The position numbers and the translations under genes were made by a program. Below are positions 1 to 64,000 of a stretch of 64,000 nucleotides of DNA, piece after piece (the first letter of the stretch is position 1; each line of letters opens with the position of its first letter). A model generated the notes under the pieces. The model saw only the letters and a program-made list of their open reading frames with translations. It did no database searches and had not been told where the DNA came from. This stretch comes from Trichostrongylus colubriformis. Its lineage: Eukaryota; Nematoda; Chromadorea; Rhabditida; Trichostrongylidae. The stretch is taken from contig OZ022258.1 of NCBI GenBank assembly GCA_963978905.1, positions 48,282,591 to 48,346,590 of the forward strand, given 5' to 3'.

Positions 1-43
1 ACTTCTAATCAGAAGATTGCCGGTTCGACCCCGGCCGTGGGCT
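1..43 (+). tRNA. tRNA-Arg(UCU), array copy cut by window edge
   Basis: Bases 31-73 of the consensus tRNA, including the anticodon loop, T arm and 3' acceptor strand. The 5' half lies outside the window. Confidence 0.9.
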
Positions 44-181
44 TAGTTTTTGCTGTCGCCAAAAAAGAATGTGGATGATGTTATGATGCCTTTGGACATT
101 ACTATTCTCTCTCTGTTTCTCCGATTATTCAGAAAATACCAGGATTATGGAGCAGTGAAGCGGTGTCATTTTCGAGTTGGT

Positions 182-254
182 GCCCGCGTGGCCTAATGGA
201 TAAGGCGTCTGACTTCTAATCAGAAGATTGCCGGTTCGACCCCGGCCGTGGCCT
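182..254 (+). tRNA. tRNA-Arg(UCU), array copy 1
   Basis: G71C breaks one acceptor pair; promoter boxes and T5 intact. Confidence 0.88.
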
Positions 255-392
255 TAGTTTTTGCTGTCGCCAAAAAAGAATGTGGATGATGTTATGATGC
301 CTTTGGACATTACTATTCCCTCTCTGTTTCTCCGATTATTCAGAAAATACCAGGATTATGGAGCAGTGAAGCGGTGTCATTTTCGAGTTGGT

Positions 393-465
393 GCCCGCGT
401 GGCCTAATGGATAAGGCGTCTGACTTCTAATCAGAAGATTGCCGGTTCGACCCCGGCCGTGGGCT
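393..465 (+). tRNA. tRNA-Arg(UCU), array copy 2
   Basis: Consensus body; T5 follows. Confidence 0.95.
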
Positions 466-603
466 TAGTTTTTGCTGTCGCCAAAAAAGAATGTGGATGA
501 TGTTATGATGCCTTTGGACATTACTATTCTCTCTCTGTTTCTCCGATTATTCAGAAAATTCCAGGATTATGGAGCAGTGAAGCGGTGTCATTTTCGAGAT
601 GGT

Positions 604-676
604 GCCCGCGTGGCCTAATGGATAAGGCGTCTGACTTCTAATCAGAAGACTGCCGGTTCGACCCCGGTTCGAGCCT
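604..676 (+). pseudogene. tRNA-Arg(UCU) array copy 3, 3' acceptor strand destroyed
   Basis: The 5' two thirds are consensus, but the 3' strand reads TCGAGCC instead of CGTGGGC, as if the B-box sequence GGTTCGA had been copied a second time. The acceptor stem cannot form. Confidence 0.8.
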
Positions 677-814
677 TAGTTTTTGCTGTCGCCAAAAAAG
701 AATGTGGATGATGTTATGATGCCTTTGGACATTACTATTCTCTCTCTGTTTCTCCGATTATTCAGAAAATACCAGGATTATGGAGCAGTGAAGCGGTGTC
801 ATTTTCGAGTTGGT

Positions 815-887
815 GCCCGCGTGGCCTAATGGATAAGGCGTCTGACTTCTAATCAGAAGATTGCCGGTTCCACCCCGGCCGTGGGCT
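815..887 (+). tRNA. tRNA-Arg(UCU), array copy 4
   Basis: G57C in T loop/B box. Confidence 0.82.
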
Positions 888-1025
888 TAGTTTTTGCTGT
901 CGCCAAAAAAGAATGTGGATGATGTTATGATGCCTTTGGACATCTCCATTCCCTCTCTGTTTCTCCGATTATTCAGAAAATACCACGATTATGGAGCAGT
1001 GAAGCGGTGTCATTTCCGAGGTGGT

Positions 1026-1098
1026 GCCCGCGTGGCCTAATGGATAAGGCGTCTGACTTCTAATCAGAAGATTGCCGGTTCCACCCCGGCCGTGGGCT
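1026..1098 (+). tRNA. tRNA-Arg(UCU), array copy 5
   Basis: G57C in T loop/B box; spacer variants shared with copy 63. Confidence 0.82.
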
Positions 1099-1236
1099 TA
1101 GTTTTTGCCGTCGCCAAAAAAGAATGTGGATGATGTTGTGATGCCTTTGGACATTACTATTCTCTCTCTGTTTCTCCGATTACTCAGAAAATACCAGGAT
1201 CATGGAGCAGTGAAGCGGTGTCAATTTCGAGATGGT

Positions 1237-1309
1237 GCCCGCGTGGCCTAATGGATAAGGCGTCTGACTTCTAATCAGAAGATTGCCGGTTCGACCCCGG
1301 CCGTGGGCT
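1237..1309 (+). tRNA. tRNA-Arg(UCU), array copy 6
   Basis: Consensus body, but only T3 follows, so the unit lacks a normal pol III terminator. Confidence 0.93.
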
Positions 1310-1445
1310 TAGTTTGCTGTCGCCAAAAAAGAATGTGGATGATGTTATGATGCCTTTGGACATTACTATTCTCTCTCTGTTTCTCCGATTATTCAGAAAA
1401 TACCAGGATTATGGAGCAGTGAAGCGGTGTCATTTTCCAGTTGGT

Positions 1446-1518
1446 GCCCGCGTGGCCTAATGGATAAGGCGTCTGACTTCTAATCAGAAGATTGCCGGTT
1501 CGACCCCGGCCGTGGGCT
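1446..1518 (+). tRNA. tRNA-Arg(UCU), array copy 7
   Basis: Consensus body; T5 follows. Confidence 0.95.
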
Positions 1519-1656
1519 TAGTTTTTGCTGTCGCCAAAAAAGAATGTGGATGATGTTATGATGCCTTTGGACATTACTATTCCCTCTCTGTTTCTCCGAT
1601 TACTCAGAAAATACCAGGATCATGGAGCAGTGAAGCGGTGTCATTTTCGAGATGGT

Positions 1657-1729
1657 GCCCGCGTGGCCTAATGGATGAGGCGTCTGACTTCTAATCAGAA
1701 GATTGCCGGTTCGACCCCGGCCGTGGGCT
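1657..1729 (+). tRNA. tRNA-Arg(UCU), array copy 8
   Basis: A21G in the D loop, a position usually conserved as A. Confidence 0.87.
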
Positions 1730-1867
1730 TAGTTTTTGCTGTCGCCAAAAAAGAATGTGGATGATGTTATGATGCCTTTGGACATTACTATTCTCTCTCT
1801 GTTTCTCCGATTATTCAGAAAATACCAGGATTATGGAGCAGTGAAGCGGTGTCATTTTCGAGTTGGT

Positions 1868-1940
1868 GCCCGCGTGGCCTAATGGATAAGGCGTCTGACT
1901 TCTAATCAGAAGATTGCCGGTTCGACCCCGGCCGTGGGCT
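1868..1940 (+). tRNA. tRNA-Arg(UCU), array copy 9
   Basis: Consensus body; T5 follows. Confidence 0.95.
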
Positions 1941-2078
1941 TAGTTTTTGGTGTCGCCAAAAAAGAATGTGGATGATGTTATGATGCCTTTGGACATTACT
2001 ATTCCCTCTCTGTTTCTCCGATTATTCAGAAAATACCAGGACTATGGAGCAGTGAAGCGGTGTCATTTTCGAGATGGT

Positions 2079-2151
2079 GCCCGCGTGGCCTAATGGATAA
2101 GGAGTCTGACTTCTAATCAGAAGATTGCCGGTTCGACCCCGGCCGTGGGCT
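2079..2151 (+). tRNA. tRNA-Arg(UCU), array copy 10
   Basis: C25A breaks the first D-stem pair; followed by a short 50-bp spacer. Confidence 0.87.
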
Positions 2152-2201
2152 TAATTTTTGCTGTCGCCAAAAAGGAATGAGGATGATGATAGAGAGATGG
2201 T

Positions 2202-2274
2202 GCCCGCGTGGTCTAATGGATAAGGAGTCTGACTTCTAATCAGAAGATTGCCGTTTCGACCCCGGCCGTGGGCT
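2202..2274 (+). tRNA. tRNA-Arg(UCU), array copy 11
   Basis: C11T, C25A and G53T; probably weak. Confidence 0.72.
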
Positions 2275-2412
2275 TAGTTTTTGGTGTCGCCAAAAAAGAA
2301 TGTGGATGATGTTATGATGCCTTTGGACATTACTATTCCCTCTCTGTTTCTCCGATTATTCAGAAAATACCAGGATTATGGAGCAGTGAAGCGGTGTCAT
2401 TTTCGAGTTGGT

Positions 2413-2485
2413 GCCCGCGTGGCCTAATGGATAAGGCGTCTGACTTCTAATCAGAAGATTGCCGGTTCGACCCCGGCCGTGGGCT
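2413..2485 (+). tRNA. tRNA-Arg(UCU), array copy 12
   Basis: Consensus body; T5 follows. Confidence 0.95.
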
Positions 2486-2623
2486 TAGTTTTTGCTGTCG
2501 CCAAAAAAGAATGTGGATGATGTTATGATGCCTTTGGACATTACTATTCTCTCTCTGTTTCTCCGATTATTCAGAAAATACCAGGATTATGGAGCAGTGA
2601 AGCGGTGTCATTTTCGAGTTGGT

Positions 2624-2696
2624 GCCCGCGTGGCCTAATGGATAAGGCGTCTGACTTCTAATCAGAAGATTGCCGTTTCGACCCCGGCCGTGGGCT
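2624..2696 (+). tRNA. tRNA-Arg(UCU), array copy 13
   Basis: G53T. Confidence 0.8.
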
Positions 2697-2834
2697 TAGT
2701 TTTTGCTGTCGCCAAAAAAGAATGTGGATGATGTTATGATGCCTTTGGACATTACTATTCTCTCTCTGTTTCTCCGATTATTCAGAAAATACCAGGATTA
2801 TGGAGCAGTGAAGCGGTGTCATTTTCGAGTTGGT

Positions 2835-2907
2835 GCCCGCGTGGCCTAATGGATAAGGCGTCTGACTTCTAATCAGAAGATTGCCGTTTCGACCCCGGCC
2901 GTGGGCT
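2835..2907 (+). tRNA. tRNA-Arg(UCU), array copy 14
   Basis: G53T. Confidence 0.8.
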
Positions 2908-3045
2908 TAGTTTTTGCTGTCGCCAAAAAAGAATGTGGATGATGTTATGATGCCTTTGGACATTACTATTCTCTCTCTGTTTCTCCGATTATTCAGAAAA
3001 TACCAGGATTATGGAGCAGTGAAGCGGTGTTATTTTCGAGTTGGT

Positions 3046-3118
3046 GCCCGCGTGGCCTAATGGATAAGGCGTCTGACTTCTAATCAGAAGATTGCCGGTT
3101 CGACCCCGGCCGTGGCCT
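3046..3118 (+). tRNA. tRNA-Arg(UCU), array copy 15
   Basis: G71C. Confidence 0.87.
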
Positions 3119-3256
3119 TAGTTTTTGCTGTCGCCAAAAAAGAATGTGGATGATGTTATGATGCCTTTGGACATTACTATTCCCTCTCTGTTTCTCCGAT
3201 TATTCAGAAAATACCAGGATTATGGAGCAGTGAAGCGGTGTCATTTTCGAGTTGGT

Positions 3257-3329
3257 GCCCGCGTGGCCTAATGGATAAGGCGTCTGACTTCTAATCAGAA
3301 GATTGCCGGTTCGACCCCGGCCGTGGGCT
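3257..3329 (+). tRNA. tRNA-Arg(UCU), array copy 16
   Basis: Consensus body; T5 follows. Confidence 0.95.
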
Positions 3330-3467
3330 TAGTTTTTGGTGTCGCCAAAAAAGAATGTGGATGATGTTATGATGCCTTTGGACATTACTATTCCCTCTCT
3401 GTTTCTCCGATTATTCAGAAAATACCAGGACTATGGAGCAGTGAAGCGGTGTCATTTTCGAGATGGT

Positions 3468-3540
3468 GCCCGCGTGGCCTAATGGATAAGGAGTCTGACT
3501 TCTAATCAGAAGATTGCCGGTTCGACCCCGGCCGTGGGCT
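3468..3540 (+). tRNA. tRNA-Arg(UCU), array copy 17
   Basis: C25A; short spacer follows. Confidence 0.87.
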
Positions 3541-3590
3541 TAATTTTTGCTGTCGCCAAAAAGGAATGAGGATGATGATAGAGAGATGGT

Positions 3591-3663
3591 GCCCGCGTGG
3601 TCTAATGGATAAGGAGTCTGACTTCTAATCAGAAGATTGCCGTTTCGACCCCGGCCGTGGGCT
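3591..3663 (+). tRNA. tRNA-Arg(UCU), array copy 18
   Basis: C11T, C25A, G53T. Confidence 0.72.
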
Positions 3664-3801
3664 TAGTTTTTGGTGTCGCCAAAAAAGAATGTGGATGATG
3701 TTATGATGCCTTTGGACATTACTATTCCCTCTCTGTTTCTCCGATTATTCAGAAAATACCAGGATTATGGAGCAGTGAAGCGGTGTCATTTTCGAGTTGG
3801 T

Positions 3802-3874
3802 GCCCGCGTGGCCTAATGGATAAGGCGTCTGACTTCTAATCAGAAGATTGCCGGTTCGACCCCGGCCGTGGGCT
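3802..3874 (+). tRNA. tRNA-Arg(UCU), array copy 19
   Basis: Consensus body; T5 follows. Confidence 0.95.
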
Positions 3875-4012
3875 TAGTTTTTGCTGTCGCCAAAAAAGAA
3901 TGTGGATGATGTTATGATGCCTTTGGACATTACTATTCTCTCTCTGTTTCTCCGATTATTCAGAAAATACCAGGATTATGGAGCAGTGAAGCGGTGTCAT
4001 TTTCGAGTTGGT

Positions 4013-4085
4013 GCCCGCGTGGCCTAATGGATAAGGCGTCTGACTTCTAATCAGAAGATTGCCGTTTCGACCCCGGCCGTGGGCT
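4013..4085 (+). tRNA. tRNA-Arg(UCU), array copy 20
   Basis: G53T. Confidence 0.8.
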
Positions 4086-4223
4086 TAGTTTTTGCTGTCG
4101 CCAAAAAAGAATGTGGATGATGTTATGATGCCTTTGGACATTACTATTCTCTCTCTGTTTCTCCGATTATTCAGAAAATACCAGGATTATGGAGCAGTGA
4201 AGCGGTGTCATTTTCGAGTTGGT

Positions 4224-4296
4224 GCCCGCGTGGCCTAATGGATAAGGCGTCTGACTTCTAATCAGAAGATTGCCGTTTCGACCCCGGCCGTGGGCT
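4224..4296 (+). tRNA. tRNA-Arg(UCU), array copy 21
   Basis: G53T. Confidence 0.8.
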
Positions 4297-4434
4297 TAGT
4301 TTTTGCTGTCGCCAAAAAAGAATGTGGATGATGTTATGATGCCTTTGGACATTACTATTCTCTCTCTGTTTCTCCGATTATTCAGAAAATACCAGGATTA
4401 TGGAGCAGTGAAGCGGTGTTATTTTCGAGTTGGT

Positions 4435-4507
4435 GCCCGCGTGGCCTAATGGATAAGGCGTCTGACTTCTAATCAGAAGATTGCCGGTTCGACCCCGGCC
4501 GTGGCCT
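4435..4507 (+). tRNA. tRNA-Arg(UCU), array copy 22
   Basis: G71C. Confidence 0.87.
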
Positions 4508-4645
4508 TAGTTTTTGCTGTCGCCAAAAAAGAATGTGGATGATGTTATGATGCCTTTGGACATTACTATTCCCTCTCTGTTTCTCCGATTATTCAGAAAA
4601 TACCAGGATTATGGAGCAGTGAAGCGGTGTCATTTTCGAGTTGGT

Positions 4646-4718
4646 GCCCGCGTGGCCTAATGGATAAGGCGTCTGACTTCTAATCAGAAGATTGCCGGTT
4701 CGACCCCGGCCGTGGGCT
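4646..4718 (+). tRNA. tRNA-Arg(UCU), array copy 23
   Basis: Consensus body; T5 follows. Confidence 0.95.
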
Positions 4719-4856
4719 TAGTTTTTGCTGTCGCCAAAAAAGAATGTGGATGATGTTATGATGCCTTTGGACATTTCCATTCCCTCTCTGTTTCTCCGAT
4801 TATTCAGAAAATACCACGATTATGGAGCAGTGAAGCGGTGTCATTTTCGAGTTGGT

Positions 4857-4929
4857 GCCCGCGTGGCCTAATGGATAAGGCGTCTGACTTCTAATCAGAA
4901 GATTGCCGGTTCGACCCCGGCCGTGGGCT
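4857..4929 (+). tRNA. tRNA-Arg(UCU), array copy 24
   Basis: Consensus body; T5 follows. Confidence 0.95.
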
Positions 4930-5067
4930 TAGTTTTTGCTGTCGCCAAAAAAGAATGTGGATGATGTTATGATGCCTTTGGACATCTCCATTCCCTCTCT
5001 GTTTCTCCGATTATTCAGAAAATACCACGATTATGGAGCAGTGAAGCGGTGTCATTTTCGAGTTGGT

Positions 5068-5140
5068 GCCCGCGTGGCCTAATGGATAAGGCGTCTGACT
5101 TCTAATCAGAAGATTGCCGGTTCGACCCCGGCCGTGGGCT
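5068..5140 (+). tRNA. tRNA-Arg(UCU), array copy 25
   Basis: Consensus body; T5 follows. Confidence 0.95.
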
Positions 5141-5278
5141 TAGTTTTTGCTGTCGCCAAAAAAGAATGTGGATGATGTTATGATGCCTTTGGACATCTCC
5201 ATTCCCTCTCTGTTTCTCCGATTATTCAGAAAATACCACGATTATGGAGCAGTGAAGCGGTGTCATTTCCGAGGTGGT

Positions 5279-5351
5279 GCCCGCGTGGCCTAATGGATGA
5301 GGCGTCTGACTTCTAATCAGAAGATTGCCGGTTCGACCCCGGCCGTGGGCT
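5279..5351 (+). tRNA. tRNA-Arg(UCU), array copy 26
   Basis: A21G. Confidence 0.87.
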
Positions 5352-5489
5352 TAGTTTTTGCTGTCGCCAAAAAAGAATGTGGATGATGTTATGATGCCTT
5401 TGGACATCTCCATTCCCTCTCTGTTTCTCCGATTATTCAGAAAATACCACGATTATGGAGCAGTGAAGCGGTGTCATTTCCGAGTTGGT

Positions 5490-5562
5490 GCCCGCGTGGC
5501 CTAATGGATAAGGCGTCTGACTTCTAATCAGAAGATTGCCGTTTCGACCCCGGCCGTGGGCT
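5490..5562 (+). tRNA. tRNA-Arg(UCU), array copy 27
   Basis: G53T. Confidence 0.8.
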
Positions 5563-5700
5563 TAGTTTTTACTGTCGCCAAAAAAGAATGTGGATGATGT
5601 TATGATGCCTTTGGACATTACTATTCTCTCTCTGTTTCTCCGATTATTCAGAAAATACCACGATTATGGAGCAGTGAAGCGGTGTCATTTTCGAGTTGGT

Positions 5701-5773
5701 GCCCGCGTGGCCTAATGGATAAGGAGTCTGACTTCTAATCAGAAGATTGCCGGTTCGACCCCGGCCGTGGGCT
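5701..5773 (+). tRNA. tRNA-Arg(UCU), array copy 28
   Basis: C25A; short spacer follows. Confidence 0.87.
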
Positions 5774-5823
5774 TAATTTTTGCTGTCGCCAAAAAGGAAT
5801 GAGGATGATGATAGAGAGATGGT

Positions 5824-5896
5824 GCCCGCGTGGTCTAATGGATAAGGCGTCTGACTTCTAATCAGAAGATTGCCGTTTCGACCCCGGCCGTGGGCT
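5824..5896 (+). tRNA. tRNA-Arg(UCU), array copy 29
   Basis: C11T and G53T. Confidence 0.76.
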
Positions 5897-6034
5897 TAGT
5901 TTTTACTGTCGCCAAAAAAGAATGTGGATGATGTTATGATGCCTTTGGACATTACTATTCTCTCTCTGTTTCTCCGATTATTCAGAAAATACCACGATTA
6001 TGGAGCAGTGAAGCGGTGTCATTTTCGAGTTGGT

Positions 6035-6107
6035 GCCCGCGTGGCCTAATGGATAAGGAGTCTGACTTCTAATCAGAAGATTGCCGGTTCGACCCCGGCC
6101 GTGGGCT
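6035..6107 (+). tRNA. tRNA-Arg(UCU), array copy 30
   Basis: C25A; short spacer follows. Confidence 0.87.
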
Positions 6108-6157
6108 TAATTTTTGCTGTCGCCAAAAAGGAATGAGGATGATGATAGAGAGATGGT

Positions 6158-6230
6158 GCCCGCGTGGTCTAATGGATAAGGAGTCTGACTTCTAATCAGA
6201 AGATTGCCGGTTCGACCCCGGCCGTGGGCT
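6158..6230 (+). tRNA. tRNA-Arg(UCU), array copy 31
   Basis: C11T and C25A; B box intact. Confidence 0.82.
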
Positions 6231-6368
6231 TAGTTTTTGCTGTCGCCAAAAAAGAATGTGGATGATGTTATGATGCCTTTGGACATTACTATTCTCTCTC
6301 TGTTTCTCCGATTATTCAGAAAATACCAGGATTATGGAGCAGTGAAGCGGTGTTATTTTCGAGTTGGT

Positions 6369-6441
6369 GCCCGCGTGGCCTAATGGATAAGGCGTCTGAC
6401 TTCTAATCAGAAGATTGCCGGTTCGACCCCGGCCGTGGGCT
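6369..6441 (+). tRNA. tRNA-Arg(UCU), array copy 32
   Basis: Consensus body; T5 follows. Confidence 0.95.
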
Positions 6442-6579
6442 TAGTTTTTGGTGTCGCCAAAAAAGAATGTGGATGATGTTATGATGCCTTTGGACATTAC
6501 TATTCCCTCTCTGTTTCTCCGATTATTCAGAAAATACCAGGACTATGGAGCAGTGAAGCGGTGTCATTTTCGAGATGGT

Positions 6580-6652
6580 GCCCGCGTGGCCTAATGGATA
6601 AGGAGTCTGACTTCTAATCAGAAGATTGCCGGTTCGACCCCGGCCGTGGCCT
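6580..6652 (+). tRNA. tRNA-Arg(UCU), array copy 33 (recombinant)
   Basis: C25A and G71C together. The 5' half matches copy 44 and the 3' half matches copy 22, so a crossover point probably lies inside the gene. Confidence 0.84.
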
Positions 6653-6790
6653 TAGTTTTTGCTGTCGCCAAAAAAGAATGTGGATGATGTTATGATGCCT
6701 TTGGACATTACTATTCCCTCTCTGTTTCTCCGATTATTCAGAAAATACCAGGATTATGGAGCAGTGAAGCGGTGTCATTTTCGAGTTGGT

Positions 6791-6863
6791 GCCCGCGTGG
6801 CCTAATGGATAAGGCGTCTGACTTCTAATCAGAAGATTGCCGGTTCGACCCCGGCCGTGGGCT
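6791..6863 (+). tRNA. tRNA-Arg(UCU), array copy 34
   Basis: Consensus body; T5 follows. Confidence 0.95.
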
Positions 6864-7001
6864 TAGTTTTTGCTGTCGCCAAAAAAGAATGTGGATGATG
6901 TTATGATGCCTTTGGACATTTCCATTCCCTCTCTGTTTCTCCGATTATTCAGAAAATACCACGATTATGGAGCAGTGAAGCGGTGTCATTTTCGAGTTGG
7001 T

Positions 7002-7074
7002 GCCCGCGTGGCCTAATGGATAAGGCGTCTGACTTCTAATCAGAAGATTGCCGGTTCGACCCCGGCCGTGGGCT
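7002..7074 (+). tRNA. tRNA-Arg(UCU), array copy 35
   Basis: Consensus body; T5 follows. Confidence 0.95.
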
Positions 7075-7212
7075 TAGTTTTTGCTGTCGCCAAAAAAGAA
7101 TGTGGATGATGTTATGATGCCTTTGGACATCTCCATTCCCTCTCTGTTTCTCCGATTATTCAGAAAATACCACGATTATGGAGCAGTGAAGCGGTGTCAT
7201 TTTCGAGTTGGT

Positions 7213-7285
7213 GCCCGCGTGGCCTAATGGATAAGGCGTCTGACTTCTAATCAGAAGATTGCCGGTTCGACCCCGGCCGTGGGCT
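7213..7285 (+). tRNA. tRNA-Arg(UCU), array copy 36
   Basis: Consensus body; T5 follows. Confidence 0.95.
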
Positions 7286-7423
7286 TAGTTTTTGCTGTCG
7301 CCAAAAAAGAATGTGGATGATGTTATGATGCCTTTGGACATCTCCATTCCCTCTCTGTTTCTCCGATTATTCAGAAAATACCACGATTATGGAGCAGTGA
7401 AGCGGTGTCATTTCCGAGGTGGT

Positions 7424-7496
7424 GCCCGCGTGGCCTAATGGATAAGGCGTCTGACTTCTAATCAGAAGATTGCCGGTTCGACCCCGGCCGTGGGCT
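7424..7496 (+). tRNA. tRNA-Arg(UCU), array copy 37
   Basis: Consensus body; T5 follows. Differs from its block partner copy 26 at base 21. Confidence 0.95.
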
Positions 7497-7634
7497 TAGT
7501 TTTTGCTGTCGCCAAAAAAGAATGTGGATGATGTTATGATGCCTTTGGACATCTCCATTCCCTCTCTGTTTCTCCGATTATTCAGAAAATACCACGATTA
7601 TGGAGCAGTGAAGCGGTGTCATTTCCGAGTTGGT

Positions 7635-7707
7635 GCCCGCGTGGCCTAATGGATAAGGCGTCTGACTTCTAATCAGAAGATTGCCGTTTCGACCCCGGCC
7701 GTGGGCT
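7635..7707 (+). tRNA. tRNA-Arg(UCU), array copy 38
   Basis: G53T. Confidence 0.8.
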
Positions 7708-7845
7708 TAGTTTTTACTGTCGCCAAAAAAGAATGTGGATGATGTTATGATGCCTTTGGACATTACTATTCTCTCTCTGTTTCTCCGATTATTCAGAAAA
7801 TACCACGATTATGGAGCAGTGAAGCGGTGTCATTTTCGAGTTGGT

Positions 7846-7918
7846 GCCCGCGTGGCCTAATGGATAAGGAGTCTGACTTCTAATCAGAAGATTGCCGGTT
7901 CGACCCCGGCCGTGGGCT
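7846..7918 (+). tRNA. tRNA-Arg(UCU), array copy 39
   Basis: C25A; short spacer follows. Confidence 0.87.
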
Positions 7919-7968
7919 TAATTTTTGCTGTCGCCAAAAAGGAATGAGGATGATGATAGAGAGATGGT

Positions 7969-8041
7969 GCCCGCGTGGTCTAATGGATAAGGCGTCTGAC
8001 TTCTAATCAGAAGATTGCCGTTTCGACCCCGGCCGTGGGCT
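7969..8041 (+). tRNA. tRNA-Arg(UCU), array copy 40
   Basis: C11T and G53T. Confidence 0.76.
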
Positions 8042-8179
8042 TAGTTTTTACTGTCGCCAAAAAAGAATGTGGATGATGTTATGATGCCTTTGGACATTAC
8101 TATTCTCTCTCTGTTTCTCCGATTATTCAGAAAATACCACGATTATGGAGCAGTGAAGCGGTGTCATTTTCGAGTTGGT

Positions 8180-8252
8180 GCCCGCGTGGCCTAATGGATA
8201 AGGAGTCTGACTTCTAATCAGAAGATTGCCGGTTCGACCCCGGCCGTGGGCT
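8180..8252 (+). tRNA. tRNA-Arg(UCU), array copy 41
   Basis: C25A; short spacer follows. Confidence 0.87.
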
Positions 8253-8302
8253 TAATTTTTGCTGTCGCCAAAAAGGAATGAGGATGATGATAGAGAGATG
8301 GT

Positions 8303-8375
8303 GCCCGCGTGGTCTAATGGATAAGGAGTCTGACTTCTAATCAGAAGATTGCCGGTTCGACCCCGGCCGTGGGCT
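8303..8375 (+). tRNA. tRNA-Arg(UCU), array copy 42
   Basis: C11T and C25A; B box intact. Confidence 0.82.
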
Positions 8376-8513
8376 TAGTTTTTGCTGTCGCCAAAAAAGA
8401 ATGTGGATGATGTTATGATGCCTTTGGACATTACTATTCTCTCTCTGTTTCTCCGATTATTCAGAAAATACCAGGATTATGGAGCAGTGAAGCGGTGTTA
8501 TTTTCGAGTTGGT

Positions 8514-8586
8514 GCCCGCGTGGCCTAATGGATAAGGCGTCTGACTTCTAATCAGAAGATTGCCGGTTCGACCCCGGCCGTGGGCT
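8514..8586 (+). tRNA. tRNA-Arg(UCU), array copy 43
   Basis: Consensus body; T5 follows. Confidence 0.95.
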
Positions 8587-8724
8587 TAGTTTTTGGTGTC
8601 GCCAAAAAAGAATGTGGATGATGTTATGATGCCTTTGGACATTACTATTCCCTCTCTGTTTCTCCGATTATTCAGAAAATACCAGGACTATGGAGCAGTG
8701 AAGCGGTGTCATTTTCGAGATGGT

Positions 8725-8797
8725 GCCCGCGTGGCCTAATGGATAAGGAGTCTGACTTCTAATCAGAAGATTGCCGGTTCGACCCCGGCCGTGGGCT
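8725..8797 (+). tRNA. tRNA-Arg(UCU), array copy 44
   Basis: C25A; short spacer follows. Confidence 0.87.
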
Positions 8798-8847
8798 TAA
8801 TTTTTGCTGTCGCCAAAAAGGAATGAGGATGATGATAGAGAGATGGT

Positions 8848-8920
8848 GCCCGCGTGGTCTAATGGATAAGGAGTCTGACTTCTAATCAGAAGATTGCCGT
8901 TTCGACCCCGGCCGTGGGCT
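8848..8920 (+). tRNA. tRNA-Arg(UCU), array copy 45
   Basis: C11T, C25A, G53T. Confidence 0.72.
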
Positions 8921-9058
8921 TAGTTTTTGGTGTCGCCAAAAAAGAATGTGGATGATGTTATGATGCCTTTGGACATTACTATTCCCTCTCTGTTTCTCCG
9001 ATTATTCAGAAAATACCAGGATTATGGAGCAGTGAAGCGGTGTCATTTTCGAGTTGGT

Positions 9059-9131
9059 GCCCGCGTGGCCTAATGGATAAGGCGTCTGACTTCTAATCAG
9101 AAGATTGCCGGTTCGACCCCGGCCGTGGGCT
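9059..9131 (+). tRNA. tRNA-Arg(UCU), array copy 46
   Basis: Consensus body; T5 follows. Confidence 0.95.
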
Positions 9132-9269
9132 TAGTTTTTGCTGTCGCCAAAAAAGAATGTGGATGATGTTATGATGCCTTTGGACATTACTATTCTCTCT
9201 CTGTTTCTCCGATTATTCAGAAAATACCAGGATTATGGAGCAGTGAAGCGGTGTCATTTTCGAGTTGGT

Positions 9270-9342
9270 GCCCGCGTGGCCTAATGGATAAGGCGTCTGA
9301 CTTCTAATCAGAAGATTGCCGTTTCGACCCCGGCCGTGGGCT
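9270..9342 (+). tRNA. tRNA-Arg(UCU), array copy 47
   Basis: G53T. Confidence 0.8.
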
Positions 9343-9480
9343 TAGTTTTTGCTGTCGCCAAAAAAGAATGTGGATGATGTTATGATGCCTTTGGACATTA
9401 CTATTCTCTCTCTGTTTCTCCGATTATTCAGAAAATACCAGGATTATGGAGCAGTGAAGCGGTGTTATTTTCGAGTTGGT

Positions 9481-9553
9481 GCCCGCGTGGTCTAATGGAT
9501 AAGGAGTCTGACTTCTAATCAGAAGATTGCCGTTTCGACCCCGGCCGTGGGCT
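9481..9553 (+). tRNA. tRNA-Arg(UCU), array copy 48
   Basis: C11T, C25A, G53T: a short-unit type body preceded by a long spacer. Confidence 0.72.
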
Positions 9554-9691
9554 TAGTTTTTGGTGTCGACAAAAAAGAATGTGGATGATGTTATGATGCC
9601 TTTGGACATTACTATTCCCTCTCTGTTTCTCCGATTATTCAGAAAATACCAGGATTATGGAGCAGTGAAGCGGTGTCATTTTCCAGTTGGT

Positions 9692-9764
9692 GCCCGCGTG
9701 GCCTAATGGATAAGGCGTCTGACTTCTAATCAGAAGATTGCCGGTTCGACCCCGGCCGTGGGCT
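9692..9764 (+). tRNA. tRNA-Arg(UCU), array copy 49
   Basis: Consensus body; T5 follows. Confidence 0.95.
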
Positions 9765-9902
9765 TAGTTTTTGCTGTCGCCAAAAAAGAATGTGGATGAT
9801 GTTATGATGCCTTTGGACATTACTATTCCCTCTCTGTTTCTCCGATTACTCAGAAAATACCAGGATCATGGAGCAGTGAAGCGGTGTCATTTTCGAGATG
9901 GT

Positions 9903-9975
9903 GCCCGCGTGGCCTAATGGATGAGGCGTCTGACTTCTAATCAGAAGATTGCCGGTTCGACCCCGGCCGTGGGCT
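9903..9975 (+). tRNA. tRNA-Arg(UCU), array copy 50
   Basis: A21G. Confidence 0.87.
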
Positions 9976-10113
9976 TAGTTTTTGCTGTCGCCAAAAAAGA
10001 ATGTGGATGATGTTATGATGCCTTTGGACATTACTATTCTCTCTCTGTTTCTCCGATTATTCAGAAAATACCAGGATTATGGAGCAGTGAAGCGGTGTCA
10101 TTTTCCAGTTGGT

Positions 10114-10186
10114 GCCCGCGTGGCCTAATGGATAAGGCGTCTGACTTCTAATCAGAAGATTGCCGGTTCGACCCCGGCCGTGGGCT
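10114..10186 (+). tRNA. tRNA-Arg(UCU), array copy 51
   Basis: Consensus body; T5 follows. Confidence 0.95.
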
Positions 10187-10324
10187 TAGTTTTTGCCGTC
10201 GCCAAAAAAGAATGTGGATGATGTTGTGATGCCTTTGGACATTACTATTCTCTCTCTGTTTCTCCGATTACTCAGAAAATACCAGGATCATGGAGCAGTG
10301 AAGCGGTGTCATTTTCGAGATGGT

Positions 10325-10397
10325 ACCCGCGTGGCCTAATGGATAAGGCGTCTGACTTCTAATCAGAAGATTGCCGGTTCGACCCCGGCCGTGGGCT
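10325..10397 (+). tRNA. tRNA-Arg(UCU), array copy 52
   Basis: G1A leaves an A1/C72 mismatch; only T3 follows. Confidence 0.82.
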
Positions 10398-10533
10398 TAG
10401 TTTGCTGTCGCCAAAAAAGAATGTGGATGATGTTATGATGCCTTTGGACATTACTATTCCCTCTCTGTTTCTCCGATTACTCAGAAAATACCAGGATCAT
10501 GGAGCAGTGAAGCGGTGTCATTTTCGAGATGGT

Positions 10534-10606
10534 GCCCGCGTGGCCTAATGGATGAGGCGTCTGACTTCTAATCAGAAGATTGCCGGTTCGACCCCGGCCG
10601 TGGGCT
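10534..10606 (+). tRNA. tRNA-Arg(UCU), array copy 53
   Basis: A21G. Confidence 0.87.
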
Positions 10607-10744
10607 TAGTTTTTGCTGTCGCCAAAAAAGAATGTGGATGATGTTATGATGCCTTTGGACATTACTATTCTCTCTCTGTTTCTCCGATTATTCAGAAAAT
10701 ACCAGGATTATGGAGCAGTGAAGCGGTGTCATTTTCCAGTTGGT

Positions 10745-10817
10745 GCCCGCGTGGCCTAATGGATAAGGCGTCTGACTTCTAATCAGAAGATTGCCGGTTC
10801 GACCCCGGCCGTGGGCT
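10745..10817 (+). tRNA. tRNA-Arg(UCU), array copy 54
   Basis: Consensus body; T5 follows. Confidence 0.95.
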
Positions 10818-10955
10818 TAGTTTTTGCTGTCGCCAAAAAAGAATGTGGATGATGTTATGATGCCTTTGGACATTACTATTCCCTCTCTGTTTCTCCGATT
10901 ACTCAGAAAATACCAGGATCATGGAGCAGTGAAGCGGTGTCATTTTCGAGATGGT

Positions 10956-11028
10956 GCCCGCGTGGCCTAATGGATGAGGCGTCTGACTTCTAATCAGAAG
11001 ATTGCCGGTTCGACCCCGGCCGTGGGCT
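10956..11028 (+). tRNA. tRNA-Arg(UCU), array copy 55
   Basis: A21G. Confidence 0.87.
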
Positions 11029-11166
11029 TAGTTTTTGCTGTCGCCAAAAAAGAATGTGGATGATGTTATGATGCCTTTGGACATTACTATTCTCTCTCTG
11101 TTTCTCCGATTATTCAGAAAATACCAGGATTATGGAGCAGTGAAGCGGTGTCATTTTCGAGTTGGT

Positions 11167-11239
11167 GCCCGCGTGGCCTAATGGATAAGGCGTCTGACTT
11201 CTAATCAGAAGATTGCCGGTTCGACCCCGGCCGTGGGCT
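11167..11239 (+). tRNA. tRNA-Arg(UCU), array copy 56
   Basis: Consensus body; T5 follows. Confidence 0.95.
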
Positions 11240-11377
11240 TAGTTTTTGGTGTCGCCAAAAAAGAATGTGGATGATGTTATGATGCCTTTGGACATTACTA
11301 TTCCCTCTCTGTTTCTCCGATTATTCAGAAAATACCAGGACTATGGAGCAGTGAAGCGGTGTCATTTTCGAGATGGT

Positions 11378-11457
11378 GCCCGCGTGGCCTAATGGATAAT
11401 GGATAAGGAGTCTGACTTCTAATCAGAAGATTGCCGGTTCGACCCCGGCCGTGGGCT
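11378..11457 (+). pseudogene. tRNA-Arg(UCU) array copy 57 with D-arm duplication
   Basis: Seven bases (AATGGAT) are duplicated inside the D loop, giving an 80-nt gene, and C25A is also present. The A box is now doubled. Probably not a working tRNA. Confidence 0.75.
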
Positions 11458-11507
11458 TAATTTTTGCTGTCGCCAAAAAGGAATGAGGATGATGATAGAG
11501 AGATGGT

Positions 11508-11580
11508 GCCCGCGTGGTCTAATGGATAAGGAGTCTGACTTCTAATCAGAAGATTGCCGTTTCGACCCCGGCCGTGGGCT
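11508..11580 (+). tRNA. tRNA-Arg(UCU), array copy 58
   Basis: C11T, C25A, G53T. Confidence 0.72.
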
Positions 11581-11718
11581 TAGTTTTTGGTGTCGCCAAA
11601 AAAGAATGTGGATGATGTTATGATGCCTTTGGACATTACTATTCCCTCTCTGTTTCTCCGATTATTCAGAAAATACCAGGATTATGGAGCAGTGAAGCGG
11701 TGTCATTTTCGAGTTGGT

Positions 11719-11791
11719 GCCCGCGTGGCCTAATGGATAAGGCGTCTGACTTCTAATCAGAAGATTGCCGGTTCGACCCCGGCCGTGGGCT
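11719..11791 (+). tRNA. tRNA-Arg(UCU), array copy 59
   Basis: Consensus body; T5 follows. Confidence 0.95.
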
Positions 11792-11929
11792 TAGTTTTTG
11801 CTGTCGCCAAAAAAGAATGTGGATGATGTTATGATGCCTTTGGACATTACTATTCTCTCTCTGTTTCTCCGATTATTCAGAAAATACCAGGATTATGGAG
11901 CAGTGAAGCGGTGTCATTTTCGAGTTGGT

Positions 11930-12002
11930 GCCCGCGTGGCCTAATGGATAAGGCGTCTGACTTCTAATCAGAAGATTGCCGGTTCCACCCCGGCCGTGGG
12001 CT
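11930..12002 (+). tRNA. tRNA-Arg(UCU), array copy 60
   Basis: G57C. Confidence 0.82.
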
Positions 12003-12140
12003 TAGTTTTTGCTGTCGCCAAAAAAGAATGTGGATGATGTTGTGATGCCTTTGGACATTACTATTCTCTCTCTGTTTCTCCGATTACTCAGAAAATACCA
12101 GGATCATGGAGCAGTGAAGCGGTGTCATTTTCGAGATGGT

Positions 12141-12213
12141 GCCCGCGTGGCCTAATGGATAAGGCGTCTGACTTCTAATCAGAAGATTGCCGGTTCGACC
12201 CCGGCCGTGGGCT
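12141..12213 (+). tRNA. tRNA-Arg(UCU), array copy 61
   Basis: Consensus body; T5 follows. Confidence 0.95.
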
Positions 12214-12351
12214 TAGTTTTTGCCGTCGCCAAAAAAGAATGTGGATGATGTTGTGATGCCTTTGGACATTACTATTCTCTCTCTGTTTCTCCGATTATTC
12301 AGAAAATACCAGGATTATGGAGCAGTGAAGCGGTGTCATTTTCGAGATGGT

Positions 12352-12424
12352 GCCCGCGTGGCCTAATGGATAGGGCGTCTGACTTCTAATCAGAAGATTG
12401 CCGGTTCGACCCCGGCCGTGGGCT
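12352..12424 (+). tRNA. tRNA-Arg(UCU), array copy 62
   Basis: A22G gives a T13:G22 wobble in the D stem. Confidence 0.9.
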
Positions 12425-12562
12425 TAGTTTTTGCTGTCGCCAAAAAAGAATGTGGATGATGTTATGATGCCTTTGGACATTACTATTCTCTCTCTGTTTC
12501 TCCGATTATTCAGAAAATACCAGGATTATGGAGCAGTGAAGCGGTGTCATTTTCGAGTTGGT

Positions 12563-12635
12563 GCCCGCGTGGCCTAATGGATAAGGCGTCTGACTTCTAA
12601 TCAGAAGATTGCCGGTTCCACCCCGGCCGTGGGCT
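12563..12635 (+). tRNA. tRNA-Arg(UCU), array copy 63
   Basis: G57C. Confidence 0.82.
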
Positions 12636-12773
12636 TAGTTTTTGCCGTCGCCAAAAAAGAATGTGGATGATGTTGTGATGCCTTTGGACACTACTATTCT
12701 CTCTCTGTTTCTCCGATTACTCAGAAAATACCAGGATCATGGAGCAGTGAAGCGGTGTCATTTTCGAGATGGT

Positions 12774-12846
12774 ACCCGCGTGGCCTAATGGATAAGGCGT
12801 CTGACTTCTAATCAGAAGATTGCCGGTTCGACCCCGGCCGTGGGCT
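12774..12846 (+). tRNA. tRNA-Arg(UCU), array copy 64
   Basis: G1A; only T3 follows. Confidence 0.82.
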
Positions 12847-12982
12847 TAGTTTGCTGTCGCCAAAAAAGAATGTGGATGATGTTATGATGCCTTTGGACAT
12901 TACTATTCTCTCTCTGTTTCTCCGATTATTCAGAAAATACCAGGATTATGGAGCAGTGAAGCGGTGTCATTTTCCAGTTGGT

Positions 12983-13055
12983 GCCCGCGTGGCCTAATGG
13001 ATAAGGCGTCTGACTTCTAATCAGAAGATTGCCGGTTCGACCCCGGCCGTGGGCT
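12983..13055 (+). tRNA. tRNA-Arg(UCU), array copy 65
   Basis: Consensus body; T5 follows. Confidence 0.95.
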
Positions 13056-13193
13056 TAGTTTTTGCTGTCGCCAAAAAAGAATGTGGATGATGTTATGATG
13101 CCTTTGGACATTACTATTCCCTCTCTGTTTCTCCGATTACTCAGAAAATACCAGGATCATGGAGCAGTGAAGCGGTGTCATTTTCGAGATGGT

Positions 13194-13266
13194 GCCCGCG
13201 TGGCCTAATGGATGAGGCGTCTGACTTCTAATCAGAAGATTGCCGGTTCGACCCCGGCCGTGGGCT
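13194..13266 (+). tRNA. tRNA-Arg(UCU), array copy 66
   Basis: A21G. Confidence 0.87.
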
Positions 13267-13404
13267 TAGTTTTTGCTGTCGCCAAAAAAGAATGTGGATG
13301 ATGTTATGATGCCTTTGGACATTACTATTCTCTCTCTGTTTCTCCGATTATTCAGAAAATACCAGGATTATGGAGCAGTGAAGCGGTGTCATTTTCGAGT
13401 TGGT

Positions 13405-13477
13405 GCCCGCGTGGCCTAATGGATAAGGCGTCTGACTTCTAATCAGAAGATTGCCGGTTCGACCCCGGCCGTGGGCT
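13405..13477 (+). tRNA. tRNA-Arg(UCU), array copy 67
   Basis: Consensus body, but the terminator is interrupted (TTATT). Confidence 0.93.
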
Positions 13478-13615
13478 TAGTTATTGGTGTCGCCAAAAAA
13501 GAATGTGGATGATGTTATGATGCCTTTGGACATTACTATTCCCTCTCTGTTTCTCCGATTATTCAGAAAATACCAGGACTATGGAGCAGTGAAGCGGTGT
13601 CATTTTCGAGATGGT

Positions 13616-13688
13616 GCCCGCGTGGCCTAATGGATAAGGAGTCTGACTTCTAATCAGAAGATTGCCGGTTCGACCCCGGCCGTGGGTT
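13616..13688 (+). tRNA. tRNA-Arg(UCU), array copy 68
   Basis: C25A and C72T; short spacer follows. Confidence 0.82.
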
Positions 13689-13738
13689 TAATTTTTGCTG
13701 TCGCCAAAAAGGAATGAGGATGATGATAGAGAGATGGT

Positions 13739-13811
13739 GCCCGCGTGGTCTAATGGATAAGGAGTCTGACTTCTAATCAGAAGATTGCCGTTTCGACCCC
13801 GGCCGTGGGCT
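13739..13811 (+). tRNA. tRNA-Arg(UCU), array copy 69
   Basis: C11T, C25A, G53T. Confidence 0.72.
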
Positions 13812-13949
13812 TAGTTTTTGGTGTCGCCAAAAAAGAATGTGGATGATGTTATGATGCCTTTGGACATTACTATTCCCTCTCTGTTTCTCCGATTATTCAG
13901 AAAATACCAGGATTATGGAGCAGTGAAGCGGTGTCATTTTCGAGTTGGT

Positions 13950-14022
13950 GCCCGCGTGGCCTAATGGATAAGGCGTCTGACTTCTAATCAGAAGATTGCC
14001 GGTTCGACCCCGGCCGTGGGCT
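13950..14022 (+). tRNA. tRNA-Arg(UCU), array copy 70
   Basis: Consensus body; T5 follows. Confidence 0.95.
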
Positions 14023-14160
14023 TAGTTTTTGCTGTCGCCAAAAAAGAATGTGGATGATGTTATGATGCCTTTGGACATTACTATTCTCTCTCTGTTTCTC
14101 CGATTATTCAGAAAATACCAGGATTATGGAGCAGTGAAGCGGTGTCATTTTCGAGTTGGT

Positions 14161-14233
14161 GCCCGCGTGGCCTAATGGATAAGGCGTCTGACTTCTAATC
14201 AGAAGATTGCCGTTTCGACCCCGGCCGTGGGCT
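14161..14233 (+). tRNA. tRNA-Arg(UCU), array copy 71
   Basis: G53T. Confidence 0.8.
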
Positions 14234-14371
14234 TAGTTTTTGCTGTCGCCAAAAAAGAATGTGGATGATGTTATGATGCCTTTGGACATTACTATTCTCT
14301 CTCTGTTTCTCCGATTATTCAGAAAATACCAGGATTATGGAGCAGTGAAGCGGTGTCATTTTCGAGTTGGT

Positions 14372-14444
14372 GCCCGCGTGGCCTAATGGATAAGGCGTCT
14401 GACTTCTAATCAGAAGATTGCCGTTTCGACCCCGGCCGTGGGCT
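14372..14444 (+). tRNA. tRNA-Arg(UCU), array copy 72
   Basis: G53T; only T3 follows. Confidence 0.78.
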
Positions 14445-14580
14445 TAGTTTGCTGTCGCCAAAAAAGAATGTGGATGATGTTATGATGCCTTTGGACATTA
14501 CTATTCTCTCTCTGTTTCTCCGATTACTCAGAATATACCAGGATCATGGAGCAGTGAAGCGGTGTCATTTTCGAGTTGGT

Positions 14581-14653
14581 GCCCGCGTGGCCTAATGGAT
14601 AAGGCGTCTGACTTCTAATCAGAAGATTGCCGGTTCGACCCCGGCCGTGGGCT
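14581..14653 (+). tRNA. tRNA-Arg(UCU), array copy 73
   Basis: Consensus body; T5 follows. Confidence 0.95.
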
Positions 14654-14791
14654 TAGTTTTTGCTGTCGCCAAAAAAGAATGTGGATGATGTTATGATGCC
14701 TTTGGACATCTCCATTCCCTCTCTGTTTCTCCGATTATTCAGAAAATACCACGATTATGGAGCAGTGAAGCGGTGTCATTTCCGAGTTGGT

Positions 14792-14864
14792 GCCCGCGTG
14801 GCCTAATGGATAAGGCGTCTGACTTCTAATCAGAAGATTGCCGTTTCGACCCCGGCCGTGGGCT
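14792..14864 (+). tRNA. tRNA-Arg(UCU), array copy 74
   Basis: G53T. Confidence 0.8.
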
Positions 14865-15002
14865 TAGTTTTTACTGTCGCCAAAAAAGAATGTGGATGAT
14901 GTTATGATGCCTTTGGACATTACTATTCTCTCTCTGTTTCTCCGATTATTCAGAAAATACCACGATTATGGAGCAGTGAAGCGGTGTCATTTTCGAGTTG
15001 GT

Positions 15003-15075
15003 GCCCGCGTGGCCTGATGGATAAGGCGTCTGACTTCTAATCAGAAGATTGCCGGTTCGACCCCGGCCGTGGGCT
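15003..15075 (+). tRNA. tRNA-Arg(UCU), array copy 75
   Basis: A14G, a normally conserved D-loop base; short spacer follows. Confidence 0.86.
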
Positions 15076-15125
15076 TAATTTTTGCTGTCGCCAAAAAGGA
15101 ATGAGGATGATGATAGAGAGATGGT

Positions 15126-15198
15126 GCCCGCGTGGCCTAATGGATAAGGAGTCTGACTTCTAATCAGAAGATTGCCGTTTCGACCCCGGCCGTGGGCT
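15126..15198 (+). tRNA. tRNA-Arg(UCU), array copy 76
   Basis: C25A and G53T. Confidence 0.75.
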
Positions 15199-15336
15199 TA
15201 GTTTTTACTGTCGCCAAAAAAGAATGTGGATGATGTTATGATGCCTTTGGACATTACTATTCTCTCTCTGTTTCTCCGATTATTCAGAAAATACCAGGAT
15301 TATGGAGCAGTGAAGCGGTGTCATTTTCGAGTTGGT

Positions 15337-15409
15337 GCCCGCGTGGCCTAATGGATAAGGCGTCTGACTTCTAATCAGAAGATTGCCGGCTCGACCCCGG
15401 CCGTGGGCT
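15337..15409 (+). tRNA. tRNA-Arg(UCU), array copy 77
   Basis: T54C in T loop/B box; only T3 follows. Confidence 0.84.
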
Positions 15410-15545
15410 TAGTTTGCTGTCGCCAAAAAAGAATGTGGATGATGTTATGATGCCTTTGGACATTACTATTCTCTCTCTGTTTCTCCGATTATTCAGAAAA
15501 TACCAGGATTATGGAGCAGTGAAGCGGTGTCATTTTCGAGATGGT

Positions 15546-15618
15546 GCCCGCGTGGCCTAATGGATAAGGCGTCTGACTTCTAATCAGAAGATTGCCGGTT
15601 CGACCCCGGCCGTGGGCT
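15546..15618 (+). tRNA. tRNA-Arg(UCU), array copy 78
   Basis: Consensus body; T5 follows. Confidence 0.95.
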
Positions 15619-15756
15619 TAGTTTTTGCTGTCGCCAAAAAAGAATGTGGATGATGTTATGATGCCTTTGGACATTGCTATTCTCTCTCTGTTTCTCCGAT
15701 TATTCAGAAAATACCAGGATTATGGAGCAGTGAAGCGGTGTCATTTTCGAGTTGGT

Positions 15757-15829
15757 GCCCTCGTGGCCTAATGGATAAGGCGTCTGACTTCTAATCAGAA
15801 GATTGCCGGTTCCACCCCGGCCGTGGGCT
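15757..15829 (+). tRNA. tRNA-Arg(UCU), array copy 79
   Basis: G5T in acceptor stem and G57C. Confidence 0.78.
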
Positions 15830-15967
15830 TAGTTTTTGCTGTCGCCAAAAAAGAATGTGGATGATGTTATGATGCCTTTGGACATTGCTATTCTCTCTCT
15901 GTTTCTCCGATTATTCAGAAAATACCAGGATTATGGAGCAGTGAAGCGGTGTCATTTTCGAGTTGGT

Positions 15968-16040
15968 GCCCGGGTGGCCTAATGGATAAGGCGTCTGACT
16001 TCTAATCAGAAGATTGCCGGTTCGACCCCGGCCGTGGGCT
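15968..16040 (+). tRNA. tRNA-Arg(UCU), array copy 80
   Basis: C6G breaks one acceptor pair. Confidence 0.86.
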
Positions 16041-16178
16041 TAGTTTTTGCTGTCGCCAAAAAAGAATGTGGATGATGTTATGATGCCTTTGGACATTACT
16101 ATTCTCTCTCTGTTTCTCCGATTATTCAGAAAATACCAGGATTATGGAGCAGTGAAGCGGTGTCATTTTCGAGTTGGT

Positions 16179-16251
16179 GCCCGCGTGGCCTAATGGATAA
16201 GGCGTCTGACTTCTAATCAGAAGATTGCCGTTTCGACCCCGGCCGTGGGCT
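16179..16251 (+). tRNA. tRNA-Arg(UCU), array copy 81
   Basis: G53T. Confidence 0.8.
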
Positions 16252-16389
16252 TAGTTTTTGCTGTCGCCAAAAAAGAATGTGGATGATGTTATGATGCCTT
16301 TGGACATTGCTATTCTCTCTCTGTTTCTCCGATTATTCAGAAAATACCAGGATTATGGAGCAGTGAAGCGGTGTCATTTTCGAGTTGGT

Positions 16390-16462
16390 GCCCGGGTGGC
16401 CTAATAAATAAGGCGTCTGACTTCTAATCAGAAGATTGCCGGTTCGACCCCGGCCGTGGGCT
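16390..16462 (+). tRNA. tRNA-Arg(UCU), array copy 82
   Basis: C6G, and the D-loop GG (bases 17-18) is changed to AA, damaging both the A box and the D/T loop contact. Confidence 0.7.
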
Positions 16463-16600
16463 TAGTTTTTGCTGTCGCCAAAAAAGAATGTGGATGATGT
16501 TATGATGCCTTTGGACATTACTATTCTCTCTCTGTTTCTCCGATTATTCAGAAAATACCACGATTATGGAGCAGTGAAGCGGTGTCATTTTCGAGATGGT

Positions 16601-16673
16601 GCCCTCGTGGCCTAATGGATAAGGCGTCTGACTTCTAATCAGAAGATTGCCGGTTCGACCCCGGCCGTGGGCT
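16601..16673 (+). tRNA. tRNA-Arg(UCU), array copy 83
   Basis: G5T. Confidence 0.87.
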
Positions 16674-16811
16674 TAGTTTTTGCTGTCGCCAAAAAAGAAT
16701 GTGGATGATGTTATGATGCCTTTGGACATTACTATTCCCTCTCTGTTTCTCCGATTATTCAGAAAATACCAGGATTATGGAGCAGTGAAGCGGTGTCATT
16801 TTCGAGTTGGT

Positions 16812-16884
16812 GCCCGCGTGGCCTAATGGATAAGGCGTCTGACTTCTAATCAGAAGATTGCCGGTTCGACCCCGGCCGTGGGCT
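16812..16884 (+). tRNA. tRNA-Arg(UCU), array copy 84
   Basis: Consensus body; T5 follows. Confidence 0.95.
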
Positions 16885-17022
16885 TAGTTTTTGCTGTCGC
16901 CAAAAAAGAATGTGGATGATGTTATGATGCCTTTGGACATTACTATTCTCTCTCTGTTTCTCCGATTATTCAGAAAATACCAGGATTATGGAGCAGTGAA
17001 GCGGTGTCATTTTCGAGTTGGT

Positions 17023-17095
17023 GCCCGCGTGGCCTAATGGATAAGGCGTCTGACTTCTAATCAGAAGATTGCCGTTTCGACCCCGGCCGTGGGCT
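17023..17095 (+). tRNA. tRNA-Arg(UCU), array copy 85
   Basis: G53T. Confidence 0.8.
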
Positions 17096-17233
17096 TAGTT
17101 TTTGCTGTCGCCAAAAAAGAATGTGGATGATGTTATGATGCCTTTGGACATTACTATTCCCTCTCTGTTTCTCCGATTATTCAGAAAATACCAGGATTAT
17201 GGAGCAGTGAAGCGGTGTCATTTTCGAGTTGGT

Positions 17234-17306
17234 GCCCGCGTGGCCTAATGGATAAGGCGTCTGACTTCTAATCAGAAGATTGCCGTTTCGACCCCGGCCG
17301 TGGGCT
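17234..17306 (+). tRNA. tRNA-Arg(UCU), array copy 86
   Basis: G53T. Confidence 0.8.
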
Positions 17307-17444
17307 TAGTTTTTGCTGTCGCCAAAAAAGAATGTGGATGATGTTATGATGCCTTTGGACATTACTATTCCCTCTCTGTTTCTCCGATTATTCAGAAAAT
17401 ACCAGGATTATGGAGCAGTGAAGCGGTGTCATTTTCGAGTTGGT

Positions 17445-17517
17445 GCCCTCGTGGCCTAATGGATAAGGCGTCTGACTTCTAATCAGAAGATTGCCGGTTC
17501 CACCCCGGCCGTGGGCT
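17445..17517 (+). tRNA. tRNA-Arg(UCU), array copy 87
   Basis: G5T and G57C; first unit of the 1477-bp blocks. Confidence 0.78.
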
Positions 17518-17655
17518 TAGTTTTTGCTGTCGCCAAAAAAGAATGTGGATGATGTTATGATGCCTTTGGACATTACTATTCTCTCTCTGTTTCTCCGATT
17601 ATTCAGAAAATACCAGGATTATGGAGCAGTGAAGCGGTGTCATTTTCGAGTTGGT

Positions 17656-17728
17656 GCCCGCGTGGCCTAATGGATAAGGCGTCTGACTTCTAATCAGAAG
17701 ATTGCCGGTTCGACCCCGGCCGTGGGCT
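17656..17728 (+). tRNA. tRNA-Arg(UCU), array copy 88
   Basis: Consensus body; T5 follows. Confidence 0.95.
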
Positions 17729-17866
17729 TAGTTTTTGCTGTCGCCAAAAAAGAATGTGGATGATGTTATGATGCCTTTGGACATTACTATTCTCTCTCTG
17801 TTTCTCCGATTATTCAGAAAATACCAGGATTATGGAGCAGTGAAGCGGTGTCATTTTCGAGATGGT

Positions 17867-17939
17867 GCCCGCGTGGCCTAATGGGTAAGGCGTCAGACTT
17901 CTAATCAGAAGATTGCCGGTTCGACCCCGGCCGTGGGCT
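17867..17939 (+). tRNA. tRNA-Arg(UCU), array copy 89
   Basis: A19G, and T29A breaks one anticodon-stem pair. Confidence 0.83.
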
Positions 17940-18077
17940 TAGTTTTTGCTGTCGCCAAAAAAGAATGTGGATGATGTTATGATGCCTTTGGACATTACTA
18001 TTCCCTCTCTGTTTCTCCGATTATTCAGAAAATACCAGGATTATGGAGCAGTGAAGCGGTGTCGTTTTCGAGTTGGT

Positions 18078-18150
18078 GCCCGCGTGGCCTAATGGATAAG
18101 GCGTCTGACTTCTAATCAGAAGATTGCCGGTTCGACCCCGGCCGTGGGCT
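18078..18150 (+). tRNA. tRNA-Arg(UCU), array copy 90
   Basis: Consensus body; T5 follows. Confidence 0.95.
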
Positions 18151-18288
18151 TAGTTTTTGCTGTCGCCAAAAAAGAATGTGGATGATGTTATGATGCCTTT
18201 GGACATTACTATTCTCTCTCTGTTTCTCCGATTATTCAGAAAATACCAGGATTATGGAGCAGTGAAGCGGTGTCATTTTCGAGTTGGT

Positions 18289-18361
18289 GCCCGCGTGGCC
18301 TAATGGATAAGGCGTCTGACTTCTAATCAGAAGATTGCCGTTTCGACCCCGGCCGTGGGCT
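18289..18361 (+). tRNA. tRNA-Arg(UCU), array copy 91
   Basis: G53T. Confidence 0.8.
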
Positions 18362-18499
18362 TAGTTTTTGCTGTCGCCAAAAAAGAATGTGGATGATGTT
18401 ATGATGCCTTTGGACATTACTATTCTCTCTCTGTTTCTCCGATTATTCAGAAAATACCAGGATTATGGAGCAGTGAAGCGGTGTCATTTTCGAGTTGGT

Positions 18500-18572
18500 G
18501 CCCGCGTGGCCTAATGGATAAGGCGTCTGACTTCTAATCAGAAGATTGCCGTTTCGACCCCGGCCGTGGGCT
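18500..18572 (+). tRNA. tRNA-Arg(UCU), array copy 92
   Basis: G53T. Confidence 0.8.
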
Positions 18573-18710
18573 TAGTTTTTGGTGTCGCCAAAAAAGAATG
18601 TGGATGATGTTATGATGCCTTTGGACATTACTATTCCCTCTCTGTTTCTCCGATTATTCAGAAAATACCAGGATTATGGAGCAGTGAAGCGGTGTCATTT
18701 TCGAGTTGGT

Positions 18711-18783
18711 GCCCGCGTGGCCTAATGGATAAGGCGTCTGACTTCTAATCAGAAGATTGCCGTTTCGACCCCGGCCGTGGGCT
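18711..18783 (+). tRNA. tRNA-Arg(UCU), array copy 93
   Basis: G53T. Confidence 0.8.
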
Positions 18784-18921
18784 TAGTTTTTGCTGTCGCC
18801 AAAAAAGAATGTGGATGATGTTATGATGCCTTTGGACATTACTATTCCCTCTCTGTTTCTCCGATTATTCAGAAAATACCAGGATTATGGAGCAGTGAAG
18901 CGGTGTCATTTTCGAGTTGGT

Positions 18922-18994
18922 GCCCTCGTGGCCTAATGGATAAGGCGTCTGACTTCTAATCAGAAGATTGCCGGTTCCACCCCGGCCGTGGGCT
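18922..18994 (+). tRNA. tRNA-Arg(UCU), array copy 94
   Basis: G5T and G57C. Confidence 0.78.
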
Positions 18995-19132
18995 TAGTTT
19001 TTGCTGTCGCCAAAAAAGAATGTGGATGATGTTATGATGCCTTTGGACATTACTATTCTCTCTCTGTTTCTCCGATTATTCAGAAAATACCAGGATTATG
19101 GAGCAGTGAAGCGGTGTCATTTTCGAGTTGGT

Positions 19133-19205
19133 GCCCGCGTGGCCTAATGGATAAGGCGTCTGACTTCTAATCAGAAGATTGCCGGTTCGACCCCGGCCGT
19201 GGGCT
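19133..19205 (+). tRNA. tRNA-Arg(UCU), array copy 95
   Basis: Consensus body; T5 follows. Confidence 0.95.
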
Positions 19206-19343
19206 TAGTTTTTGCTGTCGCCAAAAAAGAATGTGGATGATGTTATGATGCCTTTGGACATTACTATTCTCTCTCTGTTTCTCCGATTATTCAGAAAATA
19301 CCAGGATTATGGAGCAGTGAAGCGGTGTCATTTTCGAGATGGT

Positions 19344-19416
19344 GCCCGCGTGGCCTAATGGGTAAGGCGTCAGACTTCTAATCAGAAGATTGCCGGTTCG
19401 ACCCCGGCCGTGGGCT
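19344..19416 (+). tRNA. tRNA-Arg(UCU), array copy 96
   Basis: A19G and T29A. Confidence 0.83.
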
Positions 19417-19554
19417 TAGTTTTTGCTGTCGCCAAAAAAGAATGTGGATGATGTTATGATGCCTTTGGACATTACTATTCCCTCTCTGTTTCTCCGATTA
19501 TTCAGAAAATACCAGGATTATGGAGCAGTGAAGCGGTGTCGTTTTCGAGTTGGT

Positions 19555-19627
19555 GCCCGCGTGGCCTAATGGATAAGGCGTCTGACTTCTAATCAGAAGA
19601 TTGCCGGTTCGACCCCGGCCGTGGGCT
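19555..19627 (+). tRNA. tRNA-Arg(UCU), array copy 97
   Basis: Consensus body; T5 follows. Confidence 0.95.
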
Positions 19628-19765
19628 TAGTTTTTGCTGTCGCCAAAAAAGAATGTGGATGATGTTATGATGCCTTTGGACATTACTATTCTCTCTCTGT
19701 TTCTCCGATTATTCAGAAAATACCAGGATTATGGAGCAGTGAAGCGGTGTCATTTTCGAGTTGGT

Positions 19766-19838
19766 GCCCGCGTGGCCTAATGGATAAGGCGTCTGACTTC
19801 TAATCAGAAGATTGCCGTTTCGACCCCGGCCGTGGGCT
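19766..19838 (+). tRNA. tRNA-Arg(UCU), array copy 98
   Basis: G53T. Confidence 0.8.
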
Positions 19839-19976
19839 TAGTTTTTGCTGTCGCCGAAAAAGAATGTGGATGATGTTATGATGCCTTTGGACATTACTAT
19901 TCTCTCTCTGTTTCTCCGATTATTCAGAAAATACCAGGATTATGGAGCAGTGAAGCGGTGTCATTTTCGAGTTGGT

Positions 19977-20049
19977 GCCCGCGTGGCCTAATGGATAAGG
20001 CGTCTGACTTCTAATCAGAAGATTGCCGTTTCGACCCCGGCCGTGGGCT
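19977..20049 (+). tRNA. tRNA-Arg(UCU), array copy 99
   Basis: G53T. Confidence 0.8.
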
Positions 20050-20187
20050 TAGTTTTTGGTGTCGCCAAAAAAGAATGTGGATGATGTTATGATGCCTTTG
20101 GACATTACTATTCCCTCTCTGTTTCTCCGATTATTCAGAAAATACCAGGATTATGGAGCAGTGAAGCGGTGTCATTTTCGAGTTGGT

Positions 20188-20260
20188 GCCCGCGTGGCCT
20201 AATGGATAAGGCGTCTGACTTCTAATCAGAAGATTGCCGTTTCGACCCCGGCCGTGGGCT
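20188..20260 (+). tRNA. tRNA-Arg(UCU), array copy 100
   Basis: G53T. Confidence 0.8.
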
Positions 20261-20398
20261 TAGTTTTTGCTGTCGCCAAAAAAGAATGTGGATGATGTTA
20301 TGATGCCTTTGGACATTACTATTCCCTCTCTGTTTCTCCGATTATTCAGAAAATACCAGGATTATGGAGCAGTGAAGCGGTGTCATTTTCGAGTTGGT

Positions 20399-20471
20399 GC
20401 CCTCGTGGCCTAATGGATAAGGCGTCTGACTTCTAATCAGAAGATTGCCGGTTCCACCCCGGCCGTGGGCT
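20399..20471 (+). tRNA. tRNA-Arg(UCU), array copy 101
   Basis: G5T and G57C. Confidence 0.78.
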
Positions 20472-20609
20472 TAGTTTTTGCTGTCGCCAAAAAAGAATGT
20501 GGATGATGTTATGATGCCTTTGGACATTACTATTCTCTCTCTGTTTCTCCGATTATTCAGAAAATACCAGGATTATGGAGCAGTGAAGCGGTGTCATTTT
20601 CGAGTTGGT

Positions 20610-20682
20610 GCCCGCGTGGCCTAATGGATAAGGCGTCTGACTTCTAATCAGAAGATTGCCGGTTCGACCCCGGCCGTGGGCT
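20610..20682 (+). tRNA. tRNA-Arg(UCU), array copy 102
   Basis: Consensus body; T5 follows. Confidence 0.95.
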
Positions 20683-20820
20683 TAGTTTTTGCTGTCGCCA
20701 AAAAAGAATGTGGATGATGTTATGATGCCTTTGGACATTACTATTCTCTCTCTGTTTCTCCGATTATTCAGAAAATACCAGGATTATGGAGCAGTGAAGC
20801 GGTGTCATTTTCGAGATGGT

Positions 20821-20893
20821 GCCCGCGTGGCCTAATGGGTAAGGCGTCAGACTTCTAATCAGAAGATTGCCGGTTCGACCCCGGCCGTGGGCT
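20821..20893 (+). tRNA. tRNA-Arg(UCU), array copy 103
   Basis: A19G and T29A. Confidence 0.83.
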
Positions 20894-21031
20894 TAGTTTT
20901 TGCTGTCGCCAAAAAAGAATGTGGATGATGTTATGATGCCTTTGGACATTACTATTCCCTCTCTGTTTCTCCGATTATTCAGAAAATACCAGGATTATGG
21001 AGCAGTGAAGCGGTGTCGTTTTCGAGTTGGT

Positions 21032-21104
21032 GCCCGCGTGGCCTAATGGATAAGGCGTCTGACTTCTAATCAGAAGATTGCCGGTTCGACCCCGGCCGTG
21101 GGCT
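21032..21104 (+). tRNA. tRNA-Arg(UCU), array copy 104
   Basis: Consensus body; T5 follows. Confidence 0.95.
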
Positions 21105-21242
21105 TAGTTTTTGCTGTCGCCAAAAAAGAATGTGGATGATGTTATGATGCCTTTGGACATTACTATTCTCTCTCTGTTTCTCCGATTATTCAGAAAATAC
21201 CAGGATTATGGAGCAGTGAAGCGGTGTCATTTTCGAGTTGGT

Positions 21243-21315
21243 GCCCGCGTGGCCTAATGGATAAGGCGTCTGACTTCTAATCAGAAGATTGCCGTTTCGA
21301 CCCCGGCCGTGGGCT
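21243..21315 (+). tRNA. tRNA-Arg(UCU), array copy 105
   Basis: G53T. Confidence 0.8.
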
Positions 21316-21453
21316 TAGTTTTTGCTGTCGCCAAAAAAGAATGTGGATGATGTTATGATGCCTTTGGACATTACTATTCTCTCTCTGTTTCTCCGATTAT
21401 TCAGAAAATACCAGGATTATGGAGCAGTGAAGCGGTGTCATTTTCGAGTTGGT

Positions 21454-21526
21454 GCCCGCGTGGCCTAATGGATAAGGCGTCTGACTTCTAATCAGAAGAT
21501 TGCCGTTTCGACCCCGGCCGTGGGCT
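21454..21526 (+). tRNA. tRNA-Arg(UCU), array copy 106
   Basis: G53T. Confidence 0.8.
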
Positions 21527-21664
21527 TAGTTTTTGGTGTCGCCAAAAAAGAATGTGGATGATGTTATGATGCCTTTGGACATTACTATTCCCTCTCTGTT
21601 TCTCCGATTATTCAGAAAATACCAGGATTATGGAGCAGTGAAGCGGTGTCATTTTCGAGTTGGT

Positions 21665-21737
21665 GCCCGCGTGGCCTAATGGATAAGGCGTCTGACTTCT
21701 AATCAGAAGATTGCCGTTTCGACCCCGGCCGTGGGCT
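21665..21737 (+). tRNA. tRNA-Arg(UCU), array copy 107
   Basis: G53T; the spacer has lost one G after the T run. Confidence 0.8.
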
Positions 21738-21874
21738 TAGTTTTTCTGTCGCCAAAAAAGAATGTGGATGATGTTATGATGCCTTTGGACATTACTATTC
21801 TCTCTCTGTTTCTCCGATTATTCAGAAAATACCAGGATTATGGAGCAGTGAAGCGGTGTCATTTTCGAGTTGGT

Positions 21875-21946
21875 GCCCGCGTGGCCTAATGGATAAGGCG
21901 TCTGACTTCTAATCAGAAGATTGCCGGTTCGACCCCGGCCTGGGCT
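21875..21946 (+). pseudogene. tRNA-Arg(UCU) array copy 108, acceptor base deleted
   Basis: One base is missing between the T stem and the 3' acceptor strand (CTGGGC instead of CGTGGGC), so the acceptor stem is shifted. The rest is consensus. Confidence 0.7.
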
Positions 21947-22084
21947 TAGTTTTTGCTGTCGCCAAAAAAGAATGTGGATGATGTTATGATGCCTTTGGAC
22001 ATTACTATTCTCTCTCTGTTTCTCCGATTATTCAGAAAATACCACGATTATGGAGCAGTGAAGCGGTGTCATTTTCGAGATGGT

Positions 22085-22157
22085 GCCCGCGTGGCCTAAT
22101 GGATAAGGCGTCAGACTTCTAATCAGAAGATTGCCGGTTCGACCCCGGCCGTGGGCT
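22085..22157 (+). tRNA. tRNA-Arg(UCU), array copy 109
   Basis: T29A without the A19G seen in copies 89, 96 and 103. Confidence 0.85.
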
Positions 22158-22295
22158 TAGTTTTTGCTGTCGCCAAAAAAGAATGTGGATGATGTTATGA
22201 TGCCTTTGGACATTACTATTCCCTCTCTGTTTCTCCGATTATTCAGAAAATACCAGGATTATGGAGCAGTGAAGCGGTGTCGTTTTCGAGTTGGT

Positions 22296-22368
22296 GCCCG
22301 CGTGGCCTAATGGATAAGGCGTCTGACTTCTAATCAGAAGATTGCCGGTTCGACCCCGGCCGTGGGCT
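22296..22368 (+). tRNA. tRNA-Arg(UCU), array copy 110
   Basis: Consensus body; T5 follows. Confidence 0.95.
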
Positions 22369-22506
22369 TAGTTTTTGCTGTCGCCAAAAAAGAATGTGGA
22401 TGATGTTATGATGCCTTTGGACATTACTATTCTCTCTCTGTTTCTCCGATTATTCAGAAAATACCAGGATTATGGAGCAGTGAAGCGGTGTCATTTTCGA
22501 GTTGGT

Positions 22507-22579
22507 GCCCGCGTGGCCTAATGGATAAGGCGTCTGACTTCTAATCAGAAGATTGCCGTTTCGACCCCGGCCGTGGGCT
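22507..22579 (+). tRNA. tRNA-Arg(UCU), array copy 111
   Basis: G53T. Confidence 0.8.
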
Positions 22580-22717
22580 TAGTTTTTGCTGTCGCCAAAA
22601 AAGAATGTGGATGATGTTATGATGCCTTTGGACATTACTATTCTCTCTCTGTTTCTCCGATTATTCAGAAAATACCAGGATTATGGAGCAGTGAAGCGGT
22701 GTCATTTTCGAGTTGGT

Positions 22718-22790
22718 GCCCGCGTGGCCTAATGGATAAGGCGTCTGACTTCTAATCAGAAGATTGCCGTTTCGACCCCGGCCGTGGGCT
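22718..22790 (+). tRNA. tRNA-Arg(UCU), array copy 112
   Basis: G53T. Confidence 0.8.
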
Positions 22791-22928
22791 TAGTTTTTGG
22801 TGTCGCCAAAAAAGAATGTGGATGATGTTATGATGCCTTTGGACATTACTATTCCCTCTCTGTTTCTCCGATTATTCAGAAAATACCACGATTATGGAGC
22901 AGTGAAGCGGTGTCATTTTCGAGTTGGT

Positions 22929-23001
22929 GCCCGCGTGGCCTAATGGATAAGGCGTCTGACTTCTAATCAGAAGATTGCCGTTTCGACCCCGGCCGTGGGC
23001 T
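22929..23001 (+). tRNA. tRNA-Arg(UCU), array copy 113
   Basis: G53T. Confidence 0.8.
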
Positions 23002-23139
23002 TAGTTTTTGCTGTCGCCAAAAAAGAATGTGGATGATGTTATGATGCCTTTGGACATTACTATTCTCTCTCTGTTTCTCCGATTATTCAGAAAATACCAG
23101 GATTATGGAGCAGTGAAGCGGTGTCATTTTCGAGTTGGT

Positions 23140-23212
23140 GCCCGCGTGGCCTAATGGATAAGGCGTCTGACTTCTAATCAGAAGATTGCCGGTTCGACCA
23201 CGGCCGTGGGCT
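23140..23212 (+). tRNA. tRNA-Arg(UCU), array copy 114
   Basis: C61A breaks the G53:C61 pair from the other side. Confidence 0.82.
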
Positions 23213-23350
23213 TAGTTTTTGCTGTCGCCAAAAAAGAATGTGGATGATGTTATGATGCCTTTGGACATTACCATTCTCTCTCTGTTTCTCCGATTATTCA
23301 GAAAATACCACGATTATGGAGCAGTGAAGCGGTGTCATTTTCGAGTTGGT

Positions 23351-23423
23351 GCCCGCGTGGCCTAATGGATAAGGCGTCTGACTTCTAATCAGAAGATTGC
23401 CGTTTCGACCCCGGCCGTGGGCT
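23351..23423 (+). tRNA. tRNA-Arg(UCU), array copy 115
   Basis: G53T. Confidence 0.8.
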
Positions 23424-23561
23424 TAGTTTTTGCTGTCGCCAAAAAAGAATGTGGATGATGTTATGATGCCTTTGGACATTACTATTCTCTCTCTGTTTCT
23501 CCGATTATTCAGAAAATACCACGATTATGGAGCAGTGAAGCGGTGTCATTTTCGAGACGGT

Positions 23562-23634
23562 GCCCGCGTGGCCTAATGGATAAGGCGTCTGACTTCTAAT
23601 CAGAAGATTGCCGGTTCGACCCCGGCCGTGGGCT
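23562..23634 (+). tRNA. tRNA-Arg(UCU), array copy 116 (last)
   Basis: Consensus body and T5. Its 3' flank departs from the long spacer and resembles the short-unit spacer, then a diverged long spacer. Confidence 0.95.
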
Positions 23635-23725
23635 TAGTTTTTGCTGTCGCCAAAAAGGAATGAGGATGATGTAACGGTGCTTTTGGGCATCTCCATCCTG
23701 TTTCTGTGCTATCTTATCTGAGTAT
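23635..23725 (+). repeat. Diverged terminal spacer marking the right end of the tRNA array
   Basis: After T5 the sequence reads like the short-unit spacer (GGAATGAGGATGATG), then like a mutated long spacer (gcttttgggcatctccat against gcctttggacatctccat). Similarity fades near 23.72 kb. It is probably an old edge unit that escaped homogenisation. Confidence 0.7.
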
Positions 23726-25895
23726 CGGCTCTCGGTTCATGCTCGTTTTAATTGGTGATAGCTTGGTGGAATTTTGAGTTTGGTTTATTCGTTGCACTTG
23801 TACTCTACGCAGCGGTATGTCCACCCACTCGTCGTATGCGGGTATGTTGGCCGAGTGACTTCTTTATTTTGCTATGTATTATCGACGAGCTTCTTTTCAG
23901 GACTTGCATTACCTACTGTCATCGGTGCAGTGGTCTTCAGTATTCTAGTGGTTATTGTCTCGATATATCTCGTCATCTATCTTATGGCACTTGTTGCAAA
24001 TGTAAACATCGTTTTGTTCTGTGAGAGTTGTGGCTGCTACGGAACTCGCATTTTTGGCGCGAAGTAGTAATTGGATCGGCACGCACAAACAAGGGATGTT
24101 AGGAAATGACTCGTTCTCGAATATCTATGTGTTGTATGCTCTGCATAGTTCACTCCAACCTCTTTGCCCTTGTTTGCATATTAACACCAACCATTTGTTA
24201 GAGATCTATACATATATCTGAGCGATTGTTGAGTATTTCCCTTTTGATGAGAGGGTGTTAGTGGAGGAGCGCAGAGTGCTCCTCCCGAACGCACTTCAGG
24301 GATAGCCGATAAGTTATTCAATCATCCCTACTTGTTGTTCTCGATTTTCTCAAATGAGAATGCACCGCTTGTCGGCAATCCATAACATTGAGCGGTCGAT
24401 GCCATTCATTGCCACTGACCAGTTTTGGCTACGCGATGTTCCTCGCACGTCAACGGCTCAGGAGCGAAGCGGACTACGTATAGGATGATATGAACAAAGG
24501 TAACTCAGCGGTCTTTTAGCAGAGATAGCTTATTTTACTGAATCCCTGTTTATGGGTCGCTTTCATTGATGCCACCTACTGGTCATAGAAATGAAAGTTC
24601 AGCGATTATCCTCTTTGAGCTGTGACTCATTATTCGTTTCCTAACTTCTACGCATAATGTGATGAATGCGGGAGTTTACTTTGCTTGTCAAGTTTTGCAA
24701 TGCACTGGTGAAAATTTCCATGCACCCAGTTTCCCGGGTGGGGGTCGCTAGGTCGAATTTCCGCACGGCCGCGCGCGACGAGCGGCGCGGCGGGTGCGAG
24801 TGCCAGTGACAGGGCATGGCAGCCGTCAAGCGAGGCAGTGTGGCACGAGTGGAAGCGCAGACGTGGCGCAGTCACGCTCGGCCTGCCTCTTAAGGGCAAT
24901 CGATACGGCGAGTCGTACTGATGGCGCCGCGAGTGCACCGTCGCGAAGCGACACTTTCCTTTTGCGTCGGCACCTTTTACGACGTGAGCACACTGCACAT
25001 GGCTGCGATGTAGGCGTTTACGTGTAGGCGTGTAGATAGGCATTTATAAAAATGGTAAGTGTTTTTGCAACAATAACACGGCCTTGGATTAAGATGTATG
25101 CTGTTAGGCTCGGCTCCATCCAGCCAAATAGCCGATGAGACGCAGTATTCATCGTGTCAACGCGACAGGACCTCCATATGATGTGCGCGAACCACGAACT
25201 CGATAATTTAGTTTATTCTCAGCTCATTCACGAATCGACAGTAAAAGAGTATCTATCAGGAGATTCTCGGGTCGAAGTGCACTGATGCAGACGTGGGGTC
25301 ATAGAGGTGACGTCGGAATGAATAGGTGAGGAGCCAAAATGAAGCGAGGGTACGTCGAAAACAGCTGCTTCATTCAATCCCGATGGAGGCGGTATGCTCC
25401 CTTAAAAGCACACCAACACCACGCCATAATCAGATTAGTGGCTTGCTTACTTGAGGCAAGTAGGTCCTTGGGTAACTGCTCACGCTGCACCTTTGTTGCC
25501 GCTGCACGGTGCACCCCCTAGGTTTTGTGCCTGCATGAACACAACCGAGCCGTGCCACTTAACCAATTCACACCTAGCCTTAGACGAACAAATTTGGTGC
25601 TCAGCTGAATAAGCAAACTTTGATAATTCGATGAAACAGCCATTTCGATGATGAAGGCAACTTGTGCTTGAAAATTTGTTCGTTTACGGCTGGTTTGATT
25701 TGGTTGGCTAGGCGTGACTCTGTTGTGTTCACCGAGGCACAACACCATGAGGGTACACTGTCCATCCGCAACAATGGTGCAATCTGAGTAGTTATCAAAG
25801 AACCTACTCGCCCCTAGAAAGTAAGGCACTAATGTGATTGAGGGCGTGGTCTCCTCGAATACAAAGAATTAGTACCGAAACTCCAAGAAATAGGG
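23726..25895. other. Right flank of array, no supported gene
   Basis: No convincing gene. A T-rich stretch at 23774-24067 gives a hydrophobic 97-codon open frame with two or three possible membrane segments but no recognised motif; I treat it as chance. A short perfect inverted repeat (GGAGGAGC/GCTCCTCC) lies near 24252-24276. Positions 24740-24810 are a GC-rich stretch with a relative at 31095-31140, so part of this flank is dispersed repeat. Confidence 0.5.
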
Positions 25896-25899
25896 GGTG

Positions 25900-26400
25900 A
25901 CTGACCTGATACGGGGGCGAGAGAGATTCAGCGGATGCTTACAGCGCAAAGGCCGTAGCTGTCACTCCAACGCCGACCATCCGACGCACCTTCCGCGACG
26001 AACGACTCGTCTGCACCATTCAAACCGGATTTCCGTAACTGATCAACACCACCTAAAGTGCCTTGTTGAACAAACACTGTGAATTATTAAAAGGTAGCTT
26101 GTACCACAATTCGAAGTAGTTGTAATTCAACTAGTACAGAGTAAACAAGCAGTGTCGCCATTGTTGAAAATGTAGAGGGAAGGGAAAAGCTGAGAAAGGT
26201 GATGGGGTATTTACCAGTTATGAGATTTGAGAGTTCAGCAATGTGTAAGAGTCGTCCGTTGCACAAGATGCGACGGATGGTTGGCGCCGGGGTGGCAGCT
26301 ACGGCCCATGCGCCCCAATGGCAAATTAGCTGCAATGGGCCTCGCCTCATGACCATCTCCCCTTAGACTGACAGTCCAGTATCATTCAGCCTGCCCCTGC
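25900..26400. mobile_element. Fold-back (inverted-repeat) element
   Basis: About 100 bp at 25948-26050 returns as its reverse complement at 26215-26315 (shared core GGCCGTAGCTG and CCATCCG). Weaker matching continues outward to about 25900 and 26380. It looks like a non-autonomous MITE; no coding capacity is seen. Confidence 0.5.
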
Positions 26401-26608
26401 GTTGAACGGTCGATTTCTTCTGTCTTCCCTTACCACAGCCACACACTTTGTACAGACAGGCATACATCCCGACAAAGTAAGTGGTTTATATAATAGAGGG
26501 ATATATGGTTGTCATATTGCATCTAGGAAGCGTATTTCGTTATTTCCACTAAGTACAGCTTTTAGTCAGCCTTGACAATTGACGTGTTCCATCCAGCCCC
26601 ACACAATA

Positions 26609-27847
26609 TTAGGTTGTCCCAGAGGCCTTGTAGCATTTTTTCGATCGTCACTTTTTATTACTTTTCTTCCAACAAACAACAATAAGGCAACAGCGTATTC
26701 ACCATTGTTAGCGACAACGCTCTACCATCTCATAGGTAGATCGTTGATTCCATGCCCCCAGAACTCTGGTCGAAGAAGTCAATGATAGCCTTTACAAGCA
26801 AGTCATAATCAACGAATATTCTCTTGGCCAGGACGGACTCAAGAGGATGGGTAAGGTGATAGTCAGAAGGGGCAATGTCTGGAGGGTATGGCGGTTGGGG
26901 TAGGACATTCCAGCCAGGCTCCTGTAGCTTGGCCTGGGTACACTTCGTGACGTGAGGGCGGGCGCTGTTATGAAGAAGGGTGACCGCGGACCTTCTCAGG
27001 CGCTTTTCTCTTATAGCGACAGCGATCTGCTGGAGCTGGTGGTTGTATACGGAAACGGGAACTGTCTCGCCGTGTGCCAGAACCTCGGGAAAGAGCATCC
27101 CTTCCGCGTCCAGAAACAGCAAAGTAGAATCTTCTCCGGATGGAGGTCGGACATGGGCTGCGTTGGCGGCTCGGCGTCACGTAGCAGCCAAAAGGCGCGA
27201 GGTGCGTTGGTATCGTACATGTCCCAGCTTTCATCGCCCGTGGCCAAATAGACGAGAAGGTCGTTGCGATGCGCGCGGAACAGCAGCGATTGACAGATGC
27301 TCACACGGGCACTTTCGTGAGCATCCGTCAGGGCATGAGGTCCATCGCGACAGCACCTTCCGATAACCGGGCTCGTGGAGCCGACGATTTAGGGTTGTGA
27401 GTGCTTGTCCATTCCTCTCCGCCAGCTCGCGCATGGTGGTCTTAGGATCGGCGCGGACGGCGGAGAGCAGCGTCTCGTCGTCGAATGCGTGTGGGGGTCC
27501 CGTGCGTGGCTTGTCTTCCATGTCAATCTCGCCGTTGCTGAAGCTGATGAGTCAGCGGCGTACGGTCTCTTAGCTCACACATCCCTTGCCCAATGCAGCG
27601 TTGATGAAGTCGCAAGCTTCCGTCGCTTTGCTGCCCCAAGACCACTTATTAGATGACACCGCATGTTGGGTGGATATCGACTACGGACACTGTACCTCTC
27701 TTCACGGAATCTGGTGGGTCAATATATATTTTACTAGAAAGCTTAGAGAATGTTCTACCTATTCCTGAACCGCCTAGACCTGCCTCGAAGTAAACAAGAG
27801 TTATTGAGTTTTTGAAAAAATCCTACAAGACTTTTGGGACAACCTAA
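26609..27847 (-). mobile_element. Mariner-family transposon, degenerate
   Basis: About 32-bp inverted repeats (AGGTTGTCCCAGAGGCCTTG at the left, reverse complement CAAGACTTTTGGGACAACCT at the right) bound a 1.24-kb element of normal mariner length, with a TA just outside the left end. A broken transposase lies on the minus strand: an N-terminal helix-turn-helix region around 27655-27520 with in-frame stops, then pieces in shifted frames (GDESWDMYD, SARPH, PPDIAPSDYH). In the second catalytic motif the usual HDNARPH reads HNSARPH, so an aspartate is lost as well. Dead copy. Confidence 0.88.
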
Positions 27848-28182
27848 GATAAACAGGTCCAGGTGCCCAAGCTCTCTACTCCCCAAAAAGAGGGACGAAA
27901 TTGGTAACTTGCCCGATGGAGATGACAAGTGATAAGGGCCCATAAAGGGCTCTTGTTATATCCATCGATCACTCACTGTGCACAGGCATCCCAGTGAGGA
28001 TGCAATTTTCACCTAAGCATTAGGGAAAAGGGGAACTCTTTCCTTCACGCACTAAGGCTCACACAAAAATATGCAAATACCATCTTATTTGTATGCACTA
28101 ACGGTTGCAGTCTTATAATCGCTATTTCGAGCTTCTCCGGACCCTAGAATGTGCAGGACCCTTCAAAGATCCCTCGGAGATG
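27848..28182. other. Intergenic, nothing recognised except half of a dispersed repeat
   Basis: About 50 bp at 28090-28140 (GCACTAACGGTTGCAGTC and its 3' side) recurs in direct orientation at 29131-29180. The two copies bracket the MITE at 28183-28675. Confidence 0.5.
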
Positions 28183-28675
28183 CTTAAAGGCACATTCCAG
28201 GATTATGAGGATATCACATCTCCTGCCGTGGATGGATAGTTCGACCCCAGCCACGTAGGCTGTACCTTTAGCGAGGCGTGGGTGTCAGTTCCTGGAACGT
28301 ACAGAGCCAAGGAATCTAGCACAATAGCTCGGTCCCGCCCACCCTAACCGGGGTCTGCCTTTACTCTTCGACTCTTATCCTTGACATAGGTAGACCGGCT
28401 ACTGCCAAGATCTTGAAATTGACAGTAAACCAATCGCCTCGTGAAGTAAACCCACTAGTGAGTGACCTGACCCCACACTAGGCACCGGAACACTTGCAGC
28501 ACACTCCCGGCTGGGGTGGGCGGGGCCGAGCTGTTGCGCTAGATTCTTTGGCTCTGCAAGCTCCAGGAACTGACATCCACGCCTCGGTAAAGGTACAGCC
28601 TACGTGGCTTGGGTCGAACTATCCATCCACGGCAGGAGATGTGATATCCCAATAATCCTGGAATGTGCCTTTAAG
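28183..28675. mobile_element. MITE with TTAA target site and ~165-bp inverted repeats
   Basis: TTAA at 28184-28187 and 28671-28674 flanks inverted repeats starting AGGCACATTCCAGGATTAT. The arms stay nearly complementary for about 165 bp, with a 150-bp unpaired middle. TTAA duplication is the mark of piggyBac-type transposition; the assignment to piggyBac is inference because no transposase is present. Confidence 0.75.
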
Positions 28676-29618
28676 TGTGCAACTTCCATGGGATGCTTCC
28701 CTCCTCCACCACTCATTGCGAAATTGTGATAGCACCATCAATTAACGTCCTACTTCCACACACCAGATGTTGGATTTTGATTCCTCCAGTGAAGACCCGG
28801 AGAACCCAACGAAACTGGTGGTATAATACTTGCCATCCGACCATTCCTATCATCCTTTACCAGTTGCTATCAGTTTGAATCACCTACTATACACCCCCCC
28901 CCCTCTGCCACGCTCTAGATCATTCGCAAGGTTCAAGAGTCGAAGCCCATCATTGCTGAAAAGTGAGACACGAGGTCCGTAACAGACAAGCAGACAGATA
29001 CACACGCACAGAAACGATTAAAAGATAATATATAGTGAGATGAATAAGACGATTTTAGGCTAATCTCGACATAACCGATGCAATCGTGCCATGCTCTGAA
29101 GTGGTCAAAAATATTCAACCGACCTGTTGGTATGCGCTAACGGTTGCAGTCGTATCATCGCTATTTCGGATTTCTCCGGACGAGGTGATTTTGGTTATAA
29201 GGTGGTTAATTTTTTCACTGCGGAATTAAAACATGAGCAGCTGTCCCCATCCCATCTTCTCGGTGGGCACACCCCAGACCAGACCAATGCTGTCAAAAAA
29301 GAGACTGCTGTTGCAGTTCGTAAAACGACTGCTCGCTACTTGCGAGTAGTACTTGCGACACATTGGGAATCATAACTGCTGCTCTTTCGCTCGATAACCT
29401 TCCATAAGCGACAGCTAGTTCGTCGAAGGGTACGGGGGAATAAGCTTCACTCTGTGTTTGAGTCCCTCTGGAAAAAACATTTAAGCGTCCCAGCAGAGAA
29501 TGTGTTATCCTTCTTGTGTACTACAAGCTGCAGAAAACTAACTGTATTGATGAAAAAGCCACCAGTGGATGGGAGTTTTCAGGCAGCAACTATCACGTGC
29601 TCTGTAGATGCAAAACCT
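28676..29618. other. Intergenic, nothing supported
   Basis: No gene recognised. Contains a poly-C run near 28893 and the second copy of the direct repeat at 29131-29180. Short open frames lack motifs and splice context. Confidence 0.45.
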
Positions 29619-29690
29619 ACGCCACGATCGGGGTCCAACTGACGATCTTCCGATTAGAATTCCGGCACATAATCTATTAAGCCCGAGGGC
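29619..29690 (-). pseudogene. Degenerate tRNA-Arg(UCU), relic of the array unit
   Basis: Read on the minus strand, all 72 bases align with the array tRNA: the loop still spells TTCTAA, the A box region reads TAATAGAT and the T loop TTGGACC. The anticodon stem has at least two mismatches. The spacer that precedes it on the minus strand (plus coordinates 29691-29830) is also a recognisable array spacer. Confidence 0.8.
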
Positions 29691-29837
29691 ACTAATGTCC
29701 CATTAGCACCGTTTCACTACTCTACACTTCTGGCGCTTTCATACATAGCCGGAGGAACAGGCAACAAATTGTGGGGTCCCAGGAGCATCATCACATCACT
29801 TTCACTCCTTTGTGGCTTCGGCAAAAACTGAATCGCA

Positions 29838-29883
29838 AACTTTTAATTACCAGACGACTTATCCATTAGCCCGTGCAAGCGCC
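29838..29883 (-). pseudogene. tRNA-Arg relic, 5' half
   Basis: On the minus strand GGGCTAATGGATAAG-TCGTCTG matches the A box, D arm and anticodon-stem start of the array tRNA. The T arm and 3' acceptor strand are deleted. Confidence 0.7.
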
Positions 29884-30005
29884 ACCCGTAAATGAAGTAT
29901 TGTCACTGCTCCTCAACTCTGGCATTTTCATGAAAAGCAGGGGGAATAAACAACGCGTTGGACTCAATACGATCCCGTAGAAGTCATCACACCACCCTCC
30001 TTCGA

Positions 30006-30031
30006 CGGGGTCGAACCGGCAATCTTCTGAT
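30006..30031 (-). pseudogene. tRNA-Arg relic, 3' fragment
   Basis: Twenty-six bases from the anticodon stem to the T stem match the array tRNA exactly, including the B box GGTTCGACCCC. Upstream and downstream the match stops. Confidence 0.75.
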
Positions 30032-30930
30032 CACTACGTTTGGGTTCACACATAACTTGCTCTGCTTCTGTTCCAGGGCTACCCCAGTTTTCAAGTGGCA
30101 TGTCCTTATTTCAGGTCATGATGGAATACACAAGAGATATCGATGCGAGAACTTGGATTGTTCGTCACTCGTTCCCACAAAATCCGTTGACCAAACAGTT
30201 TTTGAGCAAGTAAGATCGTTATTGTGCAGTTACTCTGATTACCTTTCCTGTATAACGTGGCGAAGCTCACGGCAGTGGAATGTGTAGCGATGAGTCAGGA
30301 TTTCGCGCGGTCGCACATGATGAATGGTTGGGTGAGCGCGAGTTGTTTTTTCGCGAACAATATTGAAAATCACCCTCTTGCTACTTCAATTGGTGATATG
30401 ATCCATTTCTTTGACGGAGTCTAGAACAATAGCCCATGAATCCCAACTAGCTCCAGATTTCCAGATCAGAATCCCAACTAGCTGCAGCAACTCGCGCTGA
30501 AGGCGCCGCGTGCGCGACGTCGCAGTGGTAATCCTGACCTACTGAGGTACACACTGCAAAGTGTACGCGCAGTCCATAGAAGGGCTTACATGTTACCATC
30601 CATTTTCATTTTAAGCTATATTCTCGATCCTAGTTGAAGGTATTGTGGAAGCCTAAACTGCAAGCCCTGAGGAGGGCACCAGCACTAGTGTGGCCTTCGT
30701 ACTATGGAAGCCTTTGCCATTTCAGCTGACTGACAGGAATGCATTATCAACAGCTCTCGAATGCATCGCATGAGGTTTTTTCAGATTTCCTTCACGATTT
30801 CTAAAAAATGGTTACGACATCAGTCCGAATGTGGTGAGTGGACATGTTTCAAGTATTTCAAGATCCGGTTCTGAGGTGAGATATGAGCAGCATTGACGGC
30901 CTGGCAGATTATTCCTAAAATAACGTTGAA
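30032..30930. other. Intergenic, nothing recognised
   Basis: No gene, RNA or mobile element could be supported. Confidence 0.4.
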
Positions 30931-30934
30931 GACA

Positions 30935-31530
30935 GCATTAGGGATAATGTAGTTAATGTAAAATCCATAAAAGAAGTCACCCACATGGAAACTATGGGCT
31001 TAAAAAGCTTATTTATGCGGAAATCTCAGTCGAAAAGCGCGCCCCTGAGCTGTAGTGACGGCGTATAACAGCTGACGTATTGGGTCGACTGATCGAATTA
31101 TCGCGCGATCGACCGCGCCGAGCGGCGCAGCGGGTGCGAGATGTTTGCAGTTTTATCCGTTGAAACAGCAACAACGGCAACATATAAGAACTTCCAAAGT
31201 TCCAACCTGCAATCTTTGAAGGTCTCTCACGATTCAAGCCCACTACATACTGAGCGGAATTCCATCCGTCTGCAGCAAGTTGTGCTGACGGCGCCGCGAA
31301 GCGAAAATTCGACCAGTCGACCCACACCCACAGCTGACACCTTCGGATGACAGACCCCGCCTCCTTGTGACGTGATTCTCGGTTGGCTACGATGAGAGCG
31401 ACAAGGATATGCGGCAGGATCAGAGGTATTGGGCGTGCAGTTTTAGGTCGAAGCTCACTCCCAAAAATAGATGCTCTCGTATTTCCGGACATTCCCTTGT
31501 GTTCAGTTGGCTACATGTCAATGGAAGAGT
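30935..31530. repeat. Dispersed repeat, copy A
   Basis: Matches 35310-35660 in direct orientation (shared CGAAAAGCGCGC, GAGCTGTAGTGACGGCGTA, GGATGACAGACCCCGCCTCC, ATATGCGGCAGGATC). Copy A carries an extra 270 bp (31068-31335) that includes a GC-rich piece related to 24760-24800. The open frames on both strands here are probably repeat by-products. Confidence 0.65.
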
Positions 31531-32600
31531 AGTTCTCAGCGGTTCTCAGCGGTCAACTTTTCGAGACCCTTTGCCCTTCTAATAGTTGTAAATTCGATTC
31601 CAATCTTCACTGTGCACCGCTAAAAGCTTCCGTAGCCTCAAACTCTACCATTTTCTGAGAGCCGAAAATCACTGCGGTAGCAATATAAGCCGAAATTATA
31701 ACAAAAATACAAAAGAAAGGGCAAAATAGGGCAGTGTATGAATGCAGTAAAATAAATCGCCAAACTGTATCGCAACTAGCAATTAATTGGGGATGTTGGA
31801 AATTTTTTTTTGATTTCTATGCACAACTTAATGAACGTAGAGTGGAACAAAAAGGAAGCGGGCAACGCGATCAAGGCTAATCCCGGTTCCTTTCGAAGAG
31901 TAGCTTTTTCACCTTTCAAGGCTAATCCTCAAAGGAGTTGGCGTACTGACTTTGACTGACTGGTATGCTATGATGGACAGTAAACGTGTTTTTCATCAAA
32001 CGTGTGCGAAATAACCAGGGGGACTTGATTTTCTTTCCTCAAAGGCGCGAGAGGGGAGCAGAGAGTGAAGGCTTATTTGCAAACACTGTTCTCCGTATAT
32101 GATTCACATCTGAACCCAGAAGAGATAATGTGTAGTGAAACTCGCGTTGAAAAACGCGCCTCTGGGGGCGTTATTGTAATTCTAGCGCGTTTCACATCGA
32201 ACTGCACGCTTTAGTGGCCGAGTTGCCTTCTGGCGGCGGGTCGAGAAGGAGGGATTGATTTTATTCATGATGATTTACGACAAGTGAAACAACAAAAAGA
32301 AACAAACAGGCGAAGCGATGAAAGGGAGAATGAGCGAAAAAATACAAAAAAATGCTTTTTAGTTTCCGATAGCTGCTGATTTTCAACGCAGGCCGCGATG
32401 CGAAACTTCTAATTAGGTTGCTGAATTATGGGCAGAAGTTTTGGTCTCGAACGGGGTCAAACTCAAAGGGGGGGGGGGGGGGGTGGCGGAGTGGAAAAGA
32501 GAATCGCTGCATTTTCCATGAATCTATGGTAGGGGGTCGTACCGGAGACCTGATTTTTCTGTGCTATGTATGTTCACCATTCAGAAGATGAGTTGAGGCG
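31531..32600. other. Intergenic with one dispersed-repeat piece and a poly-G tract
   Basis: Positions 32350-32470 are related to 54490-54600 (shared CGATGCGAAA, GAATTATGGGCA). A run of at least 17 G lies near 32467-32484. No gene recognised. Confidence 0.5.
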
Positions 32601-32605
32601 AGAGA

Positions 32606-32679
32606 GGTCTTGGTTGTGCAATGGATTAGCACATTAGCCGGGAAGGCATGAAGTGTGAGATCGAGTCCCGTCAAGACCA
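32606..32679 (+). pseudogene. tRNA-like sequence, probable pseudogene
   Basis: Perfect 7-bp acceptor stem (GGTCTTG/CAAGACC), D arm TGTG/CACA, 74-nt length and a T6 run just downstream all fit a pol III tRNA gene. The anticodon arm cannot form a 5-bp stem, and the B box is AGATCGAGTCC rather than GGTTCGANTCC. The amino acid cannot be assigned. Confidence 0.5.
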
Positions 32680-32689
32680 AATTTTTTGC

Positions 32690-35300
32690 CTCTACTCAGC
32701 AATCTGATAACAGGGAAAAGATGTGTTTATGACAGAAAAATATCCAACGAATTCACACTTGACGACTGGCAAAGAGACGAGTGTCCAATTGTCGATTTAC
32801 AAGACGGTCCCGTTGGCTTAAATTGCCCCTTCCCGATGTCTTTTGAAGATTCGTAGCGGTTGAGCGTCACGTTCATAATCCTCACGTAGTCTGTAGAATT
32901 ACTTGTAGATAAATGGTATGGGTTATAAGCCTTGAAACCCTTCTCAATCTCATTCGATTCCTAACTCCGTGAGTTTCAGCACTAATCAAATAATCAGGAA
33001 TGAGATAATATCGTTAAATTGAGTCCCACAAAGTAGCTGCAATGAGTCTGCCAACACACAGTTAACTTTTTAGAATGATTAGCGTAGAATACGCGCCTTT
33101 TAGAGCCATGAACATAGAACAGGGAAAGATCTAGATCGGACTAGTTATTCACCTAATTGCTAGTGCAGAGCCAGGAGAAGGAGTCATTGAATGGAGCGAC
33201 AGCAGAGAGGCACAGCGTTTGAAGGAACCAGAAGGGGTCCGAAACAAGAGGAAGATGCAAAGAAATGAGCATTTTGTAATGAACACTCAAGGTTAGAAGC
33301 GATAATCGGCGAAAAAACCCGGACTCAAAAGCGCGAGGTTGCGGTGTTTCGCATCCCATTCGCATTAAACACACTGACTTTCCGGATTGTCCGCTTTAAG
33401 AGACGGGCCACGGGCCAACGTTAGTTGTATTAGTACCTGACTTCCAGCGCAGTGGAGTGGCCATTCCCAACTACATTAGCATTCATATAAGTTTATCTAG
33501 AAACAATATAAGAAAGAACTAAGGAAAAACCAAAAGGAAAAATCAACTTCATAATAGAAACATCTCCTCTTGGCATCATGCCAAAGCGTCAAATTGGCGA
33601 GTTTGTGTAATGGCGGCCACTTAAATTCGTCCACACTACGTCTGCTCTACCGTAAGCCGAAATTACCTCCTTCCGGTGTCTAAGAAGGAGACACAACTAA
33701 TCGAGATTTTTTGAAGGTTTCTCAATTTTCATGCGGTGTGAAGTACTACAAAAACATAGAAGTCGAGAAACATGATGAGAAACAAGTAGATTGGATGTGG
33801 TTCTTCCCGAATAATGCCAAAAATTTCCGCTCACGAATTTTTCAACAATACAAATTTTTTAGAAGGTATCGAAAATTTACAGAGTCGTTAATAGAGGGAA
33901 GTAGTACGAAATGATAAGTAGTGAGCATATGTGTCGCATAAAAGCAGGACAAGAAAGGCAAAGACTGTTGGCGAAGATGAAATATCAATAATGGGATTTT
34001 GAACTGTACGTAGATCACAAAGCACTATCAGAACCTTATCAACACCGCGTTGAGGGCTTCGCAAGGCGTGAGGAGAAAGTGAGAATGCGTTCTCTGAGAA
34101 GAATTGTTCCACTTCCGAAGAGGTGATGTGTGGTGTGTTAACTCGCATAAAAAACCCGGTTTGAAATTTTATCGCATTACCATACCACTGCAAGTCCAGC
34201 CGCCCTTCATGTGCCAAGCCGGCCAGGACAGCGATCACGGCTGCCTGCGTTATCGGTCCCTCGCCCGTCTGCATGTGCCACATCAGATAGTGATGCAGAG
34301 GGTGTGGAAAGGAAAGAATGAGAAGGAATGCTACTTTCATATTCCTTTGAGTGTCCTTTGCAACGACAATGGATTCTGAACTCATTGTGCATTGCAAAAG
34401 CATCCAACAAGTAGATGCCATGAAAGGGTTCTGATCGGGGAGCATTTGCAAGCTAAGCACCTAGTTCGCAGCTGGTAATGGTTTTAGTGGCCAATCCAGT
34501 TGTTACTGCAGAAACGATTGATCAAAGATTTAATAAGTACAATAAAGGAGACGATAGAGGAAATTTCGCAAGACATTAGGGTCACAGGTGTGGCACATTT
34601 AATTAGCAGATAAGTAAGAGACGATAATGTAATTCCTTATTTGATCTTTTGTTTAAAAGTTGATCAATGGTACTACTGTACGGACTAGGTGAGGAGTGCG
34701 ATGCATAGCCGATGCAGAAGCGATGATTGATATGAGGGTTCAAGAGAAGCCTGCAACAGGCACGAAGGCATTACCAGTAATATGGCTTGAACTTGAGGAA
34801 AAAAAGCTGAAAATTGAGGTTCTGATGGTTTCGTGTACATTTGACGTTAATGGCAGAGCCACTACGACGGGACTAATAATTTATGTGCAACTCATCGCTT
34901 GCATGTGGAATTATGCAAGATGTGCAGTGTTTGTGGGGATGTAAACACTTTATCAATTCCGGCCAACAAATGGGAGCTTCCAAAATTGGCAAAAAAAATA
35001 AGGATGAAGTGCGAGTAAGTCCCTCAGAATTGTCGTGGAGCCAAAAAGATGGATTCGTGGAAGGGGTAGAGGCAGAAAGATGCTAAAGGGAATAGACCCC
35101 TAGCACTGGCATATTCACACAGGGTCTGATTAGTGGTATGTCTAGGACAGGGATAGTAACATCACGTTCGTATCATATCGTATTCAGACCGAAGCCATTC
35201 AAGTGACGGTGCTAATGTAGTCGAGGAGAGGCGCTCCACTCTGCTCAGCGTCCGGAGCTATTTTTGCTTAGGCATTCAGCCTCAGTCTAAGGAAGCTCCC
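32690..35300. other. Intergenic, no supported gene
   Basis: Several open frames overlap on both strands at 33888-34460 (up to 190 codons on the minus strand) without a recognised motif or splice pattern. I could not support any as a gene. Confidence 0.35.
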
Positions 35301-35309
35301 ACCTTTCTT

Positions 35310-35660
35310 GAAGACAACATTAGGGGTAATATGCTTGTTAGAAAATCTCTGAAAGAAAATACTCACATGAGAACTACAGGCCCAAGAAGCTCATTTATGG
35401 CGAAATTCCCGTCGAAAAGCGCGCTCCCGAGCTGTAGTGACGGCGTAATGGACAGCAGCTGACGCTTCGGATGACAGACCCCGCCTCCAGGCGACGTGAT
35501 CCCTGGTTGGCTACGATGATAGCGGCCAAGAATATGCGGCAGGATCGAGGGTAATGCTACGGGATTTTGTAGTTTTAGCTTGAAGCTCACCCCAGAAGAT
35601 AGATGCTGTGGTTTTTTCAAATATTCCCTTGCGTTTGGTTGGCAACATGCCAACGGAAGA
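35310..35660. repeat. Dispersed repeat, copy B
   Basis: Partner of 30935-31530. A shorter match to its left part (CATGAGAAC, GGCGAAATTCCC) occurs at 46105-46160 and again near 63850-63900. Confidence 0.65.
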
Positions 35661-36519
35661 ATATTCTGGACTATCCGCCTCTTGACGGAAAGATCGTTTG
35701 CGTCTAGAATCAATGCTGGAAAGGGGGTCCTATTCCCCGTTACCTCGGCTATTTCGCTCCGTTTTTTCTTTACCATCGTATTGCTAAGCACCTAGACTTT
35801 CATATTCGCTACATTTTTCACTGTTTGTCCAAATTTCCCCTTCGCCGCCGATGATGCAATAAGTGCAAATGTTCAGTTATCTGAAACTTGAACGAGTTAC
35901 AACAAATGATGTCACACTGAACGTTTGTTATGCATAAGGATGTGAATTTTGGGGAACGTAAAGGGAATCACTTCATTTTATGGTTTGCACAGTTAAGGCA
36001 TATTGTACTGTGCGAAGATTAAGAAATCAAATAGGAGATATGCAAAAACTTCAAAAATGCTACCGTATCCGCTCAATCTCTTCGTAACCATTTTTTGGTT
36101 GTTTCGTCGGTATCTCTGACGCATTCATCAGAGCCACGTGGATCTATAATTTAACGCGGTCACACGCAGCAAACGAAGGGTTTACCGGAAGCGTGGTCAC
36201 TCTGCAGACTTTTGAAGGGCCCTATCAAGTGGTTCACCGAGGCAAGCCATAAACAATTTGTATTGTCGTCTAGTGCTGCTTGAAGATGCGAATCTGATTT
36301 CTATCCATGGTCATCCAAAGGTTCGTGCGCATTGCTTTATGCCCTCAGTCAGCATGAATGTGCGAGCCAAGGCACAACTGCATTCTATTCTACGCTTCTC
36401 CTAAGCTTCAAATGCCCAACCTGCATTAGAAAAAGTAGTAGTGCGAGTTTTGCTATAGGAATCGGTATATTTCTCTAAAATATCTCTGGGTATTGTTCTG
36501 TCCCGAAGCCTCATGCCAA
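35661..36519. other. Intergenic, nothing recognised
   Basis: No feature could be supported. Confidence 0.4.
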
Positions 36520-36895
36520 ATCAAATGTGTGAAGAACAGTGTGAGGCTCCAAAATTTATTTTCAAAAGACATAAAAAATCCACAAAAGAATGCGAAAAAT
36601 TTTTTTGAGCCTGTTGGCGAGCTGTCAGCGCTTAGCGCCTTTTTCAAATCTGAAACGAAGCAATTTACTTTATTTTATATATTAGCACTTTATGACTCAT
36701 ACAAATCTGCTGACTCATTTCATAAAGTGGTAATATATAAAATAAAATAAGTTGCTTTGTTTCAGGCTTGGGGGGGGGGGCTAGGCGCCGAAAGCTCGCC
36801 AACAGACTCGGAAATTCTATCGCATCCTTCTGTGGATTTCTTGAGTCTTTTGAAAATAAATTTCGGAGCCTCACATTGTTCTACACACACTTGTA
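36520..36895. mobile_element. Fold-back MITE with ~175-bp arms
   Basis: The left arm (36520-36702) and right arm (36718-36895) are reverse complements with scattered mismatches; shared blocks include ATTTATTTTCAAAAGAC, TGTTGGCGAGCT and TTATTTTATATATTA. A run of 11 or more G sits in the right arm. Overlapping short open frames arise only from the palindrome. Confidence 0.75.
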
Positions 36896-38049
36896 ATTTT
36901 GAAATTTTTTTCAGACAGTCTCGAGAACACAGAAAAGCCAGTGAGCTAAATGGAGATTAATGTGAAACACCATCGGCATTTTTTTTCTAAAATTTCTAAC
37001 AAGTTTGGTATACTCGAATTCCAAAAATAAAAACATTACGTGATCTTGTGCTTTTACTTAAATGCCATTTGAAAGCGACCAAAACAGTGTGAATTCAACT
37101 ATTTCTTCCAATGCAAGCTGCAAGTGAAATAATCTGTAGATTTTGAGTAAATTTGTATATAGGGTATGATCGTACATAAGGGATTTCCAAGTAGAAAACC
37201 AGCGAGTTACGGGAAAGCTCGAAATAAAACGACTGGGTTTCGACCTATAGCTTCGCCAAGTAATCACGCCCTTTTATTTCATCACTTCAGAAATTCCTTT
37301 TTCACTCTAATTATGTCACTACCTTCAGACTTGCCCATGAAGGAGGGAGCTCATTGAATATATGTGTTCGAGGCAGCTGAAGTCGTATTTGAGTGGGATG
37401 CTTGAATTGATAACAGCGGCACTTAGTTGCAGAAAACGTAGCCGTTGCCGAAAGTTCAATTCTTGAGCACAAAATGATTCAGATCAAGAAAACTTTTCCT
37501 CATAGTAAAACCCATTGAGATCAGTCACTTTTAAGCATCGATGTGTAAGTCTCTGGATTCGGTGAAAGTGATGAAGATTGCAAAATTTTTTTTTTTCAAA
37601 TTTTCAAGAAAGCAAACATCTACATATTTTGCACTTATTGCACCAGGAAGGCATTTTTGCACTCGATCAGTGCCCTTTTAACAGCTCAATTGCCTTCCTG
37701 GTCACATGACCATATCCGTCGTACGGTGACGAAGGTGCCCGCATTCACCACGCTGATAAAGCCTGGCTTACGCTCGTCAGTATCGCCTCGTATAAATTTT
37801 CTCGAAAACTGCCGATAAGGTTCCAGCATGACTTACGACTCTGCTACTACTATAACATGTCATTTTACTGATTTTGGCTTCGGTTGTCATTTTACTGATT
37901 TTGGCTTCGGTTCTTCGATTTGGGATTTCATTTCTTTGTGTGATTCCTGAGCCGATTGGCTGAAGTTCGTGACCAATGCGGCAGTTACGGATTAGCTACA
38001 CCGAGTCTCTGTTAATGACACAGCCTCATCTCACCACCACATTTCACTG
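36896..38049. other. Intergenic with small repeats
   Basis: A 27-bp unit occurs twice in tandem at 37858-37911. A 12-bp perfect inverted repeat (ACCAGGAAGGCA/TGCCTTCCTGGT) lies near 37642-37703. No gene seen. Confidence 0.5.
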
Positions 38050-38845
38050 CTCTACGGCGTTATTGTCGTTAAGACAGTCCACGACAATATTCATCAGTCA
38101 TCGCGCTCTGTAGCAATTTCGAGAATGTTGAGCAGCATCCTTTCATGCAAACTGAGAGAAAAAACCAAGAGAACCCTCCAAACGCCCGAAAATATGGCCT
38201 TTCATACTCTGCGGTAACGCCGGCGGAAGGGCGTGGCTGCGCTTACAAGCGATTTCTTCACAACTTGTTGTTACTTGTACCCTTGTGTATGTGTCAGGAC
38301 GATTTATACGACACACTTGGGTACGCGTTTTTGTTTGAGTGGAAGCTATTGCGTAGTGAGCAATTGCCTGTCCCACTTAGGCCGAATTCATACTCTGCGA
38401 TGGCGCCGGCGGCAAAGTGTGGCTGCGTTCACAGACGGTAAGGCAGAGTAACAAAGCCGTAGACGCAGAGACGAGGTAGCCAAGCCCTGACGCCTTTACC
38501 GTGGAATATGAAGGCGTCTGATGTGGATCAGCGACTCGCACAAGAAATCGGAAGTGACGGAAAAGTGCTCCAAAAACTCCCTCTATTGCTTTCGATACTT
38601 CTGTTTGATGCAAAAAGGAGTACTCTACCTATTTAAATTAGAATGATTGGTCATCAGCTGCCATATCCTTGTTCTTTTAGTCAGCTAGCGAAATTTTCGG
38701 CGCTGTTGTCGTTAAAACAGTCCACTACAATCTTCGCGAGGCATCGCGCTCTTTAGTGATTTTGACGATGTTGAAGGATATTCATTGCGCCTACTGAGAG
38801 GAAAAATCCAAGAAAACCCTCTAAAACTCTAAAACTGGCCTTTCT
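38050..38845. repeat. Direct repeat pair upstream of the protease gene
   Basis: 38050-38205 recurs at 38698-38845 (shared TTGTCGTTAA, CATCGCGCTCT, AACCCTC). Between them, 38201-38246 is repeated at 38387-38432 (TCATACTCTGCG then GTGGCTGCG). No gene recognised. Confidence 0.6.
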
Positions 38846-39210
38846 GATTTTGGCCTAGATAAGGTTCAGGGAAATTTACTTGATGTTATTACCCTCAATC
38901 AGTGATGATACCTTCTCTCCCGATAGCGCGGTCTTTGATACCGTAATTTCTTCCTCTCTATCTGACCACAACCCATAGCATGTTTCTTTCCCCAAGTAGT
39001 TCCTACGCAGCTCAAATCGGTGACGGGGTGTCGGAAATCTTGAGACGATAAGCGCCATCTTATCTTCGGGTTCTCTACGCGCATACTATTCATCCTAGCG
39101 CTGCGCTTGGAATGCACTCCTTTCGGTGGCAATCGCCTACGGATGTTAACGGAATTGACAAATTATCGCGGAACAATGCCCTCCATGCCCATTTATTCCT
39201 TTTAAGCTGA

Positions 39211-42200
39211 ATGCGGTCCACAGTAGCACTGTTGGCCTTGGTTGGCTGTGCGATTGCCGCAGTCCATCAGATGCATCTGACGAAAATCGAATCAAAACGC
39301 ACAAAGATGATGCGGGAAGGCAAATGGTCTCACTATATCAAGATGAAGAATGCACGACGAATTGCCATTGAACGTAAGATGGGAAGTTTCGCCAATGTTG
39401 TGCCACAAAGCGTAAGTAACGCAGGTTTTTGGATTCATCATATGTTCTTAACTTGAAAGGCTGTAGTTAATTTAGTGGTAATGGGGAAGTACAGCCCATA
39501 TCACAGAGTTAGGCAGGGCGTGGCCTACGGACTTGGGTGGGAGTGTATCGAACGTACTCTGCGTCTCCTCAGCCTGCTATCACTCTCACCCGAATCCGTA
39601 GGCCATGCACTGCCTAACGCTGCGATATGGGCTGTAAAAAGGGAATTTTCGATGGACAGGTGGTATCCGCTTAGAATTCGAAGGCATCGAAACGGGGCCG
39701 TGTAGGCAAGCAGAACTGATAACCATGTTCTCTTTGATTGAAAAGGTAAACCATGAAGAGATAATCTAAAACGAAACTCGTGTTGGGATAGCCCCTCGCC
39801 TTCTTCGTCTGCTCCTCTGCGGCTAATGATGGAGAGACGGCAAACGGGAAGGAGTTAAAAGGTTCTATATCTCTCGTTTCTGACCTATACACCGTTGTTG
39901 TTAACCGTTTCATCCAGTTCTCTTTCTGATGTGGCACTACTCAGTCCCCTGTGTCTTTCCATATTGGGCCAAATTACCCTCACCCACCCCCTCCTGTGTC
40001 TTTGAGCGTTAGCTCAAGGTGCCTGGACCTACGTGGGAATAAGTGCTATTTGAAGCTGATAAGTTGCCTCGCGTTGTACAAATGGCTCTCCGCTCGCTCT
40101 TACCAAAAGCGAAAACGCATTCAAAAATGGGCTCAAAAATGTTGTCCAGTTCCCCAAGGAAAAATCGATCAAATTATATCTGAGATAACGTAATGATAAG
40201 ATAATCCTCCGAATGGGGAGCGGAGAGATTTCATCAGTGCGAGTTGTATAAATTTCAAGGTGAACGACTATGAAGATGAGGAATACATTGGAAACATCAC
40301 TATTGGAACACCGGAGCAGCAATTCCAGGTGCATCGTAAATACATCATCCGAAAATGGTGATTTATAATACAAGATTTTCTTTGAAGGTTATCCTCGATA
40401 CCGGATCATCAAATCTGTGGATTCCCGATAGCACATGCGGACAGGTGCACGAGAACTGTCAGGACCCGAATTGTGCAGGAAGTAGGTGACTTATTATGTA
40501 ATTTTTCAGTTTGGAAGTACTGAGATACCAGAGGGACGTTATGAGTTCTCACCTGAAACCGACTGCCCTACAATTTTGAGAGAAGCAATGAATGTCTGTA
40601 TTTTGCTGACTCGCTATTAAATAGTAGTATATGTATAACTTGATATTTTAAAAGCGTTTCAGTAATCTGCGAATTCCTGTGCAGCGATCAATCATGCTGT
40701 GGAGGTGGCGTGAATGCATGTCAAGGAAAAAACATTTTCACATCGTCCAAATCTTCCTCATACGTCCAAAATGGCCAACATTGGTCCATTCAGGTTCGTA
40801 AATTTACAACTCTACCTCTGGTTTTGCGAATTTCCGAAGTGTGGCGTTACTATCGTATCCAGATATGTATGTAAGTTAGTTATAATTTTCTTTGTGATTT
40901 GTCCTGCATGTCATCTCGTCCATTCACAAGAGAGCAGAAACCGTTCGCGGTAGCAGTTTTTCATATACGATGTACCTTAGTCGCTAGTCAGAAGTTAGAT
41001 CGCCATTATCTATTAGAGCATGCAGTCGAATTTACACTTTGTCGACAGTAATCCATGCACGGCGTATCAATCCTTTTTCCATTTCTAGTGATTGCGCTGA
41101 GAAACAAACCATTGTTTCGTAGCTATGCATATGGTCCATAAAGTCTATAAATTTCCTGCTGTTCAGTACGGTACTGGAGCAGCTGTTGGTTTCCTCGGTG
41201 AGGATACGGTACGATTCGGTGGAAAGGGTTCAAATCAACTTGTCGTCCCCAACACCGTATTTGGTCAGGCAACCAGCTTAGCGGCGTTCTTTGCTGATGT
41301 GAGTAGAAACTTTTGATGTGTATTCGGATCAATGTAATCGACCATTCAGGTTTACACATTTAACAGAAAATCTATCATCAAATTCTAGCAACCAATCGAT
41401 GGAATTTTGGGATTGGCGTTCAAGACAATTGCCGTCGATGGTGTCACGCCCGTTTTCATCAATGCCGTAAATCAAGGACTTGTTGATCAACCAATTTTTA
41501 CTGTTTTCCTAGAGCACGTTGGAGGTACGTGTGTGAATCAGACAATGAACTCAATTTCTTGTTTAGTTCTTCGTTATTTTCTCATTCATTTTGGAAACAA
41601 AGAGGTGCAAAGAGCGCATTTATGAGAATGTCGTAATCATTTACCACTAACACTGCAATGAGCCCATCAATTTCACAGTTGGCTTCAACATGAAAAGATG
41701 ACGGGTTCGAAGTGCTCCTCTTGAGTGCCTCTATCTGTGATGACGACGCCCTTGCACTGATAAGGACAAATGTGCCACTGGTACCCTACTAAACTAAATA
41801 CGTCTTCATACTAGGTTGTAAGGAAAGTTTTGGCCGGTTTTTGAAATTTCAATTTCGAGAGATCATAACTCGGCTCAGATTGCATCTTTTCTCACAGAGT
41901 GAGCACCATTGGATTCGCCACACTCTTGGCAACACTATGCATACCTACACATCTCAATTTGATAAAGGGCTGATAATTTATATTGCGCGAAATGAAAAAA
42001 AGTCGACTTCAAATCGCCACTCTTTCTGAACACATTGCTACTGAAGGAGCTGGCCAGACGTTTTGGGAAGTGGGGCATAGTTAGCGCTAGATCTGATGAA
42101 CATGATAGACGAGTAAGGGCCTCACCCTGCAACTGTTCAATTAGTGGAAGAGGATTTGTGAAAAATGCGCCTGCGCATTACTGCCGTGAGGGGTCCCGCG

Positions 42201-45200
42201 GCACCCATTTTTTTGGATTTTTCCAAATCAAGGCCACTTGAGGTGGTCAGCCAAGGTTGCTTGTTGAGGGCCGATACTTGTGGATATCCCCTGCAAATAT
42301 GGACGCTCATCGCCTTCTGCCGTTTTAGTTAAAGCGATTTGATCAATTGAAAATTCGAGCGGCTCGTCCTCATTTCTGCACTTCTGAAACCATGGACAAA
42401 GTGTTCCATCCAATGCATCACCCCCTCCTCTTGCAGTATTCACATTTGTAGTCACCTTCGCTGGGACTCGGCTAAACAAGCACTCTTGAAGTGAAGTCAT
42501 CTTAAAAGTGCCATTTTCGCAGCACTTTAAGACTTCCCTAATAAATCGAAAACCTTGTGGCATTCCAAATAAAACATATATTCTGAAAGAGCAACTTTTT
42601 CTCTATCTAACGAGCACAATATGTCAGCTGATTCATGTTGACGCGCTCTGATATTTAAATTTATCTTGTGAACGCGAAAAAGCGGCCAGAACTTTCCTTA
42701 CCTAATATTATCCAATAAGTCATACGACGGTCCTTTTGCACGTTTCTTTTATGTCACGATGCGTCCCTGAACATGAGGTTTCGCAGGAGTACAGGTGGAA
42801 AGCTAAGGGCACATTGCGCGATAATCAAAGATGTCGTATTGCCTTTATGGAGCTGTTCTTCCTTGGATAAGTATCTACGTGACACCTTCCTTGCACCACC
42901 ACGGTGCCCTATCACGGTGTCACACCTAGTCAAACCCACTTCGATTCCACCCATTTTGCTCACATGGCCAATAGGGGAGCTCAGGTGGATGTTGTCGGAG
43001 TGAGATCAAGTAGGTGCAGCGCAGCGACGTTGCACCGTGGCAGCACATAAAAAGTGTAACATGTAAGTTTACCCAGGGAACTACTGCCCCATGAAGGCGA
43101 GTCGACCCATATGGTTATTCACGGAGTGTACCTTCAAACAAGAAGAGCATTGGTAATTGTGACCGAGCGCAAAGATATCAAGGCTCGCAGTGGCAAGAAG
43201 AAATAAGGGAAGCGTGGTTCATGTCATATAGAAACTCAATGCACATTTGAAATGTGCAACAGGACACTGGAATAAGGTCAGATCACGAGAGAATGCCGAG
43301 ATTGCACCGGCTAGCGTGAAGTCAATTGACGATGGCACCATTAGAGCACATGTCGCAGCGGTGACCCTAATCGAATGTCCTCTTACATGTGATGACTCGC
43401 ATGTATTCTTTTCCTGTTATAAGAAAATATGTAATCATGGTTAGACGGTGATGAGGAGTCAGAGAAAGCTATGAGAAGTCCATATTCATGGCAATTTCAG
43501 CTCAGGATAACGTATATGGAGGTGTTTATACTTACGGAGGTCTGGATGCTACAAATTGTGGACCAGTACTCGCTTATCAACCACTCTCATCTGCGACCTA
43601 CTACCAGTTCAAAGTAGATTTTCAAATTGTCAACAAATGACGGTACTTCGAGATTTATGAGGCTTATGCTTTATTTCAGCTTGATTCCATCGCATCAAGC
43701 ACGTACTCTTCAAATAAGGGCTGGCAGGCAATTTCCGACACTGGCACATCTTCACTGGCTGCACCAACCTCAATAGCCAGCGCTATCGCTGATGCTAATG
43801 GAGCTACGGTAACTTTTGAACATATCTCCCCGGCTTACTTGGAGGAAGAAGGAAAGGGATTGAACTCAAAAGCATAATTACATAAACATATGGAGACATA
43901 TGTACTGAGGTGCCAAAACAGAGTAATTTTCTTCTCCACTTTTAGCAGTGTATTAGTCGAAAATCAGCTGATTCTGAAGAGGTATTTCCATCCCGAAAGT
44001 TAAGAGCAGACATCACCCTATCACTATGCTCCGTAATAGCCTTCTGCACGAGCGGAAACGGGAACTTCTTACGAGTGAACATGATGTGTCACCTCAACCA
44101 GGCAAAATCCGAAATTTCGCCATCCTCGTTCACAACCTTGTTGAGGTCCGTTCGCTCCGGGTACTTGAGAGGATTCATGTTGGGTGGTGTACTTTGACAT
44201 CCCGTTTTTTTCGGGTTCCTAATGCCCTCCGTTTCCAAAAACCAGAACGTGCCACCGCAATTGTGACCCCTCCGGAGGCAGGTTTGAGTCATGAAAAATG
44301 ATACTTCGGATCACAGCAGCGTTATCCAAGCAGCGAGGGCTTTGTGACTTCTATGAACTGAAGGGCCAGTCAGCAGTAAGCTTTCCACGAGAACGTGCCA
44401 CGGTAGGTGGCTCTGCTGTTTTGGGTGGACCATTACGGCGTAGGGGCTTCATCGCCCGACCGTGCCGACTGAGGCTCCATATTTTCATGACGGAGAAAAT
44501 AGTGAGCCACAGCTGCTTTCAGAGGTTACACTCCGTTTTGTACACTTCACGGATATGAGCTGTGACAAACTACTCCTTTTTTTGGCACCCCTGTAAGTAC
44601 ATATCTCGTACATGTACGTATCCCAATCTTGGCAAAAGTGCGCTGTCAAAAGCTCAACCCAGCTCATTCTCAGTAAGAAAACTCCACCTTTAGGATCCTG
44701 CTGATTGATGATTGGAAAGCTGATTAGGGAGAATTCATTGATTCGCCACGTAACACTCTTATCAGTGGTAGCTTATTGCGTGCAATTGTTAGCGCGTGAT
44801 AAGCCAGGGCAGTCGTCCGCATGGGTGAAAGTTGTACTGTGACTGCTGCAGGGAATGAAGTCATAAGGAAGTCGTCAACCAGGGCATGATTTCCTTTTTG
44901 GACTGTGCAAAGTAGGATTGCGAAGGTCGGGTATGCCATAGGAGTGCAGATATCAAATTACGATGAAAAAAAAGTCGACCAGTGAATGAGTTTCCTGTGT
45001 TGTTTTGCTTTCCACATCGTTATCTCATGATTTGCGGATCATGAGCCTACAATACTTTTATACCAAAAATGGGCATCTGATCTGAGTAGCATTCACAAAC
45101 TGCTGATTCCGCAATAGCCCAATGCAGACCAATACATGGCGCATCCAAGTGTCTTTACCGATCCTCAGAATAGTAGTACTCTCTTCCGTACCAGAGTTCT

Positions 45201-45583
45201 TGGAGGATCAGTATTGACATATTGCCTCATTCGTCAGTTCCACCAGACGTTTCCGAGCCAATTTTAGTCTCTTAGGCACTGGTTAGGCCCCATTTAAGCC
45301 ATGTAATCAATTTCAGTACGATGCTGAAGACGAGGTTTACATTATCGATTGCAACGCAAAACCAGCACTGGACTTGACGATCGGTGGCAACAAGTACACC
45401 ATCACTGCACAGAATCTTGTCATCCCATCTGGTGACGGCCGTTGCCTTTTGGCCATTTTCGGCATGAACACTTATGGATTTGGTCCTGCATGGATTCTTG
45501 GTGATCCCTTCATTCGCCAGTACTGTAATGTTTATGATGTAGGACAGCAACGTATTGGTTTTGCTAATTCACTCCAAAAATAA
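39211..45583 (+). CDS. Secreted pepsin-like aspartic protease (peptidase family A1), 9 exons
   Basis: Exons: 39211-39411, 40260-40328, 40388-40485, 40685-40793, 41167-41298, 41389-41524, 43501-43613, 43680-43808, 45317-45583. Splice phases agree throughout and give 417 codons, normal for the family. Residues 1-17 are a signal peptide ([16 protein letters not shown]), residues 18 to about 70 a basic propeptide. The first catalytic motif is [11 protein letters not shown] (exon 3), the flap tyrosine is YGTG (exon 5), GILGLAF follows in exon 6, and the second catalytic motif is ISDTGTSS (exon 8). The C-terminal [13 protein letters not shown] and QQRIGFA are typical. Paired cysteines fit a secreted or digestive-lumen enzyme. 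Hookworm relatives digest blood proteins; that role here is inference. Intron 1 holds a fold-back element, intron 8 a dispersed repeat. The start is the only ATG before the signal peptide in this frame. Confidence 0.93.
39490..39636. mobile_element. Small fold-back element in intron 1 of the protease
   Basis: A 147-bp hairpin: TACAGCCCATATC to GATATGGGCTGTA, with about 54-bp arms and a handful of mismatches. It sits in the first intron and does not touch splice sites. Confidence 0.75.
41525..43500. other. Intron 6 of the protease, 2 kb
   Basis: Unusually long for this gene. It contains a 111-codon open frame on the minus strand (42228-42563) without a recognised domain; I do not support it as a gene. 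Confidence 0.45.
44080..44405. repeat. Dispersed repeat in intron 8, related to 55655-55970
   Basis: Same orientation and order of shared blocks: CTCAAC..GGCAAAATC, GGTGGTGTACTT, TTCCACGAGA. Diverged by eye. No coding capacity recognised. Confidence 0.6.
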
Positions 45584-46255
45584 TGCATGGTTCTCTTGTC
45601 GCTTTCAAGATAAATAATCAATGCTATAACTCCATGATCTTATCAATTTAGGTGTAATAAATTGTGATATAAACAAGAAAACAAGGAAGGACATGAGGTT
45701 TACTGCATACTTGTAAATAAGCTGAGTCGGAAGGGGGTAGGATTCTTCAAGCTTTATAACGGAACGACAAAGTTGGACGAGTCGTTTGTATAGCTCTGGA
45801 ATACGCCGCGGTCTTGATTCCACATGGAGATTGTCGAGGTACTTAGGCACATGCATGACCCATGCATTTACATATCACTTTTTTCACGAACACGTCTGGC
45901 ATGAGCTGAGTGGCTGCTCCAAGTCTCGCTGACCTTTGGTGGGTCACGATCTGACGAATTGTAGGTGTGCTTCTGACCACTGCTAAGCCTGCAACAGAAA
46001 CCAATGCAAAGTTCTATTACTCAGGGGCTCTTACTGTACCCAAGAATCCCTACTGAAGACATGTTAGGAGTTATGTGGGTAATGAGGCACCTGAACAGAT
46101 ATATTCAAATGAGAACCAGGTGAGAACACTATATGTGGCGAAATTCCCAATGAAAGCAGCGCCCCTGTGCTTCGTGGGGCATCTCTTTTTCAACAGATGT
46201 CACTTACTAATATGGCCCACCTCCTTTCACCCATTTCGGAGATAAGAGTGTGAGG
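44673..46255 (+). repeat. Segmental duplication, copy 1 (protease last intron, exon and 3' flank)
   Basis: Collinear with 61893-64000 starting at GTAAGAAAACTCCACC and running past the last exon. Copy 1 has an intact exon and the empty target site (TA near 46015) of the mariner found in copy 2. Confidence 0.85.
45656..45661 (+). promoter_or_regulatory. Probable polyadenylation signal of the protease gene
   Basis: AATAAA lies 73 bp past the stop codon. Confidence 0.5.
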
Positions 46256-46480
46256 GTTACTGTTTCTCGGGTCATTCAGCGCTAGTCCGCATTGAGGGAA
46301 TTTTTTTAGTGAGATGACATGCCCTTCCTTTACATTTGAGCGGCTTTACTGAAAAAGCGTTGTAGTGACGACAGTGCATTATGCACCTTCATTTCCTCAT
46401 TTGCTCTTCTAGATGACGATAATGCATTATCATTCCCTCATTTGCTCTTCTATATGCTTCCCGAAATTATTCGGCTCTCT

Positions 46481-46912
46481 GAAGGAATCGTCCACGAAAA
46501 AATGAGTTTCCTTGTTACCCATATAATTATGTTGTATTTGCCTAATAAAAGCCGCATGCAAAGTTTCACGCGAAAAGTGAGAATTCGGCTAAAATACAGC
46601 TCCCCAAATTACCGGAGGGGTGGGCGGGGCCTCCGAGTAAACGCCGCGTCCCGTCGTCCACCGCGATCGGGAGCGGAGAGTGGGACCGTTCACGTAACTC
46701 TCTCTTGTTTGCGTAATGCGTTTCCGACTTCTGCGGACGACGAGGTGGGCACTCGCTCGGAGGCCCCGCTCACCCGCCGAGAATTTGGGGAGCTGTATAT
46801 CAGCCGGATTCATATTTTTTGCGCGAAACTTTGCATGCGGCCAATATTAGGCCAATACAACATAAATATATGAGTAACGAAGAAACTCATTTTTCTGTGG
46901 ACGATCCCTTCA
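46481..46912. mobile_element. Fold-back MITE, ~430 bp
   Basis: Arms at 46481-46640 and 46765-46912 are reverse complements, including GCATGCAAAGTTTC, ATACAGCTCCCCAAATT and GGGGCCTCCGAG. A 143-codon open frame over it (46442-46873) is a by-product of the palindrome. Confidence 0.78.
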
Positions 46913-47860
46913 ATGAAATCGGTTTTTTGTTCGAGTGTAAAATCACGGAGCTTTTTGATTCATCCAACGAGAAATATCCTAGTTTGCGGTAAAGTTACTG
47001 CCAAGTGATTAGCGTTATCTATTAGTGATTAAACAAAATTGTTGAAATAATCGTTGTCTGAGAGCGTTGTGTAAATCCGGTAGCCGCTCTCTTCTCTACC
47101 CCCTAGAATGGAGATAACTCATTGAAATTCACAGACTAGGAATTTTTCATTGATATTCAGTGATTTCCGTCGATGCACTTCAATAAGTTATCATCTGATA
47201 GGGTGCAAAAACTTCGCAGAGAGACAGGATTCGAACCTGCGCGGAAAGAGTCCAGACGAACTGAACGATAAGTGTCTTCACCTAGGAAATATTCGGTGAT
47301 GAATTCGGGGTTACTGAGATTTACTTTCTGCGTTAATTTGTCATTGGTCTGAGCAATTACAATTTTTAGAAACCCAAGCTGGGCCACGCATGCCTTTCGT
47401 ATGATGATTCTGGGAACACCTAAGGCAATAATAACTCTCGGTAACCGAACATTTAGTGCTTAGCGCCGAAACTTTCGCACGAAAATATGGGCACCGCGAT
47501 TTTTGTATAATCTCTTATTACATTCACGCAAAAGCCCACTCTCTGAAATATTTGGAGATTGGCAGGACTCCTACTCATCTTTACAGATGAAACTTCGACC
47601 AGGGTTATTCTTCTATTGACTGTGGCGCTGTCTTCTTGATTGCACAAAAATTCAATTTGTTCTGTATTAACACGAACCAATTTTCTTTAGTGGTACAATG
47701 ACTCATGATATGTAATGCTCCATGAACGAAAACGTATCGTAACGGCTTCACCTCTCAAAAAAATCAACGATTTCATATAACCTGAAAAAGGACGGTCCTG
47801 AGTGGCCAGTACAACACATGGTGTTGCACGATTTGAAAAAAGCAAAAATAGCCTCAATCC
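46913..47860. other. Intergenic with a tRNA-Ser-like 3' fragment
   Basis: On the minus strand 47244-47215 reads like the 3' end of a class II tRNA (CCGCGCAGGTTCGAATCCTG, then CTCTCTGCG). The 5' half is not recognisable, so it is a fragment or part of a tRNA-derived repeat. No gene seen. Confidence 0.4.
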
Positions 47861-48003
47861 GTTTTGTGTTGACAGCCTATTGTTTTCAGAGCCGTTTAGG
47901 TCAAGGTGGCCATACCATGTATGATGATCATCCAGGAATACGTATGTGTCATGTGTCGGGAACCTTCCTCATGAATGTGTGTAAGCTTTCACAAAGAAGC
48001 ATT

Positions 48004-48177
48004 TTAATCATCACGCAAACGATTGACGTCCTCCAGACCTAGAGTTCCATTCGGATAATGAATCCACAGACGCGGCTCGAACAAGCAAACAATTTTTAGG
48101 TGCTCTTTATCGCCCTTTTCTTCTTCGTGGCCATTGCATCCAAAATACGCATTGCCACCGATAACGTTGAATCCGGC
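48004..48177 (-). CDS. Possible coding exon, unknown protein
   Basis: A minus-strand frame follows an acceptor-like TTAATGTTCAG and begins AGFNVIGGNAYFGC, continuing for 57 codons to a stop with balanced, coding-like composition. An upstream ATG frame at 48375-48243 and a downstream open stretch (containing THDTYVFLDDHHTW, near 47960-47890) hint at neighbouring exons, but splice phases do not join cleanly. No family recognised. It may be chance. Confidence 0.22.
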   Translation of the reverse strand, partial: AGFNVIGGNAYFGCNGHEEEKGDKEHLKIVCLFEPRLWIHYPNGTLGLEDVNRLRDD

Positions 48178-48451
48178 CTGAACATTAAAAGAATTATAAA
48201 GTTTATGAAAATTCATTCGGAATCACTGTATCCACTGAACACCTTGAATGGACTCCAATTCAAAAGGAGGGAACTTCGTTTCTGAATCGAAAGAAGGGTA
48301 CTTTGTGGTATGCAGCTTCACAGCATCTGCGTCACGCACTTTTCCAATTTTTTTTCGGTTGAAAGCTGTCCCCATGATGTTTATCTAACCTATGTTGTGC
48401 TATACAGCTCGCGGTAAAACTAACAACCATAGGTTCACATTTATGCGGGTA

Positions 48452-48745
48452 ATAAAAGTTTTAGAGTTTTTTGGCGTTAATCAATCCCTTCTGTGGGATG
48501 CGCCGCACATTCTAGTTCCATTCAGAATCTTGATGGCTGGTGAATATGATGTGGCCTATAGAATGACTTGCGGTAGCCAGCCGATGTACAAGTCAGTGCT
48601 TTTATCCTTCCAGACGAGTCTGGTACCAATTTACCGACCCGGAGGGATGGAGGGCTTGGTTGGCCTGGGCGGGCGTTGATGCGGGATTTGATCCCCGCAC
48701 CATGAGAGTGGGGTGCGCGTAACCTGTCACTACACCACCTCCGCC
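48452..48745 (-). mobile_element. tRNA-derived SINE with 14-bp target-site duplication
   Basis: CATTTATGCGGGTA occurs at 48438-48451 and 48746-48759, bracketing the element. On the minus strand its head reads GGCGGAGGTGGTGTAGTG (A-box like), followed by GGGGATCAAATCCC (B-box like), then a tail shared with 56660-56860. Head plus body without coding capacity fits a SINE. No clear poly-A tail. Confidence 0.65.
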
Positions 48746-48759
48746 CATTTATGCGGGTA

Positions 48760-49670
48760 TCTCATAAAATAGCTTCAGAGTAGTTTTCTACGGATCATTA
48801 AGGCAATACCACGTTAGCTAGTGAGCGGGAGTCAACATGGTCGCCTGGCAAGAGGGTGTTCGAGGGCGTTACCAAAGCTCAATCGCGTGTTCAAGTCCTA
48901 TGACAAAACGTCACAAAAACCATATCACCCCTAACTATCAAGCGTAATTCAGACTTTCTAGTAAGGAATACACCATTAAAGGGTAGAACAAGGAATATCG
49001 AGTAACCAGTTGAATCTGAATCGAGTTATAGCATACCTCAAGAGACTCGCTGAAAGGGATCAGTTGTGAAGGGCATCGGGCCATGCTTAAACTCAAAGAC
49101 ACCATTGGGACAGTTTTGGCCGATTATGGTCTGTGAATGTGAAAATGCAAAGTAGTGCAGCAGTAGAGAGTAGAGAAAGGAAGGAAAGGATCAAGAACCA
49201 GAGAGAGAAGCGTCACCTGCAACGAATCTTGCTCAAAGACGTGCTTTCACTCCATCTGCGTCACTAGAGGGGTGATGCGGACGGCAAGAGCAATTAAGCA
49301 GCGTTACCCTACTCTGCACCATTACTTGATCGTCGCCTACCGCAAAACATATCTTTGTGAGATGGCGATAATTAGCCCACGTTGCGTCTTCCAACGTTAA
49401 CTCGTGACAGATCATCACTTATAAACTGGCAATCCACTCCAAGAGATCGTTCTTGCCAGTTGTGATCTCCTTTATCATACACGGCGGGGTCTTCAAGGCT
49501 CATGGAGAGTGGAACAGCGAACCACGTCACACATCAACCAACTGTACAATTAACTACGAGTCTTCGAAAGAAATCATTTTCGAAATTGAAGACGCTGACG
49601 TTGTATCGAATTGATGATTTCAAGAACTTACCGGCATTAGGTACTCATTAGGCTTCAAGCCTATAAGGGG
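48760..49670. other. Intergenic, nothing recognised
   Basis: No gene or element could be supported. Confidence 0.4.
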
Positions 49671-49671
49671 T

Positions 49672-50428
49672 TTAAGAATTTTGCGCACTTTCTCCTTCAG
49701 TGGTAGCCGATCTATCTTCCGAAATTCCCTTAATAAACGCTGTTTTTTTTGCAGGGGTATTTTTATAATCTTTCAAACGATTGTGTACAAACTTTTCACG
49801 TTGAAGCTTGATATAAGGTATTGCCACACCCTTTGCTACACTTCCTTCCACTATTGCTTCCTGGAGAGCCAGGTCCGACATAGTTTTGTTCCACTTCTGC
49901 AAACAAAATTTTTTTTGCGACGCAGGCGAAAATGGTCAAGTCATCAGAGGACTAGAGGACTAGTCATGTAGCCCTTGATGAGATGTCCGAATGTCAGGCG
50001 CTTTTCACCACTTGACTTGACCATTTGCGTCTTTTCTCCCGTGTCTCACCTCCCTCGTTTCTTTATAACGATGACCTTGAGAGGATGAAGTTTTGGTTAA
50101 GTTGGATGACTAAAAACTGGGCAGACAGCGTCATTTGCATCTGCCTCCCCCCCCCACTTTTCTCTATCACTATCGTATTTCAAAAGAATTCTCACCACAA
50201 GTGGACGAGGCACATAATCAAGTATGTACGTTTGTAGCGCCTCGCCAATGAACTTTATATACATTGCTTTTAACCATTTGGCGAGATGGCATTCTTGTTC
50301 TGAAAGTCATGACTCATTTTCGCTAAAAATTCCAAAAAGGCCACACTTGGAGTACCGTGAAAGCTATGCTTACCTTGAGCGCCCGCAGTGATCAGCATGA
50401 CGAACAGTACAGCGGTGGCGAACAACAT
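49672..50428 (-). CDS. Possible secreted-protein gene: signal-peptide exon and a basic C-terminal exon
   Basis: Exon 50428-50374 starts ATG and encodes MLFATAVLFVMLITAGAQ, a textbook signal peptide, followed by a good donor (G|GTAAGC). A second open exon, 49896-49672, follows the acceptor TTTTGTTTGCAG and encodes 74 residues beginning KWNKTMSDLALQ, rich in Lys. Phases do not match directly (1 against 0), so at least one more exon or a different join is needed. The matching place in the inverted partner near 60.4 kb lacks the signal-peptide exon. Family not recognised. Confidence 0.35.
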
Positions 50429-50584
50429 TTCGATTGTGGCTGTCTCCGTGATCGCTCTTCCTTTTATATAAGCATGAGCTGACTTTGCCACCATCATCAT
50501 TTCATTTCATTTGTGTGCAAATGAAATCATTTTTCGGCTTTATCAATAATTAACTAAAATGTTCATGTTAATGCCTACACCCAC

Positions 50585-50770
50585 GTTTCCTGTGTTTTGA
50601 AACGATTGTTTTTCTTGAATGGCTGTAACAAAGCGTGGCCCTTTGTGTAGTACAGTAATGCTGTAAAAGCATCGGAAAGTGGTAGCCACCAGTGCATCTG
50701 TTCTCGAATCAACTTGATGAAGCAAAGCGTACCTCAGCTGGATAAACTGCTTCGCATCTGCCGAGGTTGG
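50585..50770 (+). repeat. Dispersed repeat, copy 1 of 4
   Basis: Shares TGCTGTAAAAGCATCG and CGACTGTTTTTCTTG-like blocks with 54155-54400 and 59275-59500 (same strand) and 51700-51905 (opposite strand). Confidence 0.55.
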
Positions 50771-52366
50771 ACACTTCTGTCGCTCTTCGTTGTGTGCAGA
50801 GCGCTAGGAAACTATAAAGTGCGTCCATGCTCGCCACCGCTTACCTTTTGATTTGAATGATCTGTACACGATGTCAGCCTATAGGGCGCCAATGAAGAGA
50901 GCTAGATTGGTAAGGATGGGTTGTTTCGGATCTGCGAAGATCGGGCATTCTTACGATTGATGTTTTTCGTTTCGCTTCTCTGCTTTTTCTTGGGCCTTTC
51001 GCCGAAAATTTTCCTGGTCTCACGCATCAGCGGAAATCGAAGGCAACCAAAGCTTTTCCCGTTTTCGCTCTGTAAATGTATTAGGCAGCGTTCATACCCT
51101 GCAGTGCCGATAGCATGGCATGACTACGTGTCCCTGAGTCTTCGCCTGTGCCACCCTGTCTCGTTGCCTAAGTCGTCTATGCATCTCCCACGTGCAACTC
51201 TGCTTCGCTGCGCTGAGTATGAATGCAGCATTAGGCAGTTTTTTTGTCTTTCCCTTCGATTGAAAGTGATTCTACCTCTGGTTTCATTGAATGTGTCTCC
51301 AGCAGAGAAAATGGCGCAGTAAGCTCTTCGCATGACTGAAGAATGTTTCCGAGGCTGTGAAGGAAAGACCCAAAATCTAGAAAATATGCGAAATCACCAG
51401 GATCAAGCATCGTGTGGAAATTAGTCGACGCTTCTTTTTCTTTCTGCAATACATTCTCCCTGCAAGCTTGAAGAAGGCCTTCTCTTCTCCTAAAAAAAGA
51501 CTGAAGCGATTTTTTTGGGAGGGAGGAGGGCGAGGGCTGTGAGGCTTCCAAAAACTTTTGAACATGATTACTGACAAATAGAATCAATATGCCTTTTTCG
51601 CTTTTTATCTCTTTCCTATCAACTCTGTCTTTGAATAAAAATTCCGCGAATTTCTTAACTCTTCCCTCAGCCTTTTTTCTGTGAAGAAAAGCGCCCTACA
51701 CATCGAAAACCGCCGAAAAGAGTCTCGACGGTTGCGAAACAATCGGCTTAACCATGGTGGCATGTGTTTCATCAAGTTTATTCGTAAATAGTGCACACAG
51801 CTGCACTGTTAGCGACCACTTTCTGATGATTTTCCATGCTTTTACAGCACTACTGTATTGCACAACACAGATTCATCACTTTGTTTCAAACAAAACAGTC
51901 GTTTCAAAGAGCAGGACATGTGACATTAGATTTGGCCATGAACGTTTCAATCAGTGATTGAATTCGTTAAGATATGCTTTGTTCAAAATCGATCAAAAAT
52001 GGCGGTTCCAGGCCCTAAGTGGAAAGAATCATCAAACTCCCCCAAAACTTATTACAAGAGGTGGTTTGACTTTCTGAATGAGAATATGGCACCCTCTTTG
52101 CATGAAATACGTGATCTTAACTTCTTGTTGCAGTTCAGTCCAGGTTCCTTGAAATAATCCCGCACTTTGCTTCACCGTTCCACGTCAGGCGGTTCCGTGC
52201 TTGATAAGTGCGATTTTCTCACTTAGAAGGTCAAACTACTCTTTGGGGGAGGTTCTGAGCAAGTTGTATGATTCACCCCCTTTTTCCGCGATCGCCACGC
52301 CGTTTCGGGTCAAACAAGTCATATTCGGTTTTATAGGACAAATTACATTTGGGTGAAAGTTTGCAA

Positions 52367-52442
52367 CCACCAAAGGCTGTCCAAAAGTGACCTATTCGAC
52401 CTCTTTCGGTCGAATAGGTCACTTTTGGACAGCCTTTGGTGG
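52367..52442. other. Perfect 35-bp hairpin with 6-nt loop
   Basis: Arms 52367-52401 and 52408-52442 are exact reverse complements (CCACCAAAGGCTGTCC to GGACAGCCTTTGGTGG at the base), loop TCTTTC. The right-arm partner of the big inverted duplication (near 58800) does not contain it, so it arose after that duplication. Confidence 0.9.
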
Positions 52443-53239
52443 GGAAAAAGGGGTTGCTTCGAGTAAATGGTGCATAAAAAACTGCATACGAAGATTGTGC
52501 ACTTCTTTCAAAAGATCAATTAGAACTAGACAACGTTGTCAAACTAATTGACTCTTTGCAGTAAAAGATGACTTTAGCCGGATTTGTGGAGGATTGACAC
52601 CCAAAATATGCCTTTGGAAAGCAATTTCGCATAAAATTACTACGAGGTATACCCATTCAGCATGGTCCAAACGATGCTGTGGCAATAGCAGTCCTACTCT
52701 AGACGTGAATACCCACTGAAGTCAGAAGGTTTGGTTAGCCCGTCGTGTTGCAACTGCGGCAATCTAAACTGCAAGCCACCAGAAGCTCACACCGCAGGCT
52801 GAAATAGCCCTTTCTTGTGTTCTCAATGCCTGATAATTGACTTATAATACACTTCTCGGAAATTCAAGACCTTCATTTCAATTGAGCTGTTTTCAGTATA
52901 AGTAACATCTATACTATTAAACACCACCTGTTTTTGTTGACCTTCGTGGTTGCAGAAGACCACGAAAGAGCCTGATCAAAGACTCGGACAATACAAACAC
53001 AAAACAGGGTAATTGGGTGGATGGAGAAGACTGAGTGTTGGGATGACATCTGAGAAGGTTTCAGAGAGAAGAACTCCAGATTTCATAAAATGATGTATCC
53101 AAGAACCCTGTTAAGATCGGAGAGCAAAGTTTAAACCGTAACAGCTAATCTCTCAAGGTAAATTTTTATTTCGAAAGCAAATACACAGCTTGCTTCTATT
53201 AACGTCTAAGCTACGTTTCCTGACAAACCAAGACATTCC

Positions 53240-53641
53240 CTATTGTACTCCAAGATTGTCGTACATCTGCTTCCGCTCCAGTATGAAATGGCGACGCACA
53301 GCATCCCCAATAATAGCGGACACCAATGTAAGTCCTAGCACGATACCAGAAAATATGGTCGCCGTGTTCTCGAACCATTCTGAGAGAGATGCTTCATGGG
53401 TCCGTTCGTGCAAATAAACTGGAAATGAGTCACTTAATACTTTTCTGGCCTCTATGGATGCTGCGCATTCCAGAGCTGCAGTCATGTTTACAAACATTAT
53501 TCTTTTCGCGACAAAAGTCACGTGTAGCTCGCAGCTCGCCGTACATTTCGCCGGTGACATACAATTCCAGTATATGTAGTTACCGGTGCGGTGCATGAGA
53601 GGCCACTGTGATATGCTCAGGCTAGAATGAATAAGATCCAT
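53240..53641 (-). CDS. Membrane-protein-like ORF, unknown family
   Basis: A 133-codon frame whose C-terminal part has one clear transmembrane segment (ATIFSGIVLGLTLVSAII) and a charged tail RRHFILERKQMYD. A splice-acceptor-like TTTCCAG stands before FPVYLHERTHE, and upstream a second frame reads a Cys-rich stretch (DFCREKNNVCKHDCSSG), so the true gene may splice here and the single ORF may be partly fortuitous. A cysteine-rich loop before a last membrane helix recalls tetraspanins, but no CCG motif is seen. Related broken copies lie at 57153-57324 and 57559-57965. Confidence 0.35.
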   Translation of the reverse strand: MDLIHSSLSISQWPLMHRTGNYIYWNCMSPAKCTASCELHVTFVAKRIMFVNMTAALECAASIEARKVLSDSFPVYLHERTHEASLSEWFENTATIFSGIVLGLTLVSAIIGDAVRRHFILERKQMYDNLGVQ

Positions 53642-54539
53642 GATTCCCAGCTCCTAAAAAACTAGCGGAAGCTTCAACATGTGACACTTTTCTTCTCTTT
53701 TCGCGCCCTTTAGAAATTTCCGACGCTTGGTAACATGCGCTTTTTTCCTGCGCTCATGTGCGTAATACGACATCCTTACCTGAACACCTCTGTTCAGAAA
53801 ACCACCTACTTATTTTTTTCATAGTGAACAGGTGTACTGGTCTATAGCTTGCAGATATAGAACGTGATTGCAATGAGATTTGACAATCGTCGACTATTAC
53901 GAATTGTTTTACCCTAACCAGAGATTTCTGAAGTTATAATAATTGTTCAATGTAATAGAAAGGCGCCCTCACACACAGCGAGAAGGGCTGAAAGCGTACA
54001 ACCTCGTTGGATGCAAAACAATCGTGGTTTCCTGTGTTGCATCGCGCTGGAACTTGTGAAGGTTTCTGAACATTTTTGAACAAGCCATTTTTGAACGGTT
54101 CCAATCACGATTGAAACGTCCGTAACGATGTCTAGTGCCACGCGTTCTGCCTTTCGAAACGACTGTTTTTCTTGAAACGACGAAATAGAGCTTGGTCCGT
54201 TGTATAATGCAGTGATGCTGTAAAAGCATCGAAAACCATCGAAAAATGGCGGCCAGCAATGCAGCTGTGGGCACTGTTCACGAATTCAGTTGATGAAGCC
54301 CAGGTCACCATGTTAAGGTCGATTGTTTTGCATCTGTCGAGCCTGTGCACATTCGGCGCTTTCACTGTGTGTGTAGAGCGGCTTTGTTTTGCATTGGGCG
54401 AATATTATAACGTCAATAACCTCCAATTTGGGTTAAACAATATGTAATAGCCATCCTTTTTTTGTTTCCATAACAACAAAATTTCTATATTTTTAATTTT
54501 TGATAACTGCTGTTTATCGCCGCAGCTCGCGATGCGAAA

Positions 54540-54685
54540 GTTACTACAAGCATGCTGAGTTATGGGCAAAAGCTTCGGTGCCGGACGGGACTCGAACCCG
54601 CACAACCCTCGAACACATGAAGTGCGGGTTCGAGTCCCGTCCGGCACCGAAGCTTTTGCCCATAACTCAGCATCCTTGTAGTAAC
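54540..54685. repeat. 64-bp inverted repeat containing a tRNA-like 3' end on both strands
   Basis: Arms 54540-54603 and 54622-54685 match at 63 of 64 positions, with an 18-nt loop. Each arm contains GTGCGGGTTCGAGTCCCGTC then CGGCACC, a T arm and 3' acceptor strand of tRNA type. The left arm continues into sequence related to 32350-32470, so a tRNA-derived repeat has been inverted on itself. Confidence 0.85.
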
Positions 54686-54689
54686 AAAA

Positions 54690-55650
54690 TTTCTGTTAAT
54701 TTTGGTTTCGGTTGCTTTTTATCGAAACCCAAAAAGTAGCCCAAAAAAAGAGCCCAAAAAGTAGGGTTGGTACCAATATTCAACTCATGTATTCAAAAAT
54801 AATCAATTAACTATTTTGATGGGCTACGTTTTCAACTGCAATGTGGCATATGTACGATGACACACAATCTTTGGAAAAAATCGATCAGAAGTTTCAAAAA
54901 ATCTGTAAAGGTGTGACCTGACATCGTGTCCACGGTTGCCAACGTTAACAAAGTCGCTACTTCTTCAACTGATAGATTCTGCTGCACTTCATGTGACTTC
55001 AATGGCGTGCTTTTGTGACCTTTTCTGGTTTCTCTCGTGCAAGTTTGCATTCCACTTTGCAACATCCTCCATTCAGCATTTGGCGACTTTGCTATGACTA
55101 GCATGAGATCATATACAGGGGGAAAAGACAAAAAATCTTTTCTTTCGCCTCAACTTCCAACACAGATTCGGTGGAATCTGAGCGAAATTTGACGTGATCT
55201 TTCACTCCGAATTCCAAAACACACTTCACAGCATCACCAACAGAGTACAGCGGGTGTCCAAACCCCTCGATAAAGGCTTCGAGTGTGGACGTATTTAACC
55301 GGAAAGGAGGGGGTGGGATCGAACGTGCAGAGGTCAGCGATAAGCACTAGAATCTAAACTTTCGATAAGAGGATGAGAAAGGGAGGGTATTTCACGGCCA
55401 GCCTCTATGAGGAAATAAGAAATGAACAACTTTTTCCTTCAGGTGACAATTCAGAGCAGTAAAACACATTGCGACTTTACAATCCGACAACGGTCACTGT
55501 TATTGTAATAGTCAAAACAGAGGGGGGAAGTGCTGCACTGAAGTGGTCATTTTCCTTGATACATGGAAGTGTTCTGATTAATAAACTCTCTAACCGTAAC
55601 AACCTTGTGCATAATCTTCGAGCAGCATCGGAAGCCTCTACCAAGCCAGC
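54690..55650. other. Intergenic, nothing supported
   Basis: A tRNA-like B-box fragment (minus strand GTTCGATCCC, near 55316-55325) is the only hint. No gene recognised. Confidence 0.4.
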
Positions 55651-55654
55651 ATTC

Positions 55655-55970
55655 GTTGCCTCAACTTGGCAAAATTCGCAATTTTATCTCCCCATTTTGC
55701 AACCTTGATAAGGTCTGCCAGCACTACGTAGTTGAAGGAAACCGTATTGCGTGGTGTACTTCAACGTTCCATTTTTTCCTGATTTTCAACGATCTTCGTT
55801 TCAAAGAACCGAAACCTGTCATTACCACGGAAGCCCTTTCGGAGGCGAACTCGAGGCAGGAAATATGACACTCCGGATGAAAGCAGCGTCGTCTGAGCAG
55901 CAAGAGCCCAGTGACTTCCACAAACCGAATCGTCAACCCTTGGGAAGCTTCCCACGAGAGCCACACCGCA
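55655..55970. repeat. Dispersed repeat related to 44080-44405
   Basis: Collinear with the copy in intron 8 of the protease gene. Confidence 0.6.
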
Positions 55971-56659
55971 GAAATTGGCTCTTCTTTTTTTAGGCAGGTG
56001 TTTATGCCGCAGGTGTTCTAGAGCCTGATGGCTTCATACGAAGAAACATTTCAGTAATGTTTGCCCCATTACTTTTATCTCTTCCATTGCAATTTGTTCT
56101 AAATGCTTGGCTGTAAGCCAGGAGCAAAGTGACCGCTTTTGTCCCCTCCCGTACATGCTTGAGAGGAAGAAAAAGCGGAATTAAAAGGATAAGAGTCGAG
56201 GAGTGAAAAACTTGATGAAAAAGATCTATCCGACGGTATAAGTTGAAGGCTACAATGTGGAAACTCGATCCATCAACGAGATCGTACGGTGGTGCTACGC
56301 GCGTTGCTCCTTGCAATTATGTAAGACATAGCGACGCGCCATCAGGCTCACCCGTAGTTGTATTATTATGAGGATGAAGAGGGAAGAGTCATAAGTCATC
56401 AGCAAAGCTATTGTTTCTGTCCAAAATATAACTCACAACTTCCTTTCGGTTCATACGATTGTGCATCAATTTTCGGGGCAAACTCAATCACGACATCTCT
56501 GGAAATAAATCTCCGCCTGCCGTGTTATTTTGACAAGTTCTGCTAGACGTGTGTGTTTGTGGAAAGCCACTATTTCAGTTCTGATGCGGTTCATCTCCCA
56601 TATTTGGTCTATATGACGTTACGTAGTAGGGATATTATGGACCTGCATATTACATTATC

Positions 56660-56860
56660 GGCGGAAGTGTTGTAGTGACAGATGGCGCGCATTCCCCCTC
56701 TCATGGTGCGGGAATCGAGCACCTTCTCAACGTTCGCCCAGGCCAGCGAAGCCTTCCATCCCCCGAAGACGGTGAATTGGTATCGGACTCATGTGAGAGC
56801 ATGAAAGTATTAGCTTGTACATCGGCTGGCCCTCACAAGTCATTGTATAGACCAATTCGC
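56660..56860 (+). mobile_element. tRNA-derived SINE, second copy
   Basis: GGCGGAAGTGTTGTAGTGACAG, then CTCTCATGGTGCGGGAATCGA, CGCCCAGGCC and TTGTACATCGGCTGGC follow the order of the copy at 48452-48745 read on its minus strand. The B box is damaged. Confidence 0.6.
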
Positions 56861-57152
56861 ATTCACCTGCCACCACGATTCTGAATGGAACTAGATTGTG
56901 TGGCGCATCCTACTTTCGCATCGCAGGCCGCGGCGATAATCAGCAGCTATCAAAAATATCAGATCAGTATCTCAAGCTTTCAGCTTCACGGTTCGACGCA
57001 GATACTGGCTAACTGGCTGAACTCGTTATACATGTCAGTGCTAATAAGCTATGGTAAATATACCATTCAGAAGCTGTGTCTTGAGCTCGTTCCCACCCTG
57101 AAGCTTGTAGAATCCACAGTAGTGGAAAAAGCACAAAATGTTTTATTTTCAG

Positions 57153-57324
57153 TTTACCTGTGTAAGTGGACCCGTAAAAGAATGCTCGCGGAGTCGTTCG
57201 AGAACAAAGCGACTAAATTTTATGGTATCGTGCTAGGACTGCGCCCGCTATCATTGGGCATGCGGTCCGTCGACATTACACATAGGAGCGGAAGCCGATG
57301 TACGAGGATCTTGGTGTATAATAG
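57153..57324 (+). pseudogene. Partial copy of the membrane-protein-like last exon
   Basis: Starts after an acceptor-like TTTTATTTTCAG and encodes ESFENKATKFYGIVLGL, parallel to the minus-strand ORF at 53240-53641, then loses the frame. It lies just outside the right arm of the inverted duplication, so this is a third copy. Confidence 0.5.
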
Positions 57325-57434
57325 GAAATATCTCGTCTTGATAGAAAACTTGGCATTGACGTGAATAGTAGCAAGGTGTGTATTTGCTTCGGGAATAAAT
57401 ATTTACTTTGAGGGCTCAGCTGTTGCTATTTCAG

Positions 57435-60400
57435 TTTTGCTCTGAGGGGCGGAAAAAGGCGCACGTCTCTAAGCATCAGAAATTTAAAATACAGGGTGGG
57501 AAGAAAAAAATTGTGACGTGTAAGAGTTTCCGCTGGTTTTCCAGGAGCTGGGGAAATCATGGATCGAATTCATTCTAGCCTGAGCAAATCACAGCGACCT
57601 CTCATGCACCTCAACCGATAACTGTATATACTGGCATTGTATGTCACCGGCGAAGTGTACGGCGAGCTGCGAGCTACCCGTGACTTTTTGTCGCGAGAAG
57701 AATAATGTTTGCAAACATGACTGCAGCTCTAGTATGTGCAGCATCGAGAGGGGCGAGAAAAGTATAAAATGGCTCATTTCCAGTTTTTTTTTTGTACGAA
57801 CGGACCCATAAAATGTCGCTCGCAGAATCGTTCGAAAACACTGCGACCATATTTTTTGGTATCGTGCTAGGACTGACATTGGTGTCCGCTATTATAGGGC
57901 ATGCTGTACGTCGTCATTTCATACTGGGGCGGAGGCAGATGTACGACAATATTGGAGTACAATAGGGAATGCCTTGGTTTTATAGGAAACTTAGCTTCGA
58001 AGTGAATAGAAGCAAGCTGCGTATTTGCTTTCGAAATTAAAGTTTACTTTAAGGGATAAGCTGTTGCAGTTTCAGCCTTACTCTGCGATCTTAACAGGGT
58101 ACTTGGTACATCATTTTATGAAATCTGGAATTCTTCTCTTTGAAACCATCTCAGATATGTATCATCCCAACACTCAGACTGCTTCATCCACTCACGAATT
58201 AACCCTCTTCTGGGCCTGTTTTGTCCGAGTCTTTGGCCAGGCTCCTTTCGTGTTCTTGGGCAACCACGAAGATTGAAACGGGCGCTATTCAATAGTACAG
58301 ATGCTACTCCCTGAAAAAGAGCTCAATAGGAAGTGAATTTCCGTATCCCCTAGTTGTGTAATACAGGACAATAATCAGGTATCAAAAACACAAGGAGGGA
58401 CCGTTTTGGATTGCGGTATGCTCCCTTGACTTGCAGTTGGTTCAATTGGCGCAGTTGCAACACGGCGGGCTAACCAATCCTACTGCGTTCAGTGGGTATT
58501 CATGTCTAAGTTGTAGTCTGCCATTGCCGCAGCAACGTTTAGGCCATGCTGAATGGGTCTGCCCCATAATTATTTCATGCGAAGTTGTCTCCCAAAAACA
58601 CTTTATAACTATCAACACTTCACAAAAACCAACGAAAGCTATCTTCCACTGAAAAGAGTTCAGTTCGACAGCGTTGTCTGGTGCTGATTCTTTGTGGAAG
58701 AAGCGCACAATCTTCATGTACACTTTTTTAATCACTATATATTCAAAGCAACCTCATCACCTCGCCAACTGATACAGTCGAGGCCTTCTTTTTTAGACAG
58801 CTTTTCGATTCGGCTGCAAACTTTCACCCAGGGGTAATTTGTTCCCTAAATACGGATATGACTTGTTCGGCACAAAACGGCATGGCGCTCACACCAAAAT
58901 GGGGAAGATCATCAAACTTGTTCAGATCTTGCCCAAGGAGCAGTTTGACCTTCTAAGTAGGAATTTCGCATCTGTTCACACGAAACCGCCTGCGCCCGTG
59001 GGTACGGTAAAGCTAAGCGCGGAATTATTTGAAGAGAGCTGGACTAGACTACCACGAGGAGTTATGATCACGTATTTCATGCAAAGGAGGTGCCATATTC
59101 AAGTTCGGAAGGTCAAGCTACCTGTTCTCAAAAGTTTTGGGGGAGTTTGATGATTCTTCCCAATTTGGCGCCTTAGCTGATATTTTTGATCGATTTTGAA
59201 GAAACCATTTTTGAACGATTTCAATTACTGATTGAAACGTTCATGACCATATCTAATGCCACATGTCCTGTCATTTGAAATGACTGTTTTTCTGGAAAGG
59301 AAGCAATAAAACTGTGTTGTGCAATACAGCAATGCTGTAAAAGCATCGAAAATCATCGAAATGTGGTGAGCAACGTGCAGCTGTGTGCACTATTCGGAAT
59401 TGATCTGATGAAGCACAGGCCACCATGGTTCGGTCGCTTGTTTCGCATCTGTCGAGGTTGTGCACAATCGGCGCTTCCTTTGTGTAGAGCGCTTTCTTGA
59501 CAGAAAAAAAGCAGGAGGAAAGAGCTATGAACTTTGCGCAAACTTTATCAACAAAGACAGAGATGATAGGAAAGAGCTAAAGAGCGAAAAGTGCAGTGTG
59601 GCTTCTATTTGTCAGTGATCACTTTCAGAACTTTTTGGATGCTTTACAACTATTCCCCCGAGAACCGCCTTTTCAAAGGAATGGAAAACCTGCAAGCCTG
59701 TTAGAAGAGTGTACTGCTGAAAGGAGGATGTCTCGTTTAACTTCCACACGATGCTTGATTCTCGTAATTTTTTGCTTATTTTCTATATTTTAGGTCCTTC
59801 TTCCACAGCCTGGAAAACATCCTTCAGCTAAACGAAGAGCTTACACTGCAATTTCCTCTGCTGGAGACACAATCAATGACAGTTAACAGAGACCAGAGGT
59901 AGAATTGTTTCCAATCGGAGGGAGAGACAAAAAAATACTTGAGTCGTGTTCATACTCAGCGCAGCGGGGCAGAGTGGCACGTGGAAGGTGCAGAAACGAC
60001 GCAGGCAACGAGACAGGGTGGCATAGGCGAGGACGCAGAGACACGCAGTCATGTCATGTGCTATCGGCACTGTAGGGTTTGAACGCTGCCTAAAACCTTT
60101 ACAGAGCAGAAAACGGAAAAGCTTCAGCTGACCTTGATCTCCGTGAATGCGTGAGATCAGAAAAGTTTGAGGCTCAGGAAAGGAAAGGAAGGGAAGGAAA
60201 GGAGGGGAAAGGGAACGTAGAACATCGATTGAGAAAATGCCCAATCCTTCGCAGATCCGAAACAATTCATCCTTATCAATCCAGCTCGCTTCATTAGCGC
60301 CCTATAGGCTGACATCGATGCACAGATCATTCAAATCAAAAGATGAGCGGTGTTCAGCATGGACGCAGTTAACAGTTTCCTAGCGTCCTGCACTCACCGA

Positions 60401-60840
60401 AAAACGCCGAAAGTGCCCTACCTCGGCAGATGCGTAGCTTTCACAGTGCTTCAAGATAGGGCCTTTTTGGAATTTTTTGCGAAATTGCACTCAATTCAGG
60501 GAGTAATTACAAATTCGTGGCTTTTAAAACAAGAATGCCATCTTTCCAAGTGGTTGAGAGCATTGATGCTCATATAAGTGGGTGCTTTATCCATTTCTGG
60601 TAAGTACTCCTTTTCAAATACGATAGTGATAGAGAAAAGGGTGGGGCAGATGCAGGTGACGCAGCCTTCACAGTTTCAATTCATACATCTCAGATAAACT
60701 CCACCCTCTAACGGTCATTCTTATAAAGACAGGAAAGATGTGGAACACGGGAAACAAGGACGCAAATGGCAGACGTATCGAGTGGGAGGAAGCGCCTGAA
60801 ATTTTAACATCTCACCAGCAGCCCTGACGATGGAAGGACC
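57435..60840 (-). repeat. Large inverted duplication, right arm
   Basis: Reverse-complement partner of 49930-53757. It contains a frameshifted copy of the membrane-protein-like gene and lacks both the signal-peptide exon and the perfect hairpin found in the left arm. Confidence 0.75.
57559..57965 (+). pseudogene. Frameshifted copy of the membrane-protein-like gene
   Basis: Begins MDRIHSSLSKSQRPLMH, like the start of the minus-strand ORF at 53641, then breaks (for example one extra T in GACTTTTTGTCGCG). The 3' part still follows the partner DNA to the common stop. Confidence 0.6.
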
Positions 60841-61885
60841 CCAGGTCGAAGGGGCCAATCGGAATGGGATACATATGGTCCGACTCATATTCGGACGCTG
60901 ATCCTGAATCTGTATTTGAAATTTGCAGAACGATTCTCTGAGCGGAGTTATGGAGGTTTTTTTTTGGAATGAACGGCTACACGTTAGATCTCATTGGCGA
61001 AACACTATTTCATCAGCACGGCCGTTGCTGAGCTGGCAGTGGCTTCAGTGGCTGGTTGGTAGTGATCCGGATCTTCATAACAGTGGGCATGGGTTTGCTC
61101 CCCGCCGGTGCGATATTTTTTGCATTTTGTGTTTCATTGTCAGTAAGTGCGTTTCTTTCACTCCTGGACTTCTTTGTACTGGTACCTATCGCACCCATCA
61201 CTTACTCTGCCACTTTATTTATAACTACTAACACTACTCACAAGGGAAGGATACTAAGCCGAAGAGAATCCCGTACCACACGAATTAGGCGTTGTTGCGA
61301 AAAGATTATGATATTCGTGCACAGGAGGTCGAATTACCCCTGTGTGCAAATTTTCAGCCAAATCCAGTTTTTGGTCCAACTCCGGAGAATCGGGGGTGGC
61401 CAGGGGATAAAGTGGTAGTTTTTGATTTTTCTTTTACAGAAAACCCTGCAGCCTGAACAAGAGCCTACACATACCTTTTACACTTGCCCATTCCACTAAA
61501 TGTACGAAACCAGCGTCAAATAGGAGCATTTCCCAGGGCAAGGGTCAACGACTTCTCCTTTGTTCAATGGGGTGCCACCCTATAGCCCGTGAATTTCTCC
61601 GAAAATTGGTCAAATTCTTGAATTGGCTAAAAACTTGTCCCTTGGGATAGTTAGACTCCCTGAACACGAAAATCGCCCTGGTTTTGCGCAAGAACGTCTG
61701 GCTCGCGTGCTATGGACTTCCAAACTTACCATATAATAGTACTGTTTATTCAGAAAAAAAACTCCATAACTCCGCTCAGAGAATCGTTCTGCAAGTTTCG
61801 AATACACATTCAAGATCAGCCTCCTAAAATACGTCTAACCATATGCATCCCATTCCGAATGGCCACTTCAACCTGGGGTCCTTCC
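60832..61885. mobile_element. Element with ~145-bp terminal inverted repeats
   Basis: 60832-60975 is the reverse complement of 61740-61885 (GGAAGGACCCCAGGT at the outer end, AACGATTCTCTGAGCGGAG inside). The middle holds a 120-codon hydrophobic open frame (61056-61418; ITVGMGLLPAGAIFFAF) that I cannot assign. It sits exactly between the inverted-duplication arm and the segmental duplication. Confidence 0.6.
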
Positions 61886-62561
61886 CTTGTAAGTAAGAAA
61901 ACTCCACCGTTATGATCCTGCTGATTGATGCTTAGAAAGCTGATTAGGAAGAATCCATTGATTAGCCACGTAACACTCTTATCAGTGACAGCTTATTGCG
62001 TGCGATTGTTAGCGCGTGATAGGCCAAGGCAGTCATCTGCATGGGTGAATTTAGTTGTACTTTGACTGCTGCGGGTAATAGGTTAAAGTGATAGTGCATA
62101 GGGAGTCATCAACCGAGGCATGAACTTTTCTTGGACTATGCAAAGTAGGATTTGGGTAGGATAGGGTTAAGTGTTATACCAAAGGAGTAAAGCTATCACG
62201 TTATAAAGACATGATTTTAAAAAAGTGAACCAGGAAATAAGTTTCCCGTGTTTTTGCTTCCCACAGCGTGAATTATGATTTGCTGATCATCAGCCTACAA
62301 TACTTTGATATCGAAAATGGGTATCTGATTTGAGCACCATTCACAAACTGCTGATTCCGCATTAAGCCTATTCCAGGTCCACGGCGCATCCAACTGCCTT
62401 TAGCGATCCGTAGAATAGTAGTACTCTCTTCCGTACCAGAGTTCTTGGAGGATCAGTATTTACATGTTGCCTCATGTGACAGTTTCTCCAAACATTTTCG
62501 AGGCATTTATAGTCTATTAGGCCTCTGTTAGGCCCCATTTAAGCCATGTAATCAATTTCAG

Positions 62562-62856
62562 TACGATGCTGAAGACGAGGTGTACATTATCGATTGCAAC
62601 GCAAAACCGACTTTGGCTGACGATCGGTGGCAACAAGTACACCATTACTGCACAGATTCCTGTCATCCCATATAGTGACGGCCGTTGCCTTTTGGCCATT
62701 TTCGGCATGAACACCTTTGGATTTGGTCCTGCATGGATTCTTGGTGATCCCTTCATTCGTCAGTACTGTAATGCCTATGATGTGGGACAGCAACGCATTG
62801 GTTTTGCTAATTCACTCCAAAAGCAATGCGTGGTTTTCTTGTCGTTCTCAAGATAA
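62562..62856 (+). pseudogene. Duplicated last exon of the aspartic protease, inactivated
   Basis: The acceptor ATTTCAG is kept. About 15 codons in, two bases are missing relative to the intact exon, shifting the frame; after that the original frame reads on through [13 protein letters not shown] and QQRIGFA. The stop TAA is changed to CAA, which would extend the reading ten codons. Upstream exons are not present in the window. Confidence 0.88.
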
Positions 62857-63268
62857 ATAATTAATGCTATAACCCCATGATCTTATCAATTCAGATGGAA
62901 TTAATTGTGAAATAAACATGAAAACAAGGAAGGACACGAGGTTTACTGCATAGTAAATAAGCTGAGCCAAGTAGGAACAGGTTTTTTCAGGCATTATCAA
63001 GGAACAACGAAGCTGGTTGAGTCGTTTGTATGACTCTGGAATACGCCTCGCCTTTGATTCCACATGGAGAATCGTCGGGGCACTTGAGCACATGCATGAC
63101 CTGTGCATTTATACAACACTTTTCTCTCGAACATGTCTGGCATGAGCTGAATGACTGCTCCAAGTCTCACTGACCTTTGGTGTGTCACGATCTGCCGACG
63201 ATTCTCCGAATCGTAAGTGTGCTTCTGACTACTGCTAAGTCTTCGAGAGAGACCAGTGCAGGACTTTA
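62857..63268. other. Downstream part of the segmental duplication
   Basis: Follows 45584-46013 of copy 1 (3' flank of the protease exon). No independent feature. Confidence 0.6.
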
Positions 63269-63761
63269 CCAGGTTGTCCAATAATTCTTGTCCTAAAATT
63301 TCACCATTTTTAATTTTTTTTCAACTTTATTGATAAACAAGTCTGATCAACAATATAATCACCACAGTTATCCACAACAGTGGCCCATAGACTGGGCAGG
63401 TTGCCGATGCCTTCCGCCCAGAACTGCGGGGGCTGCGACTCGAAGAAGTCCGCGATGTCTGATTTGAGATTGTCGTAGTTGGTGAATTTTCTTCTGGCCA
63501 AATGGTGCTTCAGCGGGCGGAACAAGTGGTAGTCGGAGGGGGCGAGGTCCGGAGAATACGGCGGATGGGCAACGGTCTCCCACCGAGCGTCGCCAACTTC
63601 TGCTGGGTCTCCTTGGCCACGTTGGGGCGCGCGTTGTCGTGGACGCTGGAGAACCCTCTAGAAGGTTCTTACACTTGCCTAATATTATAACACTTCTGAG
63701 GGAAATTAGGAAAATTATAGAGTTTTGAAAATTTTCGGACAAGAATTATTGGACAGTCTGG
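63269..63761 (-). mobile_element. Internally deleted mariner element
   Basis: About 25-bp inverted ends (CCAGGTTGTCCAATAATTCT at the left; CCAGACTGTCCAATAATTCT on the other strand at the right) enclose 493 bp. TA at 63267-63268 stands before it; CA at 63762-63763 is its mutated partner. The minus strand keeps the C-terminal part of a transposase, with VHDNARPNVAK, PYSPDLAPSDYHLF and HHLARRKFTNY in two frames. The N-terminal half is missing, so it is non-autonomous. It belongs to a different mariner lineage from the copy at 26609, judging by its ends. Confidence 0.9.
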
Positions 63762-64000
63762 CATTACTCACGTGCTGTTACTGTACCCAAGGATCTCTAT
63801 TGAAGAAATGACAGGAGTTATGTGGGTAATGAGATTCCTGAAGGGATATACCCAATTGAAAGCCAGGTAAGAAAACTATATATGGGGAAATTCTCAATAA
63901 AATAAGCGCCCTGTGCTTCGAGGAGCACCTTTTTTCAACAGCTGTCACTTGCTAACATGGCCCGCCTCCTTTCACCCTTTTCAGAAATAACGATGTAAAG

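Follow-up and report, generated by a model that had tools for sequence, protein, structure and literature searches.

The tRNA genes of Caenorhabditis elegans are mostly scattered, and knowledge of nematode tRNA genes comes largely from this species; giant tandem tRNA arrays, moreover, collapse in short-read assemblies. The nearest precedent for the locus described here is in Nippostrongylus brasiliensis, where the tRNA 'VeCTRs' include tRNA-Trp in ~150 copies (unit of ~200 bp) and tRNA-Ser in 90 copies (spacer of 80 bp), the spacer being limited to that species (Eccles et al. 2018, PMC5765664). The present locus lies in a window (the whole stretch of DNA analysed) of 64,000 nucleotides from Trichostrongylus colubriformis (contig OZ022258.1, here C5, positions 48,282,591 to 48,346,590). 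Judged from the relevant portions of the Nippostrongylus report, the two cases share a strongylid host, one tRNA gene per short unit, at least ~90 head-to-tail copies in one orientation and a private spacer. They differ in that the Nippostrongylus arrays described there are of Trp and Ser, whereas those identified here are of Arg, Lys, Thr, Met and Pro, and the chromosomal context, block structure, selection and mixed-anticodon array measured here go beyond that account. The sequence-only reading had named precedents in Entamoeba and some vertebrates and had described nematode tRNA genes, as known from C. elegans, as mostly dispersed; giant arrays of this kind are already published for a nematode. 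None of the papers listed by our searches of the open-access literature described the Arg, Lys, Thr, Met or Pro arrays found here, and the word 'tRNA' is absent from the portions consulted of the review 'Nematode chromosomes' (PMC9071541).

More distant systems share parts of this arrangement, as far as the consulted sections of each source describe them. Entamoeba also carries several kinds of tandem tRNA array per genome with mostly uniform copies, but its units hold up to five tRNA genes where the units here hold one (PMC2652664). In E. histolytica, short tandem repeats lie between the tRNA genes and almost all tRNA genes are in arrays (PMC2652664), whereas no short tandem repeats separate the array genes here (TRF in window positions 1-23690 gives periods of 211, 123 and 334 only) and at least some Arg, Lys, Pro and Ser genes lie elsewhere in the genome (a family search scored 63 of 25793 candidates). 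In Nematostella and teleosts, tRNA genes are described in clusters of fifty or more, one pictured cluster being rich in tRNA-Arg(TCT) mixed with Thr; pairs in Nematostella and zebrafish are mostly heterogeneous, in contrast to the one tRNA family per array found here, and those sections of the survey mention no such arrays in Caenorhabditis, the nematodes that it covers (PMC2888827). Tandem tRNA genes of few isotypes also make up the SYY cluster of Arabidopsis, a plant in which tRNA genes are otherwise mostly scattered, but this cluster combines Ser and Tyr genes and is known to be silent in most tissues while active in root-cap cells (PMC12308677). Human 1q23.3 also places tRNA genes within a tandem repeat; its unit is 7.3 kb long, binds CTCF and is less than 6% tRNA, compared with ~35% of the 211-bp unit here (PMC4041453).

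ARAGORN identifies 116 tRNA genes at window positions 182-23634, all on the plus strand, and TRF reports positions 1-23690 as a single array with a period of 211 bp. The count of 116 copies in 23.6 kb, their single orientation and the continuation past the window edge had all been read correctly from the letters. The 19 kb upstream of the window hold a further 92 tRNA-Arg(TCT) copies, including one that straddles the edge (its 3' part at 1-43, plus strand), and the complete array comprises 208 copies in 42.6 kb on one strand (C5:48263644-48306280), bordered at both ends by non-array sequence within a contig of 59.6 Mb. The array is genuine and bigger than first reported. A typical unit (1446-1656, plus strand) consists of a tRNA-Arg(TCT) gene at 1446-1518 (Rfam 68.5 bits) followed by a T-run terminator and the spacer. 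The 211-bp period claimed earlier holds for 176 of the 207 copy-to-copy intervals, but the spacing is mixed, with 14 intervals of 209 bp, 12 of 123 bp and 5 of other lengths; the 123-bp units, such as that at 2079-2201 (plus strand; ARAGORN, TRF), lack 88 bp of spacer. The claim of a single isoacceptor stands for 115 of the 116 window copies, and the remaining one, labelled Gln(CTG) by ARAGORN, is a damaged Arg copy (11378-11457, plus strand) that scores 30.8 bits, just above the Rfam tRNA gathering cut-off of 29, which all 116 copies reach. Across the complete array, 75 of 208 copies are identical to the 72-nt consensus, and the three tested stems, A box, B box and T4 run are all kept in 95, with 113 failing at least one of these checks; intact copies do exist in dozens, as first described, but they make up under half of the array. 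The T4 run is kept in 193 copies, whereas G53 in the B box is altered in 46 copies and position 57 in 29. The sequence-only reading had rightly asked about other loci and related species. When the unit at 1446-1656 was used as a BLAST query against its own genome, at least two other places matched the tRNA at 96%. The best candidates beyond the C5 array match the tRNA part only (query 1-84 of 211), and dispersed copies sharing a non-tRNA body, the hallmark of a tRNA-derived SINE, were not found among them; such a SINE is rejected on these grounds. Searches of plasmid and viral DNA gave nothing useful.

How did the copies multiply? Neighbouring units resemble each other no more closely than units in shuffled order do (0.0352 versus 0.0353), and the array consists of many distinct unit types in ordered blocks. 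A seven-unit block of 1389 bp (1868-3256, plus strand) is followed directly by an exact second copy (3257-4645, plus strand; string identity), and the longest exact repeat found extends over 4146 bp at an offset of 4972. Block duplication is how the Arg-TCT copies multiplied. The array closes with its final tRNA (23562-23634, plus strand; ARAGORN and sequence) and a decaying final spacer (23635-23740, plus strand) in which similarity to the unit fades, TRF ending the array at 23690 and the limit of 23740 being an estimate by eye. Further into the window lies a decayed relic, in inverted orientation, of about three successive units (29601-30035, minus strand), 31.5% different over 422 aligned columns, in which ARAGORN calls no tRNA. 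The relic shows that the repeat is old and implies a long residence with later homogenisation.

The Arg-TCT array is one of several. ARAGORN confirms six further arrays in the genome, for Arg-TCG, Arg-CCT, Lys-TTT, Thr-CGT, Met-CAT and Pro (TGG and CGG), and each array is given over to one tRNA family. Gene counts are 208 for Arg-TCT, 80 for Arg-TCG and 44 for Arg-CCT; the units of the Lys, Thr, Met and Pro arrays come from samples of 10, 10, 4.4 and 10 kb, respectively, rather than from full counts. Pattern searches, which covered periods of roughly 170-230 bp and whose listed places are a lower bound, add at least three arrays, at C1:46.617-46.632 Mb, at C5:6.530-6.534 Mb (possibly Gly, judging from its letters) and at C7:14.167-14.206 Mb (possibly Glu, on the same basis). 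One such search gave 322 forward and 76 reverse matches against 117 + 117 in the control; its counts were discarded and the listed places were then read with ARAGORN. The spacers of four arrays that were compared have at most 9 nt in common as their longest shared stretch and are therefore unrelated, so that the tRNA, not the spacer, is the common element. In that comparison, and in the own-genome BLAST taken as a lower bound, the Arg-TCT spacer is private to its array, the relic in the window being the exception.

Selection was assessed on full-length units, which left out 14 of 208 Arg-TCT units (the final unit and 13 of short or odd length), 8 of 79 Arg-TCG, 8 of 43 Arg-CCT, 1 of 49 Lys and none of the Thr (50), Met (23) or Pro (49) units. 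Pooled over seven arrays, variants present at 5% or more number 22 over 509 tRNA sites versus 113 over 886 spacer sites (p = 9e-8, from sites that are not independent because blocks are duplicated), and tRNA bodies thus carry 3-fold fewer spread variants per site than spacers do. For singletons the two are equal (36 in tRNA versus 59 in spacer, p = 0.83), and the ratio of common to single variants differs between the two (p = 3e-4 with the decayed last Arg-TCT unit excluded; with it included, p = 0.076, and p = 0.004 for singletons per site). The depletion of spread variants in tRNA bodies suggests working genes. Constraint is strongest where the tRNA/spacer ratio is lowest, in Lys (0.05), then Arg-TCG (0.16) and Met (0.17), and is suggestive only in Thr and Pro (p = 0.09 and 0.07). 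In Arg-TCT itself constraint does not reach significance: tRNA and spacer diversity stand in a ratio of 0.83 (bootstrap 0.33-1.92; p = 0.35 by permutation), and the tRNA shows no significant shortage of spread variants (5 over 72 sites versus 13 over 139 in the spacer, p = 0.61). A stronger apparent contrast in this array arose from spacer misalignment of the 123-bp units and false variants of the decayed last unit, and was not significant after their removal. For Arg-TCT, the tRNA body has more singletons per site than the spacer (12 over 72 sites versus 6 over 139, p = 0.004) and the ratio of common to single variants differs (p = 0.044, uncorrected), a pattern that would be expected if a transcribed, mutation-prone gene were pruned by selection. 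The parallel arrays, which range from strongly (Lys) to hardly (Arg-TCT) constrained, offer a natural experiment on the number of redundant copies that selection is able to guard.

We favour, with a probability of roughly 0.6, a model in which the Arg-TCT array arose by amplification of an ordinary pol III tRNA-Arg(UCU) locus and is one of several single-family arrays, homogenised by exchange and maintained by selection. Each ~200-bp unit would be a complete gene with internal A and B boxes, tRNA, T-run terminator and private spacer; unequal exchange would duplicate or delete blocks of many units, moving copy number up or down while the copies stay alike; and selection would retain enough tRNA-competent copies per array. 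Since selection would act on enough copies per array, individual copies could decay. We infer that the arrays are transcribed and have a role in translation, and that unequal exchange is the mechanism. The failure of 113 of 208 copies in a stem, A box, B box or T4 check, the satellite-like block structure and the absence of a significant difference in constraint between the Arg-TCT tRNA and its spacer would also fit selfish or structural satellite DNA in which the tRNA is incidental or just a pol III/TFIIIC landing site. However, each of the seven arrays contains a tRNA, the spacers of the four compared are unrelated, every window copy scores as a tRNA, and spread variants are depleted in the pooled tRNA bodies, very strongly in Lys, Arg-TCG and Met. 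This possibility, already raised by the sequence-only reading, is weakened by the pooled variation, if not by Arg-TCT alone, and we consider it unlikely. Slightly less probable is a mostly silent reserve that would be opened in one tissue or stage by analogy with SYY (PMC12308677, in the part consulted); rare use would be in keeping with the partly decayed copies, but the Lys, Arg-TCG and Met arrays are strongly constrained, which suggests that those are used regularly.

The amplified-locus model also has to be set against a special demand for an unusually high dose of an AGA-reading tRNA, which 208 genes for one isoacceptor might seem to indicate. The arrays for several other tRNA families contradict a peculiarity of AGA decoding. 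In the published tables for seven strongylids, as far as consulted, AGA makes up ~17-21% of Arg codons, CGA 21-23% and AGG 10-14%, against 208, 80 and 44 genes, so that AGA and CGA are about equally used despite the difference in gene number, and the optimal Arg codons of Ancylostoma ceylanicum are CGC and CGT (PMC1779591). We regard such a demand as highly improbable, and an assembly artefact or contaminating DNA as even more so. Exact 4-kb repeats do make array copy number hard to assemble, and the exact number could be miscounted; nevertheless, 134 kb were read without any N, non-array flanks lie on both sides, the numerous distinct unit types are ordered in blocks, and long reads of Nippostrongylus independently show tRNA arrays in the portions consulted (PMC5765664). 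Contamination is very unlikely because the same contig bears a strongylid-like protease exon, the single one compared (window positions 45287-45580), which over 90% of its length is 93% identical to Teladorsagia circumcincta; its identity to Necator is 74%.

If strongylids keep hundreds of single-tRNA copies in homogenised arrays, then tRNA supply, gene counts and the link between copy number and codon use need to be rethought. The oddest of the arrays is that for Pro (C1:7.978-8.025 Mb), in which TGG and CGG genes are interleaved, 27 and 23 among the 50 read. A broader proposal, to which we would not give even odds, is that strongylids reorganised much of their tRNA complement into single-family arrays that are separately homogenised, and that one such array can hold two balanced anticodons, setting the isoacceptor ratio through a polymorphism kept against homogenisation and providing a route for anticodon shifts. 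In the mixed Pro array, anticodon shifting can be tested directly. The near-even ratio might also reflect two old unit types that were duplicated in blocks, because just 2 of 23 Pro spacer types carry both anticodons. In the commonest Pro bodies of the two kinds (20 copies with TGG and 19 with CGG), the wobble base is the sole difference.

The window contains 116 tRNA genes predicted by ARAGORN, every one of them on the + strand between positions 182 and 23634, which agrees with the count and single orientation that the sequence-only reading had reported for 23.6 kb, and TRF resolves them as one array with a 211-bp period (window 1-23690). Each of the 116 copies reaches the Rfam tRNA gathering score, mostly with 61-68 bits, and from window 23400 to the end the last tRNA is the only sequence to reach the gathering score of any Rfam family. 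Chance is not a possible origin of such an arrangement. The expected single isoacceptor holds for the 115 copies called Arg(TCT), the exception being a damaged copy called as Gln. Within the 331-Mb genome of 52 contigs, the window lies on contig C5, and the array was correctly suspected of running off the window edge: it begins 19 kb upstream and comprises 208 tRNAs in 42.6 kb (C5:48263644-48306280). The 134 kb read around it contain no gap letters; at the 5’ border non-array sequence gives way to a truncated unit, and the 3’ border is a decaying spacer. The proposed 211-bp period describes 176 of the 207 unit intervals, but intervals of 209 bp (14), 123 bp (12) and other lengths (5) also occur.

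Inspection of the individual copies reveals considerable damage. The 72-nt consensus is matched exactly by 75 of the 208 copies; the A box is retained in 192, the B box (by our own scoring) in 131 and a T4 run in 193, while changes include G53 in 46 copies and position 57 in 29. Three stems, both boxes and the T4 run are all passed by 95 copies, consistent with the earlier statement that dozens retain an intact cloverleaf and pol III signals. Redundancy would explain the heavy damage tolerated in this, the largest fully read array.

How did the array grow? Adjacent units are no closer to each other than shuffled ones (0.0352 versus 0.0353, 500 shuffles), yet long blocks recur exactly, among them one of 20 units (offset 24) and others of 7-8 units. 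The sequence at window 1868-3256 is identical to that at 3257-4645, and the longest exact repeat found measures 4146 bp, its copies being offset by 4972. These recurring blocks mark block duplication, for which unequal exchange would be the simplest route. An inverted relic of ~3 units lies on the - strand, opposite to the array, 6 kb past its end (window 29601-30035), and is 31.5% diverged over 422 columns (K2P 0.42). For this reason the Arg-TCT unit, spacer included, is old at this locus, yet live units differ by a mean of 3.5% and have thus been homogenised since.

Six further arrays, each confirmed by ARAGORN, occur in the same genome. BLAST of one Arg-TCT unit matched two on C6, Arg(TCG) with 80 copies in ~194-bp units and Arg(CCT) with 44 in ~201-bp units, and an Rfam tRNA search in which 63 of 25793 candidates were scored located Lys(TTT) at C1 29.42-29.475 Mb. 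A pattern of B box, T-run and second B box produced 1233 matches, whereas the reversed control produced none; 69 of the matches are local to Arg-TCG, 35 to Arg-CCT and just 2 to Arg-TCT, because the period of the latter exceeds the pattern’s reach. Among the matches listed were Thr(CGT) (C1:3.869-3.906 Mb) and, from pattern variants, Met(CAT) (C1:3.739-3.782 Mb; C1:3738932-3782315) and Pro (C1:7.978-8.025 Mb; C1:7978348-8025333), with two sampled 500-bp stretches inside the Pro array holding no tRNA. At least three further candidate places were located by pattern alone (C1:46.617-46.632, C5:6.530-6.534 and C7:14.167-14.206 Mb; 272 matches, control 0), and there may be arrays beyond those among the matches listed. 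A comparison of the Arg-TCT, Arg-TCG, Arg-CCT and Lys arrays shows their spacers to be unrelated.

Selection was assessed on full-length units of all seven arrays (Lys, Thr, Met and Pro sampled in part), whose sites are non-independent owing to block duplication. Pooled over the arrays, 509 tRNA sites carry 22 variants at ≥5% and 886 spacer sites carry 113 (p 9e-8); the corresponding singletons number 36 and 59 (p 0.83), and the common:single contrast differs with p 3e-4, or 0.076 with the decayed last Arg-TCT unit kept. The tRNA/spacer diversity ratio is low for Lys (0.05), Arg-TCG (0.16), Met (0.17) and Arg-CCT (0.29; permutation p <0.02 each), and is 0.44 for Pro (p 0.07) and 0.55 for Thr (p 0.09). 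On the pooled contrast and these ratios, the set looks like working genes. Most likely, each array serves as the principal locus encoding its tRNA. The Arg-TCT array alone lacks significant constraint (ratio 0.83, p 0.35); its singletons are denser in the tRNA (12/72 sites versus 6/139 spacer sites, p 0.004) and its common:single contrast differs (p 0.044), each being one of several uncorrected tests.

An alternative hypothesis was that the animal needs a very high dose of AGA-reading tRNA. In extracts of PMC1779591, with codon columns ordered as in its Table 1, strongylids use AGA about as often as CGA, although the corresponding arrays contain 208 and 80 genes; for Ancylostoma ceylanicum, CGC and CGT are listed as the optimal Arg codons. 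Proportional codon demand therefore does not explain the arrays. The kind of array is already known, since excerpts of Eccles et al. (2018; PMC5765664), on Nippostrongylus brasiliensis, describe a massively repeated tRNA organization never seen in C. elegans. No paper listed by our open-access literature searches pointed to these tRNA families or to how many there are, nor to the block pattern, the measured constraint or the mixed-anticodon array.

The mixed array is that of Pro, where 10 kb of the array contain 50 interleaved tRNAs, 27 TGG and 23 CGG, with bodies mostly identical apart from the anticodon. The wobble base is the sole difference between the most frequent bodies of the two kinds (20 and 19 copies), and removing that site lowers tRNA diversity from 0.0166 to 0.0097. 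Of 23 spacer types, 2 carry both anticodons, which means that a given spacer type mostly goes with one anticodon.

Several minor observations can be added. Unit lengths of the seven read arrays cluster at 187-211 bp, Thr, Met and Pro having been found with patterns confined to about that range and the three Arg and Lys arrays without that limit; we infer roughly one nucleosome per unit. In all seven arrays and among solitary Arg and Lys genes, TTTTGC or TTTTTGC comes after most of the tRNAs seen, suggesting that the terminator may extend beyond a simple stretch of T; the C5:6.53 candidate shows variants such as TTTTGAC. The Met array listing has gaps, one of ~3.3 kb repeated four times, and two gap pieces resemble, by eye, retrotransposon endonuclease and reverse transcriptase. 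An Ile(AAT) tandem pair lies 180 bp apart at C1:5895535-5895788. Within the window, fragments of a mariner-type transposase (Pfam Transposase_1), lying in more than one reading frame, occupy 26730-27551 on the - strand. An A1 aspartic protease exon (Pfam Asp) at 45287-45580 on the + strand shares 93% identity with Teladorsagia circumcincta across 90% of its length, 97% with Ostertagia ostertagi across 32%, and 74% with Necator. Judged by this one exon, the nematode would be a strongylid and probably a trichostrongyloid. A similar + strand A1 exon (Pfam Asp) at 62521-62856 probably marks a duplicated gene.
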